From Gilliamella sp. ESL0405 (GTDB lineage: Bacteria > Pseudomonadota > Gammaproteobacteria > Enterobacterales > Orbaceae): DNA of 64,000 bases. This document shows positions 1 to 64,000 of this stretch, in pieces. The position numbers and the translations under genes are program-made. The stretch spans positions 1,612,001-1,676,000 of the forward strand of contig NZ_CP048265.1 in assembly GCF_019469205.1 (NCBI RefSeq). The letters are read 5' to 3'. Each line of letters opens with the position of its first letter. The first letter of the stretch is position 1. The notes under the pieces are model-generated. The model was not told the origin of the DNA, did no database searches, and worked only from the letters and a program-made list of their open reading frames with translations.

Positions 1-357
1 ATTTTTTAATATTGTTTTATGAATATATTTTATCGCTTTTGTTGTAAAAAGCTATTATATTGATTCCATGTTATGCTAAATTGAGCAAGTCACTGAGCAT
101 TAAGCTATTTATCACCTAATATAGCGCACTTTTTTTAGCAAGTTGCAAAGCATCGCTTTTGCGACGATTTAACATAATTATATCATTTGTTAAGTGAATA
201 TTTGTTACAGACAACAAATGATTAAAAATCTTACTTTAAGTTTTAAAAAAGACTTAAATTGAATTAATTTTGAAAGCCATGAGTATATACAATAAAATAG
301 GCATTCGTACAGTCTCTTTAACGTATTTTCTACGAAAATTTAATGTGATTTAAAATA
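1..357. other. AT-rich intergenic region upstream of rsmI
   Basis: No convincing coding frame is seen on either strand. The stretch is very AT-rich and presumably holds the rsmI promoter, but no clear -35/-10 pair stands out. A short perfect inverted repeat (ATTTGTT, 6-nt loop, AACAAAT) lies at 200-219. In enteric bacteria lpoA is divergent from rsmI, but no such gene begins inside this window. Confidence 0.6.
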
Positions 358-1191
358 ATGACTTTATATATTGTTGCAACACCTATTGGAAATTTAGACG
401 ATATCACACTTCGAGCAATTGAAACACTCAAAAAAGTTGATCTTATCGCTGTTGAAGATACCCGCCATAGTGGTTTGCTTTTACAGCATTTTGGCATTAA
501 AGCTAAACTGTTTGCGCTCCATGACCATAATGAACAAGACAGAGCACAACAATTGATAGATAAGCTAAAATCCGGCTTGTCTATAGCACTGATATCTGAT
601 GCCGGCACACCATTAATCAACGACCCGGGCTATCACTTAGTGAAAGCATGCCGTGAAAATGATATCAAAGTTGTACCAATACCCGGTGCTTGCGCTGCTA
701 TTGCTGCGCTTTGCGTAGCAGGATTACCTTCAGATAAATTTAGCTATGAAGGTTTTTTACCCGCAAAAGCAAAAGCCCGGCAAGATTACTTAACCAGTCT
801 CATTGACCAGCCACATACCATGATTTTTTATGAATCGACACATCGATTAATCGATACATTGCAAGATATGCAAACTATCTTTGGTGCAGATAGACAAGTG
901 GTGCTGGCAAAAGAGTTAACCAAAACATGGGAAACTATTGTGAGCTATCCAGTAAGTGAGTTGATTCAATGGCTGCAAACGGATACAGCACGCCAGAAAG
1001 GGGAATTTGTTTTAATTGTGGAAGGAAAAGCTAAAACCGATAATGAAATCGATGCCAAAGCTATTAGCACCCTTAAATTATTACTTAAATCCTTACCATT
1101 AAAACAAGCAGCAGCATTAACGGCCGAAATTTATGGACTGAAAAAAAATCAACTTTATCAGCTTGGTTTGACCTTTGAAAAGACAAATTAA
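358..1191 (+). CDS. rsmI: 16S rRNA (cytidine-1402-2'-O)-methyltransferase RsmI
   Basis: RsmI uses S-adenosylmethionine to methylate the 2'-OH of C1402 in the decoding centre of 16S rRNA, in the cytoplasm. The 277-residue product opens with the tetrapyrrole-methylase-fold signature ATPIGNL (residues 7-13). It continues with EDTRHSG (33-39) and the SAM-site loop [12 protein letters not shown] (about 80-91), then FYESTHR and KTWET, all typical of RsmI. Length is close to the enteric protein (286); the start sits directly at the conserved LYIV strand, so the short N-terminal extension of the E. coli protein is absent. It appears to be a single-gene unit, with ychF 140 bp downstream. Confidence 0.95.
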
Positions 1192-1331
1192 GCCTACCTG
1201 CCAAATAGCTTAATGATTGATTTTTAATTAGATTTCATCATAAATAAGAACATTGGCACATTTAGCGTGATTTAGTATATAATTAGCCCTTAATTTTTTA
1301 AGATATTTAATGATAAAAGGTAACATACAGT

Positions 1332-2423
1332 ATGGGATTTAAATGTGGGATTGTCGGATTACCAAATGTTGGTAAATCAACTCTTTTTAATGCACTAACC
1401 AAAGCAGGTATCGAGGCGGCTAACTTTCCGTTTTGTACAATTGAGCCAAATACAGGTGTTGTGCCAATGCCGGATCCGCGTTTAGATCAGCTTGCTGAAA
1501 TTGTCAAACCACAGCGCACATTGCCAACCACTATGGAATTTGTCGATATTGCAGGTTTAGTAAAAGGCGCATCAAAAGGCGAAGGTTTAGGTAATCAATT
1601 CCTAGCCAATATTCGTGAAACCGAAGCCATTGGGCATGTAGTTCGTTGCTTTGAAAATGAAAATATTGTCCATGTAGCGGGCAAAATTGATCCGGCTGAA
1701 GATATTGAAATTATCAATACTGAACTCGCGCTATCCGATCTTGAAGCGTGTGAACGAGCGATCACTCGTTTACAAAAACGGGCAAAAGGTGGCGATAAAG
1801 ATGCCAAATTTGAGTTAGAAATTTTAGAAAAATGTTTACCCCATTTAGAGCAAGGTAAAAAACTCTTGCTACTTGATTTAAGTAAAGAAGAGCTTGATGC
1901 CATTAAATACCTAAGCTTTTTAACCTTAAAACCAACCATGTACATTGCCAATGTAAACGAAGACGGTTTTGAAAATAATCCGTTTTTAGAAAAAGTGAAA
2001 GCGATTGCAGCTGAAGAAAAATCGGTTGTTGTGCCAGTTTGTGCCGCAATTGAAGCTGAGCTTGCAGAGCTTGACGATGCTGACCGTGATGAGTTTATGC
2101 AAGATTTAGGCTTAACCGAACCGGGATTAAATCGGGTAATTCGTGCAGGCTATAGCCTATTGAATTTACAAACCTATTTTACAGCTGGTGTAAAAGAAGT
2201 TCGAGCATGGACAATTTCAGTTGGTGATACTGCGCCACAAGCAGCCGGTAAAATTCATACTGATTTTGAGAAAGGTTTTATTCGGGCGCAAACTATCGCT
2301 TTTGATGATTTTATTAAATATGGCGGTGAACAAGGCGCAAAAGAGGCCGGTAAAATGCGTTCAGAAGGCAAAGACTATGTCGTACAAGACGGCGATATAA
2401 TGAACTTTTTATTTAACGTTTAG
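1332..2423 (+). CDS. ychF: Redox-regulated ATPase YchF (OLA1 family)
   Basis: YchF is a ribosome-associated P-loop ATPase of the Obg family that preferentially binds ATP. The P-loop GLPNVGKST is at residues 9-17, the switch region [17 protein letters not shown] lies near 72-88, and NVNE (207-210) replaces the usual GTP-specific NKxD, as expected for this ATP-preferring family. A C-terminal TGS domain (about 280-363) ends in the typical [11 protein letters not shown] tail. At 363 residues it equals the E. coli length. It is followed by a GC-rich hairpin at 2432-2455. Confidence 0.97.
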
Positions 2424-2431
2424 CAATAAAA

Positions 2432-2455
2432 TTGCGCCGCCTTAAGGTGGCGCAA
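2432..2455. terminator. Hairpin after ychF
   Basis: Near-perfect inverted repeat with arms TTGCGCC and GGCGCAA extended by a GCC/GGT step around a TTAA loop, starting 8 bp after the ychF stop. No long T-run follows, so termination efficiency is uncertain. Confidence 0.55.
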
Positions 2456-2497
2456 ACTTCAAGCGATTAAACCTAAGTTTCCAAGTTCTTTATCCTA

Positions 2498-2546
2498 TCT
2501 TTTATACTGAAACGTAGTAATTTTCTGAAACTTCTTGACAAAAATC
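2498..2546 (-). repeat. Solitary copy of the CRISPR-associated tail unit
   Basis: Read on the minus strand, this piece carries TTGTCAAGAAGTTTCAG followed by a CTACGTTTCAGTATAAAA-like end. It is the same ~40-bp unit that occurs in pairs on the left side of the CRISPR arrays (for example 31244-31335). Here it stands alone, just upstream of moeA, with no array or GC-rich element nearby. Confidence 0.65.
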
Positions 2547-2579
2547 ACCTAAGGACAATTTAATTAAGGTAGGACATCA

Positions 2580-3806
2580 ATGTTACTGACTTTTGAACAA
2601 GCCACAAAAACCATACTTCAAACCGCTGCAATGACTTCGCCACTTAGTTGCGAGAAAGTGAGTTTAGAAAGCGCCCTGGATCGAATTACGGCTGAGCCAA
2701 TTATTTCGCCAATGAACGTACCAAGCTTCAATAATTCTGCAATGGATGGTTATGCTGTCAGATTATCGGATGTAAATCAGTCCACAACACTACCTTTAGC
2801 GGGCACAATTTTTGCCGGTGATGATATCGCCAATTTACAGTGGCCAGAAGGAACATGTTTACGAATTATGACTGGCGCACCGTTACCTGCTCAGGCCGAT
2901 GCGGTTGTTATGCAAGAACATACTGAAAAATCCACAACAGGCATCAGATTTTTAAATGATATTAAATCCGGTGATAATATTCGCCTTGCCGGTGAAGATG
3001 TTAAACAAGGTAGCATTATTGTTGATAAAGGTACACGATTAACCATTCCAACCCTCTCGACACTTGCCACCTTAGGCTTAAGTGAAATTATCGTTTATAG
3101 AAAATTAAAAGTTGCACTGTTTTCAACAGGTAATGAGCTTACTGCAATGGGTGAGCCGTTAGCCAGTCATAGCGCAATTTATGATAGTAACCGTTTCACT
3201 CTAAAGTTACTGCTAGGCAAATTACATTGCGAGATTATCGATTTAGGCATCATTGCCGATGATCCAATCAAAATCAAACAAGCGCTTGATTGCGCAGCGC
3301 AGCAAGCTGATTTAATTATCACCAGTGGTGGGGTTTCGGTGGGTGATGCGGATTATACTAAACAGGTCCTTGAAGCGCTGGGACAGGTAGATTTTTGGAA
3401 ACTGGCAATCAAACCCGGTAAACCTTTTGCTTTCGGAAACATTAATAAAGCCCTTTTCTGTGGTCTGCCCGGAAATCCGGTCTCGACACTGGTCACCTTT
3501 TACCAATTAGTCAGACCGCTTATTTTTGCGCTTTGTGGTCAAAAAATTACAAATAATGATCTTACTTTTAAAGTTAAAACGGCAACTAATCTTAAAAAAA
3601 GTGTGGGTCGATTAGATTTTCAACGTGGCATATTGCAAATCAATTCAAGCGGTGAGTTAGAAGTAAGTTCAACTGGGCAACAAGGTTCACACTTGACCCA
3701 ATCATTTAATCAAGCAAACTGTTTTATTTTACTTGAACAGCAGCGTGGCAATGTCAGTCAAGGTGAGTGGGTAACAGTGGCACTGTTTGATGCACTATTA
3801 AAATAG
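2580..3806 (+). CDS. moeA: Molybdopterin molybdenumtransferase MoeA
   Basis: MoeA inserts molybdate into adenylylated molybdopterin in the last step of molybdenum cofactor synthesis. The 408-residue product (E. coli MoeA is 411) has the N-terminal motif PSFNNSAMDGYA (about 50-61), the MTGAPLP loop, the MoCF-biosynthesis domain with STGNEL and SGGVSVGDAD, and the C-terminal LPGNPVSTL. No moeB follows, unlike the E. coli moeAB operon; the next gene is convergent and its stop codon lies within the moeA 3' end. The gene implies molybdoenzymes elsewhere in the genome. Confidence 0.95.
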   Translation: MLLTFEQATKTILQTAAMTSPLSCEKVSLESALDRITAEPIISPMNVPSFNNSAMDGYAVRLSDVNQSTTLPLAGTIFAGDDIANLQWPEGTCLRIMTGAPLPAQADAVVMQEHTEKSTTGIRFLNDIKSGDNIRLAGEDVKQGSIIVDKGTRLTIPTLSTLATLGLSEIIVYRKLKVALFSTGNELTAMGEPLASHSAIYDSNRFTLKLLLGKLHCEIIDLGIIADDPIKIKQALDCAAQQADLIITSGGVSVGDADYTKQVLEALGQVDFWKLAIKPGKPFAFGNINKALFCGLPGNPVSTLVTFYQLVRPLIFALCGQKITNNDLTFKVKTATNLKKSVGRLDFQRGILQINSSGELEVSSTGQQGSHLTQSFNQANCFILLEQQRGNVSQGEWVTVALFDALLK

Positions 3807-3817
3807 TGCCACTAAAA
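3779..3817. terminator. Palindrome shared by convergent moeA and EamA gene ends
   Basis: The perfect palindrome GCACTATT-AA-AATAGTGC (3792-3809) spans both stop codons. It is flanked by a second pair of arms (AGTGGCACT and AGTGCCACT) that can form an alternative larger hairpin. It probably acts as a compact bidirectional terminator inside the 9-bp overlap of the two coding ends. Confidence 0.5.
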
Positions 3818-4226
3818 TAGCGCCTGCAGCTATCATAGCAACGCCAATACCGGCGAGAAATGAAATCTTTTCGCCAAATAAGATCACCGCAAAAACAACG
3901 GCAAAAACGACACTGAGTTTATCAATCGGGGCAACTTGTGAAACTTTACCTTCTTTGATTGCCATAAAATAGAACAACCAGGATAACGCCCCGGCAATCC
4001 CACTTAACGCAATAATAAGTAATGCTTTTTTATCGTTAAAAAAGGTATTAATGAGATTTATCTTACCTTGAACAATAACCACGCCAACCAAAAAAACAGC
4101 CATCACAATCGCACGTATTGCAGTGGCCGTGTTTGCATCAAGATGCTGTAAGCCTATCTTACCTAGAATTGCAACAAAAGCAGCCGAAATTGCCGAAAGC
4201 AATGCATATATCAACCAAGCACTCAT
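3798..4226 (-). CDS. EamA/DMT-family single-domain transporter
   Basis: A 142-residue, very hydrophobic protein with about five transmembrane helices, matching one EamA repeat of the drug/metabolite transporter superfamily. Two-repeat members have about 300 residues, so this one probably works as a dimer. The motif WLFYFMAIKEGKVSQVAPIDKLSVV near the middle is typical of this short bacterial EamA group. The substrate cannot be told. The start codon lies one base past the stop of the upstream small lipoprotein gene, suggesting translational coupling. The 3' end overlaps moeA by 9 bp. Confidence 0.85.
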   Translation of the reverse strand: MSAWLIYALLSAISAAFVAILGKIGLQHLDANTATAIRAIVMAVFLVGVVIVQGKINLINTFFNDKKALLIIALSGIAGALSWLFYFMAIKEGKVSQVAPIDKLSVVFAVVFAVILFGEKISFLAGIGVAMIAAGAILVALF

Positions 4227-4227
4227 A

Positions 4228-4434
4228 CTAATACCTGTCTATTTGAAACAAGTATTGCTGATTATTTGAGTTGCTTTCGCACTGTTGTGATTTATTCATT
4301 ACACCACGGCAATCTTCCAAAACGCCATGAGCTTTAGACCAATGATATTTTTTACCCTGATCGTTTTTACCACCACAACCAACTAAAACGACACTCAAAG
4401 CGATACAAGATAACGCAAGTAATGCTGATTTCAT
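4228..4434 (-). CDS. Small lipoprotein of unknown function
   Basis: A 68-residue protein with a positively charged start, a hydrophobic stretch and a lipobox LVGC (Cys about residue 20), so it should be a lipid-anchored envelope protein. The mature part is only about 49 residues and contains two further cysteines (LEDC and QQC) that could form a disulfide. A good ribosome-binding site (AAAGGAG on the minus strand) precedes the ATG. It sits one base upstream of the EamA transporter and is probably co-transcribed with it. I do not recognise a named family. Confidence 0.7.
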   Translation of the reverse strand: MKSALLALSCIALSVVLVGCGGKNDQGKKYHWSKAHGVLEDCRGVMNKSQQCESNSNNQQYLFQIDRY

Positions 4435-4493
4435 CCTTTTCTCCTTTGTTAAAAATGTGGTTAGATAACGTCTATTTGCTGTAAACAGATAAA

Positions 4494-5486
4494 CTATTTT
4501 AATCCATAACCTAAGCGATTGATAGTATGACTACCACCTATTTTTAAAAGATAAAACGCACGATCACCTTTTAACTCATTTAATAACGCTGGCGGTTCAT
4601 CTAACGGTTCATCAGCCAATTCAAATGCTCCCCAATGAATAGCTACTGCGGTCTGACAGTGAAGCTGATCAAACAATAAAATCGCCTGATTGGGATCGAT
4701 ATGTTGAGATTGCATAAACCAACGTGGCGCATAAGCCCCTATCGGGATTAATGCTAAATCGATGTGTGCAAAACATTCGCCGATCTGTTTTAAAATCGGA
4801 CTATAGCCGGTATCCCCCATAAAATAGACAGTTTTACATTGTTGTTTATCATCCACATTTGATTGAATCATCCAGCCACACCATAAAGCTTTGTTTACAT
4901 CAAAAAGCCCACGATTACTCCAATGTTTGGCTGGCGTTGCCGTAAACGTTAACCCTGTCACGTTTACCGACTGCCACCAATCTAATTCGATGACTTGCTT
5001 TGCGCCCCACTTAGATAATTTCTTTTTTAAACCTAAAGGAACTAACATCACAACATTCGGAAAACGAGCCAACAGCTGGCGAATGCTATGATAATCCATA
5101 TGGTCATAATGATTATGCGAAATGACGATTACATCGATAGTTGGCAATTGATCCGGCGTGATTGCCGGCAAGGTACGGCGCTTAGGGCCGATAAACTGGG
5201 AGGGTGAGACGCGTTTGGAAAACACCGGATCGGTTAAAATCCTTTTACCGTCAAGTTGAATTAGGGTGGTTGAATGACCAATCCACCAAACTCGATCATC
5301 CGTTAATGTCACATCAATCGGTTCACACCAAGTTTGATTAAATACTTGATATCCCCCTTTAGGCGGTAACACCTTGCGCTGACGACGCCAACGCCACGTA
5401 TCGACTAATTTAATTTTAAACGGTTCCTGATTTTCAAAGCCCTTGCCCTTATGATGATTGGCAATCGACGGTGTTTTTTTGTTCAT
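4494..5486 (-). CDS. Metallo-beta-lactamase-fold hydrolase (RomA/NAPE-PLD-like)
   Basis: A 330-residue MBL-fold protein. The zinc-binding motif SHNHYDHMD (HxHxDH) lies near residue 125-132, followed by a distal metal-binding GDTGYS and an IHWGAFEL near the C-terminus. This arrangement fits the NAPE-type phospholipase D-like/RomA branch of the superfamily. No signal peptide is evident, so it is probably cytoplasmic or peripheral. The natural substrate is not predictable from sequence. It stands between folB and the small lipoprotein on the same strand, with 30 bp to folB, so it may share the folB transcript. Confidence 0.85.
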   Translation of the reverse strand: MNKKTPSIANHHKGKGFENQEPFKIKLVDTWRWRRQRKVLPPKGGYQVFNQTWCEPIDVTLTDDRVWWIGHSTTLIQLDGKRILTDPVFSKRVSPSQFIGPKRRTLPAITPDQLPTIDVIVISHNHYDHMDYHSIRQLLARFPNVVMLVPLGLKKKLSKWGAKQVIELDWWQSVNVTGLTFTATPAKHWSNRGLFDVNKALWCGWMIQSNVDDKQQCKTVYFMGDTGYSPILKQIGECFAHIDLALIPIGAYAPRWFMQSQHIDPNQAILLFDQLHCQTAVAIHWGAFELADEPLDEPPALLNELKGDRAFYLLKIGGSHTINRLGYGLK

Positions 5487-5516
5487 GATCAGATTATTTT
5501 ACTCTTAATTAGTCAA

Positions 5517-5885
5517 TCAATTGGCTGTGCGCTCGATCACAACAGCTACATTACCCGCATTTGCAATGGCATCGGGTTTTGAAACTTTAATTCTTAACCA
5601 ATTCACACCAAATTTTTCTATCACCAGTTCCGCAATACGCTCAGCAACACACTCGATTAGTTCAAATTGGTTTGACTGTATAAAGGTGGTAATTGTTTGG
5701 CTAACCGCAAAATAGTCTAAACACAGTGACACATCATCAGTTTTGCCTGCCGGCTGATTGTCCCAAGCCATTTCAAGGTCGAGAATTAACTTTTGTTTAA
5801 TGTTCTTTTCCCATTGATAAACACCGATTGTGGTAAATAGCGTTAATCCTTCAATTAACACTCGATCTTTACAATTTGTATTCAT
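5517..5885 (-). CDS. folB: Dihydroneopterin aldolase FolB
   Basis: FolB converts 7,8-dihydroneopterin to 6-hydroxymethyl-dihydropterin in folate synthesis. The 122-residue product (E. coli about 122) starts with the family pattern DRVLIEGLTLFTTIGVYQWE, has the conserved Glu in the ECVAERIA segment, and ends with the VSKPDA loop containing the catalytic Lys. It is divergent from rsmE, with 96 bp between the chosen starts for both promoters. Confidence 0.95.
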   Translation of the reverse strand: MNTNCKDRVLIEGLTLFTTIGVYQWEKNIKQKLILDLEMAWDNQPAGKTDDVSLCLDYFAVSQTITTFIQSNQFELIECVAERIAELVIEKFGVNWLRIKVSKPDAIANAGNVAVVIERTAN

Positions 5886-5981
5886 ACTTATTCCACTGAC
5901 TAATTAGTATTGAATAGAGATTACCGAATCTTATTAAATTACGCTATAATTTATTTTAAATTAAGCAAATTATTCACAACT

Positions 5982-6707
5982 ATGACTCGAATTTTTCAGC
6001 CCTATACCATTGTTCAAAACAGCTCTATTACTCTTGATGATAATGCATTTAATCACTTGATCCGTGTTCTAAGAATGAAAGTCGGTGAAAATATTATCCT
6101 GTTTGACGGCTCTAATCAGATAACCCCAGCAACGATTAGCGAAATCACCAAAAAAACCGTGACGGTCAAAACGGCCAGCACCGTTTTGGATAATCGAGAA
6201 TCGCCATTAAATATTCATCTCGGGCAAGTCATATCCCGTGGTGAAAAAATGGAATTTACTATCCAAAAATCGGTTGAACTTGGGGTTAACACCATTACCC
6301 CGCTACTTTCAGAACGCTGTGGCGTAAAGCTCGATCAAGACAGGCTTGAAAAAAAAGTTCAGCAATGGCAAAAAATTGTTATCTCAGCCTGTGAACAGTG
6401 CGGGCGAAACATCATCCCGGAAATCAAACCAGTTATGAAATTATCCCATTGGTGCGCCAGTTTAACCGAAGGCTTAAAACTCAACCTTCATCCTAAAGCT
6501 CAGCAAACAATAAACCAATTACCGTGCGATAATAAAACCATTAACTTACTCATCGGGCCTGAAGGCGGGCTTTCAGATGAAGAAATTGACATGACTCATC
6601 AACATCAATTCACCGATATCTTACTTGGACCTCGTGTATTACGTACCGAAACCGCCGCTCTTACCGCAATTACCGCCTTACAAGTCTGTTTTGGTGATTT
6701 AGGGTAA
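5982..6707 (+). CDS. rsmE: 16S rRNA (uracil-1498-N3)-methyltransferase RsmE
   Basis: RsmE methylates U1498 of 16S rRNA using SAM. An ATG at 5910 is in frame, but I chose the one at 5982: family members begin with an R-I-(F/Y)-x-P segment, and here TRIFQPYTI follows directly, giving 241 residues against 243 in E. coli. Motifs seen are an N-terminal PUA-like part with [12 protein letters not shown], then the SPOUT-knot signature [12 protein letters not shown] and the closing [11 protein letters not shown]. It is the first gene of the conserved order rsmE-gshB-yqgE-ruvX, though a 203-bp gap separates it from gshB. Confidence 0.95.
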
Positions 6708-6910
6708 TTTAAGCTAAATAGACAAGATAATAGATGTTTAATATTTGCATCTTAATCTGTAACAGGTATGATAGTGGATATCACACTTTATAAATAGTGA
6801 TAAACCACTATCTATCCTAATGTTTCAGTCAAATCTAAACGCAAGAACAAGATAGTACAAGTCACCACCATAATTTCAGTAAAAAACAAAAAAATCAGTA
6901 AGGAGAGACC

Positions 6911-7867
6911 ATGATTAAGCTTGGTATTGTTATGGATCGTATTAGTCATATCAAAATTAAAAAAGATACCAGTTTTGCCATGTTACTTGAGGCACAAAAA
7001 CGAGATTACCAAATTTTTTATATGGAGATGAATGATCTTTTTTTACGTAATGGTGAAGCTTGTGCAACAACACGCAAATTAACTGTCTACAATAATGACG
7101 AACATTGGTTTGATACCAGTGATGAACAAACAATCGCACTTAGTGAACTTGATGTTATTTTAATGCGAAAAGATCCACCTTTTGATACTGAGTTTATCTA
7201 TGCAACCTATATTTTAGAACGAGCAGAAGACAAAGGCGTACTGGTGGTCAATAAGCCACAAAGTTTACGTGATTGCAATGAAAAGCTCTTTACGGCTTGG
7301 TTTGCTCAATTTACGCCGGAAACGCTGGTGACACGTCAAACCAAACAGATTAAGGAATTCCACCAACAGCATGGCGATATCATTCTAAAACCGCTCGACG
7401 GTATGGGGGGATCTTCCATTTTTCGTATTAAACAAGATGATCCTAATGTGTCGGTGATCATTGAAACCTTAACTGAACACAATAACCGTTACTGCATGGC
7501 GCAAAACTTTATACCCGCAATAAAAGACGGTGATAAACGTGTATTAGTTGTTGACGGTGAACCGGTGCCTTATTGTTTGGCTCGCATTCCACAAAAAGGC
7601 GAAACCCGGGGTAATCTTGCCGCTGGTGGACATGGCGAAGTTAGAGCATTAAGTGAGAGCGATTGGCATATTGCCCGCAGTGTTGCGCCAACATTAAAAC
7701 AAAAAGGCCTACTATTTGTAGGGCTTGATATTATTGGTGATAAATTAACTGAAATCAATGTCACCAGCCCAACTTGTGTTCGCGAAATTGAAGCGGCAAA
7801 TCCCGGTCTTTCAATTACCGGAATGTTAATGGATGCAATCGAACACCGTTTAAATAAAAAGAGTTAA
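6911..7867 (+). CDS. gshB: Glutathione synthetase GshB
   Basis: GshB ligates gamma-glutamylcysteine and glycine to glutathione using ATP. The 318-residue product has the ATP-grasp arrangement: MRKDPPFD, then NKPQSLRDCNEKL, KPLDGMGGSSIFR (glycine-rich ATP loop), RNLAAGGHGE-type loop (GNLAAGGHGEV) and INVTSPTCVREIE. Length matches the enteric enzyme. An AGGAG ribosome site precedes the ATG. The next gene starts 3 bp after the stop, so this heads an operon with the acetyltransferase, yqgE and ruvX. A glutathione-dependent glyoxalase gene (29.9 kb) fits with this pathway. Confidence 0.96.
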   Translation: MIKLGIVMDRISHIKIKKDTSFAMLLEAQKRDYQIFYMEMNDLFLRNGEACATTRKLTVYNNDEHWFDTSDEQTIALSELDVILMRKDPPFDTEFIYATYILERAEDKGVLVVNKPQSLRDCNEKLFTAWFAQFTPETLVTRQTKQIKEFHQQHGDIILKPLDGMGGSSIFRIKQDDPNVSVIIETLTEHNNRYCMAQNFIPAIKDGDKRVLVVDGEPVPYCLARIPQKGETRGNLAAGGHGEVRALSESDWHIARSVAPTLKQKGLLFVGLDIIGDKLTEINVTSPTCVREIEAANPGLSITGMLMDAIEHRLNKKS

Positions 7868-7870
7868 AAA

Positions 7871-8323
7871 ATGATAAGAGAATTCCAAAGTACCGATTTA
7901 GATAAAGTAATGTCAATATGGCTTGAAGCAAATCTACAAGCACATGATTTTATCGATCCTGAATTTTTTAAACAAAATTTCCAATTAGTTAAGATGCTCA
8001 TCCCGATGTCAACGGTCTATGTGCAAGACCTTAATGGTGTAAAAGGATTTATTGGGCTTACCGAAAACTATATTTCTGGCCTATTTGTTGAGCAGGCTTA
8101 TCAACGACAAGGCACAGGAAAAGCGCTAGTGAATAAAGCAAAGCAACGTTTTAATGAACTACTGGTTCACGTCTATGAAAAAAACACAGCCGCTATTGAT
8201 TTTTATCTAGCGCAAAATTTTGAAATAGTTTCAAAATCTCTCAATGAAGAAACCCAAGAAGCTGAATTATTAATGCGCTGTGTGGTTGAGCACAAAGTTA
8301 AAATTGGTCAATGCGCCTTATAA
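7871..8323 (+). CDS. GNAT-family N-acetyltransferase (YjaB/YiaC-like)
   Basis: A 150-residue acetyltransferase of the GCN5 superfamily. The acetyl-CoA binding segment YQRQGTGKALV (R/Q-x-x-G-x-G/A) lies around residue 77-87, followed by the typical VYEKNTAAIDFYLAQNFEIV segment. N-terminal IREFQSTDLDKVMSIWLEA and HDFI resemble enteric YjaB/YiaC. The acceptor is unknown. It is inserted between gshB and yqgE, which are adjacent in E. coli, and its stop lies only 19 bp before the yqgE start, so it belongs to the same transcript. Confidence 0.85.
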   Translation: MIREFQSTDLDKVMSIWLEANLQAHDFIDPEFFKQNFQLVKMLIPMSTVYVQDLNGVKGFIGLTENYISGLFVEQAYQRQGTGKALVNKAKQRFNELLVHVYEKNTAAIDFYLAQNFEIVSKSLNEETQEAELLMRCVVEHKVKIGQCAL

Positions 8324-8342
8324 ACTAAAAAAATGTGAGCAT

Positions 8343-8900
8343 ATGAACTTAAAAAATCATTTTATTATCGCCATGCCAACGATTGAAGACTCGTTTTTCA
8401 GTCGTTCAGTTGTCTATATCTGTGAGCATAACCGTGATGGTGCCATGGGTATTATTATTAACAAACCTATTTTAGATCTGAACGTTGAAACAGTCTTGTC
8501 ACGTTTAGAAATCACCGCAAGCAAAAATTGTGCTGAGTTAGAGCATCCGGTTTTTTGCGGCGGACCACTTGCAGAAGAGCAAGGATTTATTTTGCATACC
8601 CCACAAAAAGGGTTTGCATCAAGTATTCAAATTTCTGATGATGTGATGATCACCACCTCGCTTGATGCACTAAAATCGATTGGCTCGCCTGAACAACCTA
8701 AAGATCTCTTGCTAACATTGGGTTATTCCAGTTGGCGCTCTTTACAACTGGAAGATGAAGTCGCCAGTAACGATTGGCTGGTCACCAAAGCTGATCCGCA
8801 AATTATTTTTGAAGTAGCGATTGACGATCGCTGGCAAAAAGCGGCAGAATCATTAGGTGTTAATATTAATACGATTTCACACCTAATGGGAAATGCTTAA
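8343..8900 (+). CDS. yqgE: YqgE/AlgH family protein
   Basis: A conserved cytoplasmic protein of unsettled biochemical role (UPF0301/AlgH). A frame is open from 8280, but the start was set at the ATG at 8343 because the protein then begins MNLKNHFIIAMP, as the family does, and gives 185 residues against 187 in E. coli. Hallmarks are SRSVVYICEHN, GAMGIIINKP, FCGGPL and LGYSSW. It is separated by 3 bp from ruvX, the same pairing as in most gammaproteobacteria, suggesting a connection with RuvX function. Confidence 0.95.
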   Translation: MNLKNHFIIAMPTIEDSFFSRSVVYICEHNRDGAMGIIINKPILDLNVETVLSRLEITASKNCAELEHPVFCGGPLAEEQGFILHTPQKGFASSIQISDDVMITTSLDALKSIGSPEQPKDLLLTLGYSSWRSLQLEDEVASNDWLVTKADPQIIFEVAIDDRWQKAAESLGVNINTISHLMGNA

Positions 8901-8903
8901 CCA

Positions 8904-9314
8904 ATGGCAACCATTATTGCATTTGATTTCGGAACGGCGAGCATTGGCGCCGCTATTGGTCAAGATGTGACTAAAACAGCCAGTCCGCTTTGTGCTTTTA
9001 AAGCACGGGACGGCATCCCCAACTGGCAAGCTATCGAAAAAATATTAAATGAGTGGAAACCCGATTATTTAGTTGTCGGGCTACCGCTTAACATGGACGG
9101 AACAGAACAACCCTTAACGGCCCGTGCTCGTAAATTTGCTAACCGACTACATGGCATGTTTGGTTATCAAGTTCATTTGCAAGATGAACGATTATCAACA
9201 GTCGAAGCCAAATCGCATATTTTTGCTTCCGGTGGATATAAAGCGCTGGAGAAAGGTCGAGTCGATGCCACTTCGGCAATCATTATTTTAGAAAGTTGGT
9301 TCGACAATAATTAA
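8904..9314 (+). CDS. ruvX: Holliday-junction resolvase-fold nuclease RuvX (YqgF)
   Basis: RuvX/YqgF is an RNase H-like nuclease involved in maturation of the 5' end of 16S rRNA. The 136-residue product (E. coli 138) carries the first acidic motif [11 protein letters not shown] (Asp at residue 8), then [21 protein letters not shown], the catalytic [11 protein letters not shown] (Glu) and the final acidic region [15 protein letters not shown]. It is the last gene of the gshB operon; purM follows after about 100 bp with its own likely promoter. Confidence 0.96.
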
Positions 9315-9414
9315 TCTTAAGAATTAAAAAGTTATTTTACAAATATTTGTTCGCTAATCAACATCTTCCTTGCTAAAATAATGACCAATTTTTCTATTGT
9401 AAGGATTGCTCCCC

Positions 9415-10452
9415 GTGTCAAACAACAATACTTTAAGTTATAAAGATGCCGGCGTCGATATCGATGCCGGTAATGAACTGGTTAATCGCATTAAATCTGT
9501 CGTAAAAGAGACCAAGCGACCTGAAGTTATGGGCGGTCTGGGTGGTTTTGGCGCCCTTTGCGCCATTCCACAAAAATATAAAGAGCCGATTTTAGTGTCC
9601 GGTACTGACGGCGTCGGCACCAAATTACGCCTTGCAATGGATTTAAACCGTCATGAATCAATTGGTATCGATTTGGTGGCAATGTGTGTTAATGATTTGA
9701 TTGTTCAAGGTGCTGAGCCGCTATTCTTCTTAGACTATTATGCAACAGGTAAACTTAATGTCGATGTGGCAACAACGGTTGTAACAGGTATAGCCGAAGG
9801 CTGTAAACAGTCGGGCTGTGCGCTAGTTGGTGGTGAAACGGCTGAAATGCCCGGTATGTATCATGGCAATGATTATGATTTAGCCGGTTTTTGTGTCGGC
9901 GTCGTTGAAAAAGCCGAAATGATTGACGGAAGCAAAGTACAACACGGTGATGCTCTCATCGCCCTCGCCTCTTCGGGCGCCCACTCTAATGGCTACTCTT
10001 TAATTCGTAAAATTCTTCAAGTCAGTGGTGTCAATCCGGCGACTGAACAACTCGACGGCAAGCCCCTTGCCGATCATCTATTAGCCCCAACTAAAATCTA
10101 TGTAAAATCGGTGTTGGATTTAATCGCACAAATCGATGTCCACGCCATTGCCCATATTACCGGTGGTGGTTTTTGGGAAAACATCCCACGAGTATTACCG
10201 GATAACACCCAGGCAGTCATCAATGAAAGTAGTTGGCAATGGCCAAGCGTATTTAATTGGCTTCAAAAAACCGGTAATGTTGAGCGCCACGAAATGTATC
10301 GTACCTTTAATTGTGGCGTTGGTTTAATCATCGCTTTACCGAAACAGCTTGCTGAAAAAGCAATTAATATACTCAGCAGCCACGGCGAAAAAGCGTGGGT
10401 GATAGGCGAGATTATCCAATCATCCGATAGCCAACGAGTTGTTATCAAGTAG
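9415..10452 (+). CDS. purM: Phosphoribosylformylglycinamidine cyclo-ligase PurM
   Basis: PurM makes 5-aminoimidazole ribonucleotide from FGAM and ATP in purine synthesis. An in-frame TTG exists at 9406, but the GTG at 9415 is better placed behind AAGGA (9401-9405) and gives 345 residues, equal to E. coli PurM. Motifs: [17 protein letters not shown] at the N-terminus, [10 protein letters not shown], the [11 protein letters not shown] loop, [14 protein letters not shown] and [13 protein letters not shown]. PurN, its usual neighbour, does not follow. I see no clear PurR box upstream. Confidence 0.95.
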
Positions 10453-10786
10453 TTTTATTCATTCAATATTATTCAATCTGTCAAAGATTGAGTAATATTG
10501 AACCATGTCATTAACAAGTGTCAAAAACAGTTGGCTTATTAATTATACAACGCCAATAAATCAGCAGCGATAACAAGCAAAATACTCAACAAACAAGCAA
10601 TCTTTTTAGTAATAGCCATTGGCTTCCTGATCCTAACTCATACGCTTTTTGTAATAGGCAAATTCAACAAGTTATCCAAAAAATTTAACATAAAAATAAC
10701 TAAAAGCTATCTTACTTTCTGGTACAATAGCGAAAAATTATAATAACTAAGTAATGTCGTAACACTATAAAACACAAGGTTTTTTA
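10453..10786. other. Intergenic region between purM and nifJ
   Basis: This 334-bp AT-rich gap holds the purM hairpin (10462-10502) and then the nifJ upstream region. The best -10 candidate is TACAAT at 10729-10734, with no strong -35. No coding frame is convincing. Confidence 0.5.
10462..10502 (+). terminator. Long inverted repeat after purM
   Basis: About 18-bp arms (TTCAATATTATTCAATCT paired with its near-exact complement) around a 4-nt loop start 9 bp after the purM stop. The stem is long but AT-rich and not followed by a T-run, so it may act as an mRNA 3'-end stabiliser as well as a terminator. Confidence 0.55.
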
Positions 10787-13700
10787 ATGATCATATCAGA
10801 TGCTAATAGTGCGGTATCATCCGTCGCTTATCGGGCAAACGAAGTCATTGCCATTTATCCAATAACCCCTAGCTCATCTATGGCTGAGCAAGCTAGCACA
10901 TGGGCAGAATTTGATAAACCAAACGTATTTGGTGATATCCCTAAAGTGGTTGAAATGCAATCTGAAGCGGGCGCAATTTCGACCGTACACGGTGCGTTAA
11001 TGACCGGTGCATTATCGACATCTTTCACCTCATCTCAAGGTTTATTATTAATGATTCCTTCGCTATACAAAATAGCCGGGGAACTCACACCATTTGTACT
11101 GCATGTGGCAGCACGTAGCATTGCCACGCATGCTTTATCAATATTTGGTGATCACTCCGATGTCATGGCAGTGCGACAAACTGGTTTTGCTATGCTCTGC
11201 TCAAGCTCTGTTCAAGAAGCGCAGGATATGGCGTTAATTTCACAAATTGCCACCTTAAACAGTCGTGTACCGTTTGTACACTTTTTTGACGGCTTTCGAA
11301 CTTCTCATGAAGTGAATAAAATTCACCCTATTAGCGATGATGATATCCGCCAATTATTACCAACTGATGCCATTGACGCATTTCGTGCTCGTGCCTTAAC
11401 GCCTGATAAACCGGTTACTCGAGGCACATCGGCCAATCCCGATACCTTCTTTCAATGTCGAGAGGCGGTTAATCCTTATTATCATCAAACTTATCAACAT
11501 GTTGTTGATGCGATGCAGGCTTTTGCAAAACAAACCGGCCGCAAATATCAACCTTTTGAATACTACGGCGCAAATGATGCTGAACGTATTATCGTGATTA
11601 TGGGCTCCGGTGCCAGCACCACAAAAGAAGTAGTCGATCATCTGTTGCAAAATAACGAAAAAGTTGGGGTTGTGATTGTTAGATTGTTCCGCCCTTTTTC
11701 AGCTAAACATCTACTGGCAGTTATCCCCGAAACGGTACAAAAAATTGCTGTATTAGATCGCACCAAAGAGCCAGGAGCACAAGCCGAACCACTCTATTTA
11801 GATATTATGACGGCCTTTGCTGAAAGTTTTTCTCAAGGAGAACGGCAAACACTACCGAAAATTATCGGCGGACGTTATGGTTTATCCTCAAAAGAGTTTG
11901 ATCCACGTTGCGTATTGGCTATTTTTGCTGAACTAGTATCGGACAATCCAAAACCACGTTTTACCGTGGGTATTTATGATGATATCACCGGCTTATCTTT
12001 ACCATTACCGACCGAATCCATCGCCCAAAAATCGGCACTTGAAGCGCTATTTTATGGACTCGGTAGTGACGGCACGGTTTCGGCTACCAAAAACAATATT
12101 AAAATTATTGGTGATAGTTCACCGTTTTATGTTCAAGGTTACTTTGTATATGACTCTAAAAAGGCTGGCGGGTTAACAACCTCGCATTTGCGAGTCAGTT
12201 TAGAACCGATTGATTCGCCTTACTTGATCACCAGTGCTCACTTTATTGGCTGTCATCAAGATCAGTTTATCGATAAATATCAGATCGTTGATAAATTAAA
12301 AGATGACGGTATCTTCTTACTTAACACCCCTTACAGTAAAGAGGAAGTTTGGCACCGCTTACCCAAAGAGGTACAAGTACAATTAATTAAAAAACGGGCA
12401 CACTTTTATATCGTTAATGCGGCAAAAATTGCCCGTGAATGCAACTTAGGTGCCAGAATTAATACCGTAATGCAAGCGGCCTTCTTTCACCTGTCTGAAA
12501 TCTTCAAAAATGATTTTAGTATTGCTCAATTAAAAGAGGTGATAGCAAAAAGCTACAGTAGCAAAGGACAAGATTTAGTCGAAAACAACTGGAAAGCGCT
12601 TGATTTGGCCATTGCTTCGCTTGAACAAATTCCATTAAGTTGTGTTGATCAAAGCAGTCAATCAATGCCACCGGCCGTACCGGATAATGCACCTGATTTT
12701 GTTAAAACGGTCACAGCAGCAATGTTAGCTGGCTTAGGGGACACTTTACCGGTATCGGCATTTCCGCCTGACGGCACTTGGCCGGTTGGCACAACAAAAT
12801 GGGAAAAACGCAATATTGCCGAAGCAATCCCAATTTGGCAACCGGAACTTTGTACCCAATGTAACCATTGTGCTGTTGCCTGTCCGCATGCGGCAATCCG
12901 TGCCAAAGTTGTTCAACCCGATGAGATGTTAAATGCACCTGACACCTTACAGTCGCTTGAAGTGAAAGCAAGAGATATGAAAGGACAACGCTATGTATTG
13001 CAAGTCGCTCCGGAAGACTGCACAGGCTGTAACTTATGTGTTGAGGTTTGCCCGGCAAGAGACAGAAATAACTTCGAGATAAAAGCAATTAACATGCAAT
13101 CACGAATCGATAACCTACAAACCCAGCGTACTAACTATAATTACTTTACCGCGTTACCTGATCGTGAAATGAAAACACTCGAACGGATCGATATTCGAAC
13201 TTCGCAACTGCTTACGCCACTATTTGAATATTCCGGCGCTTGTGCTGGCTGTGGTGAGACGCCTTACATTAAACTATTAACTCAGCTGTACGGTGATCAT
13301 CTGGCAATCGCTAATGCAACGGGTTGTTCATCTATCTACGGTGGTAACTTACCGGCTTCCCCGTATACCACCGATCGTAATGGGCGAGGTCCGGCTTGGG
13401 CAAACTCATTGTTTGAAGATAACGCTGAATTTGCTTTAGGCTATCGTATTAGCTACGATCAACACAAAAAACGCAGTTTGCGTTTGTTGGAACATGTTGC
13501 CGGCGAAATATCACCTGAAATTGTCTTAGCGCTACAATCAGCCGAAACCCCAATTGACGAAAAACGTCAGCAAGTTAAGATATTACGTGAACAACTTGCC
13601 CATATCGAATCCAATGAAGCAAAAGAGCTGATACAAAACGCCGATTATTTAATTGACAAATCAGTCTGGGCAATTGGTGGCGACGGTTGGGCATATGATA

Positions 13701-14329
13701 TCGGATTTGGTGGGCTTGACCATGTGATGAGCTTAACTGAAAATGTGAATATCTTAGTGTTAGATACACAATGTTACTCTAATACCGGTGGTCAACAATC
13801 CAAAGCAACGCCAATGGGAGCGGTATCTAAATTTGCTGATTTAGGTAAGCATAAAGCGCGTAAAGATTTAGGTGTTAGCGTGATGATGTATGGTCATGTG
13901 TATGTGGCACAAGTCGCATTAGGTTCACAACTCAACCAAACACTAAAAGCCTTACAAGAAGCCGAAGCTTATAGTGGACCTTCACTGGTTATCGCTTACA
14001 GCCCTTGTGAAGAGCACGGCTACGATCTGTCTAAATCACACGAACAGATGAAAGATCTCGTCAAATCGGGCTTCTGGACACTCTACCGATACGATCCTCG
14101 CCGCATGGCAGAGGGTAAACCGGGACTGGTGTTAGATTCTAAAACGCCAAACAGTGAAGCATTGACCAACATCTTGCTGAAAGAGCAACGCTTCCGTCGC
14201 TTAGAAACATTAGAGCCGCAAGTTGCTGATACTTTACACGAACGCTCGACCAAAATGGTAGAGTCTAAATATAAATTCCTACAAATGTTAGCAACTTATT
14301 CAGATATCGAAACACCAGCTGATAGCTAG
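10787..14329 (+). CDS. nifJ: Pyruvate:ferredoxin/flavodoxin oxidoreductase NifJ
   Basis: A single-chain (1180 aa) pyruvate:flavodoxin oxidoreductase that converts pyruvate and CoA to acetyl-CoA, CO2 and reduced flavodoxin or ferredoxin. It resembles E. coli YdbK (1174 aa) throughout. Seen in order: the N-terminal pyrimidine-binding domain with AIYPITPSSSMAEQ; the central domain with GIYDDITGLSL; two 4Fe-4S motifs, CTQCNHCAVACPH (Cys689 first) and CTGCNLCVEVCP (Cys745 first); a third cluster site GACAGCGETPY near 820; and the thiamine-diphosphate site IGGDGWAYDIGFGGLDH ending NTGGQ. All cluster cysteines are present, so the enzyme looks functional. It suits a microaerobic or anaerobic gut life style. 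It is a lone gene. Confidence 0.96.
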   Translation: MIISDANSAVSSVAYRANEVIAIYPITPSSSMAEQASTWAEFDKPNVFGDIPKVVEMQSEAGAISTVHGALMTGALSTSFTSSQGLLLMIPSLYKIAGELTPFVLHVAARSIATHALSIFGDHSDVMAVRQTGFAMLCSSSVQEAQDMALISQIATLNSRVPFVHFFDGFRTSHEVNKIHPISDDDIRQLLPTDAIDAFRARALTPDKPVTRGTSANPDTFFQCREAVNPYYHQTYQHVVDAMQAFAKQTGRKYQPFEYYGANDAERIIVIMGSGASTTKEVVDHLLQNNEKVGVVIVRLFRPFSAKHLLAVIPETVQKIAVLDRTKEPGAQAEPLYLDIMTAFAESFSQGERQTLPKIIGGRYGLSSKEFDPRCVLAIFAELVSDNPKPRFTVGIYDDITGLSLPLPTESIAQKSALEALFYGLGSDGTVSATKNNIKIIGDSSPFYVQGYFVYDSKKAGGLTTSHLRVSLEPIDSPYLITSAHFIGCHQDQFIDKYQIVDKLKDDGIFLLNTPYSKEEVWHRLPKEVQVQLIKKRAHFYIVNAAKIARECNLGARINTVMQAAFFHLSEIFKNDFSIAQLKEVIAKSYSSKGQDLVENNWKALDLAIASLEQIPLSCVDQSSQSMPPAVPDNAPDFVKTVTAAMLAGLGDTLPVSAFPPDGTWPVGTTKWEKRNIAEAIPIWQPELCTQCNHCAVACPHAAIRAKVVQPDEMLNAPDTLQSLEVKARDMKGQRYVLQVAPEDCTGCNLCVEVCPARDRNNFEIKAINMQSRIDNLQTQRTNYNYFTALPDREMKTLERIDIRTSQLLTPLFEYSGACAGCGETPYIKLLTQLYGDHLAIANATGCSSIYGGNLPASPYTTDRNGRGPAWANSLFEDNAEFALGYRISYDQHKKRSLRLLEHVAGEISPEIVLALQSAETPIDEKRQQVKILREQLAHIESNEAKELIQNADYLIDKSVWAIGGDGWAYDIGFGGLDHVMSLTENVNILVLDTQCYSNTGGQQSKATPMGAVSKFADLGKHKARKDLGVSVMMYGHVYVAQVALGSQLNQTLKALQEAEAYSGPSLVIAYSPCEEHGYDLSKSHEQMKDLVKSGFWTLYRYDPRRMAEGKPGLVLDSKTPNSEALTNILLKEQRFRRLETLEPQVADTLHERSTKMVESKYKFLQMLATYSDIETPADS

Positions 14330-14358
14330 CTTAAGATAATATCTGATTAACAATCATA

Positions 14359-14397
14359 AGCCCTGTACTTATCAATTAATAAAGTAAGTACATGGCT
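14359..14397 (+). terminator. Probable nifJ terminator
   Basis: Inverted repeat AGCC..TGTACTTA paired with TAAGTACA..GGCT around a ~13-nt loop, followed by TTATTCTTTT on the plus strand, 30 bp after the nifJ stop. Confidence 0.65.
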
Positions 14398-14596
14398 TAT
14401 TCTTTTCGTTTTACACGGCGGATAGGATTGCAAAAACCACTGTTATTATGCTCTACAATTCAGATGATATAGATGAACAATAACTCTGATCAAAATATAA
14501 CTATTGGTAAATAATTAGTATGGTTAAAAAATAAGAATGGATAAACGATAAGATATGATTAAGAAGGTTTGATTGACAAATGGTTAGGTTAGAATA

Positions 14597-14636
14597 GAAA
14601 AAAGCGCTTTAACTGACAGCAATTAAAGCGCTTTTA
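14597..14636 (-). terminator. Terminator of the NlpC/P60 gene
   Basis: Perfect stem AAAAGCGCTTTAA / TTAAAGCGCTTTT with a 10-nt loop. On the minus strand it is followed by TTTTTTC, fitting an intrinsic terminator just past the NlpC/P60 stop. The plus-strand side is weaker. Confidence 0.75.
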
Positions 14637-14662
14637 ACAAATCTTGCGAAAATAAATAATAA

Positions 14663-15196
14663 TTATTTATCGGTTATTCGGCGAGTCATCCAATAGTGTT
14701 TTTTCCAATAATCTTCATTCAGATTTGAGTAGATAACCCCTTTGGAAGTTGAAGCATGTAAGAATTTACCATTGTCATAATAGATACCGACATGTAAACC
14801 ACTACGGCTTCGTCCAGTTTTGAAAAATACTAAATCCCCTGCTTTTGGTTGGGTAACTTTATAGCCCAATTTAGCCTGCTCCGCCGCGCTTCTTGGTAAG
14901 TTTTTAGAAAGTCGGTTTTTGAAAAAATTCATCACTAAACCGGAACAATCACTCCCTGCTAACGTTGTTCCACCATAGCGGTAAGGTGTTTTTTTCCACT
15001 TTTTGTAGTGTGACTCAATTTTAGCCAACATTTGTGGATCAGATTTAGAGTTTTTTGTCGACACTTGCCCTTGACTAGTGCTACAACCAAATAAAGTAAA
15101 AAGGCAAAAAAGTAATGCAGTGATTAAAAAACGCTTATTCAAATTAAAAGAGCTGCTCGGCAACACTCCTAATTGTTGATTGTCTCTTCTTATCAT
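14663..15196 (-). CDS. NlpC/P60-family lipoprotein, probable peptidoglycan endopeptidase
   Basis: A 177-residue cell-wall hydrolase candidate of the Spr/MepS/NlpC type. An N-terminal hydrophobic segment ends in a lipobox-like LFGC (Cys about residue 38). The catalytic domain has the nucleophile motif GSDCSGLV near 80-87, the GDLVFFKTG segment, the catalytic His in GLHVGIYYDNGKFLHAS, and YWKKHYWMTRR at the end. The start is uncertain: the ATG at 15196 overlaps the upstream GTPase gene by 53 bp and leaves a long n-region; an in-frame TTG at 15142 would give a more usual signal peptide but lacks a good ribosome site. It follows two membrane/GTPase genes on the same strand. Confidence 0.85.
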   Translation of the reverse strand: MIRRDNQQLGVLPSSSFNLNKRFLITALLFCLFTLFGCSTSQGQVSTKNSKSDPQMLAKIESHYKKWKKTPYRYGGTTLAGSDCSGLVMNFFKNRLSKNLPRSAAEQAKLGYKVTQPKAGDLVFFKTGRSRSGLHVGIYYDNGKFLHASTSKGVIYSNLNEDYWKKHYWMTRRITDK

Positions 15197-16502
15197 TTCT
15201 TTTTGTTCCCTTGTTTAAAGTCGACCACTGTGAATATCGTCTTGCTACCTTAAGAGATTTAGGTAACTGTCCTTTTTCCCATTCGCTCTGGTCTAATTTA
15301 GACAACATAATCGGCGATAAATTCGCATGGCTTCGATGATTTAGGCTTTCTTTCAGTCGAATAAGACGTAAAGAAAGAAAACAAATAATCACATCATCGA
15401 CGCTTAATTTACTATATCCAGAAAGCTGATAGCGCATTCTGGCACCATAATGTTTAGCTGTTTGCATCAAACTACCAACCGCCCCGCCAATTAAAGCAGC
15501 AGAGCCAAAGGTAATACCACCTGTTGCCAAATCAATACTGGCGCCGATAGTAGCACCTGATACAAAACCTTTAGTCAAATGCATACCGACAGTTTTTAAA
15601 GCATCAACATTAAAAAGATCGGCTTTGTAACGACCTTTGATTAAAGGTAAATTCTCTTCACTCTCTTGCGATGAATCGAATTGATACAGCTTTAACAATT
15701 GGTTGATTGCTGTTTGCTCTCGTTGTCTAACCTTATTTTGCATATCGGTAATGGCTTGTTTATCATCAACTTTAGCCATTTCATAAAAAGCTGTCACATC
15801 AACTAAGGCTTCAGCAATAATCCGATTAGCGGTTTGATTACGAGATTGACGCATTTGAGCAATCTTAGCTAACCAATGGTTTAAAATCTCTTTTGCTGGT
15901 TCAACCAAAAGTGCTAAACTTTGGTATAAACGCTCCTCACCATCGAGTGGTGGGAAAATAGCATCAAAGCGTATGATAGCATGAATCCCTATTCGAGATA
16001 GCAATCTTTTCCAATCCTTTTCATTTTGTTTTTCTTCGGCAGTAAAGTTAAGCACTGCTAAAATAGGTTTATCGCTATTGGCTAAAATTGCCAGCTCGTC
16101 ATGATACTTGTCTAATATAGGCTCACGCACGTCTATCACGTAAATCGCCGCATCGCTATTTAACACTTGTCGAATCACTTTAGCTTCTTGATTAAAGAGA
16201 TTTTCTGCCTCCGGGCTTTGTAAAAAAAACGTTAATTTGTCAACGCCGTCAAGCTTAGCATTAGCCGGCACTATCTGATTAATATATTCATAAAGTGCCA
16301 AACTATCTTCTAAACCGGGTGTATCATAAAAAATAATAGATTGATCGTGCGCTAAAGGTAATTTAATTGATTCTACATGTCGGGTTGTACCGGGTTTATC
16401 GGAAACATCGCCAAAATGACTGTTGCGACTTAATGCCCGTAATAGTGACGTTTTGCCAACGTTTGCATGCCCCACCACGGCTAATTTTAAAGTTGTCAGC
16501 AT
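15144..16502 (-). CDS. GTPase with DUF3482 domain
   Basis: A 452-residue protein with an N-terminal TRAFAC-class GTPase domain: P-loop GHANVGKTS (11-19), PGTTRHVE switch I (about 37-44), and DTPGLED (about 60-66). A helical DUF3482 region follows, containing a glycine-rich hydrophobic segment (about 310-345: GFVSGATIGASIDLATGG and following) that may insert in membranes. Its function is not established. It starts 4 bp after the stop of the DUF2868 gene, a pairing found in many gammaproteobacteria, which suggests the two work together at the inner membrane. Confidence 0.85.
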   Translation of the reverse strand: MLTTLKLAVVGHANVGKTSLLRALSRNSHFGDVSDKPGTTRHVESIKLPLAHDQSIIFYDTPGLEDSLALYEYINQIVPANAKLDGVDKLTFFLQSPEAENLFNQEAKVIRQVLNSDAAIYVIDVREPILDKYHDELAILANSDKPILAVLNFTAEEKQNEKDWKRLLSRIGIHAIIRFDAIFPPLDGEERLYQSLALLVEPAKEILNHWLAKIAQMRQSRNQTANRIIAEALVDVTAFYEMAKVDDKQAITDMQNKVRQREQTAINQLLKLYQFDSSQESEENLPLIKGRYKADLFNVDALKTVGMHLTKGFVSGATIGASIDLATGGITFGSAALIGGAVGSLMQTAKHYGARMRYQLSGYSKLSVDDVIICFLSLRLIRLKESLNHRSHANLSPIMLSKLDQSEWEKGQLPKSLKVARRYSQWSTLNKGTKRNDKKRQSTIRSVAEQLF

Positions 16503-16506
16503 ATTA

Positions 16507-17805
16507 TCAATCCTCAGTTAACCAGACAGGATCCGCCTGCATCAAAGAAAGTGACTGCCAATTATGATACTGCTTACCTTGATTAATAAACCAAATTCGA
16601 CACTGCTGCGACTTATTCATCAATTGATTAATAAAGTTTAATAAACCTCTATCAGGCGATCGGTCAGTATCAATAGCTATTAACAATTTTTTAGCCGGTG
16701 ATAACTGAAGATAATCTAACATTTGCGTGCGACTATCACGGGTATTAAGAAAACCTGAAAAGTGTACATCTTCCGGCGGATGCCAATTGTCTTGAATATC
16801 TACTGCAACTAAAAATGCCCCATTGCCTTGTTCTATTTGCTTACTTGCCAAGCGCCATTGACTATGCCCTTTTTGGTCTTCATCCTCAATCTGGGTATCT
16901 AAAGGTTGCAGTTGATTGGCAAGGATTTGGTAATCGGGATCATCCATATCGAGCTCAATTTTACGGCGACTTATCAACCAGTTAATACCACAAAAAACCA
17001 TACACAAAAAGCGAACAGCTAACCCATAAACAATAAACACCCCTAACAGCCAAACAGCCCATGCGGAACGAATTTCACCGGCACTTAAAGCGTGTTCACT
17101 CATTTTAATCACATCAGCATTTGGAATATCAAATCCGAGTAATGACGGTAAGAAGCCTAAATAATGAGTTAAATGGATAATGGTATCCGAACTTAATAAG
17201 GTCGTTTTCCACTCAAAACTGTAATGCTGGGTTGAAAACAGCACTAAAAGCAGCAATAAAGCACTGGTTAAAATCACCGTCCAAAACAAGTTGAGAACAA
17301 AACCGATAAGCCAACGAATGCGAGCACCAAATAGCTTAACAAATGCGGGAATAAGCTGTTCAACGGTCTTTTTTTGATAAAGCTTTTTGGCTAACCATAA
17401 CCAACAGTGAATTAATAAACTGCCACCAAAATTTGAAAGGAAAAAAAACGAGCAAAGCCAAATAAACAGAGTAATAAGGTGCACACCCAACAAACTAAAT
17501 AGCGCCCAGTACAGATTGACAGGATTTTGACTTAATGCGCTAAAAGCAAGCGATGCGCCTAGAAAAACCGAAACAATTAATAACAAAAAAAAGGAAATTT
17601 TAGCCGAACGTAATAGCCGTTTTACAATGGTATATAAGCCATTTTGCTTAGCTAACATTTCTGCACGCATCACAATACGATCAATCGGCGAAGTTTGTAG
17701 CGATCTCACTTGACGATTAATATCTTGGTCAGCAAATCGCCCGGATTCGCTTTCAATTAAATGAATGGTTTCGGTCAGCCATAATGACTCAAGTTTATCT
17801 CGCAT
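16507..17805 (-). CDS. DUF2868 domain-containing membrane protein
   Basis: A 432-residue protein with a cytoplasmic N-terminus and about four to five transmembrane segments (roughly residues 70-95, 100-125, 160-185 and 245-270, by hydrophobicity). A soluble C-terminal part holds VAVDIQDNWHPPEDVHFSGF and a repeated I(A)IDTDRSPDRG-like strand. It belongs to the DUF2868 group, known mainly as the neighbour of DUF3482 GTPases. Role unknown; the tight spacing supports a two-gene membrane GTPase system. Confidence 0.8.
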   Translation of the reverse strand: MRDKLESLWLTETIHLIESESGRFADQDINRQVRSLQTSPIDRIVMRAEMLAKQNGLYTIVKRLLRSAKISFFLLLIVSVFLGASLAFSALSQNPVNLYWALFSLLGVHLITLFIWLCSFFFLSNFGGSLLIHCWLWLAKKLYQKKTVEQLIPAFVKLFGARIRWLIGFVLNLFWTVILTSALLLLLVLFSTQHYSFEWKTTLLSSDTIIHLTHYLGFLPSLLGFDIPNADVIKMSEHALSAGEIRSAWAVWLLGVFIVYGLAVRFLCMVFCGINWLISRRKIELDMDDPDYQILANQLQPLDTQIEDEDQKGHSQWRLASKQIEQGNGAFLVAVDIQDNWHPPEDVHFSGFLNTRDSRTQMLDYLQLSPAKKLLIAIDTDRSPDRGLLNFINQLMNKSQQCRIWFINQGKQYHNWQSLSLMQADPVWLTED

Positions 17806-17837
17806 TATATTTGATCTTCACGTTTAATGAATCGATA

Positions 17838-17862
17838 AAAGAAACGCGACATAAGTCGCGTT
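17838..17862 (-). terminator. zapB terminator
   Basis: Stem AACGCGAC / GTCGCGTT with ATAA loop. On the minus strand it is followed by TCTTTTATC, about 20 bp after the zapB stop. Confidence 0.7.
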
Positions 17863-17881
17863 CGAGAGTAAGTCACAACAA

Positions 17882-18127
17882 CTATTGTGTTATTTCGCCA
17901 ATTTTACTTAACAGAGTTTGAATACGTTGTTGCCACACTTGTTGATCTTGCTTAAGTTTTTCGTTTTCAGCGCGTAAGGTTTTAATCTCATCAGAACTAT
18001 CATTGATCAGTTGCTCCAACTCTTGATTACCTTGCTTTAACGTCGCAATTTCATGTTGTAATGTATTGATAGTATTAACGGTATGTTGGACTTTACTTTC
18101 CAATTGATTCAATATTTCTAATGACAT
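17882..18127 (-). CDS. zapB: Cell division protein ZapB
   Basis: ZapB is a small coiled-coil protein that joins the FtsZ ring through ZapA and helps link it to the Ter region. The start was set at the ATG at 18127, preceded by GAGGAAAAAT, giving 81 residues, the same as E. coli ZapB; a further in-frame TTG at 18145 is less likely. The whole product is one heptad-like coiled coil with the opening MSLEILNQLESKVQ and a late QQVWQQRIQ typical of the family. It is divergent from tpiA. Confidence 0.92.
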   Translation of the reverse strand: MSLEILNQLESKVQHTVNTINTLQHEIATLKQGNQELEQLINDSSDEIKTLRAENEKLKQDQQVWQQRIQTLLSKIGEITQ

Positions 18128-18227
18128 ATTTTTCCTCAAACTCAATTTATTTGGTATATAATAGGTAGTATTATAACGAATTCATTCTGAAATCAACACC
18201 TTTTTAAAATATAAGTTGGAGAAAATT

Positions 18228-18992
18228 ATGCGAAAACCACTCGTTATGGGTAACTGGAAACTCAATGGTAGTATCGAAATGGCTAAAAGCTTAGTAGAAG
18301 GACTAAGAAACGAGCTATCGACTGATGTCGATTGTGATGTTGCAATTGCCCCACCGGTTGTCTATTTAGACTTTGTTAAACACCAATTAGGTGGATCGAA
18401 TATTATTTTAGGTGCGCAAGATGTCGATATTCATCTTTCCGGCGCTTACACTGGTGAAGTATCTGCAACCATGTTAAAAGAAGTTGGCGTTACGCATGTG
18501 ATTATTGGTCACTCTGAGCGTCGTACTTATCACAAAGAATCAGACGAATTTATCGCACAAAAATTTGGCGTGTTGAAAGAAGCCGGTCTAGTGCCTGTAC
18601 TTTGTATCGGTGAAACTGAAGCAGAAAACGAAGCGGGTCAAACTCAAGCAGTTTGTGCACGTCAAATTGATGCAGTGATTAACGCATTAGGCGTTCAAGC
18701 GTTCAATGGTGCAGTTATTGCTTACGAACCGGTTTGGGCAATTGGTACAGGCAAATCAGCCACTCCTGCGCAAGCACAAGCTGTACATAAATTCATTCGT
18801 GATCATATTGCTAAACAAGATGCCAAAGTCGCTGAGCAAGTGATTATTCAATATGGTGGCTCAGTCAACGATAAAAATGCAGCAGAACTGTTTACTCAAC
18901 CAGACATCGACGGTGCGTTAGTTGGTGGTGCATCATTAAAAGCCGATGCTTTTGCAGTGATTGTTAAGGCCGCTGAACAAGCTAAAAAGTAG
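18228..18992 (+). CDS. tpiA: Triosephosphate isomerase
   Basis: TpiA interconverts dihydroxyacetone phosphate and glyceraldehyde 3-phosphate in glycolysis. The ATG at 18228 was chosen over an in-frame TTG at 18216 because TTGGAG then serves as ribosome site and the protein begins [14 protein letters not shown], as in enterics. Catalytic features are NWKLNG (Lys), IIGHSERR (His) and [12 protein letters not shown] (Glu), with the phosphate loop GGSV and VGGASL. Length is 254 residues (E. coli 255). A strong terminator lies about 50 bp downstream. Confidence 0.97.
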
Positions 18993-19040
18993 TCAATAAA
19001 GTTTTATCTGCAAATTTTTATCGATAAAACGATATTTAAA

Positions 19041-19071
19041 AAAAAAGACACTTAAATTGTGTCTTTTTTTA
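19041..19071. terminator. Terminator between tpiA and the Ner-like gene
   Basis: Stem AAAAAAGACAC / GTGTCTTTTTTT with a 7-nt loop. T-runs on both strands make it a good bidirectional intrinsic terminator for convergent tpiA and the Ner-like gene. Confidence 0.85.
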
Positions 19072-19086
19072 TTTAAATCAAAAAAA

Positions 19087-19314
19087 TTATTTTTTTCTTT
19101 TGTTTTCATATCTTGTTGGCCAAATTTTCTCAACTGGCACTTGTAAATAATCCGCAATAATCCGTTCATACTTAGGGCAATGGCGGTATAACGCATTTCT
19201 TAATGTATCGGCTTGTAAACCACTTGAACGTGATAAAGCTCTTAAATTTCCACCTCTAATTTTGATTTCACCAACGACTCTTGATGGTGACCAGTCTTGA
19301 TCTTGTTCTCTCAT
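19087..19314 (-). CDS. Ner/Nlp-family winged HTH regulator
   Basis: A 75-residue DNA-binding protein of the Ner-like family (phage Mu Ner, enteric SfsB/Nlp). Visible pattern: W-S-P at the start, RGGNLRALSRSSGLQADTLRNAL as the helix-turn-helix (about 20-42), CPKYERIIADYLQV, and the closing IWPTRY typical of the family. It is divergent from an S24-type repressor gene with 156 bp between them, the same layout as the c/ner switch in transposable phages. It may be a domesticated regulator or a phage remnant. Confidence 0.85.
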   Translation of the reverse strand: MREQDQDWSPSRVVGEIKIRGGNLRALSRSSGLQADTLRNALYRHCPKYERIIADYLQVPVEKIWPTRYENKRKK

Positions 19315-19365
19315 TATGAGATCCTCTATTGGTTAATTTTTTTGCTATTGTAGAGATTATCGGTA

Positions 19366-19385
19366 TTACAATATCAAATTGTTAA
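19366..19385. promoter_or_regulatory. Possible operator in the Ner/repressor intergenic region
   Basis: Two opposed half-sites TTACAAT and ATTGTTAA separated by 5 bp form an imperfect palindrome between the divergent regulators. The position is right for an operator, but the assignment rests on symmetry alone in an AT-rich region. Confidence 0.3.
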
Positions 19386-19470
19386 TAAGTTACCAACAAA
19401 GAATAACACATAAAAAAACGAATTAAAACAATAAAAATAAAAAAAGCAACAGAAAACGGAATGAAAAACA

Positions 19471-20157
19471 ATGGAAAACAAATTAAAAACACAAGACGAA
19501 CAGGAAAAAACACGAGCTCTAACTAATACAGGAGTAATTAACTTTAAAAATAGATTAATGCTTGTTTTAGAAGGTTTATCCGGCAACGCTTTTGCTAAAA
19601 AAGTCGGCATGTCAGAAGCAGTAATAAGAGATTATTTATGCGGAAAAACATATCCCTCTTTAAATCGATTAGCAATCATTGCTGTGAAATGTGATGTTCC
19701 TATAGAATGGTTAGCCACCGGTAAAGGCGAATGTCGCTTAGTGCCAGAAAGTAAAGGTCGTAACTCAGTTCATATACCTCTGCACCACTTAAATGAAAGT
19801 AGTAGCGCTTTCTCACATATCGAATCAATCCCATTTGATATAAGCTTAATTAAGCGACAAGGATGTAATATAGAAGACCTTACCGCCGTTTGGGCGAAAG
19901 GCGATAGTATGGAGCCAACGATATCTAATCATGATATTTTGATTGTTAATCAAGCAAACTGTAAACCAATTGACGGTTATCTTTATGCGATACAGTATGA
20001 AGATCAGATTAGTATTAAACGAATTCAAAATCATGGTTCGAATTTAGTATTTATACATGATAATCCTAAATATCCAACGATTGTTGGTAATAAATATAAA
20101 TCGAAAGAGTATGAAATTGTTGGTCATGTCGTGTACTTGTTAAAAGATTTAATTTAG
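19471..20157 (+). CDS. Phage-type repressor: XRE HTH plus S24/LexA-like domain
   Basis: A 228-residue regulator. An N-terminal helix-turn-helix (about 40-85: GNAFAKKVGMSEAVIRDYL then PSLNRLAIIAVKCDVPIEWL) is followed by a linker and an S24 peptidase-like domain with the serine motif GDSMEPT (Ser146) and the lysine in ISIKRI (Lys183). No Ala-Gly or Cys-Gly dipeptide is present in the linker between about residues 80 and 145, so classic LexA/CI self-cleavage is doubtful. It is divergent from a Ner-like gene, resembling an orphan lysogeny switch with no phage structural genes around. Confidence 0.85.
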   Translation: MENKLKTQDEQEKTRALTNTGVINFKNRLMLVLEGLSGNAFAKKVGMSEAVIRDYLCGKTYPSLNRLAIIAVKCDVPIEWLATGKGECRLVPESKGRNSVHIPLHHLNESSSAFSHIESIPFDISLIKRQGCNIEDLTAVWAKGDSMEPTISNHDILIVNQANCKPIDGYLYAIQYEDQISIKRIQNHGSNLVFIHDNPKYPTIVGNKYKSKEYEIVGHVVYLLKDLI

Positions 20158-20174
20158 TACAAAACGCATTAACA

Positions 20175-20230
20175 CAAACCAACAATTTGATTGATAAAAT
20201 ACATGGCAATTGTTGGTTTGACTGATTTTC
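20175..20230 (+). terminator. Inverted repeat after the S24 repressor gene
   Basis: 12-bp perfect arms AAACCAACAATT (20175-20186) and AATTGTTGGTTT (20208-20219), loop 21 nt, followed by GACTGATTTTC and then a T-run. Probably a terminator. Confidence 0.5.
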
Positions 20231-20402
20231 GTTTTTTTATGCGAACTCTGACGATTGAAATTTGGCTAAGATTGCGCTGATTTATCAAAGGTTTGAGTAT
20301 AAAAATTTGACACTGGATAAACCGCTACCAGCATAACTTTATACTTTTTACCGTAATTATGATAAAATTTAGCAAAATTTTTTGCCTATTAATTTTGTTA
20401 TT

Positions 20403-21530
20403 ATGTCTAATATAAATTCTCGAAAAAAAGTCGTGGTCGGCATGTCTGGTGGCGTCGATTCATCGGTCTCAGCATATCTATTACAACAACAGGGATATGA
20501 TGTTGTTGGATTATTTATGAAAAACTGGGAAGAAGACGACACGGAAGAATATTGCTCAGCAGCGGTTGATTTAGCCGATGCTCAAGCTGTTTGCGATAAA
20601 TTGAACATAAAATTACACACTATCAACTTTGCTGCCGAGTATTGGGATAATGTGTTTGAACATTTTTTATCAGAATATAAAGCGGGTCGAACACCAAACC
20701 CCGACATTTTGTGTAACAAAGAGATTAAATTTAAAGCCTTTCTGGAATATGCGGCCGAAGATCTTGGCGCCGATTATATTGCAACCGGGCACTATGTTCG
20801 CAAACGGGAAAACGGTGATCAAGTTCAATTGTTACGAGGAATCGACAACAACAAAGATCAAAGTTATTTTTTATATACACTTAGTAAAGATCAAGTTCGT
20901 CAAAGTTTATTCCCGGTAGGAGAACTGGAAAAACCGCAAGTGCGAGAAATCGCTAAGCAGTTAGGATTAGCAACAGCAGCGAAAAAAGATTCTACCGGTA
21001 TCTGTTTTATTGGTGAGCGTAAATTTAGTGACTTTTTAGCACGCTATTTACCGGCTCAATCAGGCGTTATTCGCACCGTTGATGGTGAAGTGATTGGTAA
21101 GCATCAAGGGCTTATGTATCACACCTTAGGACAACGTAAAGGGCTGGGTATCGGTGGGCTAAAACAAGCCGATGATACTCCATGGTATGTGGTCGATAAA
21201 GATATCGAAAATAACGAACTAATCGTTGCGCAAGGTCACAATCACCCTGCTCTATTTTCCAACGGCTTGATAGCTAAGCAATTACATTGGGTTGATCGAC
21301 AAGTGGTTACCCAACCGTTTCGTTGCACCGTAAAAACACGTTACCGCCAGCAAGATATTGCTTGTCAAGTCACCCCATTAGGCGAAGACACCATAGAAGT
21401 GTTATTTGATCAACCAGTTGCAGCGGTCACACCCGGACAATCAGCGGTGTTTTATCAAGGAGAAGTCTGCCTTGGCGGTGGCATTATCGAGCAAAGAATA
21501 GTCAGTAGTAAGGAGTGTGAGTGTGAATAA
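20403..21530 (+). CDS. mnmA: tRNA-specific 2-thiouridylase MnmA
   Basis: MnmA thiolates the wobble uridine-34 of Lys, Glu and Gln tRNAs, taking sulfur from the Tus relay. The start at 20403 gives a 375-residue protein beginning [21 protein letters not shown]; a frame extending upstream to 20382 is not needed. The PP-loop SGGVDSS lies near 15-21, the catalytic Cys pair is in [12 protein letters not shown] (about 103) and [12 protein letters not shown] (about 203), and GLGIGGL follows. It overlaps hflD, which begins within its last codons, in the conserved order mnmA-hflD-purB. Confidence 0.96.
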
Positions 21531-22173
21531 CAAGTATCATCATATCGCAATGGCTTTAGCCGGGGTTACCCAAAGTGCAATTTTAATTCCACAATTAGCT
21601 AATACAGGTATTTGTAGTAATGAACTTTATCAACGATCAATTAAAAGCATATTTAATACTTCGCCTTTAACCACCGATGATGTTTATGATGGTATAAAAA
21701 ATATTCGAACAGGTTTACACACTCTGGTACAACTTTTGACGTCCGGACAAAAAGAGCAAGTAGAAATTATTCGTTATCTATTTGGCTCGTTGAGTGTAAC
21801 TAATAAATTACTAAAAAATAGTGAAGCGCTAAATAAAATTGATCAGCGTTTAACACGCATTTCAGGGCTTTACCAAAACAATATGGACTTTGAAACCATT
21901 GAAAGCCACATTGATGATTTGTCTTACTCATTAGCCGGAATCTATTCAGACATTATCAGCCCTTTATCAACCAAAATAAAAGTAGTAGGTAAAGCTGAAT
22001 TTTTACAAAATTCACTGGTTCAGGCTAAAGTAAGAACTTCACTGCTAGGCTGCGTGCGTTCAGCTATTTTATGGTATCAAGTTGGTGGCAGTCGTCTGCA
22101 AATTCTTTTTTGTCGAAAACGAATTTGTGTTGCGGCTCAGGAATTATTACAACAGATTAATCAAAACGATTAA
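21523..22173 (+). CDS. hflD: High frequency lysogenization protein HflD homolog
   Basis: HflD is a membrane-peripheral helical protein that, in E. coli, sequesters phage lambda CII. The GTG at 21523 was chosen over GTG 21517 because AGGAG (21511-21515) is then well spaced and the product opens [19 protein letters not shown], as in the family. Length is 216 residues (E. coli 213). The late segment [31 protein letters not shown] is the most conserved part. It overlaps the mnmA end by 8 bp, and purB follows after 51 bp. Confidence 0.92.
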
Positions 22174-23595
<1,422 letters not shown>

Positions 23596-23607
23596 CCATT
23601 CCCGGGC

Positions 23608-23637
23608 GCTAGCGGGAAACAATATCGCCTGCTAGCG
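23608..23637 (+). terminator. Inverted repeat after purB
   Basis: CGCTAGC..GG paired with CC..GCTAGCG around an AT-rich loop, about 15 bp after the purB stop. No T-run follows, so termination is only suggested. Confidence 0.45.
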
Positions 23638-23731
23638 TCATCATGACCAATAAAATAATAATCAAATTAGAAAATAGCAGGCTAATTTGTAAGAAATGAC
23701 AATAACATTATCGATAAAATAGGGAAATCAA

Positions 23732-24652
23732 TTGAAAATTCGTATTGCAACCCGTAAAAGCCCATTAGCGCTATGGCAAGCCAATTTTGTTAAACAACAA
23801 CTTGAAACATTTCACCCCTCTTTGGTTGTCGAATTGGTACCAATGGTCACTCAAGGTGATGTATTGTTAGAAAGCCCACTGTCAAAAATTGGCGGTAAAG
23901 GGCTATTTGTGAAGCAACTTGAACAAGCCATTATGAATGGCCAAGCAGATATTGCCGTGCATTCAATCAAAGATATTCCGGCTGTATTTCCGCAGGGTTT
24001 AACCCTATCGACTGTTTGTCAACGTGATGAGATGCGCGATGCTTTGATTTCTAACCAGTATCAACATCTTGATGAACTCCCTCATGGCGCAGTCGTCGGC
24101 ACCTCTAGCTTACGTCGCCAATGTCAATTGCGGGCGAGATATCCGCATTTACAAATTAAAGATCTGCGAGGCAATGTCGGTACACGATTAACTAAATTGG
24201 ATAATCAAGAGTATGATGCCATTATTTTAGCGGCAGTCGGGTTGAAACGGTTAGGTCTGCAAAATCGAATTAAACAATATATTGATACCGATCTCATCTT
24301 ACCGGCAGTTGGGCAAGGAACAATTGGTATTGAGAGCCGAGCCGATGATAAAACGCTATCCGAACTGCTAACGCCACTGGAGGATAAAAAAAGCCGAATT
24401 TGTATTGAGGCAGAACGAGCCATGAATCTTGCACTTCAAGGTGGTTGCCAAGTGCCGATTGCCTGTTTGAGCCAACTAGAGAATGATAGTTTAACCCTCC
24501 GTGGTTTGGTAGGCCGAATAGACGGCAGCGAAATGATCAAAGCCGAAATTACCGGTCATTCCACTCAAGCTGAAGCATTAGGACGCCAATTAGCCGATAA
24601 CTTATTAGCGCAAGGTGCTAAAGCAATATTAGCGGAATTAAATGGCGGATGA
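23732..24652 (+). CDS. hemC: Hydroxymethylbilane synthase HemC
   Basis: HemC (porphobilinogen deaminase) condenses four porphobilinogens to hydroxymethylbilane for heme. Translation appears to begin at a TTG (23732) behind AGGGAAA; no ATG or GTG is available nearby and the protein then opens [16 protein letters not shown]. Further motifs are [30 protein letters not shown], and the cofactor-cysteine loop LQGGCQVPI (about residue 240). Length is 306 residues. It is first in hemC-hemD-hemX-hemY, overlapping hemD by 4 bp. Confidence 0.95.
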
Positions 24653-25398
24653 TTTACATCACCAGACCTTCACCTGAAGGCGAGTTGTTAACAAGGCAAC
24701 TTAACCAAGCCAATTTAGCGGCAACACATCTGCCTTTTTTTGCTATTTCAGCCGGTCAAGATTTAGATAAATTACCGGCTCAACTTGCGCAATTAGACAG
24801 CTCAGCCATAGTAATTGTGGTATCACCGCAAGTTAGCCATATCCTTAAACAACAAGCGGTGTCGATTAACTTTCCTAAGCAGATTAAGTATTATGCTGTC
24901 GGCAAAAGATCGGCGACTTTATTTCGTCAATTAAGCCAAACAACTGTCCACTACCCGACTTGCGAAAACAGCGAAGGACTTCTAGCTTTACTTGAAAAAC
25001 AACCATTAGCGGGTCGCAAAGCATTGATACTTTGTGGTAATGGCGGGCGGGAATTATTAGCCCAACAGCTATGCAAACACAACATGGACGTTACGCGTTT
25101 AGCATGTTATCATCGACAAGCAATTCACTATCCGGCAACTATCTTAGCAACAGATATCAGCCAACAACTTATCGTCATTACCAGTATTGAACATTTGATG
25201 CAACTGGAAAGATATTGCCAAACAGCGCATAAAAATCACGCTCAATTAATTGTAAGCAGTGAGCGAATTTATCATCGAGCCAAACAACTAAAATGGCAAA
25301 AAGTTTTGCCTATTGACTGCGCAAATAATCAAATTTTGTTTAAAACAGTATTAACTCTATGCCATAATGTCATAAATGAAACTAAAAATGTTAAATGA
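24649..25398 (+). CDS. hemD: Uroporphyrinogen-III synthase HemD
   Basis: HemD closes and isomerises hydroxymethylbilane to uroporphyrinogen III. The family is weakly conserved; recognition rests on length (249 residues), the opening [29 protein letters not shown] in the middle, and position directly after hemC with an ATGA overlap. HemX follows 8 bp later, so the four genes form one operon. Confidence 0.92.
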
Positions 25399-25406
25399 GG
25401 TAAGTT

Positions 25407-26849
25407 ATGCCATTGAGACATTACAGCGCTAATGCAACACTTTCCAATATTAGTACAACTTCATTTAACCAACCGCCCAAAATGTCTAACAACAAAGCGA
25501 AACCGACTATGAAAGAGAATAAAAAAAATCCAGTAGATGATACGCAACCCAACGCTAAAATGGAACAAACCACTTCAGCATCAGCGCAAAGCAATAAAGC
25601 TAAAGTGCCTGTATCAAAACTCTCTTTAGTAGCTATTGCGTTAACTGTCTGCCTTGCCGGTGCCATGGGTTATTACGGATATGATCAGTTAAAAGAACAG
25701 AAAAAAACGATTTCAGCACTTAAAGCCCAATTAGCTAACTATAAACAAAACACCAAAGAGAGTATTTTAAATGATTTGCAAAATACCCTCACCACAGCAC
25801 AAAATACTCAGAATCAAAAAATAACCTCACTTGAACAGCGTGTTGATCGTAAACTCAATGAACAACAACAAACGCAACAATTATTGGTTAATCAAGTTAA
25901 CGACTCAACCAAGTTATACGAACAAAGCTTTCATAATCTCAATGAACGATTAGCAGCAATGTCCACAACCGATCATCATGTTTGGCTGATTTCTCAAGCT
26001 AACTACCTAGTCCATTTAGCCGGTAGAAAGATATGGAATGATCAAGATTACACTTCCGCCCGATTACTGCTAAAAAGTGCCGATGAAAGCTTAGCACAAA
26101 TTGACGATTCCAATTTATTGCCTGCCCGACAAGCGATCACTAATGATATAAATGCCCTCTCTCACGTCAGCTTTATTGACACTGACGGCATTATTTTAAA
26201 TCTCCTGAGTTTATCTGAGTCAATTACCGACCTGCCGTTAGTGGGTAATAATACGCAGGATGATAAAGGCAAAACAGAGTCAACTCAAGAGCCGCAACAA
26301 TCTGCTACTGGTGAAAATATGACAGAATTACAATCAGTTACCCAATCAGCGGATCAAACAAGCGAAGATAACCAAGTAAGCTCATCAGTAAAAGATTGGT
26401 CGAACAATTTAACCAGTAATGCCGCATCATTTATGAGTAAATTTATTACAATTGAAAAAATAGATTCAACCGAGAACAATTTTGCTACTTGTTTAGATAA
26501 AGCCGACGGCGATGAAAAAAAGATTGTAAAATGCCAAATCTTACAAACACCATTAACATTAGATCAGTCGCTTAATCTGCGTGAAAATATTCGTTTCCGA
26601 TTATTAATTGCCGCCCAAGCAGTGCCAAGGCATCAAGATGTTATTTATCAGCGAGCATTAAATGACACTGCGACATGGGTCAATGCCTACTTTGACAGCA
26701 ATGCATCAAGTGTTAAGGCCTTCACAGATAGCTTAACAAAATTACAAAATCAATCGATAAGTAATCAAGATGTTCCTAATCAACTGACCAGTATCAGCGA
26801 GCTGGAAAAATTAATGCAAACTCGTGTACGTGCGATGCTGAGCAAATAG
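25407..26849 (+). CDS. hemX: HemX-like membrane protein
   Basis: A 480-residue inner-membrane protein of the HemX family, encoded with hemCD in many gammaproteobacteria; its exact role in heme synthesis is not settled. A polar, low-complexity N-terminus (about 1-70) precedes one transmembrane helix (about 72-93, VAIALTVCLAGAMGYYGY). A coiled-coil periplasmic domain follows, with conserved segments VWLISQANYLVHLAGRKIW and LRENIRFRLLIAAQAVPRHQ. A variable Gln/Ser-rich stretch (about 280-325) accounts for the extra length over E. coli HemX (393). Confidence 0.88.
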   Translation: MPLRHYSANATLSNISTTSFNQPPKMSNNKAKPTMKENKKNPVDDTQPNAKMEQTTSASAQSNKAKVPVSKLSLVAIALTVCLAGAMGYYGYDQLKEQKKTISALKAQLANYKQNTKESILNDLQNTLTTAQNTQNQKITSLEQRVDRKLNEQQQTQQLLVNQVNDSTKLYEQSFHNLNERLAAMSTTDHHVWLISQANYLVHLAGRKIWNDQDYTSARLLLKSADESLAQIDDSNLLPARQAITNDINALSHVSFIDTDGIILNLLSLSESITDLPLVGNNTQDDKGKTESTQEPQQSATGENMTELQSVTQSADQTSEDNQVSSSVKDWSNNLTSNAASFMSKFITIEKIDSTENNFATCLDKADGDEKKIVKCQILQTPLTLDQSLNLRENIRFRLLIAAQAVPRHQDVIYQRALNDTATWVNAYFDSNASSVKAFTDSLTKLQNQSISNQDVPNQLTSISELEKLMQTRVRAMLSK

Positions 26850-26859
26850 GAGAATAATA

Positions 26860-27759
26860 ATGATAAAAATATTGATTATTTTCTTAGTATTAGTCGGCGG
26901 ATTTTTCCTCGGACCACTATTACAGGGACATCAAGGCTCTGCCATATTTGAAGTGGCGGGATACAAAATTAGCATGTCTTTTAATACATTTGTGATACTC
27001 GTATTATTTGCCCTGCTGATTCTCTATATATTAAATTATCTTTTTAAAAAGATCCTCAATTCAAAAACCGCATTAGGTAATTGGTTACGTTTTAAATCGC
27101 CTAAAAAATCAAGAAAGCAATTAGAACAAGCGCAGATTGCCTTACTTGAAGGGGATTATCAACAAGCCGCTAAACTCTTTACCAAAAGTGCCAAAGGCGC
27201 CAATAATAGTGCACTGTCTTATCTACTTGCAGCGCAAGCACAAATTGACAGCAATCAAATCATTTCCGCCAATCAGTTATTAGAAAAAGCCGCCAAAGTA
27301 GTTGATGATAAAGAGTTATTTGCTTTCCAATTAGTGCAAGTCAGACTACAACTTAAAAATCATGAATATGGTTCAGCCAGAGTCTTAATCGATAAACTGT
27401 TAAATGAAAAACCACGTAACAACGAAGTGTTAAGATTGGCCGATCAGCTCTATTACTCAGTTGGCGATTATCAAGCCATAATCGACTTATTACCGACTAT
27501 GTATAAAACCAACGCCTATAGTGACTCTCACTTAGACCAGCTAAAACAAGCCGCTTACATTGGCCGCATTAAACAGTTGTCTAAAAATAGTGATCCACTT
27601 GCGTTAATCAAATGGTGGAAGTCGCAACCAAAAGCAATCTTGAATAATGTGGCTTATCAAAAAGCGATGTCTTTCTATCTTAACGAATTAGGTCAAACAG
27701 CCGAATCAGCTAAGATGCTAAAATCGATTGAAAAGCTTGAATATAAAGAAAGAACATAA
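26860..27759 (+). CDS. hemY: HemY-like TPR membrane protein, shorter than usual
   Basis: The product has the HemY N-terminal architecture: two hydrophobic segments (about 1-22 and 38-62), then tetratricopeptide-like repeats starting around residue 85 (QAQIALLEGDYQQAAKLFTKSAK). It is 299 residues against about 398 in E. coli, missing most of the C-terminal TPR region, yet the stop is followed at once by a good terminator, so this looks like the natural end. It has a clear AGGAG site and lies 10 bp after hemX. HemY is thought to act with the coproporphyrin/heme steps at the membrane. Confidence 0.85.
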   Translation: MIKILIIFLVLVGGFFLGPLLQGHQGSAIFEVAGYKISMSFNTFVILVLFALLILYILNYLFKKILNSKTALGNWLRFKSPKKSRKQLEQAQIALLEGDYQQAAKLFTKSAKGANNSALSYLLAAQAQIDSNQIISANQLLEKAAKVVDDKELFAFQLVQVRLQLKNHEYGSARVLIDKLLNEKPRNNEVLRLADQLYYSVGDYQAIIDLLPTMYKTNAYSDSHLDQLKQAAYIGRIKQLSKNSDPLALIKWWKSQPKAILNNVAYQKAMSFYLNELGQTAESAKMLKSIEKLEYKERT

Positions 27760-27773
27760 ACACAAATCAGATA

Positions 27774-27798
27774 AACAGGGCAATAGCCCTGTTTTTTT
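27774..27798 (+). terminator. Terminator of the hemCDXY operon
   Basis: ACAGGGC-AATA-GCCCTGT followed by seven or more T residues; a textbook intrinsic terminator 15 bp after hemY. Confidence 0.9.
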
Positions 27799-27813
27799 AT
27801 CTTCAATAAACGT

Positions 27814-28137
27814 TTAAACCATAAAATAACGAATCAGTGCCATAGCCACCACACCGCAAACCACAATGCACATTAAATTTTTAGTCACAATCGCCACAAT
27901 AACTGTGGGAATTGTTGCTAAGCAGTATTCAATATTTAAATCGGGAAATTGCCCTTGTTTTGCAACAAACAGATTTTGCACAAACAGCGCTGTTAAAATA
28001 CATAAAGGAACGTAGGATAAAAACCGAATAACGATATCCGGTAATTGTAATTTGCGCACCAACATAAACGGAATCACCCTCGGTAGCCAAGTAACAATGC
28101 CGCATCCTAAAATAATAAGTAAACTATAAATTGTCAT
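27814..28137 (-). CDS. azlD: AzlD-family branched-chain amino acid exporter subunit
   Basis: A 107-residue membrane protein with four hydrophobic helices and the AzlD pattern TWLPRVIPFMLVRKLQLP near the N-terminus. AzlD (YgaH in E. coli) is the small partner of AzlC (YgaZ) in exporting branched-chain amino acids such as valine. Its start overlaps the azlC stop by 4 bp, so the pair is translationally coupled. Confidence 0.88.
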   Translation of the reverse strand: MTIYSLLIILGCGIVTWLPRVIPFMLVRKLQLPDIVIRFLSYVPLCILTALFVQNLFVAKQGQFPDLNIEYCLATIPTVIVAIVTKNLMCIVVCGVVAMALIRYFMV

Positions 28138-28829
28138 GCGTTACGCTCCATTGCTATTCCCATAAAACATCCAGCAAAAGTACTGATTAAAATCGCCATT
28201 TCGGGTGACACAAAACGCATCAATAAAACTAACATAACCGCAACGGTTAACATGACAATCAACCGATTTTTGAGGCTTTTAGTTTTATCACTGATCAACT
28301 GTAAATAGAGTAAACCAATAAACATAGCGACCAGCGCATAATCTAAACCAAATTGCATCGGATTTGGCAACCATTCACCAATTAACGCCCCAATCAGACA
28401 AGACAAAATCCAGGCAATATAAGCAGTAAGATTAAGCCCATGCATCCATGAGGCATTTATCGGCTCTTTATTACTTAATGCATTCATCGCCACCGCAAAA
28501 CTCTCATCGGTCAATAACGTGCCGATTCCGATATTATTCAGTAATGAATATTGACGAAAAGCAGGCGCCGTTGCCATGCTCATTAAAAAGTGGCGAGAAT
28601 TAACTAAAAAAACAGTAAAAATAATGGCAGTAATTGGCGTTGCGACCAGCATTAATCCGGCAATAATAAATTGTGCCGCGCCGGCATAAACAATTACCGC
28701 CAGTAACGTCACTTCCAGTACCGATAAATGGGATGATTTGCCGACCACACCGGCAGCAATACCAATCCCAATATAGCCTAATAGCGTTGGAATACAGGCA
28801 TAAACGCCATCTTTAAATGACAATGACAT
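28134..28829 (-). CDS. azlC: AzlC-family branched-chain amino acid exporter subunit
   Basis: A 231-residue protein with about six to seven transmembrane helices and the AzlC features YIGIGIAAGVVGK, YAGAAQFI, VNSRHFLMS and LTDESFAVA. It is the large subunit of the AzlCD (YgaZH) exporter. The gene starts a two-gene unit with azlD. No adjacent Lrp-type regulator is present. Confidence 0.92.
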   Translation of the reverse strand: MSLSFKDGVYACIPTLLGYIGIGIAAGVVGKSSHLSVLEVTLLAVIVYAGAAQFIIAGLMLVATPITAIIFTVFLVNSRHFLMSMATAPAFRQYSLLNNIGIGTLLTDESFAVAMNALSNKEPINASWMHGLNLTAYIAWILSCLIGALIGEWLPNPMQFGLDYALVAMFIGLLYLQLISDKTKSLKNRLIVMLTVAVMLVLLMRFVSPEMAILISTFAGCFMGIAMERNA

Positions 28830-29133
28830 AATTCTCCCTCAAATATAACATTGTTATTGTAATTGATTGTTCTTGTGATTATTGTTTTTATAATTACAGG
28901 TTTTGTAATTATTGATTTTCCATTTTGTGAGTTAAACCGGGTCACTTTTTGTCAAGAAGTTTCAGAAATACCCTACGTAAAAGTAAAATTTCAGTCACCT
29001 ATCAATACGATAAACAGCGATGCTTAACTATAATATGACACAATCTATGATTAAACTTTGCTATAATAGCGTTTAATCTGTCTCAATGACAATCTAAATA
29101 ACTGATTATCAAAATTAAAAGTGGCAAACACCT
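28830..29133. other. Intergenic region between azlC and gmk, with one tail unit
   Basis: A 304-bp AT-rich divergent region. It carries a solitary CRISPR-associated tail unit (28952-28990) and, nearer gmk, a -10 candidate TATAAT at about 29062-29067. No coding frame is supported. Confidence 0.5.
28952..28990 (+). repeat. Solitary copy of the CRISPR-associated tail unit
   Basis: TTGTCAAGAAGTTTCAG followed by an AATACCCTACGTAAAAGTAAAA-like end, the same unit that occurs in pairs left of the arrays. No array or GC-rich element is attached. Confidence 0.65.
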
Positions 29134-29763
29134 ATGTATATTGGAACCCTATTTATAATCTCTGCGCCAAGTGGTGCAGGTAAATCGAGTTTAATTCGTG
29201 CTTATTTAGCGCAAAAAAATCACTATCCGGCCAAAGTCTCTATTTCACACACCACCCGTGATCCTAGGCCTGGTGAAACGCATGGTGAACATTACTATTT
29301 TGTCGATCCTAAACATTTTCAGTCACTGATTAACGAAAATGCTTTTGTCGAATATGCTAAGGTATTTGATCACTATTACGGTACATCTAAAGCGGAAATA
29401 GAACAAAGTTTACTACAAGGCGTTAACGTTTTTTTAGATATCGATTGGCAAGGCGCTCAACAAGTCAGAGAGCAGCTCCCCCAAGCAAAAAGTATCTTTA
29501 TTTTGCCCCCTTCACTTAAAGAGCTTAAAAATCGCTTAATAAAACGGGGACAAGACGACGCCAGTGTCATCGATAAAAGAATGGCAAAAGCCCAAGCTGA
29601 GATATCTCACTATAATGAATATGATTATGTCATTATCAATGATGATTTTGATGTATCACTGCAAGCTTTAAATGCCATTATTACAGCATCCAGCTTAGAA
29701 CAATCAAAGCAAGCTATCGTTCATAAAACATTGTTATCTGACCTGTTAGCTGAGCAAAAATAA
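29134..29763 (+). CDS. gmk: Guanylate kinase
   Basis: Gmk phosphorylates GMP to GDP with ATP. The 209-residue product (E. coli 207) has the P-loop [11 protein letters not shown] (about 10-20), [11 protein letters not shown] for GMP binding, GEHYYFVD, and [13 protein letters not shown] with the catalytic region. The rpoZ-spoT genes that follow gmk in enterics are absent; gloA is convergent instead. Confidence 0.96.
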
Positions 29764-29828
29764 GTAACTTCTAGTCAGTCTCGTGCCGATTGCACTGCTT
29801 ACACATTGTTAGATCAAATAAAAAGGGA

Positions 29829-29851
29829 ATATCGCCGAACTTCGGCGATAT
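29829..29851. terminator. Bidirectional hairpin between gmk and gloA
   Basis: Perfect 11-bp arms ATATCGCCGAA / TTCGGCGATAT with a one-base centre, between the two convergent genes. T-runs are weak. Confidence 0.6.
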
Positions 29852-29867
29852 CTCATCAGATAGGATT

Positions 29868-30275
29868 TTAGTGACCAAGCGCTTTATCGGCCTGATCATT
29901 TTGGATTAACTCTAATTTGTAACCGTCCGGGTCTTCAACAAAAGCGATAATGGTACTGCCACCTTTGACTGGTCCCGCTTCACGCGTTACCTTACCGCCG
30001 GCTTGCTTAACCTCTTCACACATTTTTGCCACATCATCAACGCCAATTGCGATATGCCCAAAAGCGGTACCGTGGTCATATTTATCTGTTCCCCAGTTAT
30101 AGGTTAATTCAATCACCGAACTAGTTGATTCATCACCATAACCTAAAAAAGCTAACGAGTATTGATACTGGGTATTTTCGCTCGTTCTTAACACCCGCAT
30201 TCCCATTACACGGGTATAAAAATCAATTGAACGTTGTAAATCCCCTACTCGAATCATTGTATGTAATATACGCAT
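29868..30275 (-). CDS. gloA: Lactoylglutathione lyase (glyoxalase I)
   Basis: GloA converts the methylglyoxal-glutathione hemithioacetal to S-lactoylglutathione. The 135-residue product matches E. coli GloA (135). Visible: [26 protein letters not shown] with metal-ligand His5, the Glu in [20 protein letters not shown] with metal His, and the last metal Glu in [11 protein letters not shown]. Works with gshB-made glutathione. It lies beside the first CRISPR array. Confidence 0.96.
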
Positions 30276-30412
30276 TGCTTAATGTTCCTTTTTTGCTAAT
30301 TTTACATTTTTTATTGAGTTTATACTTAAGCTTATAGGCAGGCAAATTTTTTTCGGAAAATTGCCTTTAAATTAAGCCTAACTGAGTGAATATTGAAGGT
30401 GTTTCAATGCCA

Positions 30413-30740
30413 GAGTAAAACGGCTTATGCAGCTTTAAAGAACGGAATTTATTGGGCAGACGATCGTACATTTTTCTAAACAGCTTATGCAGCTTTAAAG
30501 AATCACTCAAAAGAGTTGATTTATCTAAGCAATTTCTAAAAAGCTTACGCAGCTTTAAAGATAAAATCACAGGGTCAAAAGTTAATAGGCCATTTCTAAA
30601 CAGCTTATGCAGCTTTAAAGAAGTAATAGTCGATTACAGGGGAGTATACTATTTTCTAAACAGCTTATGCAGCTTTAAAGAGTTCGGTATGCGTACCTTT
30701 TCCGTCGTCGTTTTTCTAAACAGCTTATGCAGCTTTAAAG
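30413..30740 (-). CRISPR. CRISPR array 1 (type I-F-like, 6 repeats, 5 spacers)
   Basis: Repeats start at 30413 (degenerate), 30473, 30533, 30593, 30653 and 30713, exactly 60 bp apart: 28-bp repeat, 32-bp spacer. On the minus strand the repeat starts CTTTAA, carries AGCT-GCATA-AGCT and ends TTTAGAAA, the type I-F layout. The outermost pair of the usual 5-bp stem is a mismatch, so this array's repeat differs from arrays 2, 3, 5 and 7. The leader lies on the right (30741 onward), the degenerate end repeat on the left. Unlike most other arrays it has no tail module on its left; gloA is there. Confidence 0.95.
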
Positions 30741-30937
30741 TAGAATCCCACATACTATAAACACCGTTTATAAAAACACAAAGAGCAATTTTAAGTTTAA
30801 AAACCCTTTTTTCTAACACTTTTGCAATATATTGATTTTTAATGTTTTTATTTTTAGCTAAAAAAAAGGGTTTAAAAAGTTTGTATTTTGAACTCCATTA
30901 CTTTTTTCAAACGGCTTACCATGACCTTCCACAAAAA
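30741..30937 (-). promoter_or_regulatory. Leader of array 1 and AT-rich inverted repeat
   Basis: Directly right of the last repeat lies a conserved sequence with the inverted repeat TATAAAC-ACC-GTTTATA. On the minus strand it offers a -10-like TATAGT about 20 bp before the first repeat. Beyond it is a pair of arms AAACCCTTTTTT (30800-30811) and AAAAAAAGGGTTT (30861-30873). The same order recurs beside arrays 2, 3, 5, 6 and 7, which marks it as the leader side. Confidence 0.8.
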
Positions 30938-31202
30938 CAAACAAGTGCACCAACCCGCACCTTCACAAAGCGCCGACAACTGAGCGAGGTTAGCACGCCA
31001 AACAAGGATGTTTGGCGAGGCGCTGCTTTGTCAGGAACAAATCAGCGCCGGTGCGTTAAGACCGAACGAAGGCGGAGGGCAGTCGAAGACCGCTTTGGGT
31101 GGTGCTGCGAGGGGGTTATTAGGGGGATTTCGCATAAAATCCCCCTAATTCGGACGCTGACACCGTAATGAAAATATCAACCAATTAACAGCGTCCGAAA
31201 CC
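30938..31202 (+). repeat. GC-rich hairpin element, copy E1
   Basis: A ~265-bp dispersed repeat, far richer in GC than its surroundings. In this copy the hairpins are: CGCCAAACA-AGGA-TGTTTGGCG (30996-31017); GGCGCTG..CAGCGCC with an inner TTTGT/ACAAA (31019-31049); AGGGGGATTT-CGCATA-AAATCCCCCT (31121-31146); and TTCGGACGCTG..CAGCGTCCGAA (31149-31199). Frames open on both strands are not convincing as genes. Function unknown; a structured RNA or a MITE-like element are the main options. Confidence 0.85.
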
Positions 31203-31360
31203 TGCGGATTAAAAACCCGCAACTTACAAAGAAAGTAAAAACCTTGTCAAAAACTTTCAGAAAATATAGGTGTTTAAGCAAAAAACAAAGCGTTGACAAG
31301 AACTTCCAGAAAACACCCACGTTTAAGTATAAAAACAAAAGTTTTAGATATTTCAAAAAT
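31203..31360 (+). repeat. Tail module left of array 2
   Basis: Two related units 48 bp apart, starting TTGTCAAAAACTTTCAG (31244) and TTGACAAGAACTTCCAG (31292), then an AT-rich palindrome (about 31341-31369) with arms TTTAGATATTT and AAATATCCTAAA. The palindrome runs into the degenerate first repeat of the array. Confidence 0.8.
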
Positions 31361-31628
31361 ATCCTAAACCCCTTATGCAGCCGTGAAGTGAAAAAAATCT
31401 ATCGCACGAAGGTGATTGCTTTTCTAAACGGCTTATGCAGCCGTGAAGGCATAATCTATCCTATAGCGTGCTCTTTAAAATTTCTAAACGGCTTATGCAG
31501 CCGTGAAGGCGCAGCGAACGTGCATCGCTCGAAGACGTATTTTCTAAACGGCTTATGCAGCCGTGAAGCGGAAATTTTAAATTTGTCAGCGGTGCTTAGA
31601 TTTCTAAACGGCTTATGCAGCCGTGAAG
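31361..31628 (-). CRISPR. CRISPR array 2 (type I-F-like, 5 repeats, 4 spacers)
   Basis: Repeats start at 31361 (degenerate), 31421, 31481, 31541 and 31601 with a 60-bp period. The minus-strand repeat begins CTTCAC, has the stem CGGCT-GCATA-AGCCG at repeat positions 6-10/16-20 and ends TTTAGAAA. Stem and loop positions equal those of the E. coli type I-F repeat. Leader on the right, tail module on the left. No cas genes are nearby. Confidence 0.96.
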
Positions 31629-31827
31629 TAGAATCTCACATACTATAAACACCGTTTATAAAAACATAAAGGGCAATTTTAGGTTTAAAAACCCTTTTTT
31701 TTAGCGCCTTTACAATATATTGATTTTTAATGGTTTTATTTTTAGCAAAAAAAAAGGGGTTATAAAGTTTCTATTTTGAACTCCACTACTATTTCTAAAC
31801 GGCTTATCGTTGCCTTTCCCAAAAGCA
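31629..31827 (-). promoter_or_regulatory. Leader of array 2 and AT-rich inverted repeat
   Basis: Same sequence plan as the leader of array 1: TATAAAC-ACC-GTTTATA inverted repeat close to the first repeat, then AACCC(T)n and (A)nGGGGTT arms further right. On the array strand a TATAGT -10-like element lies near the repeat. Confidence 0.8.
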
Positions 31828-32090
31828 AACAAATGCACCAGACCGCACCTTCACAAAGCGCCGACAACTGAGCGAGGTTAGCACGCCAAACAAGGATGTT
31901 TGGCGAGGCGCTGCTTTGTCCGGAACAAATCAGCGCCGGTGCGTTAAGGCCGAACGAAGGCGGAGGGCAGTCGAAGACCGCTTTGGGTGGTGCTGCGAGG
32001 GGGTTATTAGGGGGATTTCGCACTAAATCCCCCTAATTCGGACGCTGACAGCAAAATGAAAATATCAACCAATTAACAGCGTCCGAAACC
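31828..32090 (+). repeat. GC-rich hairpin element, copy E2
   Basis: Second copy, nearly identical to E1 through all four main hairpins; the last hairpin carries a slightly different loop (GACAGC instead of GACACC). Same orientation and same position relative to a leader. Confidence 0.85.
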
Positions 32091-32248
32091 TACGGACTAA
32101 AAACTCGCAACTTTTAGAAAAATAAAAACTTTGTAAAAAACTTTCAGAAAATATAGGTGTTTAAGCAAAAACACAAAGCGTTGACAAGAACTTTCAGAAA
32201 ACACCCATGTTTAAGTATAAAAACAAAAGTTTTAGATATTTCAAAAAT
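32091..32248 (+). repeat. Tail module left of array 3
   Basis: Same two TTG(T/A)CAA..TTTCAG units and AT-rich palindrome as before array 2, with only scattered changes. Confidence 0.8.
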
Positions 32249-32575
32249 ATCCTAAACCCCTTTTGCAGCCATAAAAGGCTCTATCTTACGACAGATACAT
32301 ACGATTTTTTTTTAAGCGGCTTATGCAGCCGTGAAGCTAAAAATTTACAAGCGGTAACTGATTTACTTTTTCTAAACGGCTTATGCAGCCGTGAAGTGAA
32401 CACGGACGAAAAACCCCTGCTGCTGGCTTTTCTAAACGGCTTATGCAGCCGTGAAGGTTCAGCAATGAATAAACTTGCATGTTGGTTTTTTCTAAACGGC
32501 TTATGCAGCCGTGAAGTTAAAGAGGGTTAAACCCCTAAATATATAACTTTCTAAACGGCTTATGCAGCCGTGAAG
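32249..32575 (-). CRISPR. CRISPR array 3 (type I-F-like, 6 repeats, 5 spacers)
   Basis: Repeats start near 32249 (degenerate), 32309 (one variant: TTTTTAAGCGG), 32369, 32429, 32489 and 32548. The leader-proximal spacer (32517-32547) is 31 bp rather than 32. The stem is CGGCT/AGCCG. The oldest spacer (32277-32308) is nearly the same as the oldest spacers of arrays 4 and 6. Leader on the right, tail module on the left. Confidence 0.95.
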
Positions 32576-32772
32576 TAGAATCTCACATACTATAAACACC
32601 GTTTATAAAAACATAAAGGACAATTTTAGGTTTAAAAACCCTTTTTTCTAACACTTTTACAATGTATTGATTTTTAATGGTTTTATTTTTAGCTAAAAAA
32701 AAGGGTTTAAAAAGTTAGTATTTTAAACTCCACTACTTTTTTCAAACGGCTTACTATTACCTTTCGCAAAAA
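32576..32772 (-). promoter_or_regulatory. Leader of array 3 and AT-rich inverted repeat
   Basis: Same leader plan: TATAAAC-ACC-GTTTATA, then AAACCCTTTTTT and AAAAAAAGGGTTT arms. Confidence 0.8.
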
Positions 32773-33036
32773 CAAACAAGTGCACTAGATCGCACCTTCA
32801 CAAAGCGCCGACAACTGAGCGATGTTAGCACGCCAAACAAGGATGTTTGGCGAGGCGCTGCTTTGTCCGGAACAAATCAGCGCCGGTGCGTTAAGACCGA
32901 ACGAAGGCGGAGGGCAGTCGAAGACCGCTTTGGGCGGTGCTGCGAGGGGGTCATTAGGGGGATTTCGCACTAAATCCCCCTAATTCGGACGCAGACTCCG
33001 AAATGAAAATATCAACCAATTAACAGCGTCCGAAAC
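32773..33036 (+). repeat. GC-rich hairpin element, copy E3
   Basis: Third direct copy. The GGACGC stem is kept while the base next to it changes (GCAGAC instead of GCTGAC), and the pre-hairpin stretch has point changes. All main hairpins can still form. Confidence 0.85.
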
Positions 33037-33195
33037 CTACGGACTAAAAACCCGCAACTTTTAGAAAAATAAAAACCTTGTCAAAAACTTTCAGAAAATA
33101 TAGATGTTTAAGCAAAAACACAAACCACTGACAAGAACTTTCAGAAAACACCCACGTTTCAGTATAAAAACAAAAGTTTTAGATATTTCAAAAAT
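33037..33195 (+). repeat. Tail module left of array 4
   Basis: Two TTG(T/A)CAA..TTTCAG units and the AT-rich palindrome, as before arrays 2 and 3. Confidence 0.8.
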
Positions 33196-33463
33196 ATCCT
33201 AAACCCCTTATTAAGCCTTAAAGTGCTCTATCTTACGGCAGAAACATACGACTTTTTTCTAAACAGCTTATGCAGCCGTGAAGTGCGACCAGTCATGACT
33301 TCGGTTGCAAGTCTTTTTCTAAACGGCTTATGTAGCTGTAAAGAAAACAGAATTAAATTGATTAAATTTAGGGATTTTCTAAAAAGCTTATGCAGCTGTA
33401 AAGGATAATTCCACTCCAGCGCATCAACGGGTAGTGTCTAAACGGCTTTGTAAGCCTTGCGGT
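33196..33463 (-). CRISPR. CRISPR array 4 (decayed, 5 repeats, 4 spacers, no leader)
   Basis: Repeats at 33196 (degenerate), 33256, 33316, 33376 and 33436 (degenerate, with TTTGTAAGCC in place of TTATGCAGCC). The 60-bp period is intact but the internal repeats differ from one another (stems CGGCT, CAGCT and AGCTT mixtures). No leader or GC-rich element follows; the slyB terminator region does. It probably no longer acquires spacers. Confidence 0.88.
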
Positions 33464-33492
33464 GATTAGATAGGATAGCGTGTGACTGAGAA

Positions 33493-33526
33493 GCTTTCGC
33501 TCGAGGATAAAAGAGCGAAAGCTATT
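33493..33526. terminator. Strong hairpin between array 4 and slyB
   Basis: Perfect 10-bp stem GCTTTCGCTC / GAGCGAAAGC with a 10-nt loop; plus-strand side followed by TATTTTAC. It lies 23 bp past the slyB stop and may end slyB transcripts or shield the array. Confidence 0.6.
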
Positions 33527-33548
33527 TTACATGATAGTTAAAAATAGA

Positions 33549-34031
33549 TTAATCGTAACGCGGAGAGGCGCTAATACGTTTACCGTTAGTAACTAAACGA
33601 ACAGGTTGCCCGACGTAGAAATTTTTAACCGAGCCTTTTTGTATAATAACAATATTGGAATCACTATTTTTAGGTCTAATCTCTAATTCAACTGCATTTG
33701 CTTGATTTGCTTTATTTTCAATGGCATTACCCACTACCGCACCGCCGATAGCACCGGTTGCTGTTGCTAAAACACGACCTGTACCACCACCAACAGTATT
33801 ACCTAAAACACCACCAAGCACAGCACCACCAAGCGCACCGATTACATTTTGATTGTTACCGTTTGAATTTGCTTGAATTTTAACCGCTCTTACCGAAACA
33901 ACTGTACCATAACTGACATGTTGAACTTGTTTGGCTTGATCTGCTGTGTAAACATCGCCAGAATAGATATCACTATTGCTACATCCTGTAATTATTGTAG
34001 CTAAAATAGTTAGCGCGATGATCTTTTTCAT
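33549..34031 (-). CDS. slyB: Outer membrane lipoprotein SlyB (glycine-zipper)
   Basis: A 160-residue lipoprotein with lipobox ITGC (Cys about 17) and a glycine-zipper two-helix segment (about 64-105: VIGALGGAVLGGVLGNTVGGG, then ATGAIGGAVVGNAI). A C-terminal SH3-like part contains GQPVRLV. This matches SlyB/Pcp (E. coli SlyB 155 aa), an outer-membrane lipoprotein that stabilises the envelope; in enterics its gene is under PhoPQ control, but no PhoP box was identified here. Confidence 0.92.
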   Translation of the reverse strand: MKKIIALTILATIITGCSNSDIYSGDVYTADQAKQVQHVSYGTVVSVRAVKIQANSNGNNQNVIGALGGAVLGGVLGNTVGGGTGRVLATATGAIGGAVVGNAIENKANQANAVELEIRPKNSDSNIVIIQKGSVKNFYVGQPVRLVTNGKRISASPRYD

Positions 34032-34198
34032 ATTGAATTCCTCATATAGATTGAGATTATTTTTTTATAACATCATAAGGATAATATTGTTTTATCAAAA
34101 CAACAACATGATTTTCATTATTTTAGCATTCGACAATACAATTTATGGCTAACTTGAGTTATACTCGTTTAATAGTTTATCTACCATACAATAAGTAT

Positions 34199-34384
34199 AT
34201 GAAACGGTTATTTTTTCAAATAGTATTATCGGTTATGATAACCGCCTGTCACGAAGTTAATGAAAAGCAGACAAATAAAGAGGCAACAATTGCTGAGCCA
34301 CCCAGCTCAGATTGTTTAAATGATAAACCAGCAAACCATTTAGATCTGAACAACCTTCCAGTAGAAAGTTGTCCGGTTAACTAA
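34199..34384 (+). CDS. Small lipoprotein of unknown function
   Basis: A 61-residue product from the ATG at 34199 (a frame is open from 34145, but the signal sequence begins MKRLFFQIVLSVMITAC). Lipobox ITAC gives a lipid anchor; the mature peptide is short and polar, with Cys in DCLND and SCPVN. It lies 21 bp before seqA on the same strand. No family recognised. Confidence 0.6.
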   Translation: MKRLFFQIVLSVMITACHEVNEKQTNKEATIAEPPSSDCLNDKPANHLDLNNLPVESCPVN

Positions 34385-34405
34385 TTTAATAGGCATATGT
34401 AACTA

Positions 34406-34909
34406 ATGAAGACTATCGAAATCGACGAAGAACTATACCAATTTATTGCAGGTCAAACTAAACATATTGGCGAAGATGCATCGAGTATTTTACGGCGTTT
34501 ATTGAATATCAATCAAACTTCACCGGCTAAACAAAATCAACTATCGAATTCAGATAATCACTATCCTATATTCAATAATTTATTGACTAGTGAAACGTTT
34601 ACCAACGAAAAATCAATTATTAGTCGCTTTTTATTATTATTAGGTGCGCTTTATAACTACAACCCCGCACTCTTTGCAATTGCAGCAACCTCTTTACACG
34701 GCAGCAAAAGACAATATTTGGCTAAAGACAAAGAGTCATTAGAAACATCGGGAAAAAATACCAAACCACGAGAAATCGTCGGTACTCCTTATTGGGTTAT
34801 CAGTAATACCAATACGGCTAGAAAAATTTATATTATTGAATCAATCATGAGTGATATGGGCATATCAGAAAACATGATTAATCAAGTTATTAATGTTTTT
34901 TTACCCTAA
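34406..34909 (+). CDS. seqA: Negative modulator of replication initiation SeqA
   Basis: SeqA binds hemimethylated GATC sites and sequesters oriC. The 167-residue protein (E. coli 181) begins with the multimerisation domain MKTIEIDEELYQFIA and SSILRRLL. After a variable linker comes the DNA-binding domain with NEKSIISRFLLLLGALYNYNP, then RQYLAKDKESLE, GTPYWVISNTNT and ENMINQVINVFL. It is followed by pgm, the enteric order, and implies Dam methylation in this organism. Confidence 0.95.
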   Translation: MKTIEIDEELYQFIAGQTKHIGEDASSILRRLLNINQTSPAKQNQLSNSDNHYPIFNNLLTSETFTNEKSIISRFLLLLGALYNYNPALFAIAATSLHGSKRQYLAKDKESLETSGKNTKPREIVGTPYWVISNTNTARKIYIIESIMSDMGISENMINQVINVFLP

Positions 34910-35000
34910 AATGAAAGGCTAAAAGCACTCTATCGAGTTGTTCACTGTTTGACAGGTTTAGCAAAATATAAAAATACTATATATGAAAAAGGAGTATAAA

Positions 35001-36638
35001 ATGGCAAAGCAAAGCCGCGCGGGATTACTAGCTGAAGCTTCTGACCTTATTAATGTTGAAACTTTAAAAAATAACTATTATCAGATCAAACCGGATACGG
35101 ATGATGCTAGCCAATTAGTTATTTTTGGAACATCTGGTCATCGTGGTAGTTCTAATAAAGGGACGTTTAACGAAGCCCACATTTTAGCCGTTGCCCAAGC
35201 AATTGCCGAATATCGCAAAGCCAATAATATCACAGGGCCTTGCTTTATTGGTCAAGATAGCCATGCTTTGTCTGAACTTGCTTTAAAAAGTGTACTTGAA
35301 GTATTTGTTGCCAATGAACAAACAGTGGTTATGGCTCGTGATTGGGGTTATACGCCAACGCCGGTTATTTCACACGCAATTTTAACTTACAATCAAGGCC
35401 GAACAGCGCAACTTGCTGACGGTATTGTCATTACGCCTTCCCACAATCCACCGGAAGACGGCGGGATAAAATATAATCCAACCAATGGTGGACCAGCCGA
35501 TACCGACATCACCAAACAGATCGAAAATCGAGCGAATGAATTACTCAAAAGCCAATTAAACGGCGTTAAACGTGTCAGCTTAGAAAAGGCGCTGAATTCA
35601 GATTATCTTCACACCAAAGAGTACGAGACCGATTATATTAATGATCTGGAAAATATCGTTGATATGTCATTAATTCAATCCTCTTCGCTACGTATTGGTG
35701 TTGACCCGCTAGGTGGCGCAAGCGTCACTTATTGGCCACGCATTGCTGAAAAATATGGCATCAATCTGGATATCGTTAATGATAAAGTCGATCCAACCTT
35801 TAGCTTTATGCATCTTGATCATGACGAAGTCATCAGAATGGATTGTTCAAGCCGTTGGGCAATGGCTGGCTTACTGAAGTTAAAAGATCAATTTGACCTC
35901 GCCTTTGGTAATGATACCGATTCGGATCGACATGGCATTGTTACGCCAAAAGGCTTGATGAATCCAAATGCCTACCTTTCAGCGTGTGTGAATTATCTAT
36001 TTCAAAACCGCCCGCAATGGCATAAAGATATCGCTATCGGTAAAACCTTAGTCACCAGCTCAATGATTGATCGGGTGGCAAATAGCTTACATAAAACCTA
36101 TTTAGAGTATCCGGTTGGTTTTAAATGGTATGCTGACGGACTGTATAACGGTCAGTTAGGCTTCGCCGGTGAAGAGAGTGCGGGCGCATCATTTTTACGC
36201 ACTAACGGTAAAGTTTGGGCGACCGATAAAGACGGTATTATTTTATGCTTACTAGCAGCAGAAATGACAGCAAAAACCGGTAAAAATCCACAAGAGCAAT
36301 ACCAAACTCTGGAAGATAAATTTGGTGTCTCTTATTACGGTCGAATTCAAGCTCCGGCAACCTTTAGCGAAAAACAAAAGTTATCTAAACTTGATGCAAG
36401 CCAATTAACCACCGATACCTTAGCGGGTGAAAAAATCACGCAATGTTTAACAACTGCGCCGGCTAACAATGCACCGATTGGCGGACTGAAAGTGATGACA
36501 GAAAACGGCTGGTTTGCCGCTCGCCCGTCTGGCACCGAAGATGCTTATAAAATTTATACTGAAAGCTTTATCAGTAATGAGCACTTAGCAACGTTGCAGG
36601 AAGAAGCACAGGAAATTGTCGCTAAAGCGATTAAGTAG
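35001..36638 (+). CDS. pgm: Phosphoglucomutase (alpha-D-glucose 1,6-bisphosphate type)
   Basis: Pgm interconverts glucose 1-phosphate and glucose 6-phosphate. The ATG at 35001 follows AAGGAG and gives 545 residues (E. coli 546); an open frame from 34983 is not needed. Motifs: [10 protein letters not shown] (about 45), the phosphoserine loop [12 protein letters not shown] (about 145), metal loop [12 protein letters not shown] (D-x-D-x-D variant; E. coli has NDPDYDRHG), the sugar loop [10 protein letters not shown], and the phosphate loop [11 protein letters not shown]. It follows seqA; on its right begin inverted copies of the GC-rich element. Confidence 0.96.
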
Positions 36639-36641
36639 CAC

Positions 36642-36750
36642 CGCCTAAAGCGGTCTTGCGACCGCCCTCAGCCTTCGTTCAGTCTTAACGCACCGGCGCT
36701 GATTTGTTCATGACAAAGCAGCGCCTTGCTAAACATCTTTGTTTGGGTTG
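36642..36750 (-). repeat. GC-rich hairpin element, partial inverted copy E9
   Basis: A shortened, diverged copy in reverse orientation, beginning 4 bp after the pgm stop. It keeps the ACCGC..GCGGT pair, the GCGCTGATTTGTTCATGACAAA..-type hairpin and TTGCTAAACATCTTTG-like loop, but lacks the AGGGGG and CGGACGC hairpins and the distal part. Confidence 0.65.
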
Positions 36751-36836
36751 TGTTTTTTACTTAAACACCTATGTTTTCTGAAACTTTTTGACAAGGATTT
36801 TTACTTTCTTCGAAAGTTGCAGGTTTTTAGTCCGCA
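36751..36836 (-). repeat. Inverted tail module 1 (single unit, no array)
   Basis: Read on the minus strand, one unit TTGTCAAAAAGTTTCAG with the GGTGTTTAAG end. No palindrome and no CRISPR repeat is attached. Confidence 0.65.
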
Positions 36837-37103
36837 GGTTTCGGACGCTATTAATTTGTCGATATTTTCATTACGGCGTCTGCGTCCGAATTAGGGGGAT
36901 TTTGTGCGAAATCCCCCTAATAACCCCCTCGCAGCACCACCCAAAGCGGTCTGGCGACTGCCCTCCGCCTTCGTTCGGTTTTGACGCACCGGCGCTGATT
37001 TGTTCCTGACAAAGCAGCGCCTCGCCAAACATCCTTGTTTGGCGTGCTAACCTCTCTCAGTTGTCGGCGCTTTGTGAAGGTGCAATCTGGTGCACTTGTT
37101 TGC
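36837..37103 (-). repeat. GC-rich hairpin element, inverted copy E7
   Basis: Complete copy in reverse orientation with the AGGGGGATTT and CGCCAAACA hairpins. The CGGACGC hairpin remains as CGGACGC on both arms, but the neighbouring bases differ. No leader or array follows it. Confidence 0.8.
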
Positions 37104-37139
37104 TTTTGTGATATGCAACGATTTGGGTTAGTAAATAGT

Positions 37140-37297
37140 TTAAAAATCTCTTAGACTTTTGTTTTTATACTGAAATGTAGGTGTTTTCTGAAACTTTTTG
37201 TCAATGTTTTGTGTTTTTACCTAAACACCTATATTTTCTGAAACTTCTTTACAAGGTTTTATACTTTAATTGAAAGTTACAGGTTTTTGGTTTGTAG
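37140..37297 (-). repeat. Inverted tail module 2 (two units, no array)
   Basis: On the minus strand the two units TTGTAAAGAAGTTTCAG and TTGACAAAAAGTTTCAG-like appear in the same order and spacing as left of the arrays. No array or intact palindrome lies between this tail and E7. Confidence 0.7.
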
Positions 37298-37562
37298 GTT
37301 TCGGACGCTGTGAATTAGTCGATATTTTCATTACGGTGTCTGCGTCCGAATTAGGGGGATTTTGTGCGAAATCCCCCTAATAACCCCCTCACAGCACCGC
37401 CCAAAGCGGTCTTCGACTCCCCTCCGCCTTCGTTCGGTTTTGACGCACCGGCGCTGATTTGTTCCTGACAAAGCAGCGCCTCGCCAAACATCCTTGTTTG
37501 GCGTGCTAACCTCACTTAGTTGTCGGCGCTTTGTGAAGGTGCAATCTGGTGCACTTGTCTGT
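37298..37562 (-). repeat. GC-rich hairpin element, inverted copy E8
   Basis: Complete inverted copy with all four main hairpins, including CGGACGCTG..C(T)GCGTCCG. A small deletion near the GTCTTCGACT segment is the main difference. Confidence 0.8.
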
Positions 37563-37574
37563 TTTTGAGGAAGG

Positions 37575-37725
37575 GAATGGTATGGGTTTTGGGATATTTT
37601 GGAAATATCTAAAACTTTTGTTTTTATACTAAAACACAGGTGTTTTCTGAAACTTTTTGACAAGGCTTTGTGTTTTTGCTTAAACACCTATATTTTCTGA
37701 AAGTTTTTGACAAGGATTTTCGTTA
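37575..37725 (-). repeat. Inverted tail module 3 with palindrome, array missing
   Basis: On the minus strand this reads two TTGTCAAAAA(C/G)TTTCAG-type units, then the AT-rich palindrome (GATATTT-CC-AAAATATC), then ATCCCAAAACCCATACC, which resembles the degenerate end repeat of an array. Element E8 follows directly: the place where an array and leader would be is empty. Confidence 0.75.
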
Positions 37726-37837
37726 ATACCAACTTGACTATTATTCTTCTGTTTGGGGAGTTTTGAGTAAATTAGGTGTTTTAGTATTTTGGGAATGCTG
37801 TTGGGATCTATTTAACAAGATTAAAAACTGATTTTTT

Positions 37838-37872
37838 ACTAAAACGCGGGTATTCTCTGAAACTTCTTAACA
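37838..37872 (-). repeat. Solitary tail unit beside guaB
   Basis: On the minus strand TTGTTAAGAAGTTTCAG with an ATACCCGCGTTTTAGTAAAA-like end: one more single tail unit, immediately downstream of the guaB terminator. Confidence 0.6.
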
Positions 37873-37900
37873 AAAAGCAAATCCATTTGGATTTGCTTTT
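37873..37900 (-). terminator. guaB terminator
   Basis: Stem AAAAGCAAATCC / GGATTTGCTTTT with a 4-nt loop, followed on the minus strand by TTGTT; 20 bp past the guaB stop. Confidence 0.85.
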
Positions 37901-37919
37901 GTGGTTTAAAGTGTGCTTA

Positions 37920-39386
37920 TTAAGCACCAGCACGGTAATTAGGTGGCTCTTTGGTGATGAGAACATCATGTACATGGCTCTCTTTCATACCAGCACCTGT
38001 GATGCGATAGAATTTTGATTGTGTACGTAGGGCTTCTATCGTTGCACAACCGGTTAAGCCCATGCAAGAACGTAAGCCGCCCATTTGTTGATGTATGATC
38101 TCTTTTAACATGCCTTTATAAGCAATGCGCCCTTCTATCCCTTCTGGTACTAATTTATCGGCTGCATTGTCGGATTGGAAATAGCGGTCAGATGAGCCTT
38201 TTGCCATTGCGCCAAGTGATCCCATACCCCGATAAGATTTATAAGCACGACCTTGAAATAGTTCGATTTCGCCCGGTGCTTCTTCAGTGCCGGCAAACAT
38301 TGAGCCAACCATAACGCACGATGCGCCGGCGGCAATGGCTTTTGCAATATCACCGGAAAAACGGATACCGCCATCGGCAATCACAGGAATATTATATTTT
38401 TGAGCCATTCCTACCGCATCCATAATGGCACTTATTTGAGGCACCCCAACACCTGTGACGATACGGGTAGTACAAATTGAACCGGGACCAATACCCACTT
38501 TAACCGCACTTACGCCAGCTTCAATTAATGCTTTAGCCCCTTCAGCAGTTGCCACATTGCCCCCGATAATTTGTAAATCAGGGAAAGCTTGTCGAGTTTG
38601 ACGGATACGCTCTAAGACCCCTTCTGAATGCCCGTGTGAGGAATCAATCAACAACACATCAACCCCTGCTTCAACTAATGCCGCAATTCGCTCTTCATTA
38701 CCGGCACCAGCACCAACCGCTGCGCCAACACGTAAACGACCTTTCTCGTCTTTACAAGCATTTGGTTTTTGTTCAGCTTTATTATAGTCTTTAACTGTGA
38801 TCATACCTTTTAAATGGAATTTATCATCCACCACCAGTACTTTTTCAACCCGATGTTCATGCATTTTTTTAAGCACGATTTCACGCTTTTCACCCTCTTT
38901 AACCGTAACTAAACGCTCTTTTGGCGTCATAACTGCGGTTACTGGTAAAGAGAGATCGGTAGCAAATCGCACATCACGAGCAGTAATAATCCCGACTAAC
39001 TCTTGCGACTGCGTAATCACCGGAAAACCGGCAAAGCCATACTCTTTTGCCAGATCGATAACTTGCTTAATGGTTGCAGTTGGAAGAACTGAGACCGGAT
39101 CTTGCACAATCCCGCTTTCATGTTTTTTAACTCGCCTAACATGATTAGCTTGCGCCTCGATCGGCATATTTTTATGAATAAAACCAATACCACCTTCTTG
39201 CGCTAAGGCAATGGCTAAATCAGATTCAGTAACCGTATCCATCGCTGCTGACAGCATCGGAATATTTAATCTAATGGTTTGGGTAAGCTCAGTGCTGATA
39301 TCAGCAGTATTGGGTAAAACAGTTGAATGAGCAGGAACTAATAAAACATCATCGAACGTGAGGGCTTCTTTTACTATACGAGACAT
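37920..39386 (-). CDS. guaB: IMP dehydrogenase GuaB
   Basis: GuaB oxidises IMP to XMP with NAD+, the first committed step to GMP. The ATG at 39386 gives 488 residues, the E. coli length, starting [21 protein letters not shown]; an open frame to 39401 is not needed. The TIM barrel is interrupted by two CBS domains (about 95-200). The catalytic loop [11 protein letters not shown] carries the active Cys (about 305). The flap has SDRYFQ, and the C-terminus [11 protein letters not shown]. guaA, its usual partner, is not in the window. Confidence 0.96.
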
Positions 39387-39619
39387 GACAATATTCACCA
39401 TTGAGTTGAATTGTTGATAAAATATTGCCGAAGCATTCTACCTATCTTTCCATTAAAAGACTAGCAAAATTTAGTAATAATGATTGACTCATCACCATTC
39501 AACTGAATAAAGCAGCTATTTATCGAAAAACAGAACAAATAATCACTATTAAAAAGACGCATCACCACATCGATAAAAAAACCAATAAGGCATTAAGTAA
39601 ACAAGATGTTTAGGCATAA
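39387..39619. other. guaB upstream region
   Basis: AT-rich, about 230 bp, presumably holding the guaB promoter (TTGATAA..-type sequences, no clear match). No coding frame or known operator was recognised. Confidence 0.4.
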
Positions 39620-39753
39620 AATTAAAAAATCTCGTCAAGAAATTTCAGAAAATATAATTGATTAAGAAAAAAACTCAAAACATTGACAAAAAGTTTCAGA
39701 AAACACCTACGTTTAAGTATAAAAACAAAAGTTTTAGATATTTTCAAATATAT
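39620..39753 (+). repeat. Tail module left of array 5
   Basis: Two units beginning near 39632 (TCGTCAAGAAATTTCAG, diverged) and 39684 (TTGACAAAAAGTTTCAG), then the AT-rich palindrome. No GC-rich element precedes it, so this tail begins a new cluster of modules. Confidence 0.75.
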
Positions 39754-40381
39754 ATCCTAAACCTTTTATGCAGCGTAAAAGAGTTGCTCCAGCGTGGGGG
39801 GAAAGCGTGGGCATTTCTAAACGGCTTATGCAGCCGTGAAGGCGAACTATACAGAAAAATTACTTTTTCTAGATTTCTAAACGGCTTATGCAGCCGTGAA
39901 GGAGGATAGACATACATAACTAAATCAGGATTGTTTCTAAACGGCTTATGCAGCCGTGAAGGTATTGTTCGAGTGAGTGTTTTATTAACGGAGTTTCTAA
40001 ACGGCTTATGCAGCCGTGAAGTATTCTGGTAGACAGTTCATAAGAACTTACAGTTTCTAAACGGCTTATGCAGCCGTGAAGATAGAAATACCCGTTCTTC
40101 CTATGTTGCGTCCTTTCTAAACGGCTTATGCAGCCGTGAAGCTGATGACTGGTTACATTTTGATTTAGCGCTATTTCTAAACGGCTTATGCAGCCGTGAA
40201 GTTGCAAATGCTGAATTTGAAATGATTTCAGGTTTTCTAAACGGCTTATGCAGCCGTGAAGTCTGCATAGAACCGCATCTACTACTACGGGCTTTTCTAA
40301 ACGGCTTATGCAGCCGTGAAGGCTGAAAAAAATATTAAATAATAAAGCCAACATTTCTAAACGGCTTATGCAGCCGTGAAG
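39754..40381 (-). CRISPR. CRISPR array 5 (type I-F-like, 11 repeats, 10 spacers; the largest)
   Basis: Repeats start every 60 bp from 39754 (degenerate) to 40354. From 39814 on they are identical over the 28 bp, stem CGGCT-GCATA-AGCCG. The left end repeat lacks part of the stem (CAGCGTAAAAG). Leader on the right from 40382. Uniform repeats and the greatest length suggest the most recently active array here. Confidence 0.97.
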
Positions 40382-40577
40382 TAGAATCCCACATACTATA
40401 AACATCGTTGATAAAAACATAAAGGACAATTTTAGGTTTAAAAACCCTTTTTTTTAACGCTTTTACAATACATTGATTTTTAATAGTTTTATTTTTAGCT
40501 AAAAAAAAGGGTTTAAAAAGTTTGTATTTTGAACTTCATTACTAATTCTAAACTATTAACCATTACCTTTCCCAAAA
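40382..40577 (-). promoter_or_regulatory. Leader of array 5 and AT-rich inverted repeat
   Basis: Same plan as the other leaders, but one arm base of the inverted repeat is changed (CATCGTTGATA). The adjoining stretch to the GC-rich element is almost the same as that of array 6, more so than of arrays 1-3. Confidence 0.8.
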
Positions 40578-40842
40578 GCAAACAAGTGCACCAGACCGCA
40601 CCTTCACAAAGCGCCGACAACTGAGAGAGGTTAGCACGCCAAACAGGGATGTTTGGCGAGGCGCTGCTTTGTCCGGAACAAATCAGCGCCGGTGCGTTAA
40701 GACCGAACGAAGGCGGAGGGCAGTCGAAGACCGCTTTGGGCGGTGCTGCGAGGGGGTCATTAGGGGGATTTCGCACTAAATCCCCCTAATTCGGACGCTG
40801 ACACCGTAATGAAAATATCAACCTATTAACAGCGTCCGAAAC
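40578..40842 (+). repeat. GC-rich hairpin element, copy E4
   Basis: Complete direct copy; CGCCAAACA-GGGA-TGTTTGGCG has G in place of A in the loop, a change shared only with E5. All hairpins intact. Confidence 0.85.
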
Positions 40843-41000
40843 TTGCAGATCAAAAACATGCAACTTTTATAAAAGTAAAAACCTTGTCAAAAAGTTTCAG
40901 AAAATATAGGTGTTTAAGCAAAAACACAAAACATTGCCAAAAACTTTCAGAAAACACCTACGTTTTAGTATAAAGCAAAAGTTTTAGATATTTCAAAAAT
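40843..41000 (+). repeat. Tail module left of array 6
   Basis: Units TTGTCAAAAAGTTTCAG and TTGCCAAAAACTTTCAG, then the AT-rich palindrome. Confidence 0.8.
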
Positions 41001-41387
41001 ATCCTAACCCCCTTATTAAGCCTTAAAGCGCTCTATCTTACGGCAGAAACATACGACTGTTTTCTAAACAGCTTATCCAGCTTTAAAGGATCTAACAACA
41101 GAAAAAACTTCACGAGAATTTTCTAAACAGCTTATGCAGCTGTAAAGGTACGGGCAGGACTTTGCCCGAAGTGGTGATCTTTCTAAACAGCTTATGCAGC
41201 TGTAAAGATTGGTACGGCGTTAACGCTGTGAATGCGGTTTTTCTAAACAGCTTATGCAGCTGTAAAGAATTGCTACGACTTTAGCCATTTTTGATAAATT
41301 TTCTAAACAGCTTATGCAGCTGTAAAGACTGAATAATCAATATCATTATATACCTCGCGTTTCTAAACAGCTTATGCAGCTGTAAAG
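41001..41387 (-). CRISPR. CRISPR array 6 (type I-F-like, 7 repeats, 6 spacers)
   Basis: Repeats start at 41001 (degenerate), 41061, 41120, 41180, 41240, 41300 and 41360; spacer 2 (41089-41119) is 31 bp. The stem here is CAGCT-GCATA-AGCTG: both arms changed together relative to CGGCT/AGCCG, keeping pairing. The degenerate end repeat and oldest spacer nearly equal those of array 4. Leader on the right. Confidence 0.96.
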
Positions 41388-41584
41388 TAGAATCTCACAT
41401 ACTATAAACATCGTTTATAAAAACATAAAGAGCAATTTTAGTTTTAAAAACCCTTTTTTTTAACGCTTTTACAATACATTGATTTTTAATAGTTTTATTT
41501 TTAGCTAAAAAAAAGGGTTTAAAAAGTTTGTATTTTGAACTTCATTACTAATTCTAAACTATTAACCATTACCTTTCCCAAAAG
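41388..41584 (-). promoter_or_regulatory. Leader of array 6 and AT-rich inverted repeat
   Basis: Leader with TATAAAC-ATC-GTTTATA, then AAACCCTTTTTTTT and AAAAAAAAGGGTTT arms; almost the same as leader 5. Confidence 0.8.
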
Positions 41585-41848
41585 CAAACAAGTGCACCAG
41601 ACCGCACCTTCACAAAGCGCCGACAACTGAGAGAGGTTAGCACGCCAAACAGGGATGTTTGGCGAGGCGCTGCTTTGTCCGGAACAAATCAGCGCCGGTG
41701 CGTTAAGACCGAACGAAGGCGGAGGGCAGTCGAAGACCGCTTTGGGTGGTGCTGCGAGGGGGTTATTAGGGGGATTTCGCACCAAATCCCCCTAATTCGG
41801 ACGCAGACACCGAATTGAATATATCAACCAATTACAGCGTCCGAAACC
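41585..41848 (+). repeat. GC-rich hairpin element, copy E5
   Basis: Complete direct copy close to E4, with changes in the final hairpin loop. It ends about 38 bp before the gntT stop and no tail module follows; the module is cut off here. Confidence 0.85.
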
Positions 41849-41886
41849 TGCGGACTAAAAACCTACACTATTGAAGATCTAAATTA

Positions 41887-43209
41887 TTAAATAAACATCT
41901 CAATAATTAAACACCCAACTAATCCGCAAACCGAAATCACCGTTTCTAATAAAGACCATGACTTCATCGTTTCGGTAATGCTTAAATTAAAATACTCTTT
42001 AAACAGCCAAAAACCCGGATCATTAACATGTGAAAACACCACACTACCGGCGCCGGTGGCAATTACCATAAGTTCAGGGCTGACGCCGCTAGTCGCAATT
42101 AACGGAAACACAATCCCGCCAGCAGTTAAAGCCGCAACCGTTGCCGATCCCAACGCTAAACGCAGTAATGCCGCAATTAACCATGCCATAATTAGCGGTG
42201 AAACAGTCGATGAGTGCATCATCTGCTCGATATAAACTTTGACACCACTATCAACCAATACTTGTTTAAAAGCACCGCCACCGCCAATAATTAACAGCAT
42301 CATGGCGATAATTTTAATCGAATCGACAATTGTTGTATTGATCTCAGCCATGGAGCGTCCACGCAAAAGACCAAATGTGAATACCGCAACTAACACCGAT
42401 ATCAGCGTGGCAATCACCGGATCACCAAAAAACTCTACATAAGGTAAAATGACGTTTCCTTTAGCAAGCGTCATTTCACAAACTGCCCGGATCGACATTA
42501 ATATCACCGGAATTAATGCCGTAAACACGCTGACACTAAAACTTGGCATTTGCTCGTCGGTAAATTGACGAGAATTGTATAACCCTTCTTCAATAGGATG
42601 ATTAATGGCTCGAATAAACGGCAATTTTGCCAACATCGGGCCAGCTAAAATAACCGTTGGAATACCGATAATTGTGCCGTAAAGTAAGGTGCGCCCCATG
42701 TCGGCTTTGAAGATTTCAGCGATCGCCGTTGGCCCCGGATGTGGCGGTAAAAATCCATGGGTGACCGATAACGCAGCCGCCATTGGAATACCAATATAAA
42801 GCGGTGAAATGCGCAGCGTAGCGGCAATGGTTAACACTAAAGGTAATAATAAGACAAAACCGACTTCGTAAAAAAGCGCAAAGCCCACGATAAAGCCAGT
42901 AAGGGTGACTGCCCATTGAATCTTTTTGTCACCAAAGGTTGCAATAAGCGTGGTTGCGATTCGTTGTGCACCACCACAATCGGCCAAAAGTTTACCGAGC
43001 ATGGCGCCAAATCCCATAATCAACGCCAGGCTACCTAACGTTCCCCCTACGCCATTTTTTATGGATTTGACCACTTCCATTACCGGCATCCCTTCGAGCA
43101 CACCAACACTCAGTGCAACCAAAATTAATGCAATAAAACCATTAAGGCGAAGTGGGAGCATTAAAATAAGTAATAGTGCCACTCCTATGGCAATAATAAT
43201 TAACGGCAT
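41887..43209 (-). CDS. gntT: Gluconate permease GntT (GntP family)
   Basis: A 440-residue inner-membrane permease with about 12 to 14 helices, importing gluconate by proton symport. It matches E. coli GntT in length and sequence blocks: GGVGGTLGSLALIMGFGAMLGKLLADCGGAQRIA-type segment (about 50-85), HGFLPPHPGPTAIA, IIGGGGAFKQVLVDSG and SHVNDPGFWLFKEYFNL. No gluconate kinase or gntR is adjacent. A GntR-like operator and a long inverted repeat lie upstream. Confidence 0.93.
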   Translation of the reverse strand: MPLIIIAIGVALLLILMLPLRLNGFIALILVALSVGVLEGMPVMEVVKSIKNGVGGTLGSLALIMGFGAMLGKLLADCGGAQRIATTLIATFGDKKIQWAVTLTGFIVGFALFYEVGFVLLLPLVLTIAATLRISPLYIGIPMAAALSVTHGFLPPHPGPTAIAEIFKADMGRTLLYGTIIGIPTVILAGPMLAKLPFIRAINHPIEEGLYNSRQFTDEQMPSFSVSVFTALIPVILMSIRAVCEMTLAKGNVILPYVEFFGDPVIATLISVLVAVFTFGLLRGRSMAEINTTIVDSIKIIAMMLLIIGGGGAFKQVLVDSGVKVYIEQMMHSSTVSPLIMAWLIAALLRLALGSATVAALTAGGIVFPLIATSGVSPELMVIATGAGSVVFSHVNDPGFWLFKEYFNLSITETMKSWSLLETVISVCGLVGCLIIEMFI

Positions 43210-43320
43210 ATTTTATTCCTCTAAAAAAACAATGCTATGTTTCAGGTAACAGCGTTATGATTAAGATAGCGTTTAGTTAACCGATATTTAACCGTTTAAT
43301 TAACCTTTTGCATATCATTA

Positions 43321-43368
43321 ATGCGTTTTTAACTTGCGCTATTGTGATTGAACAGTTAAAAAACGCAT
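43321..43368. promoter_or_regulatory. Long inverted repeat in the gntT leader
   Basis: Arms ATGCGTTTTTAACT (43321-43334) and AGTTAAAAAACGCAT (43354-43368), one bulged base, loop 19 nt. It directly abuts the GntR-like site. It might be an attenuator-like structure or a pair of regulator half-sites. Confidence 0.4.
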
Positions 43369-43382
43369 GTTATCGGTAACTT
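43367..43382. promoter_or_regulatory. Candidate GntR operator upstream of gntT
   Basis: ATGTTATCGGTAACTT resembles the GntR palindrome ATGTTACCGGTAACAT as I recall it, with two mismatches. Position about 160 bp before the gntT start. If real, gluconate would induce the permease. Confidence 0.45.
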
Positions 43383-43456
43383 TGGCGATTATAGAGGAAA
43401 TTAAGAAAAATTTTAGAAAAAAACATTAAAATGAGAATTAGATCACACTTTTAATA

Positions 43457-44161
43457 TTATTCTGATTTTTGCGCCATTAAGATGTAATTTACATCAACAT
43501 TCGATCCCAACTTAAATTGGTTGCTCAGTAAATGGTACTCCATACCAATGATATCTTTAACCGTTAATCCCGCCTGCTCAACCCAAAGCATTAATTCAGA
43601 CGGACGAATAAATCGATTAAAATCATGGGTACCTTTCGGCACTAATCGGGCTAAATATTCAGCACCATAAATCATCAGCAATTTAGCTTTATTGTTACGA
43701 TTAATGGTGGATAAAAAGAGTTTGCCATGCGGTTTAAGTAATTTGGCGCAGGCATCGATAATTGATGCAGGATCGGGCACATGTTCAAGCATCTCCATAC
43801 AAGTGATAATGTCATAGCTTGCGCTGTAGTGCTCAGCATGCGCTTCAACCGTCTGTTTTAAATAATCAATAGTTAATCCATTTTGCTCAGCATGCACTTT
43901 GGCAACATTTAAAGACTCATCAGCCAGATCGATAGCGGTGACTTGTGCGCCCAACTTAGCAAGACTTTCCGACAAGATGCCACCACCACACCCCACATCT
44001 AATACCTTTTTACCATTGAGCAACTGGCATTGTTGCAGTAAATAATCAACACGTAATGGATTAATGATATGCAACGGTTTACATTGCCCATTTGGATCCC
44101 ACCATTGTGCGGCTAATTGTGAAAATTTATTGATTTCGTTTATATCGATATTTTGTGACAT
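43457..44161 (-). CDS. ubiG: Ubiquinone biosynthesis O-methyltransferase UbiG
   Basis: UbiG performs both O-methylations in ubiquinone synthesis. The 234-residue product (E. coli 240) starts with NIDINEINKFSQLAAQWWDPNG, has the SAM-binding motif VLDVGCGGGILSE (about 55-67), then CMEMLEHVPDP and LFLSTINRN. A ubiquinone pathway is consistent with respiratory ability. Single gene, divergent from a small membrane protein gene. Confidence 0.96.
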   Translation of the reverse strand: MSQNIDINEINKFSQLAAQWWDPNGQCKPLHIINPLRVDYLLQQCQLLNGKKVLDVGCGGGILSESLAKLGAQVTAIDLADESLNVAKVHAEQNGLTIDYLKQTVEAHAEHYSASYDIITCMEMLEHVPDPASIIDACAKLLKPHGKLFLSTINRNNKAKLLMIYGAEYLARLVPKGTHDFNRFIRPSELMLWVEQAGLTVKDIIGMEYHLLSNQFKLGSNVDVNYILMAQKSE

Positions 44162-44358
44162 GTTTGGCGTTAATAAAGTTTGAAAACTGGATTTTACTAT
44201 ATGCTAACTACGATTGATTATCAATAAAATCACAAACATTGTCATCTTTTTATCGACAAAAAAATCTTCTTAATCTAATAGGTTGAATGGTGTACAATTT
44301 AGCATTAAAAAATAAACAATAATTGATAAAGCGGGTATCAATAAAAGGAATTGGAAGA

Positions 44359-44658
44359 ATGTTTATCACGCTAAAATCCGATCGACGTATGTTAATGAAA
44401 ATAGCGAAAATACCATTTTTAGGGGACGCTGTTTTGATGTTAATTGCGACATTTCCATTCTTTGTTTTAATGGTAGTCAATGCATTTTTAGCGCTCGGTT
44501 ATGAAAATCTTGAAAAGAGTAAAATGTACGTGGTATTCGGTATTTATAACATCATTTTGACTTTCTTTTTTAAAATCAGAATCAGCATTTTCTTTTGCCC
44601 ATGCTGGTTCTTTTTTACCTTTTACGGTTTATTAAATATTCTCAAAACGCTCCAATAG
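44359..44658 (+). CDS. Small membrane protein of unknown function
   Basis: A 99-residue product when started at the ATG at 44359 (behind AAGGAATTGGAAGA); an in-frame ATG at 44323 would add 12 residues. The first third is basic (LKSDRRMLMKIAK), followed by two or three hydrophobic segments (roughly 30-50, 58-75 and 78-95 of the long form shifted). Contains CPCW near the end. No family recognised. Confidence 0.55.
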   Translation: MFITLKSDRRMLMKIAKIPFLGDAVLMLIATFPFFVLMVVNAFLALGYENLEKSKMYVVFGIYNIILTFFFKIRISIFFCPCWFFFTFYGLLNILKTLQ

Positions 44659-44839
44659 ACCATCTGCTACATTTTAATATTGAGTTACATTTCAGCTAAA
44701 TTTTTAAACAACTAAAATTCATCGCTATAATGATTTCTTGTGAATAGCCTAATTTCATGGCATGATTAAAAGTTTTTAATTAATACATAATTTAACTAAA
44801 CGCAAATTAAACTATTTAATAAGAATCAAAGGAAAATTC

Positions 44840-46204
44840 ATGAGTACAGGTACTATGAAGAAAAGTCACTCACAGTGGAGCTCACGCATGGGATTCATGC
44901 TTGCAGCGGCAGGCTCTGCGGTGGGGTTAGGTAATATTTGGAAATTTCCCTATATGGCAGGTCAAATGGGTGGTTCAGCTTTTGTACTCACCTATTTACT
45001 TTTCATGTTTATTATTGGCATGCCTATTTTAGTTCTAGAATGGCTCATCGGTCGTCGAGGGCAAAAAAACCCAATCCATACTATGGAAGATGTTGCGGTT
45101 TCTGAAGGTCATTCAAAATCTTGGCGTTGGGTTGGTATAATTGGCGTTCTCGGTTCATTTTTAATTTTATCATTCTACAGTGTAATTGGTGGTTGGGCGA
45201 CTGACTATATTGTGTTAGCAGCAAAAGGCACTTTTGAAGGCGTCAATGGCAAAACAACAGCGCTGATATTCGATAATTTCAAAGCTGATGTCGGTAGCCT
45301 TTTAACATGGCATACAGTATTTATGTTTGCGACCGCCTTTATCGTCGCCTTAGGCGTTGGTGCCGGCTTAGAACGTGGCTGTAAACTAATGATGCCAGGC
45401 TTAGGTATTTTACTGTTAGTACTCGTGGGTTATGCTATCTATGCTAGTGGTCCTGCATTTTATAAAGCGTGTGACTTCCTGTTTACCCCTAACTGGTCGG
45501 CCTTAAACGGCACCGCAATTTTAGCGGCCTTAGGCCATGCATTTTTCAGCTTATCACTAGGTATGGGCATTATGATGGCGTATGGTTCTTATCTTGGTAA
45601 AGATGTCGATTTATTATCAACAGCCCGAACAGTGGTGATACTCGATGTCGTTGTTGCGGTATTATCCGGAATAGCCATCTTCCCATTGGTTTTTGCCAAC
45701 GGTTTAGAGCCTGCCGCTGGACCAGGTCTTATCTTCGTTACACTACCGATCGCCTTTGGTAATATGATTGGCGGCACCGTTTTAGGTATTTTATTCTTTA
45801 TCTTTTTAACCTTTGCGGCGTTAACCTCTTCGATTTCACTACTTGAACCAACGGTCGAATTATTGGAAGAAAAAACCCATATGGGACGCAAAACGGCAAC
45901 CATTGTCATCAGTATCCTGATTTGGGCGCTGGGTATTGCTTGTATCCTATCATTTAATAAATGGGCTGATGTGAAATTCTTTGATAAAAACATTTTTGAT
46001 TCACTTGATTACCTCACCAGTAAAATCATGTTACCTATTACCGGTTTAGGTACGGTGATTTTTGGTGCTTATATGATGAAACAAAAACGCATCCAAGAAG
46101 AGTTAAACTTAACTAATTTCTGGTTTAAAATTTGGCGAATGTTAACCTCAATTGTTATCCCTATCGCAATTGTTGCTATTCTTGTTTTTGGATTACAACA
46201 TTAA
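44840..46204 (+). CDS. Sodium-dependent transporter (NSS/SNF family)
   Basis: A 454-residue transporter of the neurotransmitter:sodium symporter family (bacterial relatives of LeuT), with about 11 helices. The signature first helix reads SRMGFMLAAAGSAVGLGNIWKFPYM (about 14-38), with the unwound GSAVGLGN sodium site. GGSAF and the helix-6 region ALGHAFFSLSLGMGIMMAYGSYL follow. Such proteins import amino acids with Na+; the exact substrate is not determinable. Single gene followed by a terminator. Confidence 0.9.
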   Translation: MSTGTMKKSHSQWSSRMGFMLAAAGSAVGLGNIWKFPYMAGQMGGSAFVLTYLLFMFIIGMPILVLEWLIGRRGQKNPIHTMEDVAVSEGHSKSWRWVGIIGVLGSFLILSFYSVIGGWATDYIVLAAKGTFEGVNGKTTALIFDNFKADVGSLLTWHTVFMFATAFIVALGVGAGLERGCKLMMPGLGILLLVLVGYAIYASGPAFYKACDFLFTPNWSALNGTAILAALGHAFFSLSLGMGIMMAYGSYLGKDVDLLSTARTVVILDVVVAVLSGIAIFPLVFANGLEPAAGPGLIFVTLPIAFGNMIGGTVLGILFFIFLTFAALTSSISLLEPTVELLEEKTHMGRKTATIVISILIWALGIACILSFNKWADVKFFDKNIFDSLDYLTSKIMLPITGLGTVIFGAYMMKQKRIQEELNLTNFWFKIWRMLTSIVIPIAIVAILVFGLQH

Positions 46205-46225
46205 TCAAATCTAAACACAATATTA

Positions 46226-46254
46226 AAAGCCTTGTACTATACAAGGCTTTTTTT
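46226..46254 (+). terminator. Terminator of the sodium-dependent transporter gene
   Basis: Stem AAAGCCTTGTA / TACAAGGCTTT with a 3-nt loop, then a T-run. Strong intrinsic terminator about 22 bp after the stop. Confidence 0.9.
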
Positions 46255-46482
46255 ATGCCGGCGATTTAACAAAAAAACATCAACCAGTTAACAATATTGA
46301 TTTACCGCTATTGAAAACATTCATTTTATTCCCATATAACAATACAACAATAAATCAAATCATTATATCAATGTTAATCATTTAACATAGCTTACGGCGA
46401 GTAAGATTGTCTTTTTGTTGTCACAATCAGTTTTCGCCTAATTGTTATTTGAGACTATTAATTTTAATTGAGGTACTAGTTA

Positions 46483-48357
46483 ATGAGTAAGCAAGGAACA
46501 GAAACACGAGGCTTTCAATCCGAAGTTAAACAGATTCTCCATTTAATGATTCACTCTTTATATTCCAATAAAGAGATTTTTTTAAGAGAATTAATATCCA
46601 ATGCATCGGATGCGGCTGACAAACTACGTTTTAAAGCGCTGGAAAACCCAAATCTTTATGCCGGTGATGCTGATCTCGGTGTTCGAATTTGGACAAATCA
46701 AGAGGCCGGCACCTTAACCATTTCTGACAATGGTATCGGGATGACCCGTGATGAAGTCATCGAAAATCTAGGCACCATTGCCAAATCAGGCACCAAAGCA
46801 TTTTTAGAATCTATCGGCAGTGATCAAGCCAAAGACAGCCAATTAATCGGTCAATTTGGGGTTGGCTTTTACTCCGCCTTTATTGTGGCTGATAAAGTGA
46901 CTGTAAAAACCCGCGCTGCAACCGCACAAGCTGATGAAGCAGTGATGTGGGAGTCTACCGGTGAAGGCGAATATACCCTATCTGATACCACTAAAGACAC
47001 TCGTGGTACAGAGATCACCTTACATTTAAAAGCTGATGAAAAAGAGTTTTTAGAAGATTGGCGTTTACGCTCAATTATCAGTAAATATTCTGATCACATC
47101 TCATTATCTGTCGAAGTTCAAACGACCGATGAAGAGAGCAAAGAAGTAAAATGGGAAAAAGTCAATAAAGCGCAAGCGCTTTGGACACGTAGCAAATCAG
47201 AAATTACCGATGATGAATATAAAGAGTTTTATAAACACTTGTCACACGATTTTGCCGATCCACTAAGTTGGAGCCACAACCGTGTAGAAGGTAAACAAGA
47301 ATATACCAGCTTACTTTATATCCCGGCAAATGCACCATGGGACATGTGGAATCGAGATAATAAACACGGATTAAAACTTTATGTGCAACGTGTTTTCATT
47401 ATGGATGATGCTGAACAATTTATGCCTAATTACTTACGTTTTGTGAAAGGCTTAATTGATTCAAATGATCTACCGTTAAACGTATCACGTGAAATATTGC
47501 AAGATAACAAAGTAACGCAAAGTTTACGTAATGCCTGTACCAAACGTGTATTACAAATGCTAGAAAAATTAGCTAAAGACGATCAGGAAAAATATCAAAA
47601 ATTCTGGGGTGAATTTGGCTTAGTGTTAAAAGAAGGTACCGGTGAAGACTTCACCAACCGTGAAGCAATTGCTAAATTATTACGTTTTGCCTCAACGCAC
47701 AACGACAGCGATGCGCAAACAGTCAGTTTAGAGAACTACATCAGCCGCATGCAAGACGGTCAAGACAAGATTTACTATATTACCGCTGACAGCTACGGCG
47801 CAGCAAAGAATAGTCCTCATCTTGAATTATTCAACAAAAAAGGCATTGAAGTATTACTGCTTTCTGATCGTGTTGATGAGTGGATGATGAGTAATTTAAC
47901 TGAATTTGACGGAAAACAATTCCAATCAATCAGTAAATCAGACGAATCTATCGAAAAACTTGCTGATCAAAATAGTGAAGATCAAAAAGAAGTTGAAAAA
48001 GAGTTAGCGCCATTTATTGAACGGGTTAAAAACGTTTTAGGTAATAAAGTTAAAGAGGTGAAATTAACCCACCGCTTAACCAATACCCCAGCAATTGTGA
48101 CCACAAGTGCTGATGAAATGTCGACTCAAATGGCAAAATTACTAGCCTCAGCCGGCCAAAAAGCACCTGAGATCAACTACACGTTTGAAATTAATCCTGA
48201 TCATAAATTGGTGAAACGAATTGCCGACACGCAAGATGAAACAGCGTTTAATGATTGGATCGAACTATTGTTAGATCAAGCACTACTGGCCGAAAAAGGC
48301 TCACTAAATGATCCAAGTAAATTTATTCAAACGATGAATAAACTCCTTGCGCAATAA
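46483..48357 (+). CDS. htpG: Chaperone protein HtpG (Hsp90)
   Basis: HtpG is the cytoplasmic bacterial Hsp90. The 624-residue protein equals E. coli's length. The N-terminal GHKL ATPase has [14 protein letters not shown] (catalytic Glu), [12 protein letters not shown] and [11 protein letters not shown]. The middle domain includes [12 protein letters not shown]-like ([10 protein letters not shown]), and a C-terminal dimerisation domain follows. No sigma-32 type promoter was obvious upstream. Confidence 0.97.
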
Positions 48358-48373
48358 TCTTTGCAAATATCAG

Positions 48374-48403
48374 CCCGATGCCGTTAACGGTATCGGGTTT
48401 TTT
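48374..48403 (+). terminator. htpG terminator
   Basis: CCCGAT.CCGTTAACGG.ATCGGG, a near-perfect palindromic stem, followed by TTTTTT. Confidence 0.9.
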
Positions 48404-48445
48404 GTTAGCTTTTTTTTGAAATAAGCAACAAAATTTCACTAAAAA

Positions 48446-48461
48446 TATGACACCTATCACA
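48446..48461. promoter_or_regulatory. Possible CRP site upstream of bglG
   Basis: TATGA-CACCTA-TCACA: one perfect and one 4-of-5 half-site with the 6-bp spacing of CRP, about 75 bp before the bglG start. Confidence 0.45.
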
Positions 48462-48505
48462 TTTTTTCAATTTTTTACTTCCTATTTTTTGCTCACTATA
48501 CATAA

Positions 48506-49378
<873 letters not shown>

Positions 49379-49394
49379 TGTGATATAAATCACA
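49379..49394. promoter_or_regulatory. CRP site between bglG and bglF
   Basis: TGTGA-TATAAA-TCACA: both half-sites match the CRP consensus perfectly with 6-bp spacing. It begins immediately after the bglG stop codon and lies upstream of the antiterminator region, so a cAMP-CRP promoter for bglFA is likely here; a -10 candidate is TATGTT near 49439. Confidence 0.75.
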
Positions 49395-49466
49395 ATTTCC
49401 AAAACACAATATCGGAATTAATACCTAGGTCGCAAAATTTATGTTAGCCTAAATACATCAGTTTTT

Positions 49467-49512
49467 GGATTGTTATTGCAAAATAGAATGATTCTACTTT
49501 GCAAGCAAAACC
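49467..49512 (+). promoter_or_regulatory. RAT antiterminator for BglG
   Basis: GGATTGTTATTGCAA at the left and TTGCAAGCAAAACC at the right match the two conserved sides of the ribonucleic antiterminator recognised by BglG-type proteins (E. coli: GGATTGTTACTGC...GCAGGCAAAACC). The right end shares its last bases with the following terminator stem, so the two structures exclude each other. Confidence 0.85.
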
Positions 49513-49550
49513 TAGCTTCCTTGAATAAAAGGGAGCTGGGTTTTTTTTTG
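49511..49550 (+). terminator. Attenuator terminator ahead of bglF
   Basis: Stem CCTAGCTTCC / GGGAGCTGGG (with G-T pairs) followed by nine T residues, 20 bp before bglF. It overlaps the RAT by two bases and is the terminator that BglG would override. Confidence 0.9.
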
Positions 49551-49567
49551 CATAAAAATAAGGATAA

Positions 49568-52891
<3,324 letters not shown>

Positions 52892-52895
52892 CACT

Positions 52896-52927
52896 AGCCC
52901 GATAGCCTAAGTTATGGGCTATCGGCT
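52896..52927 (+). terminator. Terminator-like hairpin after bglA
   Basis: AGCCCGATAGCC paired with GGGCTATC-GGCT (one bulge) around an 8-nt loop, just past the bglA stop. No long T-run. Confidence 0.55.
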
Positions 52928-52989
52928 TACCAATCTTTTTCGCATCAAGCGCAAAGGATCGAAAAATTAAACCGGATGAATAAATTGTT

Positions 52990-53184
52990 ATGGAACAACA
53001 AACCGAAAGCCGATCGATAGCTGCTTTAAATAACGCCAAAAGGGGAAATACCAGCGACTTGCAGATTATCGAAAGCTTGAAAGTACAGACAAAGATTAGG
53101 AAGTCGCATCATCCGGTTATTTACCAGCAATGGGCAAATGCAGCAAGTTTAGCGCCGATGATCTCAATCGATCATAGCGACTAA
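52990..53184 (+). CDS. Doubtful small ORF between bglA and the porin gene
   Basis: A 64-codon frame without hydrophobic segment, family resemblance or clear ribosome site. The region between bglA and the porin (52928-53373) is otherwise empty. It is listed because it is the only frame of this size there; it may be noise or the trace of an ancient gene. Confidence 0.15.
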   Translation: MEQQTESRSIAALNNAKRGNTSDLQIIESLKVQTKIRKSHHPVIYQQWANAASLAPMISIDHSD

Positions 53185-53373
53185 AAAACGTTGCATTAAA
53201 CACTCGTTAACATAAGGCAAGAACAGACAAAAAACAGGTAAACACATCGCACGAATCAATTTTATCTTGAATGATGACTGCACTTAGCAGATAACACCTT
53301 AATCCTAACTTAAGGAGTTAGCCCTCTCACAAGTTGGCATTTAGGTTTATTTTAGGAAACAAGGACAAAGGAT

Positions 53374-54711
53374 ATGACGACAAAACTGAAATACCTACCA
53401 CTGGCACTTTTAAGCCTACTGAGCTGTTCAGTACTGGCCAATGACGTAAGTTCATCAGCCGGTATGTTCGATAATCACTTTTTTAACGATAGCAAGCTCG
53501 ATTTTTCCACCCGTAATCATTGGAAATACTTAAAAGAGAACGCATCCCAACCCAAAGAAGTTCACAGCGCTTGGGGGCAAGCATTTACCCTCAATTATAA
53601 ATCGGGATACCTATTTGATACCCTAGGTTTTGATGTCACTTATGACAATGTGATAAAACTTGGCGCAAGTGACTACTTTGCCACCCGTAATTTACTGTAT
53701 AACGACGGCAAAGGCTACAGCAAACATAACGCCCACGGATTTAATAAATTCACCCAGCGCTATATCAAAATCAAACTGGGAAATGACAACATCAAATTCA
53801 ACGGTAAAGTTGGCTGGCAAAGTTTAAAAGATCTGGGCATTATCAGCTCATCCCAGCATTTAACTCGTAACAGCTACCTCGGTTACAGTGGGATTTTTAA
53901 CGTTGACAAGCTCGCTTTCTCATTTGCTCGGATTAACAGTGCCTTTCCCCGTGAATCAGCCCAAAAACTGCATTTTATGAGTAATGATCGCAAAAGTGTC
54001 ATCGACCATATCTCAACGGCTGAAATCGCTTATCAAGATAGCACCACAAAAATCGACTACTCATATGGTGTCGCTAAAGACTATTTAAGACGTCATGCTA
54101 TTGAGCTAACTTACAAGCCAACCAACAAATTAACCTTAGGCTCGCAGTTATACGGTAGTTATGCTTTAAAAAATTATGATGCCATGTCAAAAAGCAAAAA
54201 AGAGTTTGAAGATCACGCATGGCACTATGCCGCCGATGCCCAATGGAAAGAAGATGATTGGAGCGTCAAACTCGGTCTGGCTTATACCGATGCCAACAAA
54301 CATAATGCAATTGGCTTTTACGGTCGACATCTAGGCAAAAATACCCGTGGACGCTTTAACGGACTTGCCGCCGCCGGGGCTGATTATATGCGAGATGGCG
54401 AACTGGTATTATCAGCGGTATTAGGTTACGACTTTGTGCAAGATAACACTACCGGTTTGTATATGAATTACGGCAGATTTAACTATAAACACCAAACCCT
54501 AAAAAACGGTGAAATTAACGTCTTTAATATCTTTAAACCGACCAGTGGCACTTTCAAAAACTTATCGATTTTAGCTAAAGCAGGTTATGGCTGGTCATAC
54601 AAAACAATCAGCAGTTCTGATGTCACCCCAAAACTCAGAGACGGCAAAGCACAACGCTCACCAACGCTATCGGCTGAAACCGTGATTGATTATCGATTTA
54701 ATTTATTTTAA
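53374..54711 (+). CDS. OprD-family outer membrane porin
   Basis: A 445-residue outer-membrane protein with a signal peptide (cleavage likely after VLA, about residue 22), alternating aromatic beta-strands throughout, and a C-terminal ...YRFNLF ending in Phe, the outer-membrane assembly signal. The pattern resembles OprD/ChiP porins for sugars and small solutes. Lying directly after the bgl genes on the same strand, it may admit beta-glucosides or their oligomers; that link is inference. A separate promoter is likely in the ~480-bp gap. Confidence 0.85.
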   Translation: MTTKLKYLPLALLSLLSCSVLANDVSSSAGMFDNHFFNDSKLDFSTRNHWKYLKENASQPKEVHSAWGQAFTLNYKSGYLFDTLGFDVTYDNVIKLGASDYFATRNLLYNDGKGYSKHNAHGFNKFTQRYIKIKLGNDNIKFNGKVGWQSLKDLGIISSSQHLTRNSYLGYSGIFNVDKLAFSFARINSAFPRESAQKLHFMSNDRKSVIDHISTAEIAYQDSTTKIDYSYGVAKDYLRRHAIELTYKPTNKLTLGSQLYGSYALKNYDAMSKSKKEFEDHAWHYAADAQWKEDDWSVKLGLAYTDANKHNAIGFYGRHLGKNTRGRFNGLAAAGADYMRDGELVLSAVLGYDFVQDNTTGLYMNYGRFNYKHQTLKNGEINVFNIFKPTSGTFKNLSILAKAGYGWSYKTISSSDVTPKLRDGKAQRSPTLSAETVIDYRFNLF

Positions 54712-54726
54712 GAAAAGGATGAAAGT

Positions 54727-55491
54727 ATGAAAAAAATTATCAAACTTATCAGTATTGTCGTTGTGGCAGCCTCTTTAGCATCGCAAGCCTTTGCGCAAGA
54801 GGTCAACTTATATTTTACTCGTCATGGTAAAACAATGTTTAACAACGTACATCGTGCTCAAGGCTGGTCTGACACACCATTAACCAAACCGGGGATTGAA
54901 GTAGCACAGCAACTTGGACGCGGATTAGGCGATATGAAATTTATTGCAGTTTACTCAAGCGATCTAGGACGAGCAAGACAAACTGCCCGCATCATTTTAG
55001 AAACCAAAGGCGATCCGATAAACATAAACGAAATGGAAGCACTACGAGAAACCTGTTTTGGTGACTTCGAAGGTGATCTCGATCCCAACATGTGGACGCC
55101 CGCTGCTCAGCATTTAGGCTACGAATCGGATAAAGCGTTAATGGAAGATTTTGGTAAAGGAAAAATCACCTTAAACAAAATGATGGATGCCATTGCAGCA
55201 GTTGAAAAATCCGGCGAAGCGGAAAATTACAATAAAGTCAAAACACGTATGCAAACCGCATTAAAAGCTATTGCAAAACAAGCACAAGCGCAAGGCGGTG
55301 GTAACGTATTAGTTGTGACTCATGGCATGGCGATCATGGCAATGGTCGAAGAGATGCAAGACCAACCGATTACCGCCGGATTAGGTAACGCCAGTGTGAC
55401 CAAAATTCGCTACACCGACGACGGTAAATTTATCGTAGAAAGTTTAGGCGACATGAGCTACGTAGAAAAAGGCAAAACCTTAAGCAAGTAA
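54727..55491 (+). CDS. Exported histidine phosphatase
   Basis: A 254-residue branch-1 histidine phosphatase. The N-terminal signal peptide (cleavage after AFA, about residue 23) directs it to the periplasm. The catalytic RHG lies at residues 32-34 (TRHGKT), with the second His at 199 in VTHGMA and a glutamate in ALRETCFGDFEG. It follows the porin gene by 15 bp, so the two are likely co-transcribed. The physiological substrate is unknown; a role in removing phosphate from imported sugar phosphates is only a guess from context. Confidence 0.88.
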   Translation: MKKIIKLISIVVVAASLASQAFAQEVNLYFTRHGKTMFNNVHRAQGWSDTPLTKPGIEVAQQLGRGLGDMKFIAVYSSDLGRARQTARIILETKGDPININEMEALRETCFGDFEGDLDPNMWTPAAQHLGYESDKALMEDFGKGKITLNKMMDAIAAVEKSGEAENYNKVKTRMQTALKAIAKQAQAQGGGNVLVVTHGMAIMAMVEEMQDQPITAGLGNASVTKIRYTDDGKFIVESLGDMSYVEKGKTLSK

Positions 55492-55803
55492 AAAGTACAA
55501 TAACCAATGGCTCACACCAGTGAGTCATTGACTTATCAGCCAAAACCGCCGAACTCTCACCACCAATAAAATCGCAGACCGCATACTTTTCTTATTGCAC
55601 TCATATTATGCTGGATAATAAAAGCGTTTATTGATTATTGTTCTGCTGGCAGTTATAGCGATAGCGTTAATCAAATAATCAAAATAAAAAGATATCAAAC
55701 ACCAATAATCTTCTTTCATAAAAAATAAAAAACAAACCACCTTAATCTTAAGATCAGGCTATAATAACTTGCCAACAGCTAATCTAGATAACAAGGAAAG
55801 ATC
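55492..55803. other. Intergenic region between the histidine phosphatase gene and ogt
   Basis: This 312-bp AT-rich gap holds a terminator-like hairpin at 55507-55528 and presumably the ogt promoter. I see no coding frame or other feature in it. Confidence 0.5.
55507..55528 (+). terminator. Hairpin after the histidine phosphatase gene
   Basis: ATGGCTCAC-ACCA-GTGAGTCAT, 15 bp after the stop. Moderately stable, no T-run. Confidence 0.5.
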
Positions 55804-56349
55804 ATGTACTACTCGACCAACTACACCTCACCAATGGGCAACATCACCCTAGCTAGTCATCAAAATAAATTAGTTGGTGTATGGATTGAAGGACAAAAAT
55901 ATTTTGGCGATATGGCGGTAAAAAAGTGGCAAGAACAAGCAAATTTAGCGATCTTTAATCAAACCAAACATTGGTTAGATGACTATTTTGCCGGCAAAAA
56001 CCCCGCTATCAACCAATTACCACTAGCCCCAAAAGGCACCCCGTTTCGCTATTTAGTTTGGGATATCTTATGTAAAATCCCTTATGGACAACTTATCACC
56101 TATGGCGACATAGCCAAACAAATCGCATCAGCGCTAAATAAACAACAGATGTCCAGCCAAGCGGTTGGTGGCGCAGTCGGACACAACCCAATCTCAATCA
56201 TCATCCCCTGCCACCGAGTGATAGGAACAAACGGCAACCTAACCGGCTATGCAGGCGGCATCGATAAAAAAATAAAATTACTGCAAATTGAAGGCGTAGA
56301 CACCAGCAACCTAACCCTACCCCGACAACCAAACACCCCAGAAAAATAA
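55804..56349 (+). CDS. ogt: Methylated-DNA-protein-cysteine methyltransferase (Ogt-type)
   Basis: A suicide repair protein that moves alkyl groups from O6-alkylguanine or O4-alkylthymine to its own cysteine. The 181-residue product has the active-site IIPCHRVIG with Cys136, the DNA-binding helix segment PYGQLITYGDIAKQIA (about 97-112), and the GAVGHNPI turn. An N-terminal domain starts YYSTNYTSPMGNITLA. Length fits Ogt rather than the Ada fusion. It neighbours CRISPR array 7. Confidence 0.95.
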   Translation: MYYSTNYTSPMGNITLASHQNKLVGVWIEGQKYFGDMAVKKWQEQANLAIFNQTKHWLDDYFAGKNPAINQLPLAPKGTPFRYLVWDILCKIPYGQLITYGDIAKQIASALNKQQMSSQAVGGAVGHNPISIIIPCHRVIGTNGNLTGYAGGIDKKIKLLQIEGVDTSNLTLPRQPNTPEK

Positions 56350-56463
56350 AACCACACAAACTAACCGGCACAACACCAAAACCAAAACTTTATCGCAAAG
56401 TCACAACCAGCGATAAAGTTAACCAACCCAAAATCACCAAAACAACCACGATACCAAAAACCC

Positions 56464-56534
56464 GCCTTGACAAAAACTTTCAGAAAAAACCCATGTTTAA
56501 GTATAAAAACAAAAGTTTTAGATATTTCAAAAAT
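56464..56534 (+). repeat. Tail module left of array 7 (single unit)
   Basis: Only the second tail unit (TTGACAAAAACTTTCAG at 56467) is present, with the AT-rich palindrome. The first unit and any GC-rich element to the left are missing. Confidence 0.75.
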
Positions 56535-56862
56535 ATCCTAAACCCCTTATACAGCCGTGAAGTTTCGCTACCGCTCGACAATAAAGACGCTTCCTTTCTA
56601 AACAGCTTATGCAGCCGTGAAGAGGCATTTTTTAATGCTGTGAATCTTGATGCTTTTCTAAACGGCTTATGCAACCGTGAAGTGGTTGTAGATGTTCATG
56701 TTGAAATGAATGACTTTCTAAACGGCTTATGCAGCCGTGAAGTGATTTATATTGTGTTAATATGTTACCTTAGATTTCTAAACGGCTTATGCAGCCGTGA
56801 AGATATACTTCATAAAGTAAAATTATTACTAAATTTTCTAAACGGCTTATGCAGCCGTGAAG
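56535..56862 (-). CRISPR. CRISPR array 7 (type I-F-like, 6 repeats, 5 spacers)
   Basis: Repeats start at 56535 (degenerate), 56595 (CAGCT on one arm), 56655 (GCAACCG variant), 56715, 56775 and 56835 with a 60-bp period; the last three are the standard CGGCT/AGCCG form. Leader on the right from 56863. It lies about 15 kb from array 6, in the same orientation. Confidence 0.96.
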
Positions 56863-57058
56863 TAGAATCTTATATACTATAAACATCGTTTATAAAAACA
56901 CAAAGATCAATTTTAAGTTTAAAAACCCTTTTTTCTAACGCTTTTGCAATATATTGATTTTTAATGTTTTTATTTTTAGCTAAAAAAAAGGGGTTAAAAA
57001 GTTTGTATTTTGAACTCCATTACTTTTTTCAAACGGCTTACCATGACCTTTCCCAAAA
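56863..57058 (-). promoter_or_regulatory. Leader of array 7 and AT-rich inverted repeat
   Basis: Same leader plan, with TAGAATCTTATATACTATAA next to the repeat, TATAAAC-ATC-GTTTATA, and AAACCCTTTTTT / AAAAAAAGGGGTT arms. Confidence 0.8.
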
Positions 57059-57323
57059 GCAAACAAATGCACCAACCCGCACTTTCACAAAGCGCCGACA
57101 ACTGAGCGAGGTTAGCACGCCAAACAAGGATGTTTGGCGAGGCGCTGCTTTGTCCGGAACAAATCAGCGCCGGTGCGTTAAGACCGAACGAAGGCGGAGG
57201 GCAGTCGAAGACCGCTTTGGGTGGTGCTGCGAGGGGGTTATTAGGGGGATTTCGCATAAAATCCCCCTAATTCGGACGCAGACACTGAAATGAAAATATC
57301 GACCAATCAACAGCGTCCGAAAC
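57059..57323 (+). repeat. GC-rich hairpin element, copy E6
   Basis: Complete direct copy with all four hairpins; closest to E1 in the leader-side flank (CATTACTTTTTTCAAACGGC). Confidence 0.85.
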
Positions 57324-57480
57324 TTGCGTACAAAAAACGTGCAACTTACAAAAAAAGTAAAACCTTGTCAAAAAGTTTCAGAAAATATAGGTGTTTAAGC
57401 AAAAAACACAAACCATTGTCAAGAACTTTCAGAAAACACCCACATTTCAGTATAAAACCACCGTTTTAAAAACCGTAATT
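57324..57480 (+). repeat. Tail module right of E6, with no array after it
   Basis: Units TTGTCAAAAAGTTTCAG (57366) and TTGTCAAGAACTTTCAG (57417) in normal spacing, then AT-rich sequence (TTTTAAAAACC repeats) leading to the lysO stop. No palindrome or CRISPR repeat is recognisable, so a module boundary lies here. Confidence 0.7.
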
Positions 57481-57495
57481 TTAAAAACCTCAACT

Positions 57496-58401
57496 TTAAA
57501 ACCCATAATTAAACAAAGTCATAAAAATCGGCATCAACAACGTCAATAAAAAACCTTGTACAATCGCCGGAGGCACAATGGTTATCCCCGCCCCTTTTTG
57601 CAAAATGGGCAAAGTAAAATCCATTGAGGTGGCACCACACAACCCAAGTGCGGTCAATTTATAGCGTCCGATTAAGCTTGGAATAACAATAATGGCACAA
57701 AGTTCACGTAAAATATCGTTTAAGAAAGTGGCACTGCCAATAATTGGACCTTGTGCTTTAGTCATTAAAATAACAGACAAGGAATACCAACCAAATCCGG
57801 ACGACATCCCCAATCCAACTGGCAATGGTAGATGTAAAATTAATGCCGCAATAATTCCACCTAAAAAGGTACTAATAATAACAATTAAGGTTGTTGCAAT
57901 ACCCACCTTGTTAAGTAAAATTTGCTTGAGTGAAATATTGTTACTGCGCAATGAAATACCAATCAGCAACAACAGAAACACTAACACAACTTGAATAATG
58001 TTTTCACTGTATTGCCATATAAATAATGGAAAAAGACCGACAATAAAACCCAAGATTAAAGCAATACAGACCCGTAGCGACTCCAATATCATTTTAAAAC
58101 GAGAATCATAGCTTTGCTTAGTGTGCGAAGTTCTCCAAGGCAGGAAGAGATCGAATAACATTAAGAAAATAAAATTACTACCGAATGTGCAGACAAAAAT
58201 AATGGCAGTATAAAATAAGATATGTTGTAAATTGGTGGTTAGATCATCTAACTGAGCCAGCTCAGAACCCATAATAAAGAGAATAAAATAGACCATCCAA
58301 CTAAGGATTTGGTTAATTTTGGCTAGCCATTTTTCTTGTTTGAATTTAATCAAATAACCAATACACAATGGTACCAATGCAATTAAAATACCAAAATACA
58401 T
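57496..58401 (-). CDS. lysO: L-lysine exporter LysO (YbjE)
   Basis: A 301-residue inner-membrane exporter with about eight helices, resembling E. coli LysO (299 aa), which exports lysine. Conserved segments: QILSWMVYFILFIMGSELA (about 33-51), RVCIALILGFIVG, MSSGFGWYSLSVILMTKAQGPIIGS and LGLCGATSMDFTLPILQKGAG. No lysine riboswitch is evident in the 160 bp to ybjX. Confidence 0.92.
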   Translation of the reverse strand: MYFGILIALVPLCIGYLIKFKQEKWLAKINQILSWMVYFILFIMGSELAQLDDLTTNLQHILFYTAIIFVCTFGSNFIFLMLFDLFLPWRTSHTKQSYDSRFKMILESLRVCIALILGFIVGLFPLFIWQYSENIIQVVLVFLLLLIGISLRSNNISLKQILLNKVGIATTLIVIISTFLGGIIAALILHLPLPVGLGMSSGFGWYSLSVILMTKAQGPIIGSATFLNDILRELCAIIVIPSLIGRYKLTALGLCGATSMDFTLPILQKGAGITIVPPAIVQGFLLTLLMPIFMTLFNYGF

Positions 58402-58521
58402 ATTTTATTCCCTACTCTTATTTTTTTATATTATTATCCTGTTAATTCAGCGCTTCAAGCAAATCCAATAATCTCGAATTTGCTTGCCGCTTTCATTGCG
58501 GTAGTTAACCGGCAATATGCA

Positions 58522-58547
58522 ACAAAAAATGGCACGCTTAATGCCAA
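58522..58547 (-). terminator. ybjX terminator
   Basis: On the minus strand TTGGCA-TTAAGCG-TGCCA followed by six T residues, 14 bp after the ybjX stop. Confidence 0.75.
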
Positions 58548-58560
58548 GATGAGTTGACTG

Positions 58561-59505
58561 TTAGTTTAAAGAGGCTAACTGCGCTTGTATCGCCACTTTT
58601 AATTGATCCAATAATGCATAACGATTGCGATACTCTGAACGTTTTTTACTGGCTATCTCTTCAATCGATTTACGATTGATTTCGTTCGGTAAGATAAATA
58701 ATTCACGTTCATCTTGTTTACCGTCAATAGTTAACCAAAAATCATCATAATCCGATAAAATTCGCTCTTGCCGGCTATTGTAACGCCAGTTGTTATACAC
58801 ATGAGTTTTGTTACCAACAGCAACTATTTGCGGTAGCTGAAAATAGTTGGCAATAATTAAAGCCGCTTCAACCGCAACCCGTTTAGGAAACAGACCGTAA
58901 CACTGTTTTGTCGCCTTTTGCACCCGTATGCGAGCCTCTTGATGACCGGTACCTTGTAAACCAGCAATAAATAATGTTGGCTTTTGTTGATACTGGATAA
59001 TCGAAAAAGTTAAGGTGGCTAAATCGATGCCGTCTTGATCATAAAAATAAAGGCTGATCTCCCCTTCTCGAGCAAATTTATTACGCGCTTGTATGGCGAT
59101 CTGAATATTTGCATCATTTTTGACTGTGACATCAGCCAACACAAATGGCGAATTAGGATCGTAAAATGCTTTGGTCATCTTATCGCTATGCTTAGCTAAA
59201 AAATCATAATGATAAACTAACGCATCAAATCGTTCTTGCTGGGATAAGCAAGATGATAAATAAGGTCTTTGCAATTTACACGGTAAATTAGTTTGGCAAG
59301 AAAAATAGTCGCCAAGCCGTGGATACTGTCTTAGCTTATCCAGCCATTTAAGGGTAATTGGGCTTAAGAACAAAGTTCTTAAGAAAAATTTATAACGATA
59401 AGTCCGATTACGCCATAATTCATTTAACGGTAGTTTACCGCTGCAAAGCCAGTTAAAAAGTTGCCATTTGCTTTTAGGCTGGGACATATTCGTAATATTA
59501 TTCAT
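58561..59505 (-). CDS. ybjX: VirK/YbjX family protein (DUF535)
   Basis: A 314-residue cytoplasmic protein of the VirK/YbjX family, linked in enterobacteria to envelope homeostasis but without a known activity. Features: YRYKFFLRTLFLSPITLKWLDKL near residue 36-58, LFIAGLQGTGHQEAR-type (about 172-188), and GNKTHVYNNWRYNS. It is upstream of lysO on the same strand with its own terminator. Confidence 0.88.
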   Translation of the reverse strand: MNNITNMSQPKSKWQLFNWLCSGKLPLNELWRNRTYRYKFFLRTLFLSPITLKWLDKLRQYPRLGDYFSCQTNLPCKLQRPYLSSCLSQQERFDALVYHYDFLAKHSDKMTKAFYDPNSPFVLADVTVKNDANIQIAIQARNKFAREGEISLYFYDQDGIDLATLTFSIIQYQQKPTLFIAGLQGTGHQEARIRVQKATKQCYGLFPKRVAVEAALIIANYFQLPQIVAVGNKTHVYNNWRYNSRQERILSDYDDFWLTIDGKQDERELFILPNEINRKSIEEIASKKRSEYRNRYALLDQLKVAIQAQLASLN

Positions 59506-59670
59506 AAGCAGAAAATTTAAATCGAGTTAGTTAATTGATTAAAAAATTTATATGTGGCTAAATTATAAAATATCAATAGATATCAATGATTAGTCATAAA
59601 TACAAAGCATTAAGAGTACAACACAACCTAGCGCAACGCAACCTTTGTCATTTATGTATTTGGAAACAAA

Positions 59671-59698
59671 ATAAAAAACGGTGAACTTGTCACCGTTT
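59671..59698 (-). terminator. eno terminator
   Basis: On the minus strand AAACGGTGA-CAAGT-TCACCGTTT followed by TTTATTTTG. Ends the pyrG-eno transcript. Confidence 0.85.
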
Positions 59699-59734
59699 CT
59701 TATCAAGACAATAAATTAAGTTGTTAAAAACTTA

Positions 59735-61063
<1,329 letters not shown>

Positions 61064-61083
61064 TTACTAAATTTAATCCAAAA

Positions 61084-62742
<1,659 letters not shown>

Positions 62743-62886
62743 TTAATAGAATAATATTGCAGAAATTTAAACCATAAAAACTTATGCAATATATGATGAA
62801 TCAGACGGGAAGTTAGTATAACAGAATATGCCTTCCCTCACAATTGAATAATTAGGTTTAATTGTTTAGTTAATCACTTTGTCTAT

Positions 62887-64000
62887 TTATTCAAGATTAA
62901 CGATAGTACCTAATCTATTTTCATAATATTTTTTAATTTCATCAATTCGACGTTGGTTAACTTTAGTGTTTTTAACTAGTTTGACGCCATTAATCACTGC
63001 GGTTAATATCATGACAATAAACACGATAACATTAATATTAATTAAAGAAAAAAATGATATTGTTTGATTTTCATCCAAATTATAGCGATGATTTGCATTA
63101 ACTTTTAAAGCAGAAATCGTTTTAGAATTTTGATCCTTACCATAACGAATATCACTTACTACACCAACAATATTAACATTAGGCGAGATAGTGCTATTTA
63201 AGATATCAAAATAATAATTCACCGTTTTATATTCGTACAATTTCATCGAATTGTATGGTGATTCTATGTCAATTTTGATTAATGGTCTCATGTCAATATA
63301 GCTTTGATTGGTTAAAGTAATTTCTATTCCAGACTGATATTGAGAAACAATTTTTTTTATCTCTTTTTGCAATGCGGGGTTAAATGAATCTAATGTACTT
63401 GAAAGTTCCAATATTTCCATAGATTCAGCGATGATATCTAGATCAGGATTTTTTTTAGATCGCTCAAGCAATTTATCCCATCCAACACGCCTAAAGATAT
63501 CGCCCGTATAAAATAAATCAGTAATTCGGAATTTAACTTGATCACATTGTTCAACAGGTAAAATATTACAGCTATTGTCGATATCAATTACCATTTGACC
63601 AAGACTTTTTATTTTAGAAAAAGGGTTTTTGGTAAAAGCCTCATAACCTAACTCATAGTTAGCTCTCGCAACAGCTACTTGTTGCAATTTTTCAAAATGT
63701 TTAAATTCTTCATCATGTTTATATTGAATAAAATCGGGCGAAAATATATGTTTTAATGAGGTTTCGATGCTCATAACATCCCTTTCTTTCACCACTATTG
63801 GTTGGCTATTGATAAAGAAGTTATGGCATTGAAAATCTTCAGTTAAATCATTAACATCGCACGATGTGTTTTTAATCGAGATATTCACAATATCACCATG
63901 CTTGATATCACTATTATGTAAAGTAGTGAGATCGTTAATTTGTAGATTTTTAGATTGTTGCGAGTAATATCGATAAGCAAAATATCCATTATTAATTGGA
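62887..64000 (-). CDS. Membrane protein of unknown function, cut by the window edge
   Basis: A frame of at least 370 codons. A GTG at 63888 could start it, but the frame stays open for 37 more codons to the right edge (encoding ...INNGYFAYRYYSQQ...), so the true start is probably outside the window. The visible part has one strong transmembrane helix near the C-terminus (about 28 residues, INVIVFIVMILTAVINGVKL) and a short basic tail with NQRRIDEIKKYYENR. The rest looks extracytoplasmic with cysteines (NTSCDVN, FQCHNFF, NSCNILP, EQCDQV). Resembles polysaccharide/secretion accessory membrane-fusion proteins in outline only; no family assigned. Confidence 0.7.
   Translation of the reverse strand, partial: PINNGYFAYRYYSQQSKNLQINDLTTLHNSDIKHGDIVNISIKNTSCDVNDLTEDFQCHNFFINSQPIVVKERDVMSIETSLKHIFSPDFIQYKHDEEFKHFEKLQQVAVARANYELGYEAFTKNPFSKIKSLGQMVIDIDNSCNILPVEQCDQVKFRITDLFYTGDIFRRVGWDKLLERSKKNPDLDIIAESMEILELSSTLDSFNPALQKEIKKIVSQYQSGIEITLTNQSYIDMRPLIKIDIESPYNSMKLYEYKTVNYYFDILNSTISPNVNIVGVVSDIRYGKDQNSKTISALKVNANHRYNLDENQTISFFSLININVIVFIVMILTAVINGVKLVKNTKVNQRRIDEIKKYYENRLGTIVNLE

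Follow-up and report, generated by a model that had tools for sequence, protein, structure and literature searches.

The question raised by this locus is how one stretch of the chromosome of Gilliamella sp. ESL0405, a bacterium of bee-gut type, came to hold seven CRISPR arrays, and which cas genes serve them. The origin of extra CRISPR arrays is usually guessed from spacer overlap. The window, that is, the whole 64,000-nt stretch of DNA analysed, was recounted and gave the figures of an earlier note on this DNA: seven arrays with 46 repeats and 39 spacers, in one orientation and with a repeat period of 60 bp. All lie on the minus strand (the crRNA strand): array 1 at 30413-30740 (6 repeats, 5 spacers), array 2 at 31361-31628 (5 repeats, 4 spacers), array 3 at 32249-32575 (6 repeats, 5 spacers), array 4 at 33196-33462 (5 repeats, 4 spacers), array 5 at 39754-40381 (11 repeats, 10 spacers), array 6 at 41001-41387 (7 repeats, 6 spacers), and array 7 at 56535-56862 (6 repeats, 5 spacers). 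Array 7 is indeed remote from the others, starting 15.1 kb past array 6. A degenerate repeat pattern (2 or fewer mismatches) had 113 matches in the genome and none for a reversed control, which excludes chance. The genome is assembled as a single contig and spacer content differs between the arrays, which makes misassembly of one array very unlikely.

The window repeats are 28 nt and the spacers mostly 32 nt, as in type I-F. Inspected by eye, the 5-bp repeat stem that had been described was present in the common repeat (CGGCT/AGCCG) and in array 6; the repeat of array 1 has A opposite G at the outer pair and thus a stem of 4 bp. The Rfam model CRISPR-DR4 covered the whole common repeat at 31.2 bits, under its gathering score of 35, with the match in array 2 falling on the last repeat, minus strand; arrays in the genome of a second species (G005) scored above 35.

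The arrays had been described as cas-less, and a search of the whole genome overturned this. A complete type I-F operon was located at 2.05 Mb of the 2.81-Mb chromosome, 0.4 Mb from the window. Its csy1-4, cas2-3 and cas1 open frames gave Pfam matches above cut-off to Csy1-4, Cas3_I-F_Cas2 and Cas1, respectively, and the nearest named relatives of its cas8f were from Gilliamella. Csy2 had one match in the genome, outside the window. Orphan arrays without cas genes are ruled out by the presence of this operon in the same genome. Genome-wide, 22 repeat groups, 133 spacers and 20 leaders were found, giving approximately 21 arrays, all of which are probably served by the one distant cas set. Compared with known type I-F systems having more than one array, the 28-bp repeat, the mostly 32-bp spacers, and the presence of cas1, cas2-3 and csy1-4 are the same, as are the IHF site and inverted repeat of the leader and the CC PAM; the difference is the number of arrays per single operon, about 21 in the genome-wide count, whereas the published comparison refers to arrays near the Cas locus and so uses a different measure. 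We consider it likely that these are ordinary I-F arrays acting in trans with one distant cas operon and multiplied by repeated duplication and spread of a unit. The immunity itself is ordinary I-F; what is unusual is the number of arrays, the putative hinge formed by a short repeat (T) and the partnership with a structured element (G), both described below.

Leaders were detected on the minus strand next to array 1 (30741-30882, with an IHF consensus), array 2 (31629-31770), array 3 (32576-32716), array 5 (40382-40523), array 6 (41388-41529) and array 7 (56863-57004). The claim that all arrays share a leader thus holds for six of the seven, array 4 having none. The AT-rich inverted repeat, previously taken as a separate part of the module, was located inside the leader. 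The leader search, which scored 24 out of 66 initial candidates, gave 20 matches genome-wide, and a perfect IHF consensus approximately 97 bp from the repeat was present in 18 of them versus 1.8% of base-shuffled leaders; the leader adjoining the cas operon was without a perfect motif. Inverted-repeat motifs and a role for IHF in I-F leaders are described in the preprint PMC12259127.

Seven distinct window spacers, from arrays 1, 5, 6 and 7, matched 11 fetched phage-like loci in other Gilliamella with 5 or fewer mismatches. CC is the PAM of type I-F, and it was found at 9 of these 11 sites, representing 5 of the 7 spacers (two further matching sites lie outside this count). Genes at the protospacers include those for a baseplate protein, a tail sheath and a helicase-primase. 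Searches of known phages with the stretches of arrays 1-4, 5-6 and 7 and of the 370k and 1707k loci (the 59k and 2047k loci being left out) gave no match. The 2137k locus matched 50 records: 47 of Vibrio phage, with 67-75% matches over the repeats of one array and two of them annotated as a CRISPR-Cas locus, and 3 of Flavobacterium phage, with one 28-base match (E 0.09) taken as marginal. No known phage is accepted as a clear target, since these matches were limited to repeat-derived or marginal ones, and three exact spacer pieces had no match in viral contigs.

These data bear on whether the distant arrays are functionless relics. Decay is visible in places: array 4 is leaderless, terminal repeats are degenerate, and one array is interrupted by 483 bp. 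However, repeats close to the leader vary very little within an array, even near-identical duplicates have different newest spacers, the IHF motif is kept in 18 of the 20 leaders, and spacers of four window arrays match other Gilliamella loci, several being phage-like genes. We therefore regard the relic explanation as very improbable; in the duplication explanation the distant arrays would be transcribed and processed.

That the array was copied together with its flanks, as the earlier note had proposed, was borne out by the spacers. The oldest (leader-distal) spacer was common within each of three families comprising 5, 3 and 5 repeat groups, 13 in all; arrays 3, 4 and 6 of the window belong to one of them (family A). 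Similar-spacer pairs among arrays (9 or fewer mismatches) numbered 28, and in 23 both members were leader-distal. The neighbouring arrays at 1708374 and 1709324 had 4 of 5 spacers in common, three identical and one with a single mismatch, and differed in the leader-proximal, newest spacer. Common oldest spacers and this near-identical pair indicate duplication of entire arrays followed by independent growth. In G005, the oldest spacer is identical in two arrays that lie approximately 72 kb apart and have the same flanking G, and no spacers were common among the 11 arrays fetched from genome G030 or the 5 from genome G032. In the duplication explanation, a unit of array, leader and G, with T at its edges, would have undergone repeated tandem duplication and dispersal to further loci, with every copy keeping the old array end and the leader and so being able to gain its own spacers.

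The flanks recur less regularly than had been described: array 4 is without the downstream G element and array 1 without the upstream tail. G elements (structured and TwoAYGGAY-like, see below) were found on the plus strand after the leader of array 1 (30932-31162) and at 31816-32050, 32763-32996, 40569-40803, 41575-41809 and 57050-57284; the G-P unit that follows array 6 breaks off at approximately 41862. G adjoins 19 of the 20 leaders in this genome. The module also occurs array-free, as an inverted tandem of G-P-T units at 36637-37873 (minus strand, opposite to the G units beside arrays) and in further clusters elsewhere in the genome. Divergence of leader and G across 18 modules was not significantly correlated (r = 0.17, a value reached or exceeded in 384 of 5000 permutations), and that of the P-T part correlated significantly with neither. 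Strict co-evolution of leader and G was thus not supported; the modules did not evolve as strictly linked units, and the explanation also requires exchange or gene conversion.

Such array-free tandems allow a different order of events, in which they are the older satellite, arrays were inserted or caught between their units, and the number of arrays tracks satellite expansion. The 37 G copies in the fetched loci of this genome, against 19 leaders with G, leave about half array-free, and in the tandems of this kind G comes almost immediately after the tail. The relatives argue against it: in G005 and G030, G adjoins leaders in the opposite orientation, and 0 of 6 leaders examined in G032 have G, so arrays disperse without G. 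A satellite-first order is possible but doubtful, and it is compatible with the duplication explanation as an origin story.

The boundaries of the units are marked by T, an interspersed repeat of approximately 42 bp with 236 copies in the genome and 0 in the control. T1-T2 pairs, two T repeats approximately 50 bp apart, lie on the plus strand before array 2 (31244-31334), array 3 (32129-32222), array 4 (33078-33169), array 5 (39634-39724) and array 6 (40884-40974). The unit of array 7 is bounded on both sides, by a T copy at its left edge (56467-56508, plus strand) and a pair at its right edge (57365-57457, plus strand); by reading of the locus layouts, the same holds for 4 of the 8 array loci. 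T is self-contained, its flanks being unrelated, and it is also found at the boundaries of tandem repeats whose content is unrelated. In seven non-CRISPR T clusters, units between successive T copies were alike (median identity 0.84-0.93), versus 0.49-0.65 between clusters where lengths allowed comparison. Because the clusters were chosen for close-lying matches and the units were defined by T, a T at each junction is partly built in, and the edges provide the test: past the outermost T, likeness did not exceed the background maximum (0.72) on either side in 5 of the 6 clusters with two testable edges, clear-cut in 3 and with one edge at 0.70-0.72 in 2. These sequence comparisons suggest that T may act as a recombination hinge for unit copying. 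Crossovers would occur by unequal recombination or replication slippage between the ~42-bp direct repeats, and the dispersed loci would be products of ectopic exchange between units. The proposal that arrays were dispersed by a structured repeat was therefore half right: a repeat does stand at the unit boundaries, and it is the short T, not G. Neither G005 nor G030 contains T when 3 mismatches are allowed, and both have dispersed arrays as well as tandem G beside leaders, which indicates that T is not the sole route and that multiplication in the genus can proceed without it.

Alternatively, the module could be a mobile element with T as a recombinase or transposase site, its units moving as excised circles or cassettes and not by homologous exchange. 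A self-contained T bounding very different cargo, and leader-bearing modules at 8 loci on both strands, would agree with this. Eight ORFs (at least 100 aa) inside the window units were without a Pfam match, however, and 10 neighbouring ORFs were without a recombinase or transposase Pfam match. A search for an empty site with one T was negative; beside array 7, where orthologues of the adjoining gene were compared in 11 relatives (flanks up to 1.5 kb per side), no clean empty site was present, nor were T or a common neighbour. Recombination between direct repeats yields the same T-(unit-T)n layout, and we consider a mobile element unlikely.

G is a conserved structured element, a passenger amplified with the array and also alone. 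Its scores with the Rfam model TwoAYGGAY (RF01731; Weinberg 2010, PMC2864571) were 42.2-42.4 bits in this genome, as in the match at 31879-31948 within the second G (42.2 bits), and 35-41 bits in relatives, just under the curated gathering score of 43. A model built from G (R1) matched loci in a second genus of the order; of the 9 R1 loci fetched outside the genus, 6 were named TwoAYGGAY by Rfam, at 57-68 bits. By these model scores, seen from both sides, G is related to the TwoAYGGAY RNA, differing in its tandem arrangement with T and its position next to CRISPR leaders in this genome. In its predicted pairing, 12 of 37 pairs were changed on both sides versus a shuffled mean of 6.5 (0 of 500 shuffles as high), 7 of the 12 lying in one helix; further pair types were not above shuffles (306 of 500). 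A consensus scan of one unit showed no sigma-70 promoter, which is weak evidence, and one intrinsic terminator, at chance level. G had no match in either the plasmid or the phage collection, and an origin from such elements was rejected.

A hairpin-loop GGA motif, ACARGGAUGU, was present in 35 of 37 own G copies, 17 of 19 in G005 and 31 of 33 in G030; copies were located by a pattern including this hairpin (10 or fewer mismatches), and those without it may be missed. The motif fits the CsrA SELEX consensus RUACARGGAUGU (PMC4347634), and CsrA had one match in the genome. The loop GGA is shared with the CsrA/RsmA-titrating RNAs (CsrB/C, RsmX/Y/Z), from which G differs in occurring in dozens of copies and in having no promoter in the consensus scan of one unit. 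In Serratia, Rsm/Csr control of CRISPR-Cas has been reported, with types I-E, I-F and III-A named (PMC8450108, abstract); that abstract does not mention arrays being physically linked to a Csr-binding element, whereas the arrays here lie beside an element with a CsrA-type motif. A bold reading, to which we attach little probability, is that the array unit combines memory and regulator: transcribed G would titrate CsrA and relieve Csr repression of the cas operon, each copied array raising the activator dose. If so, T-bounded amplification would tune both spacer capacity and cas expression, and the alternation of G and array, seen at 19 of 20 leaders here, 9 of 11 examined in G030 and 3 of 10 in G005, would be selected, not accidental. 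G with its CsrA-type site offers a testable link from carbon-storage regulation to CRISPR.

Among the matches listed in a literature search, with most subscription papers outside its scope, no title concerned multiplied Gilliamella arrays or a CsrA element coupled to CRISPR arrays; passages of PMC12586679 and PMC10259446 contain no description of multiplied Gilliamella arrays. About 21 arrays in one genome that keep ancestral spacers, flanks and a likely hinge make array birth directly studiable. If the T hinge is true, a short interspersed repeat multiplies immune memory without multiplying cas genes. Across the genus, leader matches were found in 23 of 35 genomes and Csy2 in 21.

The window spans bases 1612001–1676000 of a 2.81-Mb genome assembled as one contig. 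The array count that the earlier note had given for the window (seven, with 46 repeats and 39 spacers) was reproduced exactly by a script. The shared leader also described there was present at six of these arrays and absent from array 4. In the fetched loci of the own genome (G000), 22 repeat groups comprising 155 repeats and 133 spacers were found. Leader matches numbered at least 20 genome-wide, from scoring 24 of 66 first-look candidates. The group at 59108, formed by one repeat and a leader, and the neighboring one at 59619 appear to be the halves of a single array interrupted by 483 bp; therefore, about 21 arrays were counted for the genome. This 483-bp stretch (G000:C1:59136-59618, locus L075) lies between two CRISPR repeats in place of a spacer, and one reading frame in it presumably resembles a fragment of a Mu-type phage virion protein.

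The immunity is ordinary I-F, and it is the array number that is extraordinary. The description of the arrays as cas-less had to be dropped for the genome, in which a complete I-F set (cas1, cas2-3, and csy1-4) was found at about 2.048–2.058 Mb, adjoined by two arrays and containing the sole Csy2 match of the genome. Relatives of its cas8f were found in Gilliamella apis (69% identity) and Gilliamella sp. wkB108 (65%), and the genome was treated as Gilliamella on that account. Leader-like matches were observed in five genus genomes despite no Csy2 match (G004, G011, G024, G025, and G026); the match in G011 was weak, and two of the five genomes are incomplete (G004, 81%; G024, 67%).

Of 20 leaders, 18 carried the perfect IHF consensus WATCAANNNNTTR at a distance of about 97 bp from the repeat, against 1.8% of base-shuffled leaders; it was missing from a truncated leader and from the one nearest the cas operon (L062:10148-10283; G000:C1:2048147). 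The latter was the sole untruncated leader without this consensus, and it also had no G, the GC-rich element found beside leaders. Of the 39 window spacers, 37 were searched against 35 genomes of the genus, which gave 13 matches outside the own genome; at the 11 whose locus was fetched, mismatches never exceeded 5. CC stood immediately 5′ of the protospacer at 9 of these 11 fetched sites, which represent seven distinct spacers (CC for five). Seven protospacer genes were scanned: four matched named phage families (helicase/primase, transcriptional regulator, baseplate, and tail sheath), one matched a phage family of unknown function, and two had no match. Among the matches listed for the own genome, the spacer matches lay in arrays; since 11 of 16 candidates were scored, self-targeting is possible.

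The leader-distal end is the oldest part of a CRISPR array. In the own genome, 28 similar spacer pairs were found between arrays, 23 of them joining leader-distal with leader-distal spacers and forming three families of 5, 3, and 5 groups. One study states that the last spacer is likelier to be common to arrays of somewhat distant ancestry (PMC12814883). The neighboring arrays at 1708374 and 1709324 had spacers 2–5 in common (one mismatch in total) and a different spacer 1, a pattern that points to recent duplication followed by independent spacer acquisition. In genome G005, an identical oldest spacer was found in two arrays separated by about 72 kb, and two further arrays had in common a spacer other than the oldest. 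Such sharing is not universal, as no spacer was common among the 11 fetched arrays of G030 or the 5 of G032. Spacer 7 of the array at G000:C1:1651754 was identical to spacer 4 of that at 371492 except for the first base; since these distant loci have different neighboring spacers, the two spacers may stem from separate captures of one target.

The short repeat T (about 42 bp) was found in 236 copies in the own genome (96 and 140 by strand) by pattern search, with 0 in the control, and at least one copy occurred in 20 of 35 genus genomes, the own genome included. For T copies listed as single or paired, the 18 surrounding stretches of the own genome had unrelated flanks, except that two pairs lay inside short tandem duplications. 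T was also found between G units and between array units. Seven non-CRISPR clusters picked for closely spaced hits (L092, L093, L094, and L096–L099; e.g., G000:C1:1122967-1124344) contained units of 74–141 bp, each lying between one T copy and the next; these units resembled one another inside a cluster and differed from cluster to cluster. Six clusters could be tested at both edges; in 5 of them, likeness past the outermost T stayed at or below the background maximum (0.72) on either side, clearly so in three and with one edge at 0.70–0.72 in two. In the sixth, one edge passed and the other reached 0.78; the seventh, testable on one side, failed there (0.95). Such T-edged likeness is, we infer, what recombination between T copies would be expected to leave. 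Relatives without T show that this is not the sole route of multiplication.

Across 18 modules (leader, G, and P-T part compared), leader and G distances were weakly correlated (r = 0.17, a value equaled or exceeded in 384 of 5000 permutations); the P-T part showed no correlation with either. Given these poor correlations, copies of the module are likely to swap parts with one another, and it is not a strictly clonal unit. We consider it likely that the array surplus arose by duplication of array-bearing units, probably guided by the genome-wide T repeat; the lack of clear-cut edges in two of the five T-bounded clusters lowers confidence slightly. G would be an RNA-like passenger accompanying the arrays, with possible regulatory meaning.

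In the own genome, 19 of 20 leaders were followed by G. In G030 (12 leader matches), it lay 187–271 bp away on the leader-distal side at 9 of the 11 leaders examined, and in G005 it lay 220–233 bp from 3 of 10 leaders, always inverted relative to the own genome; it was found at none of the 6 leaders examined in G032 (8 leader matches), and G023 had G matches and no leader match. These patterns show that the partnership recurs without being universal and that its orientation varies. In Serratia, I-F systems are known to be under Rsm/Csr control, according to the abstract of PMC8450108; by this analogy, a functional link between Csr, G, and CRISPR is worth testing, no more.

RNAalifold predicted 37 base pairs in G from 19 diverse copies. 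Both-side changes occurred at 12 of them (shuffle mean 6.5; 0 of 500 shuffles as high), seven in one long hairpin; "further pair types" were not above shuffles (306 of 500). Sliding the partners lowered pairing from 96.9% to 36–47%; because the structure came from the same alignment, this control is biased in its favor. The CsrA-type hairpin had one both-side-changed pair and mostly invariant pairs, with GGA in the loop of 17 of 17 copies in a second alignment. ACARGGATGT was present in 35 of 37 own-genome copies, which were located with a pattern including that hairpin. G scored just under the Rfam cut-off for TwoAYGGAY. Within the order, a G-built model matched 35 of 394 genomes (5 of 114 genera), of which 20 belong to the own genus; at nine fetched loci outside the genus, a simple repeat script found no CRISPR-like array, and Rfam called TwoAYGGAY at six. 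From this score and these calls, G is regarded as a relative of TwoAYGGAY, not assigned as a member. At L178 and L181, which belong to a different genus within the order, several TwoAYGGAY RNA copies occurred within a few kilobases; therefore, the family as a whole may behave as a repeat element.
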